Source: Paramacrobiotus metropolitanus
Lineage: Eukaryota > Tardigrada > Eutardigrada > Parachela > Macrobiotidae
Length of the DNA stretch: 64,000 nucleotides
Direction: 5' to 3'
NCBI RefSeq assembly: GCF_019649055.1
Contig: NW_026570223.1
Span: 3,720,001 to 3,784,000 of the forward strand
The notes below the pieces were generated by a model. That model saw only the letters and a program-made list of their open reading frames with translations. It did no database searches and was not told where the DNA came from. Shown one piece after another: positions 1 to 64,000 of this stretch (position 1 is its first letter; each line of letters opens with the position of its first letter). A program made the position numbers and the translations under genes.

Positions 1-308
1 GGTCGAGTTCCTTGCCAGCCCGGGTCCTGACTTCGTTGTCGTTGAATGACCGCTAAGTTGTCCTGTTCATGGGCCTGCAGCTGATCCACCAGAATCTCGT
101 TTCGGGCTATGTATCGGTACGCGCTCAGGTTTCCAGCGACAACATTAATGTAAAGTGCTGCTGCCTGAGCTCGCATCTGCGCTCCAGTACCGGTAACTCG
201 TTCGTTGGTAAAGGAAACGATGCATCCCGCGCATGGCAATCTGTTGTTGTCCCGTGTCGCGTTGTCCCTGCACTGTCGGCAGTCCTCCGTATAAGCTTCC
301 GTACGAGT
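1..308 (-). CDS. Copy A ORF5, first about 100 codons (runs off window)
   Basis: The frame starting just after the splice acceptor (first codon ACT at 308-306) is open to the window edge. It encodes TRTEAYTEDCRQC, then a conserved PCA, then ALYINVVAGNLSAY. The same sequence pattern occurs in copies B and C, with conserved Cys residues spaced C-x2-C-x(14-22)-C, like a small zinc-binding module. Coding is supported because only this frame is conserved between copies; a different overlapping frame with its own ATG at 348 is not. The initiating exon is unknown and the remainder lies outside the window. Confidence 0.65.
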
Positions 309-331
309 CTGTCAAAATAAAAGTAAGCGAA
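309..331 (-). promoter_or_regulatory. Splice acceptor before ORF5, copy A
   Basis: The minus strand reads CTTAC, a T-rich tract, then TTTTGACAG, with the AG at 310-309. The ORF5 frame has a TGA just upstream inside this signal, so ORF5 can only be reached by splicing here. The aligned sequence in copy C keeps the tract but has GATGG instead of GACAG. Copy B has a separate acceptor ending CCGCAG at 36750-36749. Confidence 0.65.
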
Positions 332-524
332 CCGTTTCTCGGTTGCATCCTATAAGTTACACCCTACGATTACTACGGTCGGGCCAGGTCGGTTCTCGCA
401 CTGGTCCAAGACGCCTTTGTGGTCGTCTAATGAGGTAGGTCGACTTCTGTTGGTCGATGACACCTGTGTGGTGTCAATGGAAGGAGGTCGGTTATGCCTC
501 TCTCCCAGCGCGTTCTGCGTTTCC
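332..524. other. Short non-coding spacer between ORF4 and ORF5, copy A
   Basis: No gene is seen. The stretch aligns with copy C 55975-56150, including a shared block ending in CCTGGCCCGACCGTAGTAA, so it is a conserved part of the element. Confidence 0.6.
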
Positions 525-3500
525 TCATTCCCGTGTGGGTACTTCTGGCGACCCGAGCCGACTTGCTTGGTGCGAGTCAGCCAACTCGGTCGATTGTGCC
601 GGGGTCGGTCGTTCCTTCGGTAAGTGTCCGTATCGATGGGTTGATGGGTTTAAGGCGATAAATCGTTGACCGCCTTGGGTTTTATCGGTATTCGTGGCAA
701 ATTGTTGTTGGTGGAGTGCCTTCGATATGACGAATTCTAGTTCGTCATCCAGGGAGTACTTCTTCCGTCCGGCAACTGCGTCTGGTTTGGTCTTGTATTT
801 AGGGTCGACCAACTGCGGTTCCGCTGATGTCCACTGGAATTCAAACCGCGCTATGAGTTGATGGAGTATTTCTCCGCGGGTAAGTCCGTCAGGGTGCCAG
901 GACATTTCCATGCACGCCTGTATGGCGTGTATCCATCCTTCGTATGTTGAAGGGGCCGGATCTTTCTTAGCCGGTGGGAACTCATAGTACATCCGCTTTC
1001 CGCTGGTGTATGTACGTATCAGCTTCCCAGCATGGTATCCTAGGTCGCAGTAGTGCCTCACGTTGTTCTGGCTAAGTTGTCGCCAATCGCCCGTCTCATC
1101 TACCTTCCAGTGTTGGAGGAGTTTGAAGGCGATCCTTGGTGTGGCGAACTTTGGTCCACATGTAGCCAGGGCCTTCAGAGCGGCGAATGTATACATCCAT
1201 CCCGCGTCGTATTCTGAGACGCTCGGCTTGGGTTTCGAAGCCGATTTGATGTCGGTGTACTTCAGCCTAACGTTGACCAATGGAGGAATGTCGTCTGGTA
1301 GGACTTCTATCATGTCCTCATGAAAGTCCGAACGAAGTGGCTCAGAGTCGGGCGTCAGTGGTGCTCGTTTACCGTACTGACGGGGGACGTATACTCCGCC
1401 ATCATCTTCGTTGCTCTTGGAATCGTCGGCCTTGTCGCCGCTATCCTTCTCTTCGAGTTGTTTATCTGGTATCTCCGGTTCAGCCTGCTGTTGAGGTGCC
1501 GAGCTCGACGGTGGTGGAGGTTTACCATTTCCGTCGTCGTCGTCATCGTCCCTGGGCGAGCCATTTCCAGGTGTCTGGAAATCCTCGTCGTCGTCATCCT
1601 CATCTTCGGTTTCTTCCTCGGATGACGAGATCAGCTCGGATGACTTCGGCTCCTTTTTCTTAGCCGGCTTGGTCGACTTTGTCTTAGTCGACTTGGACTT
1701 TCCCTTCTGTTGGGTCGAGTCTTCCGGTTCCGGCGAAATCTCCATCGGCGAGGGTGGTGGAAGTGACTGTACGTCCTTCGGTATGAACCGCCCCTTCGCA
1801 CTCCGAGTTGGTTTGGCCGTGCTTGCTCGTCCAGCCGGAGCCGCTGCTGTACCAACATATGTTGTCGGTTCGTGCGGTGCTCGAGGTCGGGTTAGGGCTT
1901 GAACTCGTCTTTGTGACGATTGTGCAGCCGTACGAGCTATATGCAGCAGAGTGGCTGCATCGTCCGACGGTTGTTCATTGGAGTCGCTGTACTCCTCGGT
2001 GGGTTCCGTGCCGACCGGAGGCTTGTCCTTGTTGACGTAAGACATCCGGAGGTTAAATTCACGCCGATGTTGTTCCGGTATGAAGTTCGGCACGGTATAC
2101 CGAACAGGGACGTCGCGTTCCGCGTTTGTCGTCTGAAGGGTATGTGCGGCGACCAATTCTTCTATTCGGCCCTCGATATGGCTGATGATGTCGTCAATGT
2201 TGCCCTTCTTGTCCATGTACATCACGTTATATACACGGGCAATTTGGACCAAGTTCGATCCGCGGGGATTCCGAATATATCCAATACACCGTGCGATTCT
2301 AGTCGGTGTGTCGTCCGCGTTTCTTGCAGCTGCACTTTTAAGTGACTTGATGAGGTCCGGTTGGATAAGTTCAGCCATCCGTCCCCATTGTCGGTGAACG
2401 GCGACTGCTAACCCGTAATCCAAAGTCCAGGCGACGATCTGCATCATAAGTTGATGCGTCAGCCATTTTCCGGTTTCGCCTCCTGCTTGGATGTTGGTGG
2501 ACAAGTCTCGAACCAAAGACTGATAAATGTCCACGCCATTTTCCTTGGCGTTTCGGATGCTCCGGACGACTTCCACGTGGACGCGTACGGTGCGGATTAC
2601 CGTTTCAACCGGGTCGTCCGGCTGCTCGTCCGGCAGGCGTTCCCGTATGTCGTCGGGGGCTGGCCACTGTGATTCGTCAGTGTCCGCTCCATGGTTGAAC
2701 ATTTCTTTCAAGTCGCCTTTAAATCCCTCATAAGGATCGCCGTCTCCATGGTCGGAGATCGAGTCCTTGTCTTCAATGTCCGAGATCTGGTCGGATTCCA
2801 CGTCCGACTGCTGCTTCGATGTAGAAGGGTGCGGTTGTTCAGCTGAAGTCGGCGGTTTTGGTGGATTTCGTAACCGGCCTCCTGAAGTCTTAGCCGGCTT
2901 TGTGCCTGCTCGTTCCATGACTTCTTTGAACTTCCGTTCTACCGCCTCCTTGTCGTGCGGTTCCTGTGCCTTCTCCTTCTGCTCGGTCCTTTGTGGGCCG
3001 GCATCCGAAATGTCCAAGTCGTCGGATGACTTGTGGCGTTTAGCCGGGTTAGGCTTAGGCGTCTTGACCGTTGAATCCGACTTCGGTTTGGTCGGTTCTT
3101 TAGCCTCCGACTTTACAGGTTTCTTCTGTGTTTCCTTCGGTTGCGGCTTGGCAGACTGTTTTGCTGCTTCCTTCTTGGCCTTCCGTTTATCCTTGTGGGA
3201 CTTCGCGGAGTTGGCCGAGTTGATGACCTTAGTGTCCTGGTCATCGTCAATCTGGACTGAAGGTTGTCTAGTCGGAAGGGGAACTTTCATCTTAACGACG
3301 GATTGTTGTACCGTCTTTTTGGTCGACTTGGGTTCCGGAGCGGTGACTTTCTGTGGAGTCGTTGTAGCCGCTTGTAGGGCTTTAGGTCGGCTCCTTTCCG
3401 CTCGGTAATGTTCTCCCATACGTTTCATAACGTCGGCCATCTTTTCGGTAAGTCGGTCGTGGTCACGCCGAGCTTCCGTGGTGTTTCCAACTATACTGGC

Positions 3501-4814
3501 ACGTCGGATTCTCAACGAGTGCCAGAGTTCCCTATCTTCTGGGTATGCCATGTCGATGCAGACGTCCTGTTCCGACCTCGTTAAGTCCTTTACATGTTGT
3601 AGGGCTAGGTCGTCATGAAATTCCCGCGACGAGTCCTGAGGTGGTTTCTCCTTAGCCGTACTCCGTTTGGTCGGTATGTTACCCGACTCAGCCGTCGACT
3701 CGTTCGTTCGGGACTCGTCTATTGTTAGACGTAGGCCGGAGTGAACGGAGGTCGGTTCGTCCCTTTGTGGTGACGTTTCGACCGTGGTTCCGACTCGCGC
3801 TTCCGAGGGGGATGTTGTGTCCATCTCTTCCTCGGTTTTCTTCGGTTTCGTGGGGGTATTCCGAGGTGAGAACCTAGGTGGTTTCTCGATCGTCGGTTGG
3901 CTTGGCAACTTAGTCGGCTGGGATGCTGATCGGGTCGGTGAAATCTGCTTGACCGGCGATCTACCGCGTTTCGGTGTAGATCCCTTCGCTGGTCCCGCTG
4001 CCTTTTGTTTGGTGGAGTCGTCGGAGTCGTTGTTGTCCGTGTTCTCCTCTTCTTCACTAGTATCCGACATTGTTATCGGAATCTTCTCGGTCACCTCTTC
4101 TCCGGGCCGAGGTTGGATTTCCAGTGTATAAGCACCCGGGTTGATGCTCGGATTGCGGAGACGTTGAATCGTCTGGATCATGTTGGTATCTAGCGGGAGT
4201 TGTCGTAACTCCTGCTTTCCGCATCGTAAAGTCACCAACCGTCTTAGGACTTTGTCTCTGTCCTGGATTGTGGCATGGATCTTCTGGGCCATCTGAGTCT
4301 GTTGCTCTTCTGTCATGGTCCGATCTCGGATACCTCCTTGAAGTTGTGCTTCGTAGAGTATCCGTTGAAGGTCCAGCGTCTTAGCTTGGCCGACTAACTT
4401 CTTATGAACGGTCGGTGTGAACAAAGCCTTTGCTCCCATCACTTTCCGTGACGGGCTCGGCTTCTCTTCGGCCGGTGGTAAGGAAGACGGAGTCGCCTTC
4501 AGGACTTCCAAGAGTTGTTCCTTGGTCCTGACTAGTGGTGGCGACTTCGACGGGAAGAGCCGCCTGCGTGGTCCATGCTCTTCAACGTTATCCGTCTGTT
4601 TTGGCTTCCGTGCGAACTTTGGTGAGTTCGATCCGCCTGGTTGGAGAATACGTTCTGGTGTTCGTTCACTCTGCGGTTCTCTTTGTGAGAGCCCAGGTAA
4701 CGTTGTAGGTCGTTCCAGGGGTTTAGGTCGGGTTACTTCTGTTGTTCCGACTTCCTCCGTGGTATCCGTCGGCTCATCGTCGCCTTCAAGTGGAGGGACT
4801 GGTACTTCGTCCAT
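525..4814 (-). CDS. Copy A ORF4: about 1429-aa protein with three conserved domains, function unknown
   Basis: The ATG at 4814 is chosen; the frame is also open to a GTG at 4835. Comparison with copy B shows three conserved blocks in disordered, highly charged sequence: an N-terminal helical block (residues about 150-240), a central block (about 740-930) containing IGYIRNPRGS and VPNFIPEQ, and a C-terminal block (about 1205-1400). The C-terminal block begins GWMYTFAALKAL and has FPP, GLTRGEI and PQLVD motifs. It reads as two consecutive small helical units of winged-helix size, hence possibly nucleic-acid binding; this is inference. Lys/Ser/Glu-rich linkers contain nuclear-localisation-like clusters. 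It is not related to env, dUTPase, RNase or protease as far as can be seen. It follows ORF3 with a 29-nt overlap, suggesting coupled translation. Confidence 0.82.
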   Translation of the reverse strand: MDEVPVPPLEGDDEPTDTTEEVGTTEVTRPKPLERPTTLPGLSQREPQSERTPERILQPGGSNSPKFARKPKQTDNVEEHGPRRRLFPSKSPPLVRTKEQLLEVLKATPSSLPPAEEKPSPSRKVMGAKALFTPTVHKKLVGQAKTLDLQRILYEAQLQGGIRDRTMTEEQQTQMAQKIHATIQDRDKVLRRLVTLRCGKQELRQLPLDTNMIQTIQRLRNPSINPGAYTLEIQPRPGEEVTEKIPITMSDTSEEEENTDNNDSDDSTKQKAAGPAKGSTPKRGRSPVKQISPTRSASQPTKLPSQPTIEKPPRFSPRNTPTKPKKTEEEMDTTSPSEARVGTTVETSPQRDEPTSVHSGLRLTIDESRTNESTAESGNIPTKRSTAKEKPPQDSSREFHDDLALQHVKDLTRSEQDVCIDMAYPEDRELWHSLRIRRASIVGNTTEARRDHDRLTEKMADVMKRMGEHYRAERSRPKALQAATTTPQKVTAPEPKSTKKTVQQSVVKMKVPLPTRQPSVQIDDDQDTKVINSANSAKSHKDKRKAKKEAAKQSAKPQPKETQKKPVKSEAKEPTKPKSDSTVKTPKPNPAKRHKSSDDLDISDAGPQRTEQKEKAQEPHDKEAVERKFKEVMERAGTKPAKTSGGRLRNPPKPPTSAEQPHPSTSKQQSDVESDQISDIEDKDSISDHGDGDPYEGFKGDLKEMFNHGADTDESQWPAPDDIRERLPDEQPDDPVETVIRTVRVHVEVVRSIRNAKENGVDIYQSLVRDLSTNIQAGGETGKWLTHQLMMQIVAWTLDYGLAVAVHRQWGRMAELIQPDLIKSLKSAAARNADDTPTRIARCIGYIRNPRGSNLVQIARVYNVMYMDKKGNIDDIISHIEGRIEELVAAHTLQTTNAERDVPVRYTVPNFIPEQHRREFNLRMSYVNKDKPPVGTEPTEEYSDSNEQPSDDAATLLHIARTAAQSSQRRVQALTRPRAPHEPTTYVGTAAAPAGRASTAKPTRSAKGRFIPKDVQSLPPPSPMEISPEPEDSTQQKGKSKSTKTKSTKPAKKKEPKSSELISSSEEETEDEDDDDEDFQTPGNGSPRDDDDDDGNGKPPPPSSSAPQQQAEPEIPDKQLEEKDSGDKADDSKSNEDDGGVYVPRQYGKRAPLTPDSEPLRSDFHEDMIEVLPDDIPPLVNVRLKYTDIKSASKPKPSVSEYDAGWMYTFAALKALATCGPKFATPRIAFKLLQHWKVDETGDWRQLSQNNVRHYCDLGYHAGKLIRTYTSGKRMYYEFPPAKKDPAPSTYEGWIHAIQACMEMSWHPDGLTRGEILHQLIARFEFQWTSAEPQLVDPKYKTKPDAVAGRKKYSLDDELEFVISKALHQQQFATNTDKTQGGQRFIALNPSTHRYGHLPKERPTPAQSTELADSHQASRLGSPEVPTRE

Positions 4815-7800
4815 CGGCTCGTCTTGGTGACTCACCGGTGGCTACCTGTGTCGGTTTGACAGGTTGTACCTTTGGCTTCTTGGCGGATGGTGGCCTCTTC
4901 GATTTCTTCTGTTCCTCCGCTTCTTTCCGTTTATAGAAGTCGTCTACGAAGGACTGAATCATGGCTACCAATGTTTGTAGCCGTTCCTGGTTCTTGGCCG
5001 ACCAAACTGTTGTTGGTCGGAGGATGAATCGGGCTTCCTTGGTGTTGTTCTCCAAGTGTCCGAGGTTGATGTCGATCTGACAATACTGTGGACTCCGCTG
5101 GTCGGTTTCGTCCATCATTTTTCTCAGTTCGATAATAACGGCGTCCGCTCGCAGTAACTGTGTGTTGACTGCTTTTATCCATTCGAGGTCGGGTTTGGCT
5201 GGTGGGGCTGGAGGTGGAAGTCGGACGGAATCGAAAGTCGGTTTCCGAGCCGTCTGGATCTTTGTGGTCCGAGACGACCGACCTTCAGCCATGGCGTTTG
5301 TTGCCACGCTGGTCGGTTCCGTTTCCTTGTCCCTTGCCTTCTCCTCCTCGTATTCGTACACTCTCGTTTCCAGCCACGAGATGGTTCGACCCAGGTGTTG
5401 CTGAGTTCTGGAGGTCTGTGGGGCGTCCGGATGACAAAGTCGTCGTATGAACCGAGCGTTATTTCCCCATGCCAGGATGTCTCGATCCAAATTATTAGCT
5501 TCTTGGCTATTATCGACGCAAAAGTTTCTGCGGGCCCTCATCTCTGTGATGAGTTCCGCTACTCGAGCCAACAGTTTAACTATGTGTGGCGCGACCGTAC
5601 TCGGCAACTCGTCCGTGTCCGGTATAGCTTCCATAATCCGAGCTTCTGTAGCCGGAGACATGGGCCGGTCGTCCATTTCCATTGGTCTTTGTTGAACCAA
5701 GCTCGTCGATGAGGTCGGATGACTTGAGGTCATCGGCTGTTGCAAACCGGATGCGCCTTGTTGCGTTTCCTTCCGGTATCTCTCAAGTCGTTCCTGACGT
5801 GTCTTATCCGTCATCCATTTACGTCGGAGCATGTCATATTCCGCCTCTATGTCTTGGACATGCATCTGGGAAATCTTAAGTTGATCTCCAATTGCTGTCC
5901 GTATGTTACGGATGGTCGGATCTGTTCCGTCCATACTGTCGACTTGTCGTTGTAAGTCGGCAGCAATCTTCTTAGCGCGAGCCAACCTCTGATCAAGTAC
6001 ATCCCGCTGTTCGGCCAGTGTGGGCTCGGGCGGTTGATGCGAAGTGGTCGGTTTCGGTTGGGTGGAGGTCGGCTGAACCCTTTGTGGGTTAGCCTCGAGG
6101 ATTTTCCCCAAGTCTTCGACCCGCCTTGAGCAGATGTTGTACTGCTGATCCAAGGCATCACGCATCTGTTTCTCCATAGCGTTATTAGGGTCGAGCTCCC
6201 GGAGTTGTTTTCCGAGCTTCTCCATAACTTCGACCGCCTCTCGGTACTGGTCTTCGACTTCACCGATGTTGACTTCTTTTTGTTCAACTGTTTCGGTGAA
6301 TGGGAGTTCAACGTCGAGTCCGACTGATGGGACTGGGGAAGGTGTTCTCTCCCGAGCTGGTACTGGTGCTCCCGCTTTGTTCGGGTTAGCCAAGTACTGC
6401 TTGACGTGGTCAATCACCGACTGAAGCGCCTCGATGAGCCGGTCGCGGTTCGGGCCTGGCGGTGGAATTTCCCATGAGGCTAGAGTATCGGCCCAATCCA
6501 ACTCGAGTCGTAGTGCTCGGTCGATACGATCGAGGTCGGTTTGCTCTTGATCTGTTAGGGTTCCACTGAGTCGGTGATAGTAGATATCAGCCAAGTCTTG
6601 TCCAGCTTGACAAATTATATCCATGTTGGCCGTTAAGTTTTCCATCGGTGTGGTGCCGACTAAAGTCATCACCGCTGTCGTAGTCGGTGCTGCTCGGCGA
6701 GGTGACGACGGCGACGGAATCCGTATAGTGTATGCGGGTTCCGCGTCTAGGATCTCTGTGATCCGTTCGACTACCGCTCGGAGTTGTCGTTCGTCAACCT
6801 CGGTCGGTTCGTCTTTCATAATTAAGTGATCCGCTCTTTTCAGGTAAGCCGTTAGGTCGTTCATCTTCTGCCTGGCTACCTTGAGCGTTTCGGCGTCGGT
6901 TGGTGTCTCGTTGACAAAGGATCTCTGGAGGTGATCCAGTAGATTCCATCCATCGCCGATTATGGAAGCCATCTTCTCCCTGCGGCTTTTCCGCATTGCC
7001 GAGTGCATCTCCGCCGCCGATGAGGTCGACGGTAATGCGTCCGAAGTCTCCGTATCGGAGTCGGGCAGTCGGCTTTGAGTTCGGCTGTAATCCCGTAGCC
7101 GGTTGATGCTGTCCATCACCAGGTGGAAATGCGCTCCCGGTTCGACTGCGCCTGGTTGTATCAGGTTTCTCAGCAGTTGTATGTGAGTGTCGAACTCGGA
7201 GGCTATCTTCTGCACATTCGGTTCGATTCCTCTCGCAGCGCGTCGCCGAATTCGTCTCAGTGCGCGTTCCGCCTCTTTTATGGCGCTTTTGGCGTAGAGG
7301 ATCGTCCTGTCAGGTGAGGTGTTCGACGTTGCGGCCTGTGTGGTCGTCGTCGATAGTGCAGGTAAAAGGCTTCGATGATCTTCGTTGATTTTGGCTAGTA
7401 GCGCAACTCCTGGCTCCAGTAGCCGTTGATGTGCCAACGTCTGTGGCGTCCCACTTTGGACTAGACTTTCGACTAACTCTATGTGAGTTGTGAAGTCGTC
7501 GATCTTCTGTGGGGCGAAGCGTTCGAGGCCCTGTTGCGAACGTTCACGCATCTTCCCCAGGATTTGCTTTGCCTCTCGTAGGGCTCTCCTGGCGTCGGTG
7601 ATGGTCTTCTCACCGTTCGTAGCTGGCGTTGCTAGTGCCCGCATCGTCTGTGGCGACCGTGGTGTTGCGGTCAGCTGAATCATCTGTTGTTCGACGTAAA
7701 TTACTTTATCGAGCTCTGCTTGGCGATCATATGCCTGCTTGTGTTGGTTGAGCAGGACTTGGAATTCGCGAGGATGGTCGGCTCCACTTGTTGGGAGGTT

Positions 7801-10755
7801 CTGCATCCGTTCCTTGATCGCGTTCGCCTGATTGATCACTTCATCCCGCTTCCGTTTCAGTGTTTCGAGCGTCCGAAGTCGTGCCGGGTCGAACACTTGT
7901 GTATTCGGCGGGTGTGCTCCGCCGTCGACCTGTGTGGTCGGCGGTGGAGGCGATGATATCGGTGAAGTTATGATGGCTCCCGGTTGTAACGTCGTCGGTT
8001 GGACGTTATCCGTCTGTGAGGTCGGAGATTTTTCCGCTAGGATTGCCGTCTTCACTTGATCCATAGCTGTTCGGAGTCGGTGTTTGTCCACCTCTGTGGT
8101 GGGCAAGCCGTACCGAGTAAGATCTTCAGTTAGCCCTATGTGAGCTATGAGATCATTAATCTTCCGAACTGGATCTAGGTCGGCGGGATTCTGAATTCCG
8201 TTGGCTATTCGTCCATAAATGGCTTGGAGGGCTTCTTTGCCGTCGAGGATGGTTTTCCAGACCTCTGTCGTCTGGTCATCCTGTCCGATCTGTAGTGCCA
8301 TAGCATGATACCGGAGCTGGGGAACCTGTTGTTCGGTTCCACCCGTCTGGCTCTGGATTATCTGTTGAATCCTTCGGTAATGCATATTCAGTCGGATGGC
8401 CGGGTCATCTGTCGTTATCCCGTCACGTAGTTCGAGTAGTTGGCGGGCGACACGCAAACTTCGGTGGAGGTCGTTAACTATCTGAGCTCTGTTGGCGATA
8501 GCTGTTAAGTCTCCGCCTTGCGTCATCCTTATGCCATCAAGGATTCGATTTCCGACCTCGATGGCGGCCCGTACGTCCGTTATTTGAGGCATTGGTATGG
8601 CTGACGACCTCCGTTCCGCTGCTTCCAGGTTTTGGGTCAGGTGAGGATGCCGGTCGATTCGGTTTTGTGCGTTCTGCATCCTTGTTCGGATGACGGTTAG
8701 TTCTGCCATCGTTGTTGGTAGTCCGGCTGTTAGGTATGACTGGAGTCCTGCCATGTAATCACGAATGACTTTCCCGTTGTGTTCGAGGGCTTGCCATTCA
8801 GGAGTTCCGGCCTGTGTATCGTCCATGACCGCGCCCATTCGTTCCACGACTATTCCAGCCATTCTTAGGAATGCCCGTAGCTCCTGCAATGTTGGGAGCG
8901 GCAGTACAGGTGGCCCTTGTGGGACCTGCTGTATCGGATTCGCCTGGAAGGCCGGAATTTGGGCTGGTAGCAACCCTTGGCCCACGTTCACCGTTATCAT
9001 CTGTTGGGGTTGACTCGTCGGGACGGCCGCTGGTTGGGTCGTCACCGGTTGGAGTGCTCGGATTTCGTTCTCCTGCTCCATGTATTTCTTTGTCCAGTGG
9101 TCAATCAGTTCGAGATTGCTCTGGAAGATTCGATGATGATGTTCCTTGGTCGGATCGAGTGTGGGTAGGCGTTGCTTCGCCTCGTCGATCCTTTGAAGGT
9201 ATTCGTTGCGCTTTTGCGCTAAAGCATCCAACCGAGCTAACCGGATTTCCTCATCAATCACCGCCTGTGTGGTCGGTGCTGAGGCTCCGGACGAGCGCAA
9301 GTTTCGTTCCTCTGCTCGTATCTTCCTTTCCAGGTGGGCGGCCTGATCGGTACGTTGTTGTTCCTCTCGGCCTATCCTTCCCATTTCAGTTGTATAATTC
9401 TCGGCTGTATGGGGAACCTTTGTATAACTCATTCTGAGTTTTACTGCCTCCTTGATAGCCTCCTCCTTCTGGACACGGAGTTTTCCGATCTCTAACGACG
9501 GTGTTCGGCCAGGCACTTGTTGGCCTGCCGAAGTCGACGGAGTTGGCTGGGACGGCGGTACGACAACCTGTGTGGTTATCGGGAAGGAGCCTGGTTCTGG
9601 GTCTCCCAGTCTCTGGGCCACGTTCCGGGCTACTGCCTGTTGGCAGATTTGGAGGTCCTGTTGCTCCCTTTGATAGAGCGTCTTGGTGGCCTCGTTCAGC
9701 CGTGTCTCGTTGTAAGAGAGCTGATTCAATAGTGCCGCTCGATAGCCGGCGTGGCTTGGATCCGTCTGCGAAGTCTGCGTCAACGCGTGGCTAATCGTGT
9801 CTATGTGAACACGAGCCAATTTCGCTTGTTGACGGAGTTCCTCGTCAGTCCTTCCGTTGGTGTTAATTTCTTGAACGACCGCGTAAGGTGGAGGCATCGA
9901 CGTTACGACCTGTGTGGTCGCTGTCGAAACAGGCACTTGTTGGCTCTGTCCTCCGACCTGGCTTCTGTGCTGATTCAGCCGATTCAATAAGTGGGTCGTC
10001 GCGTTCGGATCCATCCAGGAACTTTGTTGTCCAGGTGGTCGAAGGTGAGTCGGCGAAGTCGGTGGCGTAAGCAATATCGGCCTTGGTGGCGAAATTGTGC
10101 CATCCGGATTGATCATGCTGATCGTTGCGATTTGTGGGGGTGGCATTCCCGACGTTGGCGGGATTGATGCGAATCGCATCGCCGGTGGGGTGTATGGAAA
10201 ACTACTCGGCGCCAGTGTGGGCGTCGTGTAGATCGGGCCAGTCATATTAGCCATTCCTGGCGCCATTGTGGGCACCATGTAAATCGTTGTAGGCGTATTC
10301 GCCATCCCTGGCACCATTGTGGGTGTCGGGTAAACTGCTCCGGTCATCACTGTTGATACCGAGCTGGTCGGTCCGACTATTGTTGTCGGTGCCGACCACT
10401 GATACGGTGGCATTTGACCATGTGGGTCGACTGCCGTTGCCGGAGTCGTCTGACTCGTTCCAGTGCCGAGATTCCACAGGCAGCCTGTGTTATCGACTGC
10501 TGTGTTCGGTGGCAAAATCTGCGGCGGTATTGTTCCGCGCTGGGGCCCGACCGTAAGACCTGCTAACACATTAGCTGTTAAGTTAGCACTAGGATTTTCT
10601 ACCTGCGGTAAGGGCGTCTGTGTGGCCGACCGCGAATTATCCGATCGCGATGTTGAGCGATGGGGCGGATAAGGCTGGGATCGGTGTGATCCGCTGCCGC
10701 TGCGTCCGCTGTTCGATCCGCTGGAAGGTGGGTCGTGTCGGTGACGACCTGACAT
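4786..10755 (-). CDS. Copy A ORF3: 1989-aa repeat protein of unknown function
   Basis: No family was recognised. Residues 1-330 are Pro/Gly/Ser/Thr-rich, with near-repeats such as PTMAPGMAN and a PPPY near 290. From about 340 to 1960 the protein is a string of roughly thirteen charged helical segments of 60-100 aa, each looking like a two- or three-helix hairpin with heptad-like hydrophobics, separated by disordered Pro/Thr/Gln linkers that often contain TTQV. There is no signal peptide, transmembrane segment, fusion peptide or Cys-rich ectodomain, so it is not an envelope protein. Copy B has a shorter homologue (about 1200 codons). It overlaps ORF4 by 29 nt. A structural or cytoskeleton-like scaffold role is a guess. 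The frame is fully open, which argues for selection. Confidence 0.85.
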   Translation of the reverse strand: MSGRHRHDPPSSGSNSGRSGSGSHRSQPYPPHRSTSRSDNSRSATQTPLPQVENPSANLTANVLAGLTVGPQRGTIPPQILPPNTAVDNTGCLWNLGTGTSQTTPATAVDPHGQMPPYQWSAPTTIVGPTSSVSTVMTGAVYPTPTMVPGMANTPTTIYMVPTMAPGMANMTGPIYTTPTLAPSSFPYTPPAMRFASIPPTSGMPPPQIATISMINPDGTISPPRPILLTPPTSPTHLRPPGQQSSWMDPNATTHLLNRLNQHRSQVGGQSQQVPVSTATTQVVTSMPPPYAVVQEINTNGRTDEELRQQAKLARVHIDTISHALTQTSQTDPSHAGYRAALLNQLSYNETRLNEATKTLYQREQQDLQICQQAVARNVAQRLGDPEPGSFPITTQVVVPPSQPTPSTSAGQQVPGRTPSLEIGKLRVQKEEAIKEAVKLRMSYTKVPHTAENYTTEMGRIGREEQQRTDQAAHLERKIRAEERNLRSSGASAPTTQAVIDEEIRLARLDALAQKRNEYLQRIDEAKQRLPTLDPTKEHHHRIFQSNLELIDHWTKKYMEQENEIRALQPVTTQPAAVPTSQPQQMITVNVGQGLLPAQIPAFQANPIQQVPQGPPVLPLPTLQELRAFLRMAGIVVERMGAVMDDTQAGTPEWQALEHNGKVIRDYMAGLQSYLTAGLPTTMAELTVIRTRMQNAQNRIDRHPHLTQNLEAAERRSSAIPMPQITDVRAAIEVGNRILDGIRMTQGGDLTAIANRAQIVNDLHRSLRVARQLLELRDGITTDDPAIRLNMHYRRIQQIIQSQTGGTEQQVPQLRYHAMALQIGQDDQTTEVWKTILDGKEALQAIYGRIANGIQNPADLDPVRKINDLIAHIGLTEDLTRYGLPTTEVDKHRLRTAMDQVKTAILAEKSPTSQTDNVQPTTLQPGAIITSPISSPPPPTTQVDGGAHPPNTQVFDPARLRTLETLKRKRDEVINQANAIKERMQNLPTSGADHPREFQVLLNQHKQAYDRQAELDKVIYVEQQMIQLTATPRSPQTMRALATPATNGEKTITDARRALREAKQILGKMRERSQQGLERFAPQKIDDFTTHIELVESLVQSGTPQTLAHQRLLEPGVALLAKINEDHRSLLPALSTTTTQAATSNTSPDRTILYAKSAIKEAERALRRIRRRAARGIEPNVQKIASEFDTHIQLLRNLIQPGAVEPGAHFHLVMDSINRLRDYSRTQSRLPDSDTETSDALPSTSSAAEMHSAMRKSRREKMASIIGDGWNLLDHLQRSFVNETPTDAETLKVARQKMNDLTAYLKRADHLIMKDEPTEVDERQLRAVVERITEILDAEPAYTIRIPSPSSPRRAAPTTTAVMTLVGTTPMENLTANMDIICQAGQDLADIYYHRLSGTLTDQEQTDLDRIDRALRLELDWADTLASWEIPPPGPNRDRLIEALQSVIDHVKQYLANPNKAGAPVPARERTPSPVPSVGLDVELPFTETVEQKEVNIGEVEDQYREAVEVMEKLGKQLRELDPNNAMEKQMRDALDQQYNICSRRVEDLGKILEANPQRVQPTSTQPKPTTSHQPPEPTLAEQRDVLDQRLARAKKIAADLQRQVDSMDGTDPTIRNIRTAIGDQLKISQMHVQDIEAEYDMLRRKWMTDKTRQERLERYRKETQQGASGLQQPMTSSHPTSSTSLVQQRPMEMDDRPMSPATEARIMEAIPDTDELPSTVAPHIVKLLARVAELITEMRARRNFCVDNSQEANNLDRDILAWGNNARFIRRLCHPDAPQTSRTQQHLGRTISWLETRVYEYEEEKARDKETEPTSVATNAMAEGRSSRTTKIQTARKPTFDSVRLPPPAPPAKPDLEWIKAVNTQLLRADAVIIELRKMMDETDQRSPQYCQIDINLGHLENNTKEARFILRPTTVWSAKNQERLQTLVAMIQSFVDDFYKRKEAEEQKKSKRPPSAKKPKVQPVKPTQVATGESPRRADGRSTSPST

Positions 10756-10931
10756 TGTCGCTTGCTGTCAAGGAAAGGAAATACGGCGCGTTAGAATTCT
10801 ACCAACTCCCGTACATTCAACTGAAGATGTTCCGGTCAACTGAAGAGATTCCATTTCGACACCAAAGGTCCATCTATACCTAGCTACTGTTAAGCTACCT
10901 AAAACTTATTCTAAGTTTTACGCCTATGGCC
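10756..10931 (-). promoter_or_regulatory. Splice acceptor region between pol and ORF3, copy A
   Basis: On the minus strand a branch-point consensus CTAAC (10794-10790) is followed by a pyrimidine tract and TTTCCTTTCCTTGACAG, with the AG at 10766-10765, nine nt before the ORF3 ATG at 10755. This is a textbook 3' splice site. Copy B has CTAAC plus CAACAG and CCCCACAG at the same place. It implies a spliced subgenomic RNA for ORF3/ORF4, as retroviruses make for env. No donor was assigned. Confidence 0.7.
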
Positions 10932-13900
10932 CTATGACTGAGTCTGTTCTGTTGTGACTGCTGTTTTGGGTGTCTTGGGTTTTGCTGTTTTGACTGGTTT
11001 CTCCGAGTCTGCCCGTCCTTCGGTAATTCGTTCGAGGATTTCCTTATGGGCTTCGTCTTCAGCGACTTCTGTTTCTTCCAGCATCTGTTGTGCCGTCAGC
11101 TTCGGTTTCTTAGCTGTTCCGTACTTCCGTTTCGGCTTAGTCGGTTCGACTGCCTGATCGGCTGCTACGACTTCCGTGGTCGGCGCCGATGTACTAGGTA
11201 AGTCGACCTTCCGCTTCGTGTACTTGCGCTTTGGCTTGGTCGGTTGGACTGCCGAGTCGGCTACAACGACCTCTGTGGTCGGTGCCGACGAGTCGGTTTT
11301 CTTTACCGTCCTCTTTTTCCGAGCTGGCTTTGTCGCCAACTTCGGTTCCTCTGTTGGTTGGTTGGCTAGCTGGACCGGCGTTTCCGACTTGTCATCCGAC
11401 TTCTTCGGCAGCTCGGTGGTCGACTGAGCTTTGTGCTCGTCGACTTCCTCCGAGGTCGGTGCCGGGTCAGCTGCTATCACATCTTGCTTCTGCAGTTCTG
11501 TCAGTGCAGGTGTCTCGAAGTCGGTCGGAGGTTTCTTCCGAGATCGACCTCGCTTATTCTTCACCTTCGGTTTAGTTTCATCCGCGTCTTTGGTCGGATC
11601 CGAGGGTTTTTCGACGGTTTCTTCCGTTTTCTTCTTCGGCTTCCGAGTAGCTTTCCCTTCTGTCGGGTCGGCTACCGGGCCTGTTGACCGAGTTGCTGGT
11701 CGACTTGTCTCGACTCGGCAATGTTTGACTCGGTCGACGGCTACCGTATCTTCACGTCCGTCTTCACATCGGAGGAGTAAGTTGTTTGGGCCAACGTAGT
11801 TGATGACCGTCCAGACTCCGTCATAGCGTTCCTTCCGAGCTGGGTCCTTGGTCGGGAATTCCACCGTTACTTTGTCCCTCGGTTTGAAGGTCGGATTCGA
11901 CTTCTTCTTGTTATAGTGCTCGGCATTCCGTTCGAATGCTTCATCAATGTTGATGCGAGCAATCTCGTGCGAGCGTTGAAGTCGTTCTTTAATCCGTCGG
12001 ATATACTGTTCCTTATCCGTGAAGGTTTCCGGTGTATTCGTTCCGGCCACTATATCCTGTGGCATGGTCATTTCTCGGCCATACAACATGTAAAACGGTG
12101 AGAACTTAGTCGCGGCATGGACGGCTCGGTTCATTCCGCAGACGACATAATCCAAGGCTCTGTGCCATCGGTGTCCGTCTTTTACATCGCAGAACTTCCT
12201 GATTCCGTCCCAAATCGTTTGCATTTGCCGTTCGACTTGTCCTTGTCCTTCCGGATGATGGGCAGTTCCGAGTGTATGTTGGATGCCAAATATCCGTGCG
12301 ACCTTGGCGAACGTCTTCGCCGTAAAGTGAGTCCCTCTATCTGAGTGGATGAAGGTCGGCATTCCGTACTTTAGAAGGACGTCCTTGACGAAGAACCTTT
12401 CGAATTCTCTCGCGGTATTCGTCTTTGTTGCCCGGGCTATGGTGAACTTCGTCAGCTGGTCGGTTACCACTGCGATGTACTGGTATCCCTTCGTCTCCGT
12501 CCGAGGAAGAGGACCTTTGAAGTCCGCATAGATGCGATACCAGGCTTCACCGACTTCCATCTTTTGGAGTTTACCGGGTGGTGGGCGTCGTTGTTTGTTC
12601 GTCATGATGCACTGTCGGCATTTCTCGATGTAGGAGATGGCGTCACTGTTCATCCTTGGCCAGTAGTAACGCAACTTCAGCGCTTCGATCGTCTTTTCCC
12701 GTCCGAAATGGTTTCCGGTTTTTCCGTCGTGGAGCGATCGGATAATTTGATTGCGCATAAAGAGTGGTACGACGAAGCACCGTTCCAACTTTGTGTTGAT
12801 GGTCTTCAATCTGTACAAGACTCCTTGCGCCATCTGGTAATGTTCCAGATGTTGCGACTTATGGTCGAGGTTTTCTGGGTGTTCCAGTTGGTCGATAATT
12901 TTGCGGAGTTGTGGGTCTCGCAACTGCGCTTTCCGAAGTTCCACGTTCGGTTCGGGCGGAGGTGGGAGTGTCTTTTCGACTTCCAACTCCTCGTCTTCCG
13001 CCGTGTTGACGGTTCGAACTGTCGGTTCCGGTGTCTCCGGTGCTGGGATGTTAATGACTCGGACCTCTGTGGTACTCAAGTCGTCCCAGTCGGTTATGAC
13101 ATTGCACCCGGGGAGAACCGGTGGAAGGGGGATTTTCGGTGGTTCCTTTAGGTCCTTCTTCCTTTTCCTTGAGGCATTTGCCTTCAGACGTCTAAGAGTC
13201 CGAATTGTGCAGACCTTAATTTCGTCTTTGAAGTCCTCGAAGTTGGGGACTTGGTCCAACTCTTCGTGTGGATCTTTGTCGTCACTACGTTCGAGTGGCC
13301 ATCTTGACAGGGCGTCCGCATTGTCGCAGAAAACTCCTGGCTTATACTCGATGGTTATGTCCCGTCCTTGTAAAGCCAGTGCCCATCTCGTTAGTCGGGG
13401 GTTGATGCCAGGTCGGTTCGACTCGCATCGGAGCAGATTCTGCAGTGCTCGGTGGTCCGTTCTTACGGTGAATGGTCCGTGGTCGATGAAGTGCTTAAAT
13501 TTCTGCACGGCCCATACCACGGCCAAGCATTCCCATTCGGTAACTCCATAGTTGAGTTCCGGTCCGCGTAGGACTCGACTGGCATAGGCGATTGGATGAT
13601 CGTCTTGTGAGATCACCGCGCCGAGTCCGGCTCCGCTTGCGTCACATTCGATGACGGTCTTCTTAGTCGGGTCGAACTTTGCCAGTACAGGTGCTTCAGT
13701 TAGCGCCTTCTTGATGTCGTTGAACTCAGCCGTATGGGCTTCCGTCCAATCGAGCTTAATGTTTTTGTCCTTCCGTAGGAGCTCGTACATTTTTGATGTC
13801 TCCTGAGCGTATCCTTTGATGAACTTGCGGTAATAGTTGGCCAGTCCGAGGAACGACCTAAGTTGCCGTTCAGTTCTCGGGCAGCTTTGTTCTGCGATAC

Positions 13901-16900
13901 AGGCCACTTTCTCATCGTCGGTCTGGACTCCGTTCTTGCTAAGGACGTGTCCGAGGAACAGCAGTCTGTCCGTTCCGATCTCGCATTTGGAGGGTTTGAC
14001 CGTAAATCCAGCATCGCGGAGGCATTCGAGAGTTGCTCGGAAAGCCTCGAGGAAGTCTTCGAACGTTTTGCCGAAGAAGATGATGTCGTCAATGTAGGCG
14101 AACACACCCTTCTTCCGAGCTGAAGCCGTGATTTTGTCCATATGCATTTGGAAGGTTGCTGGTCCGTTGCAGACTCCAAACGGCATACGGTTAAACCGCC
14201 ACATGCCTTCGGGTGTTACGAAGGTCGTGTAGTCTTTGGATTGTTCATCCATAGGGATTTGCCAAAAGCCGGACTGACAGTCTACTTTGCCGTAGTATTC
14301 CATTCCGGCACATCGGTCCAGTAGCTCGTCCGGGTTCGGTAGTGGGTAGTTATTCTTCTTCGTAACTGCATTCAACTTGATATAGTTGATGCAGAAGCGT
14401 GTTCCTACCGTGCCGTCTCCGTTCCGTTTCGCGGCTAAGACGACGGGGAAGCTCCATGCATCCGATGACGGTTCGATGACTCCTTGGTCGAGCATCTCCT
14501 GCACGTGTTTCTGGATGAATTCACGTCCCTTCCAGCTTGTCTTGGTGGGGTTCATCTTAATCGGCTGCGCTCCCTGGACATCAATGGTATGTGTTACCCC
14601 TTTGACGTCTCCGTAGGGTTTCTTCGAGGTCGGAAATACGGTCCGGTAATCCCATGCAACCGCCTTCAGTTTGGCTAGTTGCTCGTCGGTTAGGTTTTTA
14701 CCGAAGTTCATGGAGTCGATGATTCTTCGTCGCTCCTCCTGGGATTCCGCGTCTTCCCGCTCGACTTCAGCCGTGTTGACTCGTGCTTCTTCGACCTTCT
14801 GGTCGTCCGTCATCATAGTAAATGCTTCGGCTCGACCCATCGGGGCACCTTTGCGTAAGGTTACCTCTCGATGAGTGTGGTTTGCCACCATGATGGTGAA
14901 TCGTTTCCCATCATGTTTGGTTACGCCGTCCATGAATTCGACTCCGTCTCGTTTGGGGTCGGATTCGCCGAGGTACATCAGTTTTTGGTCCTTGGATACC
15001 GGTACGTCCAGGACGACTTCTACCATGGTTACAGCTCGAGGGATGAGTTTTACCTTCCGTTGGGCTCGGACTCCTGTTGCCTCGAAAACTTCGAACTGGG
15101 GTTTCGGCTTCGCTTCCCTTGTATGGGGCCATGTCTTCGCCACTCTGTGTGGGAGTTCCCATTCGACAAATGCATTGTTGATTTCCGGTTCATAGACATC
15201 AGCATATTGCATGTGTCCAAGCCGAACGCCTTTCTTTAGCACCTTCGTTTGCTGAGTCGTGTTCTGAATGTTTATCCAGGCTGTGTCGTTTGTCGGTCGG
15301 ATGTCGATCTTGGCTTCGATTGGCCGAATAGGTCGGACTACCCGTTGTAGGGTAGAGAAGTAAATTGGTCTTCTCGGATCCATTGGTTTGGCCGTCCGTA
15401 CCTTGATCGAACATGTTGACCATGGTGGAAGAGAGACTCGTTCGCTGTTGAAGACGACTTGTCGGTCTAGCGCTTTCGTCTCTACGTAGGAGTCCAGTTT
15501 TAAGTGGTGGGCTTCTGGGCATTTGTTGTCCAGGTCCAGCTCTTCTATCGTCGTTACTTTGGCGACTCGTGCCTTCCATGTGTTGAAGTGCTCCGACTTC
15601 TGTTCGTCGGTTAGGTTAGCCAAGGTCGGTTGTTCTGTTGACAACTGCTGGACGACTATGGTTGGAGGTCGGAAATCGTCTTCCTCCGGTTTACCTCCTC
15701 CGAACTCCCACAAAGCCTTAAGTTGGTCGAGTTCCTCCTGTTGTTCGGAGTCGGTCGGCTTGGGCTGTTCGGTTTGTTCCGGTTGCTCGACTATGAATTC
15801 TGTGTGAACTATAGTCCGCAATGCCGTGGTTAGTCGGACATCGTAGGTCGGTTCTTCGTCCTCCGATGACGAGTCGTCCGAGTCGTTTATGCTCGGTTTA
15901 TCCGTCCTACAGTGTCGGACTGACAGGTCGAATTCTTCGTCGTCTTCCTCTTCGGATTCTTCCGAAGGTCGGTTATCGGAGTCTGTGTCCGCAGAGTCGC
16001 TCGTACTCTGTATATCCGAGTCGTCCGACTGGAAATCTTCATTTTCGACGGTCGTTCCGTCTTCTTGTCCGACTTGCGGTGTGTTGCCGACTTCGACCTG
16101 TGTGGTCGGTTCGACTTGGTCGACTTGCTCCGTCGGTTGGGTAGGTCGACTTGCTCCGTCCTGGTTCTCAAGGTCGGCTGGTTGTGAGCCTACGTCGCTC
16201 AACCATTGGATGCGCGTCTGTTGGGGCTTCCGAAAGCGGTCTACCTTCCGTTCTTGTTGCGGAGGTGACGGTGACGACGGTCTGTCGTCCGACCAAGTTA
16301 AGTCGTGATGAGCCTTTATGGCCCGTACCACTCCGTCAATGTTGTCCTTGCAGATGGTACACTGGTAGGGTTTGTCCGTTTCCTCCAGGATTACGTCATC
16401 CTGGGGTTTCGGTGGGCTACTCGCGAAGTGTACTGTGGTCGGAGTATGCTCCTCTATTGGCGGTAATGGGTCGGGTACATGTCGCGTTATAGCGGTGTCC
16501 TCGCCATACCGTTGCCAAAATGCAGTCGTTGACGATTCTCCGTGCAACTGAACTCGCTGCATGTAGGCGAAAAGTTGAAAGCCCAATTCTTGGCAAGGCA
16601 TTTCCAAAGGTCGTGGGACGGGGAGTCCGTACTCCATGTACTGTCGATGGATCGGAATTCGTTCATCTTCCCATTCCCATGCTTCGTCCTCTATGTCGTT
16701 CATGAGGGCGATTACAGGTTCACACGTTTGTTGTGCGTCCCGTATTTGCTCGTAAGTTACCGCTCCGTTCTGTCGCAGAGTGGTCACCATCTCCAACGTC
16801 CGTTGGTCGAGAAAGTGTCGAGCTCCCGAGAACCAAGTTCGGTACCTTTGTTGTACCTCTTCTAAGTTCTGAGCATCCGCTTCAGCGGATGCCTCTGGTA

Positions 16901-18521
16901 TCGGGATAGACTTTAGTACTGTCTTGGCCGGTCGTAGTGTGCCGGTGTTTTTCCGTCCTTCGTACGCTTCGATGGCGTTGTGCAGTTTAAGTTCCTCGAT
17001 CAGAGTCCGGTTGTTATTCCGGCAGTCACGGCAAATTCGCGAAGGGTCCGACGGGTGATCAATCCGACTTATCCTTGCTTCACTTGGTAACTCGCCCGAT
17101 GCCTCTGGTATCGGGATAGACTGCACTACCGTCGTTCCTACCGGTTGTTCCGTTGTAGGGATCGGTGTTAAAACGAAGGTGAATTTTGAATGCAGGTAGT
17201 CGCATCCGAGCAGTACTGGGATGTCCGCTTCAGTCGGCTGGACGTGGAATGTATGGTGGCTAGTAAAGCCCTGCATCGTCACAGGTGCAGTACAGCAATG
17301 AGACACCATAAAGGCGACTTGTCCGCCTACACCAAGTATTTTAGTGTAATGTCCGAGGGGTTCCATTGTTAGACCGTTCCTCTCGCAAAACCGTTGTTCG
17401 ATGAGCGAAGTCTCCGCTCCGGTATCCAACATCGCCATTGTGGGCGTAGATCCGACTTGGATTTCGTGTGTCCAAGCTCGAACTGTCTTCGGTTTCTTAT
17501 GAGTTCCTTTCTCAAATGTCACTTCCCGCACCGTTGGTTTGATGGGGATTAATGACACCGGTCCGTGGTCGGCTAGCTGTTGAGTTGAACTTTGTGTAAG
17601 TTCGACTCCGACTTCTCCCGCTTCCTGTACCTCGGGTCGGTTAGCTACTCCGTCCTCCGGTAATTTGGCGGTTCCGAACCGTTGTGCCTGAGCCAATATC
17701 CTTTCCTCAATTGAATTCTTTGTTGGTCTCAATTTCGACCACATATAGTCGATGTTGAGGAATGTTCGAGAGCTGGCTATCGTTCTGGCTAGTCGCTCTT
17801 TTGGCTGGAAGAGGTCCGCTTCTCCCGGCCGAGAGTAAACGGGTACCTGTGCTTCTAATGGGACGGTTTCCCATTCTTCGACTTCTCCTTCCGATTCTTC
17901 GGTGAGGTCGATGGCTGCCATTGTCGCAGCGTATCTATCCGTTGCGCGTGCGGATGATACATTGGGGAAGTTTCTGTTGCCCCTGTGCGTGAATCGGCGT
18001 CCCGGTCCTCCGCGTCTTGGGCATCGTCTGGCCTGCTCGGTTGAGTTTATCCTCACCGGCAATCCGGTCCAACTTCCGTGGCCGGGCCGTACTACGTCAC
18101 TTTGTGTGACGGACGGCGCAGTCGCATTGTTTGCGCTGCTTAGGTCGGGCATTTCTTGCGTTCCGACCTCCGACGTTCCAGCGCCAAGTTGATGCGCTGA
18201 GTCGGTTGCCTGGAGTACTTGTTGTATTCCGGGCCAAGCTTCGACGGTGCCATTGTTGACGTACACGCCGAGCCGGGCAGCTAACTTCCGAGCTGCCTCT
18301 ACCTCCTTTGTGGAGGTCGACATCGCTTTTGCGAAGTCGTCAGTTGAACTATTTTCGTTCAATCCGAGTAGTTGGAGGATGGCTTCTATCTGTTGAGTGC
18401 CCTCCTCGATCGTTATGGGGGAATCCAGTTCGTTCCGGTAAATAAGCGGTTGGTTAGTCGGGTTATCCTTGTCCGGTGGTTCGGTCGGATGTTGGAGGTC
18501 GAATGAGTCACCGGAGCTCAT
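10932..18521 (-). CDS. pol: Copy A pol: protease, reverse transcriptase, RNase H, integrase, 2529 aa
   Basis: The polyprotein that copies the element RNA and inserts the DNA. Domains by approximate residue: N-terminal unknown 1-340; aspartic protease with DTGAE at 366; Cys/His cluster CTIC...HH near 720-740; acidic linker; two consecutive beta-rich, dUTPase-like linker domains at 1027-1110 and 1157-1227; reverse transcriptase 1322-1520 with YIDD at 1476; RNase H 1624-1737 (ECDASG); integrase zinc domain (H..H..C..C) 1930-1970; integrase core with D in YADF, D in HSDRG and E in GQVER (about 1997, 2060, 2095); GPY/F-like segment; Lys/Pro-rich tail with an AT-hook-like KRGRSRKK and two repeats around PTKPKRKY. 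All catalytic residues looked for are present. The usual length is 1000-1300 aa, so the extra mass is in the N-terminus, linker and tail. Confidence 0.96.
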   Translation of the reverse strand: MSSGDSFDLQHPTEPPDKDNPTNQPLIYRNELDSPITIEEGTQQIEAILQLLGLNENSSTDDFAKAMSTSTKEVEAARKLAARLGVYVNNGTVEAWPGIQQVLQATDSAHQLGAGTSEVGTQEMPDLSSANNATAPSVTQSDVVRPGHGSWTGLPVRINSTEQARRCPRRGGPGRRFTHRGNRNFPNVSSARATDRYAATMAAIDLTEESEGEVEEWETVPLEAQVPVYSRPGEADLFQPKERLARTIASSRTFLNIDYMWSKLRPTKNSIEERILAQAQRFGTAKLPEDGVANRPEVQEAGEVGVELTQSSTQQLADHGPVSLIPIKPTVREVTFEKGTHKKPKTVRAWTHEIQVGSTPTMAMLDTGAETSLIEQRFCERNGLTMEPLGHYTKILGVGGQVAFMVSHCCTAPVTMQGFTSHHTFHVQPTEADIPVLLGCDYLHSKFTFVLTPIPTTEQPVGTTVVQSIPIPEASGELPSEARISRIDHPSDPSRICRDCRNNNRTLIEELKLHNAIEAYEGRKNTGTLRPAKTVLKSIPIPEASAEADAQNLEEVQQRYRTWFSGARHFLDQRTLEMVTTLRQNGAVTYEQIRDAQQTCEPVIALMNDIEDEAWEWEDERIPIHRQYMEYGLPVPRPLEMPCQELGFQLFAYMQRVQLHGESSTTAFWQRYGEDTAITRHVPDPLPPIEEHTPTTVHFASSPPKPQDDVILEETDKPYQCTICKDNIDGVVRAIKAHHDLTWSDDRPSSPSPPQQERKVDRFRKPQQTRIQWLSDVGSQPADLENQDGASRPTQPTEQVDQVEPTTQVEVGNTPQVGQEDGTTVENEDFQSDDSDIQSTSDSADTDSDNRPSEESEEEDDEEFDLSVRHCRTDKPSINDSDDSSSEDEEPTYDVRLTTALRTIVHTEFIVEQPEQTEQPKPTDSEQQEELDQLKALWEFGGGKPEEDDFRPPTIVVQQLSTEQPTLANLTDEQKSEHFNTWKARVAKVTTIEELDLDNKCPEAHHLKLDSYVETKALDRQVVFNSERVSLPPWSTCSIKVRTAKPMDPRRPIYFSTLQRVVRPIRPIEAKIDIRPTNDTAWINIQNTTQQTKVLKKGVRLGHMQYADVYEPEINNAFVEWELPHRVAKTWPHTREAKPKPQFEVFEATGVRAQRKVKLIPRAVTMVEVVLDVPVSKDQKLMYLGESDPKRDGVEFMDGVTKHDGKRFTIMVANHTHREVTLRKGAPMGRAEAFTMMTDDQKVEEARVNTAEVEREDAESQEERRRIIDSMNFGKNLTDEQLAKLKAVAWDYRTVFPTSKKPYGDVKGVTHTIDVQGAQPIKMNPTKTSWKGREFIQKHVQEMLDQGVIEPSSDAWSFPVVLAAKRNGDGTVGTRFCINYIKLNAVTKKNNYPLPNPDELLDRCAGMEYYGKVDCQSGFWQIPMDEQSKDYTTFVTPEGMWRFNRMPFGVCNGPATFQMHMDKITASARKKGVFAYIDDIIFFGKTFEDFLEAFRATLECLRDAGFTVKPSKCEIGTDRLLFLGHVLSKNGVQTDDEKVACIAEQSCPRTERQLRSFLGLANYYRKFIKGYAQETSKMYELLRKDKNIKLDWTEAHTAEFNDIKKALTEAPVLAKFDPTKKTVIECDASGAGLGAVISQDDHPIAYASRVLRGPELNYGVTEWECLAVVWAVQKFKHFIDHGPFTVRTDHRALQNLLRCESNRPGINPRLTRWALALQGRDITIEYKPGVFCDNADALSRWPLERSDDKDPHEELDQVPNFEDFKDEIKVCTIRTLRRLKANASRKRKKDLKEPPKIPLPPVLPGCNVITDWDDLSTTEVRVINIPAPETPEPTVRTVNTAEDEELEVEKTLPPPPEPNVELRKAQLRDPQLRKIIDQLEHPENLDHKSQHLEHYQMAQGVLYRLKTINTKLERCFVVPLFMRNQIIRSLHDGKTGNHFGREKTIEALKLRYYWPRMNSDAISYIEKCRQCIMTNKQRRPPPGKLQKMEVGEAWYRIYADFKGPLPRTETKGYQYIAVVTDQLTKFTIARATKTNTAREFERFFVKDVLLKYGMPTFIHSDRGTHFTAKTFAKVARIFGIQHTLGTAHHPEGQGQVERQMQTIWDGIRKFCDVKDGHRWHRALDYVVCGMNRAVHAATKFSPFYMLYGREMTMPQDIVAGTNTPETFTDKEQYIRRIKERLQRSHEIARINIDEAFERNAEHYNKKKSNPTFKPRDKVTVEFPTKDPARKERYDGVWTVINYVGPNNLLLRCEDGREDTVAVDRVKHCRVETSRPATRSTGPVADPTEGKATRKPKKKTEETVEKPSDPTKDADETKPKVKNKRGRSRKKPPTDFETPALTELQKQDVIAADPAPTSEEVDEHKAQSTTELPKKSDDKSETPVQLANQPTEEPKLATKPARKKRTVKKTDSSAPTTEVVVADSAVQPTKPKRKYTKRKVDLPSTSAPTTEVVAADQAVEPTKPKRKYGTAKKPKLTAQQMLEETEVAEDEAHKEILERITEGRADSEKPVKTAKPKTPKTAVTTEQTQS

Positions 18522-21500
18522 CGACCTTGGGCGTTTCCCGGGGAGTTACTCCGAGCCGGCCCATTGTTGGGTGGCGTCGAGTTCAACGACTGACGGGGCG
18601 GCAACGGTTCTCTGTATGCCGGGGAACCTTGTTGGTTCCCGCCGCTATTGTTGCGGTTTCCGCCATTCCCCTGGCCGGGCGACCGGTTTCCGTTACCGGG
18701 GCTACCCGAGCCTCCTGCCTGTTGGCGTTGGCGCGGCGGCGGCACGATGTCCTTCCAGAAAGGATTCACCGAGCCAACTGGGCCATTCGTCGAGTATCGG
18801 CGGTACCAATCGTCGTACCACCGAAGGTTCGGATTGTTGTCCGAGCCATAGATGCAGCGCGACTCGTCATGGTTGTTAAACATGCAGTGCCTGCACCGGA
18901 AGGTCTTGTCCTTCGTCCACTGGAAGAAGGCTGCCTCCATCTTGTCGACATACGTTGTCCCTTGCCGAGCACTTTGTTGTGCCTGGGGAGGTCGGTTTCC
19001 TTGTTGGTTGCCGCCTCCGCCGCGGTTAGGGAAATTTCCACGGCCGCGATTCCCGCCGCCGCGTCCTCTACCGCGACCATAACCTCCGCCGCCGTATCCT
19101 TGTGGAGGATACTGTCCGTAGGCGGAGTACCCCTGGTTGGAGTTCTGTCCGTAACCAAAACCTGTGTTGTTTTGGTTACCGCCCGAGCTATAACCTGGGC
19201 CTCCGTAGTTGTTAACGGGGGCTCCTGTTCCAGGCGCTGGGGGGTTCAGATTCGCTGCCGCCGCATTCGCCCAAGTCTGTTGCTGGACTGGTGCCTGTTG
19301 CACCGGTGGCGTCGGCGCCGGACTCAGTTGTCCGTACTGTGCTGTTGGAGTCTGATATCCCGGCATCATGTGTGGCTGATACACAGTCTGTTGTGGTATC
19401 GCCGGAGGTGGAGTCGGAACAGGTGCAGGTGTTGCTGCCCGAACTCTAGCGTAGTCGCTGTCACGCGATTTCCGCACCTCATACATTTCCTTGCCGTTAA
19501 CGAAGTCCCGCAGGTAGTCACGGAACTCGATCGGCGTCGCCGGCATCCTGATTTCCAGGGCCTCCCGCAGTTTGGGTTCATGGATGTTCTCCCGAAGATG
19601 ATATAGTATCATCTGGTCGGTGACGGTAGGGACTTGGGACTTCATGAACATCATCGCGTCGTAGTATTGTTCCGGCGTTTCTTCGCCGAAACGGAATATC
19701 CGCTTGTTTATTCGGGATATCATGTTCACTTCCTTGTTCTTGTCCGCAAATCGCTGTTCAAATTTGGTCAGCCATAAGTTGACTGGCCAGCCGCCAATTG
19801 GTTCTCCAGCGGCTTCGAGGGTATGCCAATGCTCCGCTTGGCCATCTAGTTGGGCCACCAAGTCGGCCATGAAGGTCTGATCGTCTTCGTACCATTGTTG
19901 GGCTTGACGATACAGGCTTCGAATCTGCTTAAGCCACCCATGAAGTTTGGTGTGGTCTCCGTCGAACGGCGGTAAAGGTTGTCGACGTCCGTGGGTCATT
20001 GCGCGGATCAAGGCAACGTGCGCTGGATCCTGTGCCAGAGGAATCGGATTTGCCGCCGGCGCAGCTTGTTGTGCAGCCGGGGCGGGTGGTGGGTTAGCAT
20101 TTGGCATGTGACCTTGTTGGTCTTCGTACGCCTCCTGTTGGTAGGCTTCATCGTAATGGCCGTTGTATCCGTCCTGTTGCGGATACCGAGCCTGGTCTGC
20201 GTGACGAGGCTGTTGTGGCTGTCCTCCGTACTGATTCTGCGGTGGAGGTGGCGCTCGATTTTGTCTCGGCGCCGACGGATAGAATCCACTTGGCTGATCG
20301 TAGACTCTTCCGTACCGGTCGGGCTGTGTCCCCTGAGCCGGCATCCGACTTTGTGTAGGTCGGTATGGAGGTCTCCGACCTTGCTGGTCGGAGCTATCTT
20401 CTCCATTTCTTCCGTCCTGCTGCTGGTCAGCCGTGTTGAATGACCGAGCTCGCCCGCGCTCGGAGTCGAACTGCGGGTTTTGACGGAGCAGGTTCGGATT
20501 GGAATTCGTCCGTGGTGGGCGATATGCCTCCATGCCAGGTCGTGGTGGCTGGATTGGGAGACGTTCAGCGTCCGTTGTCCGATCTCCTCTGGCATTGGGT
20601 ACCGGCGCGTACATTGTTGTGCGCGTCGCGTACGAGGTGCTAGTGTATGCACCGGCCGACATTGTTGTCGCCACGTTCGTCGTTGGCACTCGTGGTGCCG
20701 CGGTCGACGTGTTGTGTTCCGGTTCCGGAGCACTCGGTATTGTTGGAGGCTGTGGGATTGTTCCCACGCTCGGGTCGGTTGTTACGACTCCGACGAAGTA
20801 GGAGGTGTTGTTCTCCTTCTTCGCCATTTCTTGGGTCGGGTTGATTCCCCACAGGATGTCACTGATTGTTCGTGACGGCTGTTGATCCTGTGCTATGGAC
20901 GTCCGGTATGAAGGAGGTTCAGCCCGACTTTGCTCCTGGTATGGAGGAAGCTCAACCTGGCTTTGTTCCAGGTGTGAGGAAAGTTCGACCTGGCTTTGTT
21001 CCAGGTGTTTCTTTTCCTCCCTCAGACACCGTGTTTCCGTGTCCATCTCGTCCATTTGCCGCATCATGTCTGTGAGGTTGCGGGCGGCCTGTTCGCCGAA
21101 TTCGTACAGCTCGGTTTCACGAGCCTCAAGGTAAAGGATGCGGCTGTGTTGCGCCTCGTTTACCTTCTGGGCCTCGTTCAGGTTGTGCTCCAGTTGTGCT
21201 CGGAGTTTCTGTTCCTCCTTGAGGACCTTGTTCAGTCCGTGGACCTGGTCGGCTAGCTGGGCGTTTGCTTCCACCAGGTCGACATCGGCTGTCCTTTGGT
21301 TAGGAAAGCCCATGTCCCGAGCATTCTCGTCAATGAACCGACGTCCCATTCTGACGAAAAGGAGTTCTATCTCCGACTCGAGTTCGTCGACTCGTTGTGT
21401 CAGTCGGTCGATCTCGTTATCGGCCTTCTTTAGCTCCACCACGTATCTATCGACTTCGTTTCGGTAGACCTCGGCTTCTTCGTTGGCCGTGTTGAGTTGC

Positions 21501-23173
21501 TGGTGGAACGCTCCGGCTGCTTGTTCCGACTCGATTAGTGCCGTTTGTACATCGGCCAAGTCCTTCTGTGCGTCCTCGAGCGCTTTGTTCGCTTCGGCGA
21601 GTTCTCGGTTCAACTCGTGGACTGCATCCATAGATCGGTCCAGCATGCCTTTGAGTGTAGTTACTTCATCGATGTCGTGTCGACACGGTTGGTCGGTACG
21701 CTTCAATATGGCATTCAGCCGGTCGATTTCCCGTTGTTGGATGGCGATGCCTTTGTTGGCGTCGGCCATTTCGCGTTCCCATTTGCTTCGTTCGAGCCGA
21801 TGGGTATCTTCCGAGTTTCGGAGCGATTTTCCCGCAGAGTCAACGATTTTGTCTGCCAAAGCGATCTGGGTGACCAATCTACGGCATCTCGAGCGGAGTA
21901 GGTCGACGTCTACGATACTTTCGGGCGGTGTTGCCGCTACCCACTTCTTGGCCGTTTGTCCGAGTGCACTGGCTTGGTGAGTAAAGTCGTTCTTGTTGGA
22001 CTTCGGTGACGTCGCAAAGAATCCGTCCGCACTACTCGGCCTTGACGCGGTTGTTGCGTCGAAGACTTCATTTGTTGGTGACGGAGTGCTACCAAGTTCG
22101 CCTACTTCGAACATTGGTGGTGACGATCTAAGCGTCGGGTCGACAGGTCGACTTTGTGTCGCCTTCACCGTTTGTTGAGCTTCCGTTGCTCGAGTCGACT
22201 CGCGTCCGGTTGGCGAAGGTCGGCTCAACGGTGAGATAACCCGTTCATTGGGTGCTGGTATGCTGCTCGGCGATCCAGTTGAGCGAGGGCCGCTTCGTGG
22301 CGGTATCTCGGAATCTTCCGTTCCACTTGGTGGTTTAGTTGATTGGACGGCTGCATCCGACTTTGTGTCGGTTAGTTGCCGTTCCAGGCTAGTCGGTTGC
22401 TTGTTGCCGACTTCCTTCTGTGGATCCGCCGTGGTCGGTTCCGACTGACCGACCTTGACACTTGGTGAAATCCTTCCGACCTGTGTGGTCGGTTGGACAC
22501 TGCCGACTTCTGTTGTCGGCTTTTCCATTCCGGTCGAGGTCGGTTGTTCGACCTCCCGGGTTTGTGGTAGGTTGGCTTGCTGTTGGCCGACTTCCTTTGC
22601 CGAAGGTTGGTCGACCATTTGTTGGTCGGCCACCGTAGTCGGTTGTTGTTCACCAACTTGCTTAGTCGGAGATTTTCGCTCGGCCTGTATGGTCGGCGAT
22701 TTCCTTCCGACTTGGTTAGTTGGAACATCCGTGTTGGACGAGGTCGGCTTCGGCACTTCTTCCGTCCTGTTGGGTGAATGCCGTCCGAGCTCGGTTGTCT
22801 TTGTGACTACCGAGCCTTGAGCTCTGTGTGAGCTCGACTCCAGGTCGGTATGAGACAATGTGGTCTCAGCTTGCAGCTGTTCCACATCCCCCTTGGTCAG
22901 GTGGGACGGGGCTGTTGTGTCAGCTGGGGCTTCCAGGAATGTTTTATCCCGGGCGTCCTCGAAACTGTCATCCGAAGTTGGATTCGAGTCGGCAAGGAGG
23001 ATGCGTTCGTTGCGTCTCTCCTTTGCCTCGGCCGACTTAGTCGAGTCGGTAGAGGACGGCTGACTTTTGTCTTGACCGGCGTACCGAAGTGAGTACTTCC
23101 CGGTCATGTTCGCACGCCGAGAATAGTCCGTGTTGAACTTTCTCGCGTACTGATCTTCTCGGGGATTCGACAT
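18518..23173 (-). CDS. gag: Copy A gag: giant Gag polyprotein, 1551 aa
   Basis: Structural protein that would assemble the retrotransposon particle in the cytoplasm. Residues 1-400 are low complexity, with tandem variants of KSPTxQVG. About 430-720 is predicted coiled coil, followed by LEQSQVEL repeats. The capsid-like region is about 1063-1228 and is recognisably homologous to copy B. A Gly/Asn-rich stretch precedes a CCHC knuckle (C-x2-C-x4-H-x4-C, CRHC...H...C) near 1427-1440. PSAP motifs lie near 813 and 965 and PPSY near 753; these resemble viral late domains. Ordinary gypsy Gag is 300-500 aa, so this one is three to four times longer. The stop overlaps the pol start as ATGA at 18518-18521, with pol in the -1 frame, so pol needs frameshifting or reinitiation. 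The ATG at 23173 is the first in frame. Confidence 0.9.
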   Translation of the reverse strand: MSNPREDQYARKFNTDYSRRANMTGKYSLRYAGQDKSQPSSTDSTKSAEAKERRNERILLADSNPTSDDSFEDARDKTFLEAPADTTAPSHLTKGDVEQLQAETTLSHTDLESSSHRAQGSVVTKTTELGRHSPNRTEEVPKPTSSNTDVPTNQVGRKSPTIQAERKSPTKQVGEQQPTTVADQQMVDQPSAKEVGQQQANLPQTREVEQPTSTGMEKPTTEVGSVQPTTQVGRISPSVKVGQSEPTTADPQKEVGNKQPTSLERQLTDTKSDAAVQSTKPPSGTEDSEIPPRSGPRSTGSPSSIPAPNERVISPLSRPSPTGRESTRATEAQQTVKATQSRPVDPTLRSSPPMFEVGELGSTPSPTNEVFDATTASRPSSADGFFATSPKSNKNDFTHQASALGQTAKKWVAATPPESIVDVDLLRSRCRRLVTQIALADKIVDSAGKSLRNSEDTHRLERSKWEREMADANKGIAIQQREIDRLNAILKRTDQPCRHDIDEVTTLKGMLDRSMDAVHELNRELAEANKALEDAQKDLADVQTALIESEQAAGAFHQQLNTANEEAEVYRNEVDRYVVELKKADNEIDRLTQRVDELESEIELLFVRMGRRFIDENARDMGFPNQRTADVDLVEANAQLADQVHGLNKVLKEEQKLRAQLEHNLNEAQKVNEAQHSRILYLEARETELYEFGEQAARNLTDMMRQMDEMDTETRCLREEKKHLEQSQVELSSHLEQSQVELPPYQEQSRAEPPSYRTSIAQDQQPSRTISDILWGINPTQEMAKKENNTSYFVGVVTTDPSVGTIPQPPTIPSAPEPEHNTSTAAPRVPTTNVATTMSAGAYTSTSYATRTTMYAPVPNARGDRTTDAERLPIQPPRPGMEAYRPPRTNSNPNLLRQNPQFDSERGRARSFNTADQQQDGRNGEDSSDQQGRRPPYRPTQSRMPAQGTQPDRYGRVYDQPSGFYPSAPRQNRAPPPPQNQYGGQPQQPRHADQARYPQQDGYNGHYDEAYQQEAYEDQQGHMPNANPPPAPAAQQAAPAANPIPLAQDPAHVALIRAMTHGRRQPLPPFDGDHTKLHGWLKQIRSLYRQAQQWYEDDQTFMADLVAQLDGQAEHWHTLEAAGEPIGGWPVNLWLTKFEQRFADKNKEVNMISRINKRIFRFGEETPEQYYDAMMFMKSQVPTVTDQMILYHLRENIHEPKLREALEIRMPATPIEFRDYLRDFVNGKEMYEVRKSRDSDYARVRAATPAPVPTPPPAIPQQTVYQPHMMPGYQTPTAQYGQLSPAPTPPVQQAPVQQQTWANAAAANLNPPAPGTGAPVNNYGGPGYSSGGNQNNTGFGYGQNSNQGYSAYGQYPPQGYGGGGYGRGRGRGGGNRGRGNFPNRGGGGNQQGNRPPQAQQSARQGTTYVDKMEAAFFQWTKDKTFRCRHCMFNNHDESRCIYGSDNNPNLRWYDDWYRRYSTNGPVGSVNPFWKDIVPPPRQRQQAGGSGSPGNGNRSPGQGNGGNRNNSGGNQQGSPAYREPLPPRQSLNSTPPNNGPARSNSPGNAQGR

Positions 23174-23321
23174 TGTTGTCGAGTCAGGTCGGCTCTGGTG
23201 GAGCCTTAAAGGTTTAATCAGTTAGAAAGAGAAAGTCGAACAATCTTCTATGTGAAGATGTTCGGCAAAATCAGAAATGTCTTTTTGTTCAGGAACTTCC
23301 AAGGGTCAGGATCGTCCGGTG

Positions 23322-23346
23322 AAATGTTGTTGTTGTTGTTGTTGTG
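23322..23346. repeat. GTT microsatellite in copy A leader
   Basis: About seven consecutive GTT units lie between the regulatory module and the gag start. Confidence 0.8.
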
Positions 23347-23454
23347 TCTGTTGGTGACTCAGTACACAGGGTATTAGTATACAGTACAATGGTACAGTAC
23401 AGTACGTAATAGTAGTACGGTGTAGTACGTCCTATGTTACTGTGCTGACCAGTG

Positions 23455-23623
23455 TGACGTAACAGGTTAAGTGGTCTTGCACTTCTGCCTACGTCACAGA
23501 ATGCGAGCCGCGTGCAAAATTTGCAAAAAACGATGAATCACGCCTATGTTAGGCTATGGGAACTTTCCCCTGCACTCTGATTGGCTGCCTCTTAAGTACT
23601 GATAAGCGGTCGTTATGACGTCA
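23455..23623 (-). promoter_or_regulatory. Candidate regulatory module of copy A (CRE, kappaB-like, CCAAT, CRE)
   Basis: The module holds TGACGTAA (23455), TACGTCA (23490), the palindrome GGGAACTTTCCC (23558-23569, kappaB-like), TGATTGGCT (23578, an inverted CCAAT box) and TGACGTCA (23616-23623, a consensus CRE). The same motifs in the same order and nearly the same spacing occur upstream of gag in copy B (50627-50795), although the surrounding sequence has diverged. It lies about 280 nt before the gag start. It may be an internal promoter or enhancer. Factor binding is inferred from motif identity only. Confidence 0.55.
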
Positions 23624-24171
23624 CAAGGAAGTTCGAGAATTTTCGCGCTATTTTCTGTTAGAAAAACAAATTATTTTTGCTCGGCTAGAAGGTCGATCTA
23701 GCTCGGATTTTTAAGTTTTTAACCGTTAGAAATTATTTTTATTAATTAAGAGAATTTTCTGGTGGTCAAAACACCGTTAGAAATCGAAAATAAGAGAATT
23801 TCCGACCTGTTGTCGGTTAGTCTTTGTCTAACTGTCTAGACAGGTTCGTTGACCTAGCAGGTCGGTTCTCGACCAAAAGCAAAATTCCGAGTCGGTTTCT
23901 CCGTCAGAAATTACTTTTTCACCGTTGGAAATTTTAATTTTACGGATAGAAATTGTTTTCTACCGCTAGAAAGTGAAAAGCCGACCTAGTTTCGGCTAAA
24001 ATCGACCTAGAACCGTTACTTTACCAGTGTCGGTGTCGGTGTCGGTTCCGCTCGATTTCCTCCGTCCGAGGTCGGAAATCCGTCGTTTCCGAGTTGAAAA
24101 TCGCCGTTAAAGTTGCGGGTCGCTGTTCAAAGCGAAGGTCCCCGTATTATTGGATTAATCCGTTCGCGCTG

Positions 24172-24380
24172 CAGACTCTCGTTCGAGTCTGATCCGTCGG
24201 TTGGGAGAAGAGAAATTCCGTACGTCCGGGAAATAAGATTCCGCTCTTCAATGTGGAAGAGACCAAGGAACTGTGCTCACCAGCTGGGCAAGAATCACTT
24301 CGGTGATCCTCGTTTTCCTCAGCTGTAAGACGATGCGATCAGTCTGATCGACAGTCAATGCAGAGATTGCTTCAGCAATC
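24172..24380 (-). other. Hairpin-rich 5' leader next to the primer site
   Basis: Five perfect short inverted repeats lie in about 210 nt: 24172-24191 (7-bp stem, 6-nt loop), 24244-24261 (6-bp stem), 24294-24307 (5-bp stem, 4-nt loop), 24337-24349 (6-bp stem with one central base, so nearly self-complementary) and 24365-24380 (6-bp stem, 4-nt loop). Retroviral leaders in this place carry dimerisation and packaging signals. That role is inferred here. Only the inverted repeats are directly seen. Confidence 0.6.
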
Positions 24381-24472
24381 GATCTGACAGTGACTGAAAA
24401 GGTTTCCAAACAGGTTCTCCGTGAATGAAGCCTTCACCGTCTCCTCAAAGGGTCCGTTGAAAGAAAACCAAA

Positions 24473-24487
24473 CGATTCTGCTTACCA
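24473..24487 (-). other. Primer binding site of copy A
   Basis: On the minus strand the 15 nt immediately after the LTR read TGGTAAGCAGAATCG. The TGG start, complementary to a tRNA CCA end, and the exact abutment to the LTR fit a minus-strand primer site. It aligns with TGGTAGCAGTATCG in copy B, with one extra A. The priming tRNA is uncertain; copy B resembles initiator tRNA-Met over the first nine bases. Confidence 0.7.
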
Positions 24488-24921
24488 TGTAACAGGCAAG
24501 CGCGAGGAGATCACGAGTGAGCTTTATTGTACAAATAAAGGGGAACAATGCTGCGTAATAGCAGGAAAGCAAGAACAAAGCACTGATGGCTAAGCAAGTG
24601 ATTGCTAGAAAAGTGGGTTCTTGAGCGTCTGTCAAGGCGTGAAAGAAGCAACTGGCGGCAAGCACGTGGTGTGTGCCATCAGCTGTGTGTTGATGCGCAG
24701 ACTGGACTCAATCCAACGCGAGCGTACGCTGAGTCATACAGCGAGAGAGGGACGAGAGAGCAAGTATGCTCAGTGTGTGCGCCGCGTATATCCGCTTCAG
24801 CGGATATAAGTGCAGTGCAGCAGCACACGTACGTACAGCGAGAGAGGCGATATGGCAAGCATGAGTGCAAGTACGACCGTGGTGGGCCGTATGCACCAGG
24901 CGCAGTCATGTGCCTCTGACA
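24488..24921 (-). repeat. 5' LTR of copy A
   Basis: Only one LTR of this copy is in the window, so the borders are inferred. On the plus strand it begins TGTAACAG directly after a primer-binding-site-like CTGCTTACCA and ends CTCTGACA, giving TG...CA ends. In the direction of transcription an AATAAA (plus TTTATT at 24523-24528) lies about 35 nt before the LTR end, a reasonable polyadenylation signal. An AATAAA also exists on the other strand at 24534-24539. The segment around 24786-24860 matches, inverted, 60156-60217 in copy C, as expected for LTRs of oppositely oriented copies. Confidence 0.75.
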
Positions 24922-25100
24922 GGTTTAAGACTTTAAGTTACATAATGCAGTAGTGACGAAAAATTCTGAAGCTCATTTGCGGTTAGATTAGCGTCCAGTT
25001 GTAGGTACAAAGTACTACCTAAAAACTTTTATACGCTACGAATCACAAAACATGTTCATTAATTAGATTGTTATAATTATTGTACTGTACTGTTGTACAG
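24922..25100. other. Host sequence right of copy A, intronic
   Basis: AT-rich, without a readable frame. It ends in a pyrimidine-poor but usable acceptor TTGTACAG before the first transporter exon, so it is probably an intron of that gene into which copy A inserted. Confidence 0.5.
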
Positions 25101-29400
<4,300 letters not shown>

Positions 29401-29489
29401 GCACTCGGAGAATCTAGTATGAGTAGCTCGGAGAGTGATCGGAGTGTCAGTAACGCGACATGCTGGGACGCGACATGCTGGGACACGGT

Positions 29490-29829
29490 GGCTGTATCTC
29501 ATGTGCATGCTAGCTCGAAGAAAGCGGGAAGTGTAGCACAACTGGCAGAAGCAAGCAAGCGCCGGACATACGATTTTATCGAAGATTTAGGATATCTTTT
29601 TTATCCGCTGGCAGTCGAGACATTCGGGACTTTCGGAGCGCCTTTCGCCGAGCTTATCCGTTTCGTCGGCAGAAAGATCCGTGAAGTTACCGGGGAACCA
29701 CGATCTACCGCCTTTTTAAGACAACGTTTAAGTTTAGCGGTAGTCCGTGGAAATGCAGCGGCTGTTTTGAGTACACTTAACGCACGTCCTAAGATCATGC
29801 GAGACACTAACGAATTTGGATGTTTTTAA
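29490..29829 (+). pseudogene. C-terminal fragment of a non-LTR retrotransposon polyprotein
   Basis: About 110 codons in frame with the last transporter exon encode a segment with YPLAVETFG, then TAFLRQRLSLAVVRGNAA. This resembles the C-terminal tail of reverse-transcriptase polyproteins of animal non-LTR elements, where FLxQRxSxAxxRGNAA is typical. No reverse transcriptase core is present upstream. A duplicated GCGACATGCTGGGAC at 29455-29483 lies at the join. The call rests on remembered motif similarity and has not been checked by a search. Confidence 0.6.
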
Positions 29830-29894
29830 TGTTTAAAAATCTGATGGTTTTAATTAGTGTAAACTTGCGCAGGCGATTTGTTATGTATGCTGGC

Positions 29895-30640
29895 CGAAGC
29901 CGAATAAATTAAAATACAAAACTTAAGAAACAAATAACAAAAATAAGAAAACTTAAGAAACCTAATAGAAAACAAGAATAACATAAGGAAACCTAAGGAA
30001 ACCTAAGAAATCCATTTAATTAGGAAACCTAATTAAGAAACCTAATTAAGAACAAGAAAACCTCAGAAACCTAAGAAGACCTTTGACTAATACCAGCTGA
30101 TTGAGAAAATCTTCTAATTAGGAATTCTAATTAGGAAACCTAATTAAGAACTTAAGAAAACCTAAGAAAACATTTGAATAATCCCAAGAAAATCACCTAA
30201 TTAAGAACCCTAATTAAGAAACCTAATTAAGAACATATTAAAACTAAGAAACCTTAAGTCCTTTGAATACTAACACAAGAAAGCTAAGAAAACCGAAGAA
30301 GATATTTCGAAATGTACGATTTCCGAATTAAACGGTTTCCGAAATGAATGGTTTCGTAACTTGGATTACGTAACTTGGATTAAATAAGTTGGATTACTTA
30401 ACTTGGATTACTAAACTGGACTACGTATTTCCGGGCTTGGATTACGTTTCTTATACTGTTTTCTCGTGCTTAACCTTTTCTTTTTCTCTGGGTACACTTA
30501 GGCTTCTTGGGTTTCTTAAGTTATTTAGGTTATTCTTAGGTTTCTTAGATTTCTTAGGATAACCTAAGAACCTAATAAACCTAAGAAACCTAAGAATAAC
30601 CTAAGAACCTAAGAATAACCTAAGAAACCTAAGCCACCTC
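29895..30640. repeat. Degenerate CCTAAG(AAA) repeat, with inverted half
   Basis: Short units around AACCTAAGAAA and AACCTAATTAAG recur from 29895 to 30320. After a spacer of GATTACGTAACTTG-type units, the reverse-complement form TTCTTAGGTTT appears at 30500-30560, then the forward form again to 30640. The two orientations could fold back on each other. The core CCTAA equals the arthropod telomeric TTAGG in reverse, but the units are far from perfect. A second array of this kind is at 61420-61835. Confidence 0.75.
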
Positions 30641-31179
30641 GCCGTGCGTGCAAGAATGTAGTGGGGGACTGATGGTTTTATAGCGAATGTACTCGTATCA
30701 ACTTGATACATTCGATAGTCACTATCAAGTGAACACAAGCACACTATTAAATAAACGCGAAATGCCACGTGATTAACTAGCGTGCTTATACGCGCCACCT
30801 ATGCAACACTGGATTTTGCATTGCGTTTTGCATTTGAATGTTTTTGGAATAAAATTTGAATCGTTTGCATCTATGATTTGCAGTTTGTTTAAAAAAACTG
30901 CATCCATTTTCAGAAAGAGCTTTGTAACGGTTCATAATTTACGATAGCGGCGCAAAAATTGGAAATCTGATTTGGAGCACCACAAGACTACGATTCAACA
31001 TCACAACATGTAAGTGTCGAAGCAGCGCTGCATCCACGAATTCGGCAGTGTTGCACTGTTGCGCTTTTTGCGGCTGTCATCCGATGGATAATTTCTCTTC
31101 ACCCGTACTCAGGTAGTGAATAATGTAATGTGTCAAGGTTTTCCGTTTTCAGAATTTATAAATTTTATACGGATTTTAG
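30641..31179. other. No gene seen between repeat and ALG6
   Basis: AT-rich sequence without a convincing exon. The ALG6 promoter and first exon could lie here but nothing specific was recognised. Confidence 0.4.
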
Positions 31180-32894
31180 GGCAAGGTAAACCGCCCATGC
31201 ACGGAGATTTCGAGGCGCAGAGGCACTGGATGGAAATTACTTACAATCTGCCTGCTGCGGAATGGTACTGTTAATAAATTAATTAAGTTATTTACATGTA
31301 CAATTAAATGCTTTATTAAACGTTTCTCTTTATTCTCGTTTAAATTTAATTTGTACGAGGTTTGCCTAAATTACTGGTTTATTGGCAGGTACCATAACAC
31401 AAGTAACAACGATCTGAATTACTGGGGTTTGGATTATCCACCTTTAACGGCTTATCATAGCTGGATGTGTGGCTTTATGTGAGTGCAGTGGACTTGCGTT
31501 TTCCGCATTTTTAGGTTTGTCGGATTTTGCACTTCTTCATTTTTTACCCTGGTTGCGAATTCCGCCAAACGCTGCGATACCCGTATATAATTACGTTTAT
31601 TAACTGCTGAATTCCGTTTTGATATAATTCACTGAAACGGAAAAAATTCATTGGCATTTTTTGGTTTCGCGTTTGTTTTGTCGAGCTTTTGTTTCACGAT
31701 TTTTAGCTGTGCGGCTGCGGCGAATTCATGCAACTGAATTTAGGCTCTTTGTAGCGCCAGCTTAATTAATCCTTCATGGGTGGCACTACCGGAATCTCGG
31801 GGAATCGAAACGGAATCCCATAAGTTGTTTATGCGCACAACCAGTAACTGACGTGTAATATGAAAATAATCCACAGTCACTTTGTGCATCACACTTGTTT
31901 ATGTTCTGTTTATTTAGCTATCATTGCCGACATTCTGATATATTTTCCGGCTATATTTGCCCTTGTATACCAGAGGCGCACCGTGCACGGTGGATTTCCG
32001 TACATTCTTCGTATTTGCGCGGAAGCCTGTGTGGCACTTTTAGCACCTCCACAGATTTTAATTGACCACGGCCATTTCCAGTACGTGTCGTAATCTAGTA
32101 ATTTAATTTTGACATTGGTATTCCTTTCGTTACTATATTACTGTTAGATTATGGGTCCCAACAATCTGTTAATGACGTTTGCTTGTACGTATGGTTCTTG
32201 TAGATTAACAAAATTTTAGTCTTGTTTAATAATCTGTACCCCGGTTATTGCAGATATAACTGTATTAGCTTGGGTTTAACCGCTTGGGCGATTTTCGCCA
32301 TCAGCCATCGCCATTCGCCAGGATGTCGTGGCTGCCGTTCTCTTTTCGTTGGCTTTGAACTATAACAGATGTGTTTGTATTTGGCATTTCCATTTTTCTT
32401 TTACCTTTTGGGGAAATGTTGGCAGCTTCGAATATTGGCACTCTGGCTAGCGCGAGGTAAGTATAATTGCTTTTAACACCTGCAAATGTTGATTTTATAA
32501 GGCAGAAAAGGTAGCTATAGCGTTGTTATACTGTACGCACGATTATACGTAGAGGTCAAATTATATTTTGGATTCCCATACGGGACTTGTTTTCACCATA
32601 ATGTACGCCAGAGAAAATTATGTTGGGTTTATTTGGTTGCAGCTCCGTAATCACTTTGGCCTTGTGTTCGATTTCCTGCTACGACCTTTTCCGAAAACCA
32701 AATGAGCAGAAATTCAAGTACTGCTTGGTAAGCCTGTTCTAGATTGGTTGCGTTATTTACTGCACGCCCGTATCTAAACTAGTCCCTCATATTCCGGCAT
32801 ATGATTTGCTTTTGTGTTTCCAGTTGAACTGTGGACTTCTGTTCTTCCTATTCTCCTTCCAAGTCCATGAAAAGGGAATTTTGTTAGCAGCACT
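31180..32894 (+). pseudogene. ALG6: ALG6 dolichyl-P-glucose glucosyltransferase, partial gene
   Basis: ALG6 adds the first glucose to the lipid-linked oligosaccharide in the ER membrane for N-glycosylation. Exons with good splice sites: 31180-31264 ([15 protein letters not shown]), 31389-31478 ([14 protein letters not shown]), 31761-31843 (ESHKLFMRT), 31918-32080 (IADILIYFP...LIDHGHFQ), 32254-32456 (LFSLALNY...FYLLGKC), 32643-32727 and 32824-32894 (FFLFSFQVHEKGIL). The first exons are not seen, about 80 residues are missing between the fifth and sixth, and the C-terminal third is absent because the gene runs into transposons. The exon at 32254 shows one apparent +1 and one -1 shift relative to the family. 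The family call is very strong. Whether it is dead or misassembled cannot be settled here. Confidence 0.9.
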
Positions 32895-33105
32895 GTATGT
32901 ATTCATGAGTTTTCACTAGCTGAAAGTGCGGCAGAGTTAAGAAATGAACTGCGTAGTGCTGACTTATTGTTAGAATTAGTGATGGAAATACTAAAATTAG
33001 CCGACTAATTAGTTGGTTAACGTCGGTTGACGTGGCTAAAACTAAAACAATTAGTTTAAAACTAAAACAAATAGTTTAACAATTTTAGGTAGCTATAAAA
33101 ATTAA

Positions 33106-33109
33106 TCAT
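33106..33109. other. Target-site duplication of copy B, left (TCAT)
   Basis: TCAT precedes the left LTR and is repeated at 51913-51916 right of the other LTR. A 4-bp duplication is a usual length for Ty3/gypsy insertions. Confidence 0.8.
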
Positions 33110-33499
33110 TGTCAGATATGACACAGAAGCAGAGAGCAAAAAGGGAGAAATATCTCTCCTTTATTGTTTCACAATAAAGCAACCAACAAAAACAACCAAC
33201 AGAAAAACCAATGCGGAAAAGCTGTGGTGAAAGTGGCTGCCAGCGAGCTCGGTGAAAATCAACGTAATGCCGCGGCATGCAGCAGGTGAATCACAGCTGG
33301 TACCGCAAAGCATGGAATCGCTCGTAAGCGCTGGGCCACACCTCCAAAGTGCATAGCGACGCTGATTGGTCAGCGTAGACAAAGTATACGCTGACGTTAT
33401 CAGCGTATATGAGCGGCACGAATGGCGTGGCCATAAGCGTGCGGGCGACAGAGCAAGCCACAAGAGGTGTCTACCGCCTCGAGTGAGCGGTCTCTGACA
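33110..33499 (-). repeat. 3' LTR of copy B
   Basis: 390 bp, nearly identical to 51529-51912. It carries a hairpin CTTTATTGT-TTC-ACAATAAAG (33159-33179) that puts an AATAAA on both strands, and a CCAAT-type box in TGATTGGTC. Compared with the other LTR it has an extra 7 bp after CCAGCGAG. Confidence 0.95.
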
Positions 33500-34130
33500 T
33501 GCCTCTGGGCGGGAGTGTGAGCTCCTGCGAACACCGTCCCAACTCTGCCCCTGGCCAACCCGGTAGGGTGCCAGGATCCGATACCCGGTAGGGCCGGATG
33601 CCACTTTGTCTCTTGCCCGGTAGGGCCGCTGTATCCAGACCCGCGGTGCATGCACCGAACGGCCGAAATCTGGAGGGCACTTTGTGTGTTGGAGGTTCCA
33701 GTGTGGTGGTTGATGAGGCTTCTTCGGTCGATGAAGTAAAAAAATAAAGGTTTATAAGGCTCAAGTTAAACATCGAAGTAAAAAGGTCACAATTCCAATT
33801 GAGAATTAATGAAAGTAAGATCATAAGTAAGAGATCCCAAAGCCAATTCCTTTGGTTAGTAGGCTAAATGAGAACAATTTCTTTGGTTAATAAGTCTAGA
33901 AAAACCAGGTCTGGTTAAAAAACTAGACAAAAATACTCATTCCGACTAGGCTTGTCCACAGGGCAGATTCTGCACACACGGGTCCTAGTCAACGGTCCGC
34001 TTAATCCGGTAGGATTGGCCTGGTCTTGTGGATCTGGGGCGACGGTTCTCAGAGATGTCCACGGTGTCCAGTACAGTAATTCAGCGGTAAGTATGGAAGG
34101 CACTGTTGCTTTCGCAAGGACAGTTTTGTC
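33500..34130. other. Copy B 3' untranslated region, outer part
   Basis: No gene is seen. Immediately inside the LTR the minus strand ends CCCAGAGGCA, a weak polypurine-tract candidate that is conserved in copy C at 60071-60080. The motif CCCGGTAGGG recurs at about 33560, 33583 and 33616. Confidence 0.55.
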
Positions 34131-34139
34131 CCCTTCCTA

Positions 34140-34570
34140 GTATGGTGGACCGGTCCCGTTGGGGTGGTCCGTGAGAGGTCCATAGGTAAGGCCTCTGGGC
34201 AGGAGTGGTACTCCATCTCAGATATGGGATGACCAAAATGATGCGATGGGCCGGTCCCGTTAGGGTGGTCCATGCTTCGGTCTGACATGTCTCTGTTGGA
34301 CCGGACCCGTTAGGGTGGTCCTTAATGGCTTGTGAATGGTGCCTCCGGGCGGGAGGTGTGCTCGCGCGATTCAAATGAGTGCGATAGACCGGTCCCGTTA
34401 GGGTGGTCTACTTTGGCCAGGTTTGGCCCTGCATGCCGGTTTGGTCATGCCTGTATTGGACCGGACCCGTTAGGGTGGTCCGTGCTCTGGCGGGAGTGGG
34501 ATTCCTGTTGGATTCCTTCCACATGGCCAGAATGATGTGATGGACCAATCCCGTTTGGGTGGTCTTGGTT
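34140..34570. repeat. Repeated palindromic motif in copy B 3' region
   Basis: About six units of the form GGACCGG(T/A)CCCGTTAGGGTGGTCC (each with GGACC...GGTCC ends) recur every 50-100 bp from 34147 to 34565, with another at about 34778. Between them CATGCC and GGCGGGAGTG recur. Each unit could form a hairpin in RNA. Confidence 0.8.
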
Positions 34571-34584
34571 TGGCCCTGCATGCC

Positions 34585-34725
34585 GGTTTGGTCCTGCGTC
34601 TCGGGCCAAAAGATTTAAAGTTCGAGTGCACCCCAGTTGGGTCATGCATCTCGGGCCAAAAAAGTTAAAGTTCGAGTGCACCCCGGTTGGGTCATGCATC
34701 TCGGGCCAAAAATCTTCCAAGTCCA
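34585..34725. repeat. Tandem repeat of about 60 bp in copy B 3' region
   Basis: Two to three copies of a unit containing CATCTCGGGCCAAAA and GTTCGAGTGCACCCC. Confidence 0.8.
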
Positions 34726-34914
34726 AGAGGGCCATTATGGGAAAATTTCTAAGTCCCATGACCGAAGTGGTGTGGTGGACCAAACCCGTTGGGGCGGTCC
34801 AAACTCGGTCTCTGACATGCCTTAGACGGGATACGGAGGTCCTGCATGGCGAGGTGTGTCTCCGGCTGTTGCGGGACATAAAGGTCCTGTATGGCCGGCT
34901 TTGGCTCTCCGTTG

Positions 34915-35125
34915 TGGACTTAGTCATTTTTCGGCGGGCCGCACCGTTTGGCGGGCCAAAACGGACTTAGCCGTTTTCTCAATGTGCCGCGCCGTTTGGC
35001 GGGCCAAAATGGACTTAGTCGCTTTGTCGGCGGTCCATGGTTGATGGCGGGCCAAAATGGACTTAGTCGTTTTTTCGACGGTCCCAGGTAAATGGCGGGC
35101 CATCATGGCGCGCCAAGGTAATTGG
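34915..35125. repeat. Tandem GGCGGGCCAAAATGGACTTAG repeats, copy B
   Basis: Four diverged units of about 45-60 bp around GGCGGGCCAAAA and GACTTAGTCG. The innermost extend into the end of the ORF5 frame, so the repeat has eroded the 3' end of that gene. Confidence 0.75.
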
Positions 35126-36745
35126 CGGGCCAAAGTTGCAGATTCGTTGAATCTGGTCCATCTCACTGGCCGTGGGCCATGAGTTAGCTACCATGTCCGA
35201 TAGGCGAATGGCAGATACCATGTCAGATATGCTTTTCTCAAGACCGTGGCCATAACGAAAATTAAGTGGCTCTGACGAAAACATCAGGTTGGCCGGGCCA
35301 AACTCCTCTGCGTAGTTTTCTGGTCTGCGCGGGATTCGCATTGCGGCCCGTGCTGCTGTGACCAGGAAACTGGCGGTCGCGTCCGGTAGGACGAACTCAG
35401 CCAGATACTTGACGACATCCAACTGGTCATCGCGAATGTGCAGTTGGCACAAGTCATTCCAGTCCGGACGTGTGATGGGCTCACCCAACAGGTTAACATC
35501 CGCAGCGCACGATAGTGCGTTACTGCGGACGATCGGGTAGCCTTCGCGGTCTGTGATGTGCTCGTCCATGTTGAAGGTGTGGGGCCAGTCTTTTCGCTGG
35601 AACTCCATTTCAAGTCCGGACGACCTGGCAAAGTTTTGCAGGTCCTGGATGATGGCGTCAATCTGGGCCTATTTGGTCCGTGGGTACGGAATGGCCTTCA
35701 TGATGTAATCCGTCACCTCCCGATGGGGACGTGGCCGGATGTTGACGCCCTGGTCGGCGGCGTACTTGTATGGATCGAAGTCCGTTGTAGTGGTGCTGAC
35801 GTCAGATCGGGCCGGTGGGTCCGATGACGGCGGTGCTGGATCCGTGTCCATTGGGACATGGATGCTGATGTTCTGGGCCACTGAGCTAACGGTTCGCTCA
35901 GGCCTCTTATTGGTACGGGAGACAACCAGGCTTTCATCCTCGTTCCGTTTCCCGGGCGAGGTCCGCGTTGGCGGCTCGCGTTCCTGAGGACGGCCACGGT
36001 TCGGTTGGCCGGTCTGGTCCTGGTGTCGAGTTTCGATGTAATGGCGCAAGTCATCTGGCTGCCGCGGTAGCGGTGCCAATGGCGCTGGCGCGTGCTGTTG
36101 AGCGCGTGCCGGGTCATACTGGCCTTTTAAGGCGTCAATCAATCCTCCTTGCATCAGCTGTTTGGCCACGAGGTCCACCATCTGGCTATTGATGGTGGCC
36201 ATGAACTGGTCATATGTCGCCGAAGTTGACACCTCATGCCCGTGGGGCCGAGTGCCTGGCGATGGTCGGCGCTGATGGGACTGGTCACGAGTTTTCGGGA
36301 CGGCCGTTCGGCCGCGCCCTGATGAGCGGTCGGAACCCGTGTTACGGGACCGCATACGATCGAAGTCACGTTCCGCACTCTTGTCCAACGCCGTTTGGCT
36401 AAGGATTGGCGGTTGAGTTCCTGCACTGCTCCAGCCGGGTTGTCTGTCGCCGCTTCGGTGCATATAGAGATCGTGGATCTCTATCTGTTCATGATCCCTC
36501 AGTAGGGGGATCAGGTGGCGTCCATCACGGCTGGTCATGTGGTAGTACGCATCGAAGTTGCCTCTGACCACTTCCAAGTAGAAGCAGTAGGCTCTTTCCG
36601 CTTCGTCACGGAACCCGGGTCGCAAATGGTATGCGCAGGGGAAATACTCCCGTCGAGAGTTTTCCCTCCGGCCGGACACGTCCAAACTGTTGCGTCTGCA
36701 GTCCGCGCATCCCGAGTCATACTTCTGCTGTGGAGTCAGTCCCAT
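35063..36745 (-). pseudogene. Copy B ORF5 with one in-frame TAG
   Basis: About 560 codons from an ATG at 36745, three nt after a splice acceptor (CCGCAG, AG at 36750-36749). A single TAG at 35671-35669 interrupts an otherwise open frame. The N-terminus has CADC...PCAYH, a Cys/His set shared with copies A and C, then a segment parallel to ALYINVVAGN. The middle is Pro/Arg/Gln-rich. The C-terminal domain, beginning DYIM and containing SFLVTAARAA, is clearly homologous to copy C. There is no membrane segment, so it is not Env. Function unknown; a zinc-binding adaptor is a guess. Confidence 0.75.
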
Positions 36746-36890
36746 TCTCTGCGGTAACAGAAATGAAACATGCAGAATGCTGGTGAAGTCCGATAGGACT
36801 GGTCCCTATGGTAATTACGCCCTACGATTTTACGTCCCTATAAGTTTTACAACCCGTCCCCCCTATGCCCTATGCAAGTTCTATGCCGGG

Positions 36891-39800
36891 TCACTGGTGG
36901 TAGGACTTCCGCTTCTGCTTCTTTTTGGTAGAAGCCAAGGTGGGTGCATCAACAGGACGAGGGCCGTAGCGGTCAGGTGGGTCTTGCCGCTTTCGGTAAC
37001 GCTGCTGGGCCTCTGGCTCATCGACCGTTTGGTCGAGCCAACCTTCGCGCAACATCTTGACGACATGTCTGACGTCCTCGAAAATGGGGAATAGGCCTAT
37101 GGTCCGGCCGTCGCCTGAGGCATATTCCGTTCCATCCACTAGTTGCGGGTGGTGCGCCATGTAGTAAAGCTGATAATGGCCCAGCAGTTGGTTGGCGATT
37201 TCTCTTCGAGTGAGGCCAAGCGGGTACGGTGTGGTGGTCAGTACCGTGAGAACAGCGTTACGCCATTCCCAATATCCTTGAGGAGCCGCGTCACGATTTT
37301 CCGGTGGGAACGTGTAGAAAATGTCGCCGTTGGGCATATGGGTCCGCAGAATGACTCCCTCATTGTATGCCATTTGGACATACTGCCTCACTTTGGATTT
37401 GGAAAGCCATGGGCCCTCCAATTTCTCGATGAGCTGGAAGGCCAAGTCGCCTGTGGCGAAGGTTGTACCCGTTTGGGGCAACGCCTGTAAGGCGGCCTTC
37501 ACATATACCCATCCTTTATCCATATTGGAGATCTTCACCTTTTTGGATGGATCTCCTCCCGGCCATTTCCTGGCCACCCTTGGTGGCGGTGGCGAAACGT
37601 AGCCGATGCGTGGCTTGGCTGGGTATGGTTCTGGCAGAGTATGGTGCACTTCGCCCGAGTCCGATTCTGGGGAAAACGTGTCCCTCACTTGTCGGACGAC
37701 TGGGTCAGGCGGTGCCGCGCTTCCGCTGGATTGGGCGCTTTCCATGCTGCCTTCGTGTTCTTGTTGGGCGCCCTGTGCGCCGCTCTGGTCCTCCATGCTC
37801 TGGTCACCGGTTGGTGCCTGGTTTTCGTCACCTGGAGGGATTTCCACGCTATGGTCCGGTGGGACATTGATGGTCAGTTTGCCAGGGCCCTGGTCATCCT
37901 CATCGGAGTCCTCAGAATCGGACTTTTGGGATGCCATGTCCTGGTCCTGTTGATCCTCTTCTTCATCATCTTCAGAGTCCTCTGGGTTAGAGTCCTCGGA
38001 ATCCGAGTCGTCGGGTGGTGGGGTTGGCGATTTCCTGCCGCGCCCTTTCTTGGCCGTGGTTTTCCGACTCTTCATGGAAGAGGCTGATGGGGCCGGTGAA
38101 GGAGGCCGGGACCGGCCAGCTGCGTTAGGCAGTGACATGTGTCCCGCGGCGAGGGCCGTTGGCCTGTCGCGCGCATCTGTGCCTCCTGCTGTTCCTTACG
38201 GAAGGCATTCTGCCTCCGAGTTACCGATGGTCTCGGTGGCTTCTCTTTCGGCAAATTCTTTGGGCCAGGCTGTTTGGCCAGTTGGGTCATGTCATATGCC
38301 TCTTTTGCCCTGCCTTTCAGGTCTTTGGCCTTCGCTCCTACCGCTTTCCTTCTGCTCGAGTCCCATCTTGTGCCAATGTCATGCGACACATACAGAGACC
38401 GTTGGGTCTTCTGTGGGATGAATCCCGGGACAGCGAAGCGTAATGGTTCGGCGCGGAAGGCATTAGTGGTTTCCAGGACACCATCTCTGACCCATGCTAG
38501 TATTTCGTTAATTAGCTGGTCACTGAGATCCCATGGGTTCGTCGTTCCCTGGTAGTAAAGGGCGTTGATTGTCCTGGCTATGTCCATCAAAGGAGAACCT
38601 CTTGGGTCATGTAGATACCCTATGGCTCGGCAGACCTGTTGAAAGGTGTTGTCCCTGCTACGGGAAAGTCCAGATGGCCGATGGGCCACGTGGATTTCTG
38701 CCATGCTGGTCCAATCACGGTGTGTGCGAACCAGCAGTCCTGGATAAGAGTGACCACCCGCCGCATAAAGGGTGCCGTCAGTGTGCGGTCCGCGAGCGGG
38801 AGTCCTGTGAACTCTTCGCCGAGTGCCATACGGGTCCGAAGGACGCTGACGAGACACTGGTAAAGGTCTCGGCCCGTTTCCCTTTTCATGATTCTGGCCA
38901 GTGCCACCCATTGTTCAGCGTAACCCGCTGGGATTTCAATGTGAGTGGCTTCTGGTCCTGGGTCGGGAAGTTCAGCTTCGTCGTCCCAAGGTGATGGGAG
39001 TATGACTTCCTCCGACTGCGTATCTTCATCGGGGACCGGTTCGAAGTCTTCGTCCTTGTATCCTTCTGGGAGGGGAGTTTTTGGCCTTGGTTGTGCCAGT
39101 TGTTGTGATGGCCCTGGTTTGTCCGGACTGTCCGATAGGACCTGGACATCTTCGTCGCCTGACAGCCGTTTCTCAAGCTTGGGGATTTTGGCCTCACGAC
39201 TTTTCTTGGCCTTGGCCTCTTCTTTCTTCTGGCGGTTCCGTTCGGCCTCAGGGTTTACTGGTGGCCGTGATGTGTCGGCCCGGTTCCCACTCGGTTGGGG
39301 GGATGTTGGACGAGAGGCCGGTTTGGCCCTCTCTGGCTTCTTGGCTTTTCTCGACTGTTTACCTCTTTGAGAGTTGGCCGAGTGAATTACTTGTGCGCCA
39401 TGTGCCAAGTCCTCTAATGTCCCTGTTATAGGAAAGGATACTGGCTGGCCAAAGGGGATGTCATCCACTCTGGCTGGCATGGTTGACAAGACAGTTGGAA
39501 CAATGGCCGTTGGACCTGTTCCTGTTTGGCTCTGGTCGGCTGGTGTCTTTGGTGGGGTTTTGGCCTTCGATGGTCCCGGTGTTGGCTCAACTTGTGGCGT
39601 AACCACAACTGACCCTGACGGGGATGTGTCCATCGGTTCTGGCTCTGGAGGCGCCTGCGTCTTAGGTGGCACCACTGTCGGTGCAGTTGATGATAGCCGT
39701 TCGGCCATCATTGGATCTTTCTCCGGTGAGGGAAAGAGACGTCTGCGCCTTCTTATCCAGTAGTCCGACACCATTCTGAGCACAAGCCGGCGAAGCATGT

Positions 39801-40731
39801 CGGTAAACATGTCGTAATCTTCCGGCCTATTCTGGTCTTTAGCCTCCTGTCGCTTTCTGAGGAGGTAAGGATACTGCCGTCGGTCATTGTTTTCGGCATG
39901 GGCCACAAGGTGTCTCTGCTCCGTTGGAGTGAGGGCACTCATGGGCGTTAAGGCCGAATCTGCTTCCACCTGTTCGGTCGGAAGTTCAATGACAATTTTG
40001 GCCTTTGCCGGGACTGCAGGTTCTGGTGGCGGGATCCGTTCAACCGTTATGGTCATAACCGGCTGCTGAGAAGATGAAGTGTCCATCCTCTCCTTGTCCG
40101 GTGATTTGCCTGGCCGGCTCGGTGTGAACCGGGGAGGTGTTGGTTCTGGGGCCGGCATACTTGGCATTCGCGCCGGTTGTGTTGTGGCGCGCCCAGGAGA
40201 AGTCCGTTTTTCGGGAGACCGGCTTTTGCGAGGTGATCTCCTCGGTAGAGGAGATTTATCCCTCACGGTCTCATACAGGACGCGTTGGACGTCTTTGTCC
40301 AAGTCTTCTTCGTCCTCGCTGGACAGAACGCCGTAGTAGGCTGCCGGGAATTGAGGAATTTCCTCATCACTTTGGACCTCCTCCGGTGGGAGTTGGTCTT
40401 CCACTGGTTGGCCCGGTCTTGGGCGTGGTTCCACTGTCCAAGCTCTTGGGTTGATATGTGGCCCTCGGATGTATATCGCGTGTTCGATGATTTCGCCAGG
40501 CAGTTGGCGCTGGCGGAGGGCCTGGCTTTTGCTTCGCATAGCCATAAGTCTTCGGATGAGGATGTTCCGTTCTTGGACCAATAACTGACAGCTCCGGTTG
40601 GTGCGGTCAATCTCATGTTCGGTCAGGTTCGGATCGCCGGCGCGTATCCGCTGGCGCATGTCCTCTTCCGTGAGGTTTAAGCGAAGATCAACTTCTATGA
40701 TCTCGCTGACCAGTTCGTTATGCGGGTCCAT
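36891..40731 (-). pseudogene. Copy B ORF4, frameshifted
   Basis: Homologue of copy A ORF4. The first frame runs from ATG 40731 to 38620, the central block continues in another frame to 38072 (IGYLHDPRGS, VPGFIPQ) and the C-terminal part lies in a third stretch ending at 36891. The C-terminal block GWVYVKAALQAL...FPP...GLTRREI...PQLVD matches copy A well. Breaks are near 38650 and 38130. The ATG lies 30 nt after the ORF3 stop. All three conserved blocks are present, showing the gene was intact in an ancestor. Confidence 0.8.
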
Positions 40732-40760
40732 TTGATAATGGCTGGTTGGGCCCGGTGGGG

Positions 40761-43700
40761 TCAACCGCTTACGTTGCCTCGTTTAAGGCTCGTCCGTGCC
40801 GTTGTCCCTGATGGGATTGGCCGCTCCTCCGGTGGTGAGAGCACTTGGCCCTGTCCTGGGAACTTCTTTGGCGGTGATTTCTTCTTCTTGGTCGTTAGAC
40901 CGCGAAGAACCAAAGTTGGGTGGCTAGTCGCAGGCTTAAGTATGGGTGGCCCGGGCCTGGTAGGGCCGGGGCGTTCCAAGTCCATTGATGGGCCACTCCT
41001 CGTTGGAGGAGTGGGCCTGCGTCTTGGATTCAGTTCCAAGTCCATCGGTGGTCCTCTCCATGCTGGGAGTGACCGTTGTGAAGGCGGCTCCTCTGCCTCT
41101 GGAGGAGTCCGTTTCTTCCTGGTGAACCTGGGCGACTGTGGCCCTCCGGTTGTAACTGGGGTGGCCGTTCTTTCGGCTGGCTTTCCTCCGGTCGATTTCC
41201 TGTCCGTTGGACGGACGACCAAAGTGCCGCCTGAAGTATCGCCTTCAATTCGGTTTGGCGTGGGCGTGATGTCTGATGAAGCCGTTGGCTCATCGACTGC
41301 CATTGGACTTGCCGGTGCACCATCCGGTTGGACTGGTGCTGGCTCAGGTTGGGCCTGTTTCTCCGGCGAGAGCTCGAAAGTTTTATCGAGCAAACTCACG
41401 TCCATTTCCGTGTCCTGTGGTGGAATTTCCATGCTGACGTCGGCGGTAGCGGTTTCAGCAGTGTCCACAGGTTGGCTTAATGTTGACCCAGGCACGGTTG
41501 GTGCTGGGGCCAATGTTGGGCCTTGGACCAAAGTTGGGTCCGCCGATGTTGAGGCGACTGGTGCTTGTACAGTGGTCGGCGCCGTAGGCGCGGCCACTGG
41601 ATCTGGTCGCCATTCATTCACCGGGTCGAAGTCACCGGTGCGTTCTGTTGTCGACGGGCCAGGTCGTTGGACCTTATAGTGATCTTCGATGAAGGTACGG
41701 AGCCACCTTATAGTGTGCTCCACAACAACCAACGAATCGCCGGTAGGCATCGTGTTGTTCGGTGTGAGTTCCCTGAGCAAAGCTACCTGGTGGGATAAGC
41801 TTTGCTGCTGTTGGGTCAGCCGGACCACTTCTGAGTCGAATGGGCTGAGGTCCCGTATGCGGTTGAACAGTCGACGATATATATCCTCGGCGTCTCGAAT
41901 CAGGGTTCTGACTCGTATCGCCACTGGAATCGTCATTTGAAATGTGCCCGCGTCCGCTTCGGTTAATCTTCTTCGGCGCCGGGCTTCTTCCTCTTCTCGC
42001 CATTGGTCGTAGAGGTCTCGGCGGCCCGATTCAGTGGGCTCTGCCAGTTGGATGATGCTGGCAATGGCGCCGGTTCTGGAAGTGATTGCCTGAGCCGTTG
42101 TGGCTCGCATAATGAGTTCCAGGCGCTCCGCTATTTCTGGTGGCGGCTCCAGTAAGTGTGGCCTTGGTTGGGTTCGCCGTTCTGGCACGACCATATGGTC
42201 TGGCGGGGCCATTAATCCCGGTACGGGGATAGGGGCGGGCATTTCCAGCCATTCGATGTCGCTTTCAGTATCCGCGTCCGATTGGGACGGAGTAGCTGGC
42301 CGGCTAAATGCTGGTCCCGCTGCAAGTGTTTCGTTAGAAACCTGCATGATGCGCCTGTATCTATCTCTCAGTTCTTCCGCCGGTCGACGGTCTGAGGACG
42401 AAGTTAGGAGTCCAGGATGGACTCCGCGTGTCGCCGGCCCCGGTCGGGGTGGAGGCAGCACTCGTTCGAGTACTCGGTCAATTAGGCCGAGCTGGTATCT
42501 GCGGTTAAGGGAGTCGCGCGTTTGTGGTCCGGCTGTACCGGTGTCCAATGGCTTCTCCATGCAGCGCAACATGGCCTTTCGCAGCTGAATCTGATATGCC
42601 AGGAGGCGTTGAAGTTCTGCTTCCAAAGCGACTCTTCTGCGAATGGTTGCTATGTCCGTGCCGGTAAGGCCACAAACAACTGTGCGGATTTCTTCCGTTA
42701 AGGCCTCTGCCGCTTGAAGTTCACGGTCCAGGGGCATTAAGTCCAGGTTAGACCGTAAGTCATACGGGGATGATGCTGGTTCACGCTGTTGTGATCCAGT
42801 GGCTACTGCCGCGTCGGTTGGCGCAGGCATGGCCACTGGTGCGGCTGAAGTTTCCCCTGTCGTAGCGGTTACTACGACTGTTGGGTTCAGCGGCTGTGGT
42901 GGTGCCGATGGCGCTGGCGGCGGGCGCGCCGGTGGTATGGCACTTCTGTTCCGGAATTCGTGCGCCATCCTATGTTGTTCCAGCTGCCATCTCATTTCAC
43001 GGGCTGCCTCCAGCAGGGCCGGACCGGTTTGGTTATGCAACGGGAGTATTTCGTGCTGGGCCTACCGGAGTGCGATTTCATCTCTGAGTTGGCGCGCTAA
43101 GCGTCGGAACTCATCCTGGTCCTTGACAATCCGCATGACCAAATCACGTTGATGAGGGTCCTGGATGTTCATCCCGCGGATTATCTGCTCCAGTTCCTTA
43201 ATTGAGTTCTCTACTTCCGCAAGGTTATCTTGCAGAATGTAGAGTGGAGGTCTGCCATCGGCCAGTGGTTCATCCGGTGGCTCCGAGTGCAGTGATGGCG
43301 TCGACACCGGTTCAATCATGTCGTCGATGTCCGCAATTAATGGTGGTGGCGGCGATGACACAGGTTCTGTCGGTGGGACAGTCTGGTCACGCCCGGCCAA
43401 CACCGGGTTTGGTGCTGGCCCTGCAGTCGGGTCCGGTTCAGTAAGGCCAAGTTGGGCCGCCATTGCTGGTGGAACATCTTCTGGCCGGTGGTATACAGTG
43501 TATACGCCATCCACGAATACCCCTAATGGGAAATCGCGCATATCGCGATTACCCGATGTGGTCGGCTGGGATGGCTGCGGCTGTTCCGATCGGAATGCCT
43601 CAAGTCCCGGTTGTGGGGCTGGTATACTAGAATCTGACGGCTCTTGAACCGTAGGTTCAAGTTCTTCCGCAGACGGGTCATACGGCGGTTCGCCGTATCC

Positions 43701-44357
43701 GCCATAACCGCCGTAGGGCGGTGGATATCCATAAGGTGGTGGCGGATATGCCCACGGTGGTGGGAATCGCCACTGGTTCTGGTCCGGCTGCGGCTGGTTC
43801 GAAGGTCCAGGCGCAGGATAAGGCGGATATCCGTAGTACGGGTTGTAATATGACGGAGGAGGGTAGCGTGGCCTCGGCCCAGTATGGGCCGGTGGAGTCT
43901 GGACCGTTGGTCCGACTGCTACTGTAGTAGTGGCTGGCTGGTTGGCCGATTGACCACCATACAAGATTGGTCGCGGGCCTGTTGGGCCACGCGGCATATG
44001 TCGGACCGTTCGGCCCGACGAAGAGCTTGGCTGACTGCTGGCTGCCGCCACATTGACCAGGAGTCCGGTGTGGTCGGAGAATGTCCCTGGTGGCCAATAT
44101 TGCGGCGGGATGGCCCGTGGTGGCATGGGCTGACTCCGCGGTAGCGGTGTATCAGCCCGTGGTCCGAGTCCAACTGACATGTTGGCCAGCTGTTCAGCAG
44201 TTAAGTTAGCTCTGATATTCGGTACCTGAACACTCGGTGGCCGGTTGGACGACCGAGTGGAAGATCTGCCAGACCAGGATTCCGGTCTTGAGTATGGGTG
44301 TGATCGGCCGCTTCAGTCGGAGTCATCAGCGCGGTCGGTGCGTCTTCGTCCTTCCAT
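40761..44357 (-). pseudogene. Copy B ORF3 with two in-frame stops
   Basis: Homologue of copy A ORF3, about 1200 codons, starting at ATG 44357 just after two candidate acceptors (AG at 44374-44373 and 44363-44362) with a CTAAC branch point upstream. A TGA at 44315-44313 and a TAG at 43064-43062 interrupt one continuous frame. The N-terminus keeps NLTA and is rich in Pro/Tyr/Gly with several PPPY-type motifs; then come charged helical segments and Pro/Thr linkers. It is some 790 codons shorter than in copy A, mostly through fewer helical segments. Confidence 0.8.
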
Positions 44358-44670
44358 GGTTCTGTGGGGACACTGTTGCGAGACCAGTTACGCTACGTTA
44401 GACTCCTACCTAGGGTTAGTTTAGCGTTATAGGTTAGCTACTTCTAAGCTACCTATGTACGATAAGCAACCGATCCATTAAAGTTAAGGTTAGTTAGTTA
44501 AGATAGCGGGCCTGCAGCGTTGGCTGTGACCAATATTAAGGTTTAAGGCCTATTCTTAAAGTCCTTTAAATTAGGCCAATTAAGTTATTTTAAGTCATTC
44601 TGTCCAGCCTTATCAACCGTCTTATCCAATACGCCCGGTTGGAGCGTATTGGCCTTCTGCTTTTTGCTGG
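44358..44670 (-). promoter_or_regulatory. Spacer with splice acceptors between pol and ORF3, copy B
   Basis: No coding frame. On the minus strand the end holds CTAACG followed by CGCAACAG and CCCCACAG just before the ORF3 ATG, matching the position of the acceptor in copy A. Runs of GTTAGTT and AAGCTACCTA are shared with the copy A spacer. Confidence 0.6.
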
Positions 44671-46285
44671 TTAAGCTTTTCTCTGATTTTTCTCGACCAC
44701 AGTTATGTGGGTGAGAAGGTCTTTGTCTGCCTCATCATCAGCAACTTTGTCCTCTTCTAGGACCTGCTGAGCCGTAAGGGTTGCCTTCGGCTTTTTAGGC
44801 GACTTTGGCCTTTTTGGTTTTTCAGGCATCCTCTGACTTGGTAGACTTGGCTTAGGTTCTGGCTTGGACTTGTCAGGTGCGGCCGTTGATTTATCGGGTT
44901 CCGCAGGTACTGACTCTGGGTCGATGACGGCTAATGGCTGGTTCTGGAGTTTGGTCAAGGCTGGCGTCTCGAAGTCCGGTTTGGCCTTCCGAGGCCGGCC
45001 ACGGCCACGTTTTGGGGCCGGGTCTTCTGGTTGTGGTTCAGGCCCTTTAAGGCCAGGTATCTTCAGAGTCTTTTGCTGCTCTTCCACGAGTTTCTTGGAA
45101 GGGCCCTTTCCGGGCTTTTGCTTCCTTAGCAGCTTCTCAAGTTTGGTTGTTGCACCTTCCGACTCTGTCTGGTCTTTACACCGTCCCAACTCTGTAGGTT
45201 CAGGTTCGGCGTCGCCGCCCTTCTTCTTAGTTGAACGGGTAATTCGGCGACTTGGGCCGTCCGGGTTGAGGTACGGCTTCAAGCGGTCGACACATACGGT
45301 GAGTTCTTCACCGGTGTCTCGCTCTCGGATCCAGTAAGTGTTTGGCTTAGGGATTCCGAGAATGATGTAGATGCCCTCGTACTTGTTTGGATTGGTCGGG
45401 TCATCCACCATGTTCTTCAGGGTGACCAAGTCCCGCTTCTTGAACTCGGCCTGGGCCTTCTTTTTGTTGTAAATGGCCGCATCCCGTAGGAACCCTTCGA
45501 TGCGAGTTTTCGCAATTTCATGCGCCCGGTTAAGGCGCTGCTGCATCATCTGGACATAACGTTCGTTAGTCGTAAATGTTTCTGGGACGTTGGTCCCAGT
45601 GAGGACGTCTTGCGGTATGGTCATTTCCCGTCCATACAGCATGTGGTATGGCGAGAATCCAGTGGTTGCGTGAACGGCACGGTTCATGCCGGAAATCACG
45701 TAAGGTAAGGCCCGGTGCCAACGATGTTCGTCGCCAGCTCCGCCAAAGCCGCGAATTCCGTCCCAGATGGTTTGCATCTGGCGTTAGACTTGGCCTTGGC
45801 CCTCCGGGTGGTAAGCAGAACCGAACGTTTGTTCGATGCCGAAGATTTTTGCCACTTTGGCGAAGGATTTTGCCAAAGTGGATCAACTTCGCTGTCCGTA
45901 TTTTGTACGGACCATCCTTCCGGTGCGCTGTCGGAGGATGTTTCTGACGCCGATCTGGGGTACGTCATGTTCGTGGTGCGACGTCTCGCTTTCCCACGTG
46001 ATCGGTTGGCCTTGGGGTTAACCGAGACTCCGAAAATCGACTTGGTCGCCAGCTGGACGACTGTCGGTCTGGCCTCAACTCTAGGGCCAAACAATCCAGG
46101 CGCAACCTCTATGCGTCCTGGCATGGCCGCAACTCTAGGGCCATGTGGCTTAGTCGCTGGTTTGGCGCTAAACCTGAATCCGCCGGCGGCTGGGTTGGCG
46201 GCCGGTTCCGGATCCGGGGTTAATTGAACAGGGGGGTTAGTTATATCCGGCGGTTTTGGTTCCAGTAATAGGTCAGATGAGTTGC
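44671..46285 (-). pseudogene. pol: Copy B pol remnant: N-terminus joined to late integrase
   Basis: The N-terminal part (about 46285-45900) has lost its ATG. At about 45870-45900 it is joined directly to integrase sequence KVAKIFGI...HPEGQGQV, so protease, reverse transcriptase, RNase H and the first part of integrase are deleted. The codon for the catalytic Glu is TAA (45786-45784). Downstream the frame is open for 368 codons: GPY/F-like region and a Lys/Pro-rich tail with a clear AT-hook, KRGRGRPRK. A perfect 10-bp inverted repeat, CCACTTTGGC...GCCAAAGTGG, sits at the deletion join. This copy cannot make its own enzymes. Confidence 0.88.
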
Positions 46286-46331
46286 CGTTACTCCCTGACC
46301 TTAGGCGTTTCCCGCAGTTGGGCTGGCCCGG

Positions 46332-49300
46332 TTAGAGCCACTGCCATTTGCCGTTGGGCTTCAACTGCTGATCGGTTAGCGGTGGTAAGGCGGTCCTTTC
46401 GGTCGCGGGTGTTTGAAATCCGCGTGGCCCGCCGCCGCTTTGACCGTTTCCGCCACTTCCTGATCCGGTGGACGATCTGCGGTTGCCGTTCCCCCCGGTA
46501 CCCCGTTGTGGTCGGGCTCTGGGTGGCACCAGGCCGAAGCGGTTGGGATTTTGTGCCCCTGTCTGGTGTCCCTTCATGTACCGCTCGCGCCAATCCAGGA
46601 CCCAATTCCGGTTGGGATTGTCCTGGAGGTTCCGGTTGGCGTAGCCGCATTCACTGGTGTTGTGGTTTCCCCAGAGACAGAAGTTGCACGTTATGGCTTT
46701 GTCCCTGGCCCACCTTTCGAACATCCGTTCGATGCGGTCGATATACATGTCGTCCGACTTGCGAGCCTCTGCGGAGTTTTGTGCTTGGCTTTGGCCGGTT
46801 TGGCCTCCGCTGCCTCCTTGGCTCTGGTTGTTGCGTCTGGGGCCATTGCTGTTGCCGCCTCGCTTTCCGCTGAAGCTGGCGTTTTGGCCACCAGAGTATC
46901 CGCCTCTTTGCGTTCCGCCGCCATTCCCCAGGCCATAGCCAAAGTTACCCTGGTTCGGGTTTTGGCTGTAGCCTCCACCTCCGCCGTTGGGCGGTGTGGC
47001 CCCCCGTTGTGGGGAGTTAAGGTTCACAGCCGCGATGGCGGCGTATGATGGATCCACCTGGGGTTGTGGTGAGATCATCTGATGTGGGGGATAGTAGGCC
47101 GGCGGTGTTGGCTGACGAGGTACGACTTGGGCTGGTGGCGTCGGTACGGCCGCCCGTATTACCGGGTAATCTTGGCCCGCCTTCCCGTCGTACTGAGGCT
47201 TTCCTGACGTGAACTGCCGGATGTAGTCCCGAAATTCTGTCGGGGACTTCGGCAGTCGGATGTCCAAGGCGCGGCGCAGTTCGGGCTCTTGCACATTGGT
47301 TTTGAGGAAGTGCAGAGTCATGGTGTCGTCCAAGTTAGCGCGGGCCTGGAGAGTCAGGAAGTCGTCTTAGTATTGTTCCGGAGTTTCGAACCCGTGTCGA
47401 TAAAAACGGTGTGTGATATCACCCAGAGCGTTAGCTTGCTGGTTATTGTCTCCGTAACGATCCTGGAACTTCTGGTGCCATTCTTCGACCGTATAGCCAT
47501 CCCCTTCCTCTCGGTTCATTTGGCCCATGTACCACTCTTGACCGGTTTGGTCAAGGCCCCGTAGATTCGGCTCATGAAGTCAGGGTCCGGCTTGTTTAAG
47601 TCGGAGGACTGCTTACAGATCCGTCGGACCTGTGCAATCCATCCCTTGACCATGGTTTTGGCGCCGTCAAAGGATGGTATGGCGGTACGGTTATTGGCCT
47701 TGGCTGCGGCTTTCGCGTAACGGTTGATGGCCTCCAGGTTATTGAGTGGGGGACTGGCCCTTGGCGAAGGTGCAGGCGTTATCTGCTGTACCACCACTTG
47801 TGGTGGCGGCTGCAGTGCCTGTGACGCTGGGCCGGGGATATATTGGATGGCTCCGTTGGAAGCCAACCATCCGTATGTCCCATTGGGTAGTTGGACCAAT
47901 GTGGGCGCATTCTGGCCCTGGTTTGGCTGAGTAGCCGGTCCGGGTGGTGCCACGGCCGTTGGGCCGGCACCGGGTGGGTGGGGCACACTTTGGCCCGGGG
48001 GCTGGCCCGAGGACACGTTCTGGCCCGGGGGCGCACTTTGGCCCGGTTCTGGCTGGGCTTGGCCCGGTTGGGCTGCCGATGAGACAGGAGGGCCAGTTAG
48101 GCTTAGTTGGCCTATAAGTGGCATTTGCACCGTTGGTGTGCCACTTTGGCCTCCCATCTGTCCAAACGAGAACTTTGGGCTCGGTGGGTGTGGCCCGTTT
48201 GGGTCCGCGCCAGAGGTGTGAGCCTGACCCGAGCCAAAGTATGGGCTCGGGTTGGGGTTCAGGTTCGGATAAAGTGAGCTTGATCCGAAGATTCCGTGGC
48301 TTGGCGTCTGGTTCTGAGACGGCGGCTGGTTCAGGCCAAAGCTGAATGGCCAGGTTGGCACAGACGGTTGCGTGTGTGTCGCTGGCGTCACTACGGTCGT
48401 TGGACCCATAGTGGCTGAGGTAGTTGTCGGGACCGGTTGTGGCGGCACGGTTGGTGTCGCCGTTGAAGATCCCTGGTTGACGGGGCTCGAGGGCGCCGGT
48501 ATGGTTGGCCCACGAGGCGGTTGTCCCGTCGATGGCTCCGTAAGGAGGACATTAGCATGGTAATGCTGCTGGTGATACACTGGCTGCTGGTAGAACCGTT
48601 GGTCCTGCCGCAGCGCCTCGTCGACTTTGGCTTGTCGACGCTGTGTATCTGAGTCCGGAAAGGTGTGGTATGAGGGTGGCTCAGCGGACATCTCGGAATG
48701 TAAGTTCTCGAGATGCGACTTTTCCGCGTCTAAGCAGGCGTTCTCCGTGCTTAGATTTTCCAGGTCCTCGTTAAGTTCAGTGATACGTTGGGTGGCCGCC
48801 TGGTAGTCTTTGACCAGACTGGCGTTGTTGGCCTCCAGGTTGATGATCCGGTCATGTTGGCCCTGGATCACCAGTTTGGCTTGGGTGAAGGCCTGCTCCA
48901 ATTGGACAAAGTTTTGTTGTCCAATGGCGCTGTTTTGCGCCATCTGAGCCCGAGCCGTTGACTCGGTCCGGAGCTGGTCCTAGAGAGCAGCATTCTGCTG
49001 CTGGAATTGCACAATTTGTGCTTCCGAGTGGCGGGCCGTTTGGTCCCACTGTCCTCCAGGCTGGGTCGCTTGCAACGGAGTTTGGTAGTTCTGTTGCAGC
49101 ATGTTGTAGCCGTTGCGCAGGGCGTTGGTCTCGTCCTGCAGGTTGGCCAGATCGTCGGTTAGGCGATCGTTGTCGATTTGGAGACGGTCCGTCTCCTCAT
49201 CAGTTTGGTCAATGGTGACCCTGGCTTGGTGCAGGTCAGATTTGGCCTGGGTCAGCTCGGTCCTCGTTGAGGCGAGCAGGAATTCCAGCCCCGCCACCGC

Positions 49301-50471
49301 CACTTCTAGGCGGTGAATGTCCTTGTTGAGCTGGTCGCGCTCAGCATCGGGACACGGGGCCAACTTGAGTTTGGTCAACTCAAGTTGCGCCTGGGCCTGT
49401 AGGGCCAAGGCACGTTTGGCCTCGGCATCCGATTTGGATGCGAGGTTCTTGTACTTGTCGATCATATCGTTCATGTGTTCCTCTGCTGAGAGGGCCACGA
49501 CATTTGCGGCGACAAGCTATTTGGTCAGGTCCCGCACTCTGGTCCTGAGGACTTCGTTGTCCTCGATTTCCTCCGGCGGGGTTGCCTGGATCAGCTTGTC
49601 TGGACTGAATGTGGCGCGGCTTATGTCGAAGGCGGACTGGTTCAAGTCAATGCCTGCCGCGGTCCTGGTCAGATGTCCCAGGTCCAATGGTGGGAGGTTG
49701 GGTCCGGGCTCTGACGTCATCGGTTGGTGATGGCGTCGGTTGGTTCGAGCCATTGGCTTCGAACATGATTGGCGACTGACTCATGAGCGGTTGGCCCTGG
49801 TCATGTCCCATTGGACCAGGCTTTTGGCCTTGGTCCTGCGCCTTGCGCCCACCTTTGGTCACCGTTGGTGCCTCAGGTTGGATCTGGTCCGAGCCCGGTA
49901 GGGTTGGACTTGATATCAGATCCTGGGCCACAAGGTTGGACCGGGCCAAGTTATTGGCACCGGGTTCGACTGGTGTCTTATCCTCACCTGTGGCCACCGT
50001 TGGTGCCGCAGGTTGGACTTGGCCCGGACCAGGTGTGGCCGGTTGGTGCGCCAAGTCCCGAGGGACACTATTGGCCTGGGCCGAGTTATCGGCACCAGGT
50101 TGGCTGTCCTTCGGCGAGTTGGCCGCGGACAGCGCCTCGCGCGCTTCCAGGAATGTATCGTCCATGGTGGCGTCGAGGCTTTCCCCGCTTGTGTCCAAGT
50201 CGGGTGGCAGGATTTGTTTGTCCCGCCTTTCTTTGGCCTCGACCGAACTCGTTGAGCCGGCCGAGTTTGGCTGGTCCGGGTCAGCATCAGCCTGGCCGGC
50301 GGTGCGAAAGGTGTATCGCCCCGCCGCGCCGCGCATTGAGTAGTTTTTACCCAATGGCTTCTTGTAATCATTGGTCTGGCGCCCGTCCATAGGACTGAAC
50401 AATCTCCGTTGGAGTTGTTCATGGCTGGTGTATGGCATCACCTTGGCCAAGGCGCTCTGAGTTTGGCCCAT
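46332..50471 (-). pseudogene. gag: Copy B gag, interrupted
   Basis: Homologue of copy A gag from ATG 50471. Breaks: frameshift near 49700, TAG at 49519-49517, TAG at 48982-48980 and a frameshift near 47520. Segments kept are a coiled coil (49500-48650), a PPSY motif in AEPPSYHTF at the same relative place as in copy A, a Gln/Pro/Gly-rich region, a capsid-like region (about 47700-47200), and a CCHC knuckle CNFCLWGNHNTSEC. The order of parts equals copy A, but the protein is about 170 residues shorter. The ATGA gag-pol overlap of copy A is mutated here. Confidence 0.87.
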
Positions 50472-50626
50472 GGTAGTGGGACTTAGAAGTTTCTTTGGTC
50501 TTGGTCTTTGGGTCAGGACCGGAACGTTGGCTCAGGTCCGGATCGCGGGTCGATGCTGGTCAGGCGTGCTAGAGCTCAGGTTTAGCGTTAGCTTCCTATG
50601 GCCCTATGTTACGTTACTGACCAGTG

Positions 50627-50795
50627 TGACGTCACGTACCTAGTGGTCTTGCGATTAGCTCTACGTCACGAGTAGCGTGCCGTGAGCAAAAGTGAAAAAA
50701 ACAATATGACTCACTACGAGTCTTATAGCATTGGGAACTTTCCCGAATATGCTGATTGGTCGATTTTTATACGGAAGTAAACCACTCTGACGTCA
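50627..50795 (-). promoter_or_regulatory. Candidate regulatory module of copy B
   Basis: TGACGTCA (50627-50634), TACGTCAC (50662), TGACTCA (50707, AP-1 consensus), GGGAACTTTCCC (50733-50744), TGATTGGT (50753) and TGACGTCA (50788-50795). The kappaB-like and CCAAT motifs start exactly 20 nt apart, as in copy A. It lies about 155 nt before the gag start. Confidence 0.55.
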
Positions 50796-51156
50796 CGCGA
50801 CTTTTCGCGAAATTTCTGGCTGGACAAAATGGCGGTTGTTTTCGCCGAAAAAATTCAAGAAAAATCGGGGAAAATTTTTTCGAGAGTAAAACTACACAAT
50901 TCTAGTGCAGAATTTCACGAGGAATCCGAAAATGCAGGTTCTATGCAGATCGGTTGAAAGGTTCAAAAGTTATTGAATTTTAAAGGTTAGGTTCTATGGA
51001 AAACCCCGAATTTTTCGAAAGTTCTTCAAAAACCTACGACGCCACAGCAGGTCTTACCGGTCGGTTTTTCGTCCAGACAGTGCTGCTCCGTCGTCCACTT
51101 CACCCTCTTCAACCGTGAGGGCCGCAGCGTACCCGATAGGGCGCAATGGACAGTCT

Positions 51157-51340
51157 GCAACGTACCGAACGCAGTTTTTGCGCCGGGAGCCAAGCTGTGG
51201 GGGGTCTACTTATAGGCCGCGACCCGGATCAATGCAACCCGGTAGGGTGCTTATTTGGTCAACAGCGACGTACCGAACGCAGTTTTTGCGCCGGGAGCCA
51301 AAGCTGCGGGGGGCCTACTTATAGGCCGCGACCCGTATGA
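51157..51340. repeat. Direct repeats of about 70 bp in copy B leader
   Basis: Two copies, at 51157-51230 and 51267-51337, share ACGTACCGAACGCAG, TTTTTGCGCCGGGAGCC and TACTTATAGGCCGCG. The CCCGGTAGGG motif also found in the 3' region lies between them. Confidence 0.85.
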
Positions 51341-51514
51341 TTAAATCCGTCGCGTGGCAGGCTTCCAGTGAAGCCTGTATGATCAGAAAGATGAGGTCGC
51401 AGGATCACAGGACTACTTATAGTCGCTGTGGCAGGACTGCTTTTAGTCGCTGCGTAGTTCGACCGAGATGATGCCTCCACTGGGGTTCAGAGATCCGTCG
51501 GAAAGAATACCGAA

Positions 51515-51528
51515 CGATACTGCTACCA
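51515..51528 (-). other. Primer binding site of copy B
   Basis: The minus strand reads TGGTAGCAGTATCG directly after the LTR. The first nine bases match the complement of the 3' end of animal initiator tRNA-Met (ending CTGCTACCA). Confidence 0.7.
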
Positions 51529-51912
51529 TGTCAGATATGACACAGAAGCAGAGAGCAAAAAGGGAGCAAATATCTCTCCTTTATTGTGAAGCAATAAAGC
51601 AACCAACAAAAACAACCAACAGAAAAACCAATGCGGAAAAGCTGTGGTGAAAGTGGCTGCCAGCGAGAAAATCAACGTAATGCCGCGGCATGCAGCAGGT
51701 GAATCACAGCTGGTACCGCAAAGCATGGAATCGCTCGTAAGCGCTGGGCCACACCTCCAAAGTGCATAGCGACGCTTATTGGTCAGCGTGGACAAAGTAT
51801 ACGCTGACGTTATCAGCGTATATGAGCGGCACGAATGGCGTGGCCATAAGCGTGCGGGCGACAGAGCAAACCACAAGAGGTGTCTACCGCCTCGAGTGAG
51901 CGGTCTCTGACA
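51529..51912 (-). repeat. 5' LTR of copy B
   Basis: 384 bp, about 98 percent identical to 33110-33499. The AATAAA hairpin is kept although its loop differs. Confidence 0.95.
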
Positions 51913-52819
51913 TCATGAACTTTTAGTTGACTAAAAGTTTAAACCGAGTCAATTTTAGCTACCAAAACTTGAAGGTTAACCGGGGTTAACGAAATTTTTT
52001 TTGGCATTTTTTTCCCAATGAAACTACGGGAAAATTACCTTATATCGCTCAAGTACGGAACTGTATATAACCTGCACCCGGGCGTAGAGGTCTTTCGCAG
52101 TTGCAGAGTGCATGCAGCAGCAAGCGGCTGTATGCGTATGCGGGCGGTTGAAAGTGTGACATTCTGCCTAATTGGCCCCCTTACCAGCTACAATCAAACC
52201 ACCGTAGTTAATACGGCCTGTTTTTATTTTACTGTCGCAATTTTTTACCATGATATTAACGGGTAATTTAACGGGTTAAATGCTGTGAAATTTGTGATTG
52301 TGGCTTTATTGACTTGACTTCAGACTTTAGCTCTAGCATGTGTTTTACGGATGGTTCATAAATGCCGATAATAGAGTAGGCAACATTAGTATCGTGATCT
52401 GGGTACATGAAACCGTATGAAAATAAAATCATAAAAAAATTATTTTAATTATAAGAATTATATAATTATTAGTTTCCGTTAACTTTGGTTAACCGACTAA
52501 GAATTTTAACCAAACCACTTTTAGTCGCTAGAAGTTTCAGCCAAGAAAATTTAGCTGACTAAAAGTTTTAACCAAGCCAAGCCGATTTAGGCGGCTAAAG
52601 CTTTTAACCAAGTTTTTAGTTTAACCGAATTTAGTTTAGCTTAGTTTTTCCATCACTAATTACTGCTCTTCTCTACTGCTATGTCATCGTACGTGGTGCG
52701 CATTCGATTTTATGCCCTAATCTTACGTGATGCCTCGGCAGTACATATTTTATGACTCGTCAATTGCCGTTATGGATTCTTTGCGGTATTGCCTTTATTC
52801 TAATGGCACATTTGCGTAG

Positions 52820-53814
52820 ATTTTCACCGATGAGAACAAGCAGCACTTCGCGGAGGATTATGCCATTATGGATGGACAGCTGGTTATTAGCACGATCTCC
52901 GTGGCTTTCTCGCTGATTGCTCTGGGCTACGATTATCTCTTCCCTTTTCCAGCATCCAAATGGGTCTTGGCGTTCTGTTCCATCTCGTATTTTATCACCG
53001 TTGGCTGCCCGACACTGTATTTGTGGTGCGTCGAAAAAGGAGTGTTTTTGGTGTTCAAGGAGGGCAAGAACATCTGGAAGGCCACGTCCAACTTGAAAAA
53101 GTATGCGTGACGCAGCGTGAGTATGACCGGGATATGTGTTTTTGTGTATGTGTTAGTTCTCACTTAATTGGTATCTTACTCGTAGGTATTGTAATGGTGT
53201 GCAAAAATCTGAGGGGCAAGATTTGACGTGGTTAACCACTTAGACAGTTTTCGAAGCACTGAAAAATAATCGCCCTTACACGAACTTGATTAACTAAGGA
53301 ACTTTGGAATTGATTTCTATTTTTACTACTGACAGAATTTATTTTATTTGCTGTCCATTTTCGTTGAATATCATGAGGACTGATGTCGCCCGCGTGAGAT
53401 ACAAAAATAATTAACGATGTAAGTAGATGATTTAAGCGCTAAATATGATGTAAATACGTTTTTATGGTCTCTGTAGACCTTCATACTTTTTGCATGCGCG
53501 GTGCACTAAACTAACTGAGCTCCTCATGCAGAACTAGCGTTGTTTTTGTTCGGAATCTCTGGTTTGTCCTTGTGCTTTTCCCAGCTGGACTGAACTTTTT
53601 GGAATTCAATATTTTTTGGTTTTGCAGATACGACCATATGTATACTTTGAAGCTGATGCGCCAGACAGAAGGAGCGAAACAGCCCGGCAAGGAACAGGAA
53701 CTGAAGAAATCCGTTGCTGAATTTTTCGATGAAAAGGGAAATCTGGTCTTTAGTCGTTTTGAGAATGAAGTGATGTATCTCTTCCGCAGTATTACAGACA
53801 AAAAAACGAAATAA
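52820..53814 (+). CDS. SPCS2: Signal peptidase complex subunit 2 (SPCS2), two exons
   Basis: SPCS2 is a small two-span ER membrane subunit of the signal peptidase complex that removes signal peptides. Exon 52820-53100 begins after GTAG and encodes MDGQLVISTISV, two hydrophobic spans (about 30 residues each, around VAFSLIALGYDYLF and SISYFITVGCPTLYL) and NIWKATSNLKK. It is followed by GTATGC and the acceptor TTTTGCAG. Exon 53628-53814 encodes YTLKLMRQTEG and ends SITDKKTK with TAA. The frame is unbroken. The N-terminal about 45 residues of the family are not found to the left, where the transposons begin, so exon 1 is missing, distant or lost. Confidence 0.9.
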
Positions 53815-55873
53815 TTGTCCCAGCTTTAATTTTTATGCCAGGTCTTGATGCTGTTTTTTTATTGTCTTCTATTTCCGGGCAGGCATGCTATTTTCTATAG
53901 CATTTGCAGCATTTGCCGTTCCCTGCTTTGTATTTGGTCTACAAGTAGCAGCATTCCCATGAAATCTTTATCATTGTGACTTTATTTGACAAGTAAGAAC
54001 AACAGTATGTCATATCCCACTCGTGTCCCTGTTTCCGCCAGCACGCTTCGCATTAATACAATGACAGACTTGCAACGATAACGTTCAAACGATTAAAATT
54101 GTTACAGCTTAAAAACAGACTAATAAAACTGTTTCCAATACTCAAATAAGTTAATTCTATCTCATCGTGCGTTTCCTTAACATCAGCAGAAGTACACAAC
54201 ATGCGCAAATTATACCAGTTAATTTTACAGTCGATCTACTCTTTTCTGGCAAGCTTCCTTCCAACTTTCAAAGGCTCAGCCGAAAACTGACGAAGGTGGA
54301 AATAGAGGGCAAACAATATAAAATGTCCACAAGCATATACACTGAGCAAGAGTGGCCGGAGATCGGGCAGCCGAGGATAAACTGGTGCGAAACACGCTAG
54401 CGATAAACAAGCAAATCCGGACAGAGACAAATCAATACCATCTGCAACAGGGAAAAATTCTAAATTCAACGCATTAAAAAGAAACACGAGCTGTCGGCTG
54501 CAAAACCAATATGAGTTATTAAAAAAAATTGCAAATGCAACAAGAGCCAAAAGCTGGTGCTCTTGGCCGGTGATATATTGTTCGAATTTCTCTTGGACCG
54601 ACAAACAGAGCGCTAACATTTATGGGCAGATGTTCTGTCACTAAAACATAAAATACAAACTACCTAAGTACTCGCATTTGTTTTGTAACCGTTGTTCGTT
54701 ACTGTTTCACTGACTTACGAGAGCCGTAAATAAATCATACTGGATTGCTTCCGTTTCATCGCGATCTCTATCTTCCGGCTCCTTGAACTTCCAGAGAATA
54801 AATGCATAGCTGAAGGCCATAAAAAGACTATCAGATCGCTACATGACTATCAGATCGCTACATCTCAGCATACCGCTACATCTCAGCTCTCTGCCGGCTG
54901 ATCCAAAAAGGCTACCTTTTGAAAGAAGTTTAGTGACGTAGTTGCACATACCCCAGGAACAGCACAGTGCCAGTGTCTTGAAACATACGCTGTTCGCATA
55001 TTGACAAACAGATAATAGTTTAATAATACTGACGTACAAAAACGATGCTCCAACCACAAAATAGAGGAATTTAATATTTTCTATGAAGTATGTGGAATGT
55101 CACGCATCAATTACATATCAAAATAGTACGTAAAGCGCAACTACACATGCTGCTGCTCAGGTACCAAAGTGGTCCAGATCGGTGAAGTGATGTTGTTACT
55201 TACAGTGAATAATACTTATTACAACTCCGCTGCGCCAAAGGACTGCTACATAGATCTCCACAAGTCCCGTCTGTAATGTACCGCACCAGACCGGCCCCGC
55301 ACAGGAACGACCACTAACCAGCAACGGCTCCCGCACAACACCGCACCGCACACCAGACCGGGTCCCAACGCCACACTACACCGCACAGCAACGTATACCA
55401 CACTACACCGGTACTGTACAAAATATAAATAGTACGAGTATTGTACTTTGCACTCCTAAACAGCCTGCTTTCTGATTGAATGCAGCTAGCATCCGGCTGC
55501 GAGCATGCATCTTGTCTGTTCAGTCATCGAACTTTGGGTCAGAAGCAACTTGTTTTTATGATTAAAACTACAGATCAGTTTACTTGTAAAAATAGGAATG
55601 CATTACTAGATGTACCTGCTGCAAACAATGCAAGATTTATACTGGTCGGAGGAAACTTAGTAGTCGTACCGTGCTGACATCCACCGGGAACAGCCGCGCG
55701 TAAGTGCCTTAAAAGATGTTTTTTGCATATTTAAAAACACATATTACAAATTAATACGATTATAATGACATACAGATACATGCTTCAACTAAAAAAGCGG
55801 TATTTAACATTTTTTTATGTGAAATGTGAAATTCAGCGGTTCGTAGCTTGAAATCCGTCAACTCACCGGCACG
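53815..55873. other. Stretch without a recognised gene; one possible minus-strand exon
   Basis: A minus-strand frame at 54836-54711 reads MAFSYAFILWKF, KEPEDRDRDE and stops at a GTAAGT donor, so it could be an exon of a membrane protein. Hydrophobic frames at 54619-54236 and 55057-54890 may belong to the same gene, but the phases do not join and no family was recognised. A duplicated CTATCAGATCGCTACAT lies at 54829-54862. From 55265 to 55425 the sequence is low complexity rich in CACCGCAC and ACACTACACCG. Confidence 0.3.
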
Positions 55874-56191
55874 GACTACTACCGAAGGAACGTCCGGCCT
55901 TGGAGCAACAGAATGAGCCAACCGACTCTCTCCAAGTTGACCGGCCGGATCCGACCGACCCACCCGCTCGAGAATGAGGAGACGCTGAATGCGTCGGAGG
56001 AGTTGCAGAATCGACTTTCTCCAACGACACCACATAAGTGTCACTAACTATCTCTTCGGCACCACATAAGTACCTTGAACCAGCTCGAGAACCAACCTGG
56101 CCCGACCGTAGTAAATATAGGGTGTAAAATCATTGGATTAACCGAGTAGCATGCTTTCAAGAACGGAGTGCTTAACTTTTGTTTTGATGGA

Positions 56192-58022
56192 CGCGAACGG
56201 AAGCGTTCACCAAGGATTGCAGAAAATGCAACGAAAACGCGTCGGCACAGGGCAGAAGATTCCCATGTGCGGAATTTATCATCACGGACGAACAAGCCCC
56301 AAACATTGGAATGAGATCGCACGCCGAAGCGGCGGCACTTTACATAAATGTTATCGCGGGAAACTTAAGCGCAAAAAGACGCCTGGCCAGCAGCGAATGC
56401 CTAGTCGACCAGTTGGAAGCCTATGAACAGGATCATTTGGCAACCATCCACGACAACGAAGTTCCGAAGTCGTATGGACGAACACTTGTCAACCGGTATC
56501 TTCGAGTGGCAACAGCAACAAGACCTCAAACGACAGAAAGAAAAACAGGAGAAACTTCTCGCAGTTGACGAAAAGATTGCCAAAATGAAGATCCATCCGC
56601 CACCGACCCGTCATGAACCGAAGATAACTGTTTAATTTCAGCACCAGCACACACAGGGCGGCTCGGACTCCGAACAAGTGGTTCATAACATACGTGAAGT
56701 CTTTGTTGGAGACCCCAACCGATCACTCCAAAGTGTGTCAATGAAGATGAGGATACAGATGGAGGACGGAACCCAGCGGATGGTTACAGATGGAGGACGG
56801 AACCCAGCGGATGGTTACAGATGGAGGACGGAACCCAGCGGATGGTTACCTTCACTCCGGCCACGGCAGAACAGATGAGGGCTGTCCACAGGAGGGGTTA
56901 CACAAGCCCAACCAACTGTGTCCCAGCAGATTCCACCACCTGGACCATCGGCACAGCCAGTGGTCTCATCGTCGAAGTAACAGCACCAGCGCCGACCGGC
57001 TAAGAATTTGGCGGGACACGACCTCCGACACAAACTGGGCCACGATCTCCGACACAGAATCGAAGAGCAACGGGCCATCATCAGAGAGTTTAGAAAGAAA
57101 GCTACCAGACCTTCACCCGGCAGACGAACCGGATCTGGCGAAACAGGAATTGGACTGGTCGTCGACTCAATTAGTAAGTCGAAAAGGAACTTCCTCCCAT
57201 CTGAACAACAGCCGGATGCCCACATGGCGGAACCTGCAGCTCAACCAGAAACTCAACCGGAGCAAATGGAAGTGGACGTGGCCGACCAGATGGCACAGTT
57301 ACCACGTTGAAGTGCCGGCCCGAGAGGACCCTTGCTACCACCTCGCCCGACAACAGGGAATCGAAATTGTCTTGCAACATCCGACTGAACGGACAAACTA
57401 CATTATGGACACCATGGATTACGAAGAACGACATTGCCCACAAGTTTCGCGTATGGTGGAGAATCTACGGCAGTTCCTCATGCAATCCGGATACCAGACG
57501 CTACTAGAACAACATCAGTGGCTGCCGGGCTTTAACATGGCTACTCACACCGACCAGAATATGGAACATCCATATGACCAAGCGAATGCGTTACCATCGA
57601 TGACCGACCCGGCCCTGCTGAACGTACCGTTGTACAGCCCGGACTGGCCACGATTGAGCCAACTCGGCGTTCGGGAATGCCAGCATGACGAGTTGAAGAG
57701 CATTGCCCAGTTCGTCATCACCGACCCCCACCCGTCTTTTGTTATCACCGCAGCTCGGGCAGCCTTGGACTTGCTCCAGTATCTCCCACAAGAGGAGATG
57801 GATCTGGCCAAGAACTGCGTAGCTGCGATACTACGATACCTTTTCGCGGCGAGATTTGGCACTTACTTTTGCCATTACACCCTGTATGAATGCTGCCGGA
57901 ATCAACCGATACCACCAGCGTTTAAAACCATAGTGGCCCAACTTGGATCGGTGATGCGCAGTATCATCCCTGCCATATGGTTACGAGACCTGCTTTATAC
58001 CCACGAGCGACACGCTAAGTGA
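56192..58022 (+). pseudogene. Copy C ORF5, frameshifted
   Basis: The N-terminal part (CRKC...PCAEF, then AEAAALYINVIAGNLSAK) is in one frame to 56568. A Gln-rich segment follows in another, and the last 410 codons (56790-58022) in a third. The C-terminal domain starts NYIMDTMDY, has PDWPRLSQL and SFVITAARAALDL, and ends near 58022; it aligns with copy B ORF5. The upstream splice acceptor AG is lost (GATGG). The frame change coincides with a triplicated 31-bp repeat at 56759-56849. Confidence 0.75.
56759..56849 (+). repeat. 31-bp unit repeated three times in ORF5 of copy C
   Basis: The unit starts ATGGAGGACGGAACCCAGCG and is perfect in three consecutive copies, except for the last base or two. 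As 31 is not a multiple of three, each copy is read in a different frame, and all stay open. Confidence 0.95.
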
Positions 58023-60080
58023 TACGCCTTCCGGAAGGACGAAAGAGACCCGCACGACGACGCAGCGGACTTCGTGAGGTGGTACCGCGAGAAGAAGATG
58101 ATACCTAGCGGATTCACCTCACTGCCCTACGAAGAAGCGACGTCCGACGACCTGGCACCTGGTGCACGACCGCTTGCACAAAAGCTGCGGAAACAGGTAG
58201 CCCAAGCAAAGAAGTCTCAGGCGGAACATCCGGGCCATGAAACGGAAGGCGATAGTGCGTCCCAACGAAGCAGCTCTGTAAGCTGCAAACCAAAGGAGGC
58301 TTCATTACGCCCACTTCGCCGACCAAACCGGACGAAGACGAGGAAGACCACTTCGGCGGCGAACCGCCGGTCCATATTAGCTTGGAAGAAGGGAGGTTTG
58401 CACATGGAATCTAGTCCCTCACTCGAACAGCCCAAAGGGACTTTATGCCGAGAAACGGGATGGTCGAGAAACGACCCGGCTGAGAACCTGCCTAGCTGAG
58501 AGCCAGCACCGTCGAGAAGTACATAACGACACGACTTCATGCTAAATTAGGCTGTCCGTCACCGATATCAAAATCGTTAATCGTTCAGCGAAAACATAAT
58601 CAGCAGAAACCAAAAGGTCAAAATTATTTTGTATAAAATAGAAAAGAGAACTGACTCTTAGATTAAAAAGGTCTAGATCTACATTGCACCTTTTTGTATA
58701 GCCGGTACCGCAAAGTTCTGTGGTACGCGTACTTAACTATTTGCAATATGCAGCCCAAGTTATGTGGGCAATTACGATTTGTTGGATAAGAAACTGGTGA
58801 TTGGCTGTGGGTTGGGTTTGTTATAGCGTTAGGTCAACGAGGAGCAATTTTCCCGTTAGCCGCGCGTCCTGTTTGGCCCTACCGGGGCCTAAAACATCAC
58901 AAGCTACCTTGGTCGACCATCGATGTACGGAATGGCCGACCAGTCGTCGTATACCAATACGACCGACCACTCGTCGTATACCATTGCGACCGACCACTCG
59001 TCATCATTGTGAGCGACTACAGGTCGGCTAATAGCGGAACGCTTGGCATACAGTAACTGCCGATCATCATGTGGTCGGATGGAAGTGCTACTCCTGGCCA
59101 CAGAAGCGTAAGGTAATAGTCAACCGACCATTTCCACCGACAGAACTTCAAATTTCCGACCGGACCTTCGAGCCATTTCATCTTGGATAAAGTCATAACC
59201 AGGCTCGTGATAGCAGACTGAACGATTTTAACCGACCACTTTTGAACGGAATTATTGTACCTGGCGACCACAGAAGTCGCATGACACAGGTATGTTTCTC
59301 TCCGACCTGAATCTTGGAATTCGGAAAACTTAGCCGGATCCCCACGCCGCCGGTTGACTTACCGGTAGGCCGACCTGGGTCAACCGACCTCGGTCCACCA
59401 CCCCCATTTAGATAGGATGCTTCGGCATTCGCAACCGCGACAGTGCCTCTCCATTCGCAACGGACGGATACGAATCGGAAGTAAGTGTTCAACCGTGATT
59501 ACCCGACTTAAGTGAAATTAACCGGTTACAACGGGTAACCCGGGAACCGACGCCCCGGACCCAGAACATCGGACAACATTGGACAGGAGACGTCATCCTA
59601 GTCAGAATAAAGCTCCCGGACTGATATTTGCATTTTTTTTAGCATTTTGCTAGAATTCTTTCCTAACAAACGGAATTGTATTTGTGTAGCTGGATCTCTC
59701 TAACCGATTGTTTTGTTTGACTCTTTGCTCACTGGAATTGTGATTAAACTTTATTTCATGTTTTTCTTTTGAGCTGTATAAACTTTCATTACATACTTTT
59801 TTTACATTTTCTCCGGTGCGAGCTAAAACATGCCGGCCAACAGACGCATTACCAGTCCAACGAAACGCCCAAGCCACTTCCGGATTTCTCGGCCGTAAGG
59901 TGCTTGCCTCTCAGGGGTCCGGAAGGCAACGATGGGACGGTCGACGAGACACCGGGCTCCCTGTTGCCAGAGGACGCGTATCGGCGATCCCACATGGGTC
60001 CAACCAAAGAGTGTGCGGTACACTGGTGCGGTACCGAGTCTGAGCATTCTCCCGGGAGCTCGGATTCCCACCCAGAGGCA
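58023..60080 (+). other. Copy C 3' untranslated region with short repeats
   Basis: No gene is supported, although 58074-58499 is open. Three diverged 27-bp units containing GACCGACCACTCGTC lie at 58930-59010, and further ACCGACCA-type motifs recur to 59410. A CCCTACCGGGGCC at about 58877 is the reverse complement of the CCGGTAGGG motif of copy B. The last ten bases, CCCAGAGGCA, abut the LTR as in copy B. Confidence 0.6.
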
Positions 60081-60217
60081 TATCAGGCGTACGAGCCTGC
60101 GCGAGGTACTCCGCCCATACTTGGCCTACTTGCACTCACGCACATGCTGTATTCGCCTCTCTCATGTACGTACATGTGCTGCTGCACTGCACTCATCCGC
60201 TGAAGCGGATATACCGG
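60081..60217 (+). repeat. Truncated 3' LTR of copy C
   Basis: Starts TATCAGGCG (the TG end mutated to TA) and aligns with the inverted LTR of copy A through CGCCTCTCTC, GTACGTAC and GTGCTGCTGCACTGCACT to the ATCCGCTGAAGCGGAT palindrome, after which similarity ends. Confidence 0.65.
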
Positions 60218-60563
60218 TTATAGTCCAATTTAGGGATACCTCTCAGAAATGAGTTTTCTATAGCACATTTTGTTCAGAAAAAAATCTTGCGTCGAATGCT
60301 ATGTGAATCATGTGGTTCTGAGATCACGTGACCAAGTTTTGAATTTATGCAATCATTTTGTGGGAATTCAGTTAAAATTCTCTCGTGCGCATGACGTCAT
60401 ATACGCGTCATAAGTTAATGGTACGTTCGATTCAGAAATGTTTTTCAGTCAAAAAGGTCAAACTGGGGTCTCAAAGGTCACTTGACTGAAATACGTAAAA
60501 TAGATACACAATGTTATCAAGTATAAATGTTATTATTTAGCCATCTAGTTTTGTCCACGTACA
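60218..60563. other. No gene seen
   Basis: AT-rich sequence between the truncated LTR and the minisatellite. Nothing is recognised. Confidence 0.5.
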
Positions 60564-61270
60564 GGTTACTCCTTTCTTTAAACGATACAGAAGTAACAGA
60601 ACTAATAACTCCACAACAATAAACGAGACCATAGAAGCAACATCCCGCAACAATGTTATTCCTTTCTGTAAACGAGACCAAAGAAGTAACACCTCACAAA
60701 AATGTTATTCCTTTCTTTGAACGGGGCCAGAGAAGTAACATCCCACAACAATGTTATTCCTTTCTTTAAGCGGGACCAGAGATGTAACACCCCACAACAC
60801 TGTCACTCCTTTCTTTAAACGAGACCATAGAAGTAACATCTCACCACAATTTAATTCTTTTCTTTAAACGGGACCAGAGATGTCACCCCACAACAATGAT
60901 ATTCCTTTCTTTAAACGGGACCAAAGAAGTAGCACCCCACAGCAATGTAACCCCTTTCTTTAAACGGGACCAGAGATGTAGCACACCACAACACTGTTAC
61001 TCCTTTCTTTAAACGAGACCATAGAGGTAAAATCCACAACAATGTTATTCCTTTCTTTGAGCGGGACCAAATAATTAACATTCCACAACAACGTTATTTT
61101 TTTCTTTAAGCGGGACCAAAGAAAGAAGTAACACCCCACAACAATGTTATTTTTTATTTAAGAGAGACCAAAGAGGTAACATCCCACAACAATGATCCTC
61201 CTTTCTTTAAACGAGACAGACGATCTGATTGCAACCCATAACACTGCAACTACTTTCCCCAAACGAGGCA
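60564..61270. repeat. Minisatellite, unit about 50 bp, about 14 copies
   Basis: Diverged units contain ATGTTATTCCTTTCTTTAAA, then CGGGACCAGAGAAGTAACA and CCCCACAACA. Copies differ at several positions and some are shortened. Confidence 0.92.
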
Positions 61271-61419
61271 GGTGATGTAATACGCGTCGGGTCCCTTCGC
61301 TAACATTCAATGAGGCCGAGGCTCACTCACTCACTCAGCACTCATTTCGACCACCACTAATTTCAGCAACAGAACATTTAGCCATCTTCAACTTCCCAGG
61401 TTTTCCTGGTTTTTGTTAT

Positions 61420-61835
61420 ATTGCTTAAGGTTTCTTAGTCTATTTACGTTTTCTTAGGTTGTCTTCGGTTGCATGGCTTTCTTACGGTTTCTTAAGGTTT
61501 ATTTAGTTTCTTTAGATTTTTTAAGATATTCGTAGGGTTTTAGGTTATTTTTTAATTATTGCTACGTTTTCTTATGGTTTCATCAGTTTGGGTTATTTTT
61601 AAATTATTCTCAGGTAATTTTTAGGTTTCATTTTGGTTTGCTAAATGTTTACTTAATTTTCTTAGGTTATTGTTAAGTTATTCGGAAGTTTCTGATACCA
61701 TCGAAACGCAGTCATAACCTAAGAAACCTAAGTAAACCTAAGAAACCCAAAGTAACCTAAGAAACCTAAGAAAACCTAGGAAACCTAAGTAACCTAAGAG
61801 ATCTAAGAACACCTAAGAAACACAACAGGCTAAGA
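61420..61835. repeat. Second CCTAAG/CTTAGG array with strand switch
   Basis: TTTCTTAGGTT-type units to about 61690, then after about 20 bp the inverted form AACCTAAGAAACC to 61835, giving a head-to-head arrangement like that at 29895-30640. Confidence 0.8.
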
Positions 61836-62784
61836 AAAATTTGGGTGGATTTAGTTTGTCATATTTATATTGAGGTTCTTAGCCTAAAATTCAGTTATTC
61901 TCAGTTCACTTAAGGTACTGATCCATATTAACGGTGGTTTTTTGTGTCTTAAGTTTCTCCTTAGTATTCTAGTTATAAGTCTCTCTTAGCGGTGGTTTCT
62001 CAGTTTCTTTTTTTTTATTTCTTACAAACATAAGAGCGGTATTGTAATGAGTCCCTTGCATGAAATGTAAGATGAACCTTTTCTCGAATACCTAGTTATT
62101 TAAAGGTTCAAAGACTAACGCGAAAAAAAAACCTGATTGGGAAAGCTGAAATACGAAATCGTTAGGACGTCATCTCAGTTTTGAATATTTCCCTGCTAAT
62201 TTACATAAAAATTCATAACTCGCTCCCGTGAAGGTTTTCTGCTTCTGGTCTCACTTCATTCGACTTAGACAAAAATTCTGAGTCGAATGAGCGCAAAACA
62301 GGTCATTGTGACGTCATCCTAATGGTATCCTTGTTATCAATACAAGCCCTCTTTATCGGGCCGCATGTATGTGTTGTTGCGTCGGCAGTTTGCACAGAAC
62401 GCCCGAACAAGTTCAAGAGAATACCTGACTGGTGAGCCGCGCAAACGAGACAAACAAGCTGTTCGACAATGGTACTGCGGCGATGACACTGAGGTGTGAA
62501 CTAGTCTGATCCCTGTGGAGCCTTTCCTGGGAAGACTCACAACTTTTCTGAATATAGACTGGCACGGCCAATTCAGACGAAGAACCTCTACGCGCAGAGA
62601 TCTCGTGGTCAGACTGCCGGCGAATTAACTGATTGGTGTTCGAGCACGTACGCATGTTCTTTCATCGTTGTGTTTTTTGTTTGCTTGTGCTTTTTTTAAT
62701 TTTTCAACTTTTTTAACGTTGTAGTTCTCGTTTGTTATTGTGGCCTGTTTATCTGCCGAACGATGAAGCATGTTTTGAAACTAG
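61836..62784. other. No gene seen
   Basis: No frame with family resemblance or paired splice sites was recognised. A minus-strand open frame at 62655-62413 is short and unsupported. Confidence 0.45.
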
Positions 62785-62872
62785 CAGTAGCAGAAGTTTG
62801 TTTGTAGCAGTAGCAGTAGTAGACAAGCAGCAGTAGCAGTAGCATAGCAGCAGCAGCAGTAGTAGACAAGAA
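62785..62872. repeat. CAG/TAG trinucleotide microsatellite
   Basis: Mixed CAG and TAG triplets (for example AGCAGTAGCAGTAGTAGAC repeated twice). Confidence 0.9.
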
Positions 62873-64000
62873 TACAAAGACACGTAATACATAGAATATC
62901 AAGTTGCAACTGGTCTTGCAGTCTTAAGCATACAATAAAATAACGAAGGTACTGCAGTCTTTCACTGTCGTAATCATCGCTGCTGCTGGTAAGGTGGAGA
63001 CTACACATCCGATTATTAGGTGTTGGCGTCCACGTTTTCAGCTGTCTGCAAGAATTAATACATTTGGCTTGCCTTTCTTTTTTGGCTGCCGAGGATTCTG
63101 CTTTTAAGCCAGGAAAGCGATGAAATTTAACACCAACGTAAGTAGGATTTCCTTGTGGCGCTTTACACCCCGCAACACTGCAGACTGCGCCGTATCCACA
63201 ACGCCTTTTTTTGCATAAGTCATCGATATATCAGTTCTGGAATCTATCTGTATAATGGTACAGATCTAATAAATTTGAAGCTTACCTTTGGTGGCTGAAG
63301 CAGATCCATCGCTGCCGACTCAGTTACCGCAGAAGAAGCAGAAGCAGGTTGAACGACTTCAGCCCTGGATCCCTGGGATTGGGAATTCACAAGAACTGCA
63401 GCCGTTACTGGCAACAGTTTTCACTGTGACGCTTGTATGTGTTCGAAATAAATGCCGTTATAAGTGCTCAAATTCTGTACAGTTAGTAAAATAACCAAAT
63501 TTTGATAAAACTAAAATTAACATAGAAGAACGCAACTGTTCAGAAATAAGTTTTAAAGTTGCGGGAGTGTACTGCCGTGGTGTAGAAGTGTAAATTGTGA
63601 TGAAGAATCTACACGCCAATGTGCTGTAATGCACGAACCACGTGGAGGCAGTTTGCCACGTGGTACGCTTGATAAGTACGTAAGTTTGGAATTTTGTCAG
63701 TTATTAGGCTGTTAACCCAACCCGTATTCTAGCCAGACAGTATTCCAGTATTCTAGCTAGACAGCTAAGCAGTATGCCCGTATTGCCATTTGCGCGTATT
63801 AAGAGGCTCACCGTAAACCACACCCCTAGATTGTGCCAATCACAGGCGTGTAACATTCTGGTTGCAGAATTCCCATAGACCGTGCAGAAACAAGCCGTAT
63901 ACACTATTCTACAGAAAGTCTCACTTTCTGTTTTTATCATAGTGTATCTAAGGTCCTGCAACGGTCTGCAGGCCTGACGAAAAATAGTGCAAACACTAGT
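62873..64000. other. No gene seen to the window end
   Basis: Open frames are short and without features. Non-coding host or decayed repeat sequence. Confidence 0.4.

Follow-up and report, generated by a model that had tools for sequence, protein, structure and literature searches.

A 30.4-kb Ty3/gypsy LTR retrotransposon insertion with two accessory genes in the tardigrade Paramacrobiotus metropolitanus

The insertion and its gag and pol genes

The window analyzed here, a 64,000-nucleotide stretch of contig C3 of P. metropolitanus, contains a series of long minus-strand reading frames next to an LTR (Table 1). Its sequence identifies this focal element as a giant Ty3/gypsy LTR retrotransposon insertion of 30,419 bp in total, with an internal region of 29,551 bp between LTRs of 434 bp each that are 100% identical over these 434 bp. 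As is typical of Ty3/gypsy elements, the LTRs start with TG and end with CA, and a short target duplication (AACC, 4 bp) is found on both sides. The original prediction of a giant Ty3/gypsy element is thus borne out by the LTRs, the target duplication and the order of Pfam domains. Its placement at positions 1 to 24921 holds for the right end, where the 5' LTR has its outer boundary. The left end was recovered from the assembly at contig position 3,714,503, 5,498 bp past window position 1, where an LTR and a second AACC are located; the size is consequently 30.4 kb between the outer LTR edges and not about 25 kb.

Table 1. Features of the focal element and of related copies (window positions unless a contig position is given).
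Feature	Position	Strand	Remarks
5' LTR	24488..24921	-	434 bp, TGT...ACA; AACC beside it
Primer-binding-site-like sequence	24468..24487	-	starts with TGG, directly after the 5' LTR
Untranslated leader	23174..24487	-	1.3 kb, many short perfect hairpins
gag	18518..23173	-	1551 aa
pol	10932..18521	-	2529 aa; Pfam matches
pol-ORF3 spacer	10756..10931	-	among the most conserved stretches compared
ORF3	4786..10755	-	1989 aa; N-terminal half of a gene of ~3.4 k codons
ORF3 first 51 codons (putative shared exon)	10603..10755	-	donor-like CAG/GTAGA at its end
ORF4	525..4835	-	1436 aa; C-terminal half of this gene, separate frame in the focal copy
Predicted winged helix 1	966..1226	-	ORF4 residues ~1204-1290
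Predicted winged helix 2	648..962	-	ORF4 residues ~1292-1396; its best matches are globular domains of linker histones H1/H5
ORF5 start	1..308	-	continues to contig C3:3718125, outside the window
3' LTR	contig C3:3714503-3714936		outside the window; AACC copy beyond it
Copy B, divergent family	33110..51913	-	LTRs 33110-33500 and 51529-51913
Third relative	55834..60217	+	end of ORF4, ORF5, tail and LTR

The N-terminal half of Gag is coiled-coil-like, and near the C-terminus a capsid-like region and a CX2CX4HX4C motif, which we take to be a knuckle, were recognized by eye; self-BLAST at 1e-4 found no internal repeats in gag. The pol gene starts in an ATGA overlap with the gag stop codon (6/6 copies, including the focal one) and its Pfam domains follow the Ty3/gypsy order of protease, reverse transcriptase, RNase H, H2C2 zinc finger and integrase. 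Of 5027 candidates in a search with the reverse transcriptase-integrase region, 1279 proved to be relatives at E≤0.001. In a reverse transcriptase tree of 109 rows, built without named reference clades, the focal element and three P. metropolitanus proteins form a clade with a support of 100; this clade has no supported sister among the 109 rows, and the program warned of long branches.

At the border between the 5' LTR and the primer-binding-site-like sequence, a splice-donor-like ATG/GTAAG was read in 11 of 14 aligned copies, the focal one included. Four pattern matches to the primer-binding-site-like sequence were obtained in the search for a primer tRNA, none of which ARAGORN scored as a tRNA. 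The purine stretch preceding the 3' LTR is short and weak, and identical in all 16 three-prime-end loci.

Approximately 8,200 codons are contained in the element. As predicted, the gag, pol, ORF3 and ORF4 frames are all uninterrupted, and their lengths lie beyond chance: the longest stop-to-stop frame comprises 2537 codons versus a maximum of 361 in 100 dinucleotide-type shuffles of positions 525 to 23173. Contrary to what had been proposed, this copy is nevertheless not fully intact, because the ORF3/ORF4 gene is split by a frame change near the join of the two frames.

Accessory genes downstream of pol

Alignment of copies identifies ORF3 and ORF4 as a single gene of ~3,400 codons that is separated in the focal copy by a short length difference near the join. 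All seven other aligned copies differ from the focal copy in length at this site, and in five of them the longest frame crosses the join; the remaining two carry stops or frame breaks elsewhere. The NCBI protein P0006 likewise represents an ORF3+ORF4 fusion. Since ORF3 and ORF4 constitute one gene, the extra genes number two and not the three originally counted. Internal repeats suspected by eye in ORF3 were not found by self-BLAST at 1e-4 (P0003, P0006). At the C-terminus of ORF4, structural modeling predicts, with modest confidence, two winged helices, one of which resembles linker histone H1.

The second gene, ORF5, comprises ~0.73 k codons. The predicted frame is real, though mostly beyond the window edge, with only its first ~100 codons inside. 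It contains two Cys-X2-Cys pairs; its AF2 model was discarded (mean pLDDT 34.9). No conserved start ATG was found for ORF5 among the aligned copies. The frame opens at the acceptor TTTGACAG/ACTCG in 9/9 aligned copies, and a donor-like CAG/GTAGA follows codon 51 of ORF3 in 8/8 copies, the focal copy being included in both sets. One NCBI gene model joins the first 51 codons of ORF3 to ORF5; this join keeps the reading frame and falls on the conserved donor-like site and acceptor. Sequence and gene model together support the expression of ORF5 from a putative spliced RNA that carries the first 51 codons of ORF3. ORF3 itself is preceded by a pyrimidine tract and an ACAG acceptor 9 nt upstream of its ATG in 8/8 distinct copies, including the focal one.

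It is conceivable, though rather unlikely, that ORF5, and perhaps ORF3/4, are expressed from RNAs of their own by means of an internal promoter, trans-splicing or a non-AUG start, with the NCBI join being an artefact. The pyrimidine tract and ACAG before both genes could equally serve trans-splicing, while the conservation of the donor-like site (8/8) and of the acceptor (9/9) and the preserved frame argue for the shared exon. A spliced leader model (SL1) gave no match here and none in control genomes either.

Copies, relatives and other giant elements

Both extra genes are under purifying selection (median dN/dS 0.11-0.16) and are collinear in other copies on many contigs. The divergent copy B exhibits homologues of gag, the pol C-terminus, ORF3, ORF4 and ORF5 in the same order as the focal element; most of pol was not found in this copy. 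In its ORF4 end and ORF5, the third relative shows 35-64% amino acid identity by piece, mostly 50-64%. The collinear copies, the divergent family and the purifying selection support the assignment of the extra coding region to the element.

Protein database searches with residues 600-1989 of ORF3 and with an alignment of ORF5, in which scoring was confined to the ~7990 candidates with the most shared words, each retrieved one protein at E≤0.01; both are from P. metropolitanus, and no relatives outside this species were obtained. For ORF3, ORF4 and ORF5, captured host domains were considered and rejected, since Pfam gave no match above the cut-off and a PDB search up to E 1 yielded no relative. 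The predicted coding region of non-env, unrecognized proteins therefore stands: the profile search assigned none of the three frames to a described Pfam family above the cut-off, and no PDB sequence was matched. Two P. metropolitanus gene models at NCBI, LOC129594469 and LOC129596996, correspond to an ORF3+ORF4 fusion and to an ORF3 exon joined to ORF5, in each case of relatives of the focal element. They are recorded as uncharacterized proteins with names that carry no hint of an element, to which these two tardigrade database entries can now be assigned.

The sequence thus establishes an LTR-bounded insertion with a target duplication, gag and pol domains in the expected order and two extra genes under selection. 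As the best overall explanation, the locus probably represents a recently inserted, 30.4-kb, autonomous-type Ty3/gypsy element with two accessory genes, a proposed splice plan and a possible winged-helix role. In insect errantiviruses such as gypsy, env is located downstream of pol and reached by splicing. The position of the extra genes and their apparent splicing resemble this arrangement, and one of them could in principle encode an envelope protein of an endogenous errantivirus-type virus. This appears very improbable, as 19-residue hydropathy maxima of 0.69-1.36, below 1.6, were obtained for six proteins tested, leading to rejection of an env or membrane protein with a hydrophobic segment among them; in addition, no Pfam envelope family was matched up to E 1. 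Among viral contigs no relatives were found, the ORF4 scan being weak because its query patterns were all acidic and of low complexity.

A chimera of repeat copies created during assembly is slightly less credible still. The published P. metropolitanus assembly, which we infer to be the same one, is Canu-based with a long-read N50 of ~17 kb as stated in its description (PMC11191345), i.e., shorter than the element, and matching duplications are missing from three further LTR pairs. However, the focal, C41 and C37 copies carry matching duplications with LTR-pair differences of 0, 1 and 0, and the gene order recurs on many contigs. A reading of ORF3 to ORF5 as host genes, or as a second element beside an ordinary gypsy element, would fit the lack of matches outside P. 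metropolitanus. It can practically be dismissed if the focal contig and its collinear copies are correctly assembled, as a single identical LTR pair and one target duplication enclose the whole unit and the gene order is repeated in other copies and in the divergent copy B.

The planarian Burro elements (GYPSM1/Burro-1 to -4) are described as Ty3/gypsy-like, with internal regions of up to 25 kb and more than 30 kb including LTRs (PMC6431247). The focal element, set beside Burro by description, shares with it a very long internal region, large extra coding capacity and many copies (PMC6431247); its 29,551 bp lie above the >20 kb that marks Burro internal regions, and its 29.6 kb between 434-bp LTRs exceed the Burro maximum given there (PMC6431247). 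Burro exhibits one 4,873-aa ORF1 polyprotein that includes an env-like region between Gag and Pol as well as domains of the apoptosis/ubiquitin type. In contrast, the focal gag and pol are separate, ATGA-overlapping ORFs with the extra genes downstream of pol, and none of the five focal frames matched a BIR, MATH, BCL2, ankyrin or dUTPase-like Pfam family up to E 1.

Ogre elements of dicot plants are listed with LTRs of 1.9-6.5 kb and internal regions of 11-13 kb (PMC6431247). Their size derives largely from these kilobase LTRs, unlike the 434-bp LTRs here. Ogre also carries an extra ORF before gag, a counterpart of which is missing from the 1.3-kb focal leader, where no ORF of at least 150 aa lies wholly inside. 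In Retand and other plant elements, extra sequence or ORFs have been reported between pol and the 3' LTR (PMC11963269; PMC7264820). The focal element resembles them in its extra ORFs after pol and is set apart, by description, from these elements of plant hosts. The extra ORFs of Retand-type elements are much shorter.

No description of the focal element was found in the open-access literature, including searches for Paramacrobiotus and retrotransposons; a tardigrade transposable element study deals with H. exemplaris and R. varieornatus, and Paramacrobiotus is absent from its main text (PMC11071193). In this animal element, the 29.6 kb between identical LTRs include two accessory genes that are under selection and could be assigned to no known family.

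Proposed expression and function

Retrotransposon length is thought to be bounded by transcription, reverse transcription and packaging, as discussed in PMC6431247. In the proposed plan, full-length RNA would yield Gag and then, by stop-restart at ATGA, Pol, while the donor at the LTR/primer-binding-site border would feed the ORF3 acceptor. For the ORF5 RNA, the first 51 codons of ORF3, including the start codon, would be spliced to ORF5 and the remainder of ORF3/4 removed as a ~10 kb intron, resulting in two accessory proteins with a common N-terminus. The giant accessory protein may be nuclear, and its two C-terminal winged helices, one of them linker-histone-like, might serve in binding to chromatin or to the DNA of the element itself. 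Such binding would tether or compact the pre-integration complex, the weakest step of the proposal.

More speculatively, the element might possess its own apparatus for a 30-kb genome, with short hairpins all along the RNA as dispersed packaging or compaction signals, a giant chromatin-type protein whose linker-histone-like domain condenses or tethers the long DNA copy, and a second protein produced through the shared exon. We regard this as unlikely; if true, it would account for the growth of a Ty3/gypsy element past the size limit of ~10 kb that usually applies. Splice plan, shared exon, winged-helix protein and hairpins render testable how retroelements outgrow this limit. Covariation in the hairpins is weak. 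In the tail hairpins, no compensatory pairs were detected by the covariation test. The leader hairpins exhibited two pairs with compensatory change (a number reached by 372 of 500 shuffles) and five cells (reached by 52/500); the percentage paired was matched by 13 and the covariation score of the leader by one of 500 shuffles.

Extent and coding capacity of the giant element

A search of the genome (169.8 Mb in 533 contigs) found the 434 bp at the right end of the focal element (copy A) repeated with no differences on the same contig (C3) to the left of the window, which spans C3:3720001-3784000. The two LTRs read TGT...ACA and AACC borders both of their outer sides. Based on the identical LTRs and the flanking AACC, the element is bounded at 30,419 bp, and the left end, which lay beyond the window, is recovered. 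Pfam matches to protease, reverse transcriptase (RT), RNase H, H2C2 zinc finger and integrase are located in pol; the other frames yielded no match above the cut-off. The longest open run comprises 2537 codons, compared with at most 361 in 100 trials of shuffled sequence. The original prediction of a giant Ty3/gypsy element with open frames beyond chance is borne out by these data, and it is near certain that the focal element is a real and unusually large member of this group. The start codon of pol overlaps the gag stop codon as ATGA, an arrangement kept in all six copies compared, the focal one included. In the tail, the longest frames listed on the element strand span only about 120-160 codons.

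The focal element lies antisense to an apparent ABC transporter gene, seemingly within an intron. Pfam ABC_tran matches were obtained to the right of the element; L010 2505-3047 and window 25077-25570, which gave no Pfam match, are presumably, judging by eye, exons of the same MRP/ABCC-type gene.

Features of the focal element and of its surroundings (L010, stretch left of the window holding the rest of the element)
Feature	Position	Length	Remarks
Focal element	C3:3714503-3744921		minus strand; internal part 29,551 bp
Right LTR	window 24488-24921		
Left LTR	C3:3714503-3714936		
Leader		1.3 kb	first after 5' LTR in element order
gag		1551 aa	after leader
pol		2529 aa	after gag
Spacer			between pol and ORF3
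ORF3		1989 aa	after spacer
ORF4		1436 aa	after ORF3
ORF5		about 0.73 thousand codons	after ORF4; open from acceptor
Tail		3.2 kb	after ORF5, before 3' LTR
Conserved spacer bins	window 10701-11000		
Apparent ABC transporter gene	L010 1313-3047; window 25077-29149		
ABC_tran matches	window 26364-26696 and 28814-29149		
Palindrome	window 30497-30633		
Copy B	window 33110-51913		own LTRs 96% alike
Third relative	window 55834-60217		plus strand; end of ORF4, ORF5, tail, LTR
Tandem array	window 60592-61180		
L042 copy	C37:452723-472717	20 kb	

Accessory genes downstream of pol

The sole ORF3 relative in the protein databases searched is LOC129594469 (2979 aa), which combines ORF3 and ORF4 in a single chain and is 51, 41 and 35% identical to ORF3 over three stretches and 63% identical to ORF4. 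At the ORF3/ORF4 join, a frame-changing length difference from the focal copy was identified in all seven other genomic copies aligned. The longest frame spans the join in five of them (737-1271 codons within the stretch examined); in the remaining two, it stops short of crossing, with stops or frame breaks elsewhere. Because of the fused protein, the frame-changing differences and the frames across the join, ORF3 and ORF4 are read as a single gene of roughly 3,400 codons that is interrupted in the focal copy; there are also copies that lack this break. The three extra frames originally described would amount to two accessory genes, and the element, described as intact, would carry one of them in broken form.

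No conserved start codon was found for ORF5: the in-frame ATG that comes first in the focal copy is altered in other copies. Codons upstream of this ATG, including two Cys-X2-Cys pairs, are conserved among the focal copy, the C41 copy and LOC129596996 (780 aa), the sole ORF5 relative in the databases searched (88% identical). The frame opens at TTTGACAG/ACTCG, which is kept in nine of nine aligned copies, focal included. LOC129596996 consists of the first 51 ORF3 residues followed by ORF5 from this acceptor, the nucleotide boundary being deduced from the protein. All of 8/8 copies retain the implied donor, CAG/GTAGA, after ORF3 codon 51, and a second acceptor is located within the pol-ORF3 spacer, 9 nt upstream of the ORF3 ATG, in 8/8 distinct copies. 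ATG/GTAAG at the border of the LTR and the primer-binding-site-like sequence (preserved in 11 of the 14 copies aligned) is a candidate first donor. Joining of the first 51 ORF3 codons to ORF5 is a likely splice plan, read from these sequences and an NCBI gene model. The partly non-coding pol-ORF3 spacer appears to be under strong constraint, since its three 100-nt bins are 97.6-99.0% identical among seven copies and rank in the top four of 50 for conservation, against a dS of 0.15-0.38 in the genes on either side. A chromatin role of the accessory protein is a guess.

Probing of the genome with four internal regions and the LTR retrieved at least 40 places each (gag/pol at least 44) from 101-420 first-look candidates; 40 of the 44 gag/pol places (four partial ones omitted) and 40 from each other probe were tallied for co-occurrence. 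Of the best 40 ORF3/ORF4 places, counting the focal one, 36 are accompanied by one or more of the other internal probes in the expected spacing and orientation, which contradicts the alternative that ORF3 to ORF5 are unrelated host genes in other copies. The ORF4/ORF5 probe accompanies 30 of these 40, pol/ORF3 16 and gag/pol 10; gag/pol, ORF4/ORF5 and both LTRs occur together at four (focal, C41, C138, C69). By this co-occurrence, ORF3 to ORF5 belong to the element. Nei-Gojobori dN/dS against the focal copy, in pieces that partly derive from the same copies and are not independent, was 0.10-0.15 for gag (5 pieces), 0.06-0.24 for pol (12), 0.11-0.27 for ORF3 (14), 0.06-0.45 for ORF4 (16; one L042 comparison without usable match left out) and 0.08-0.55 for ORF5 (10). 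Values are highest for copies that carry stops or frame breaks or whose 3' half is divergent (L043, L049, L060-L062). Relatives within the window were left out of these ranges owing to saturation, or near saturation, of their silent sites; for the third relative, ORF5 gave 0.20 at dS 1.48. Both accessory genes are under purifying selection. They are restricted to one tardigrade species in the databases searched, and the nearest proteins found to pol, ORF3 and ORF5 are from Paramacrobiotus metropolitanus.

Age of the copies and short inverted repeats

LTR pairs differ at 0/434 positions in the focal copy, 0/433 in C37 and 1/433 in C41, each with a 4-bp duplication. The C15, C138 and C2 pairs lie at the right distance with K2P 0.024-0.050 and have no matching target duplication; the 5' LTRs of C15 and C138 and the 3' LTR of C2 are identical to LTRs of other loci, and the 3' half of the C15 copy (L043) is only 51-69% like the focal one. 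These pairs may be recombinants or assembly misjoins. In L042, the C37 copy, the sequence jumps from ORF3 residue ~254 to ORF5 residue 387, so that ORF4, the greater part of ORF3 and half of ORF5 are missing; the copy is a deletion derivative. Its identical LTRs and target duplication suggest that it moved after, or together with, the deletion.

Short perfect hairpins are two- to threefold in excess across leader, genes and tail (window 1-24487, L010 3937-9311), with recurrent A-rich loops (ACAAA, ACACA, AGAAA). Perfect inverted repeats with stems of at least 6 number 84 in the window part of the focal element, against 26.0 in dinucleotide and 30.6 in local shuffles, and 56 in copy B against 24. 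In 100 synonymous-codon shuffles (stem at least 5), the shuffle maximum was exceeded in gag (47 vs. 36), ORF3 (58 vs. 43), ORF4 (36 vs. 31) and ORF5 (21 vs. 18), but not in pol (58 vs. 59). A special role for the hairpins is a lead, against which several observations count: direct repeats (113 vs. 53) and, slightly, mirror repeats (49 vs. 35) are likewise over-represented, the same inverted-repeat excess occurs in one of four non-element stretches (23 vs. 7.6; absent in three), and covariation between copies is weak.

Affinities and divergent relatives

An RT-integrase tree was built from 109 rows, comprising the focal element and 108 of 120 listed matches (12 omitted for length or lack of a usable match). 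The focal protein groups with three P. metropolitanus proteins (P0007, P0011, P0012) at support 100, on a long stem; this clade has no supported sister among these rows, none of which is a named reference clade, and long branches meet there, as the program warned. No published description of the element was found in the open-access literature. The review PMC6431247 describes Burro as having one giant polyprotein and an internal region of up to 25 kb, and Ogre as having long LTRs and an internal region of 11-13 kb; compared with that account, the layout here differs from both and the internal region is longer.

In copy B, of a divergent related family, frames homologous to gag, the pol C-terminus, ORF3, ORF4 and ORF5 show 27-45% amino acid identity; most of its pol was not found. 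As these frames follow the same order as in the focal element at such identity, the five-frame plan predates the family of the focal element. An imperfect palindrome of ~137 bp lies between the elements, and a tandem array of ~49-bp units adjoins the third relative.
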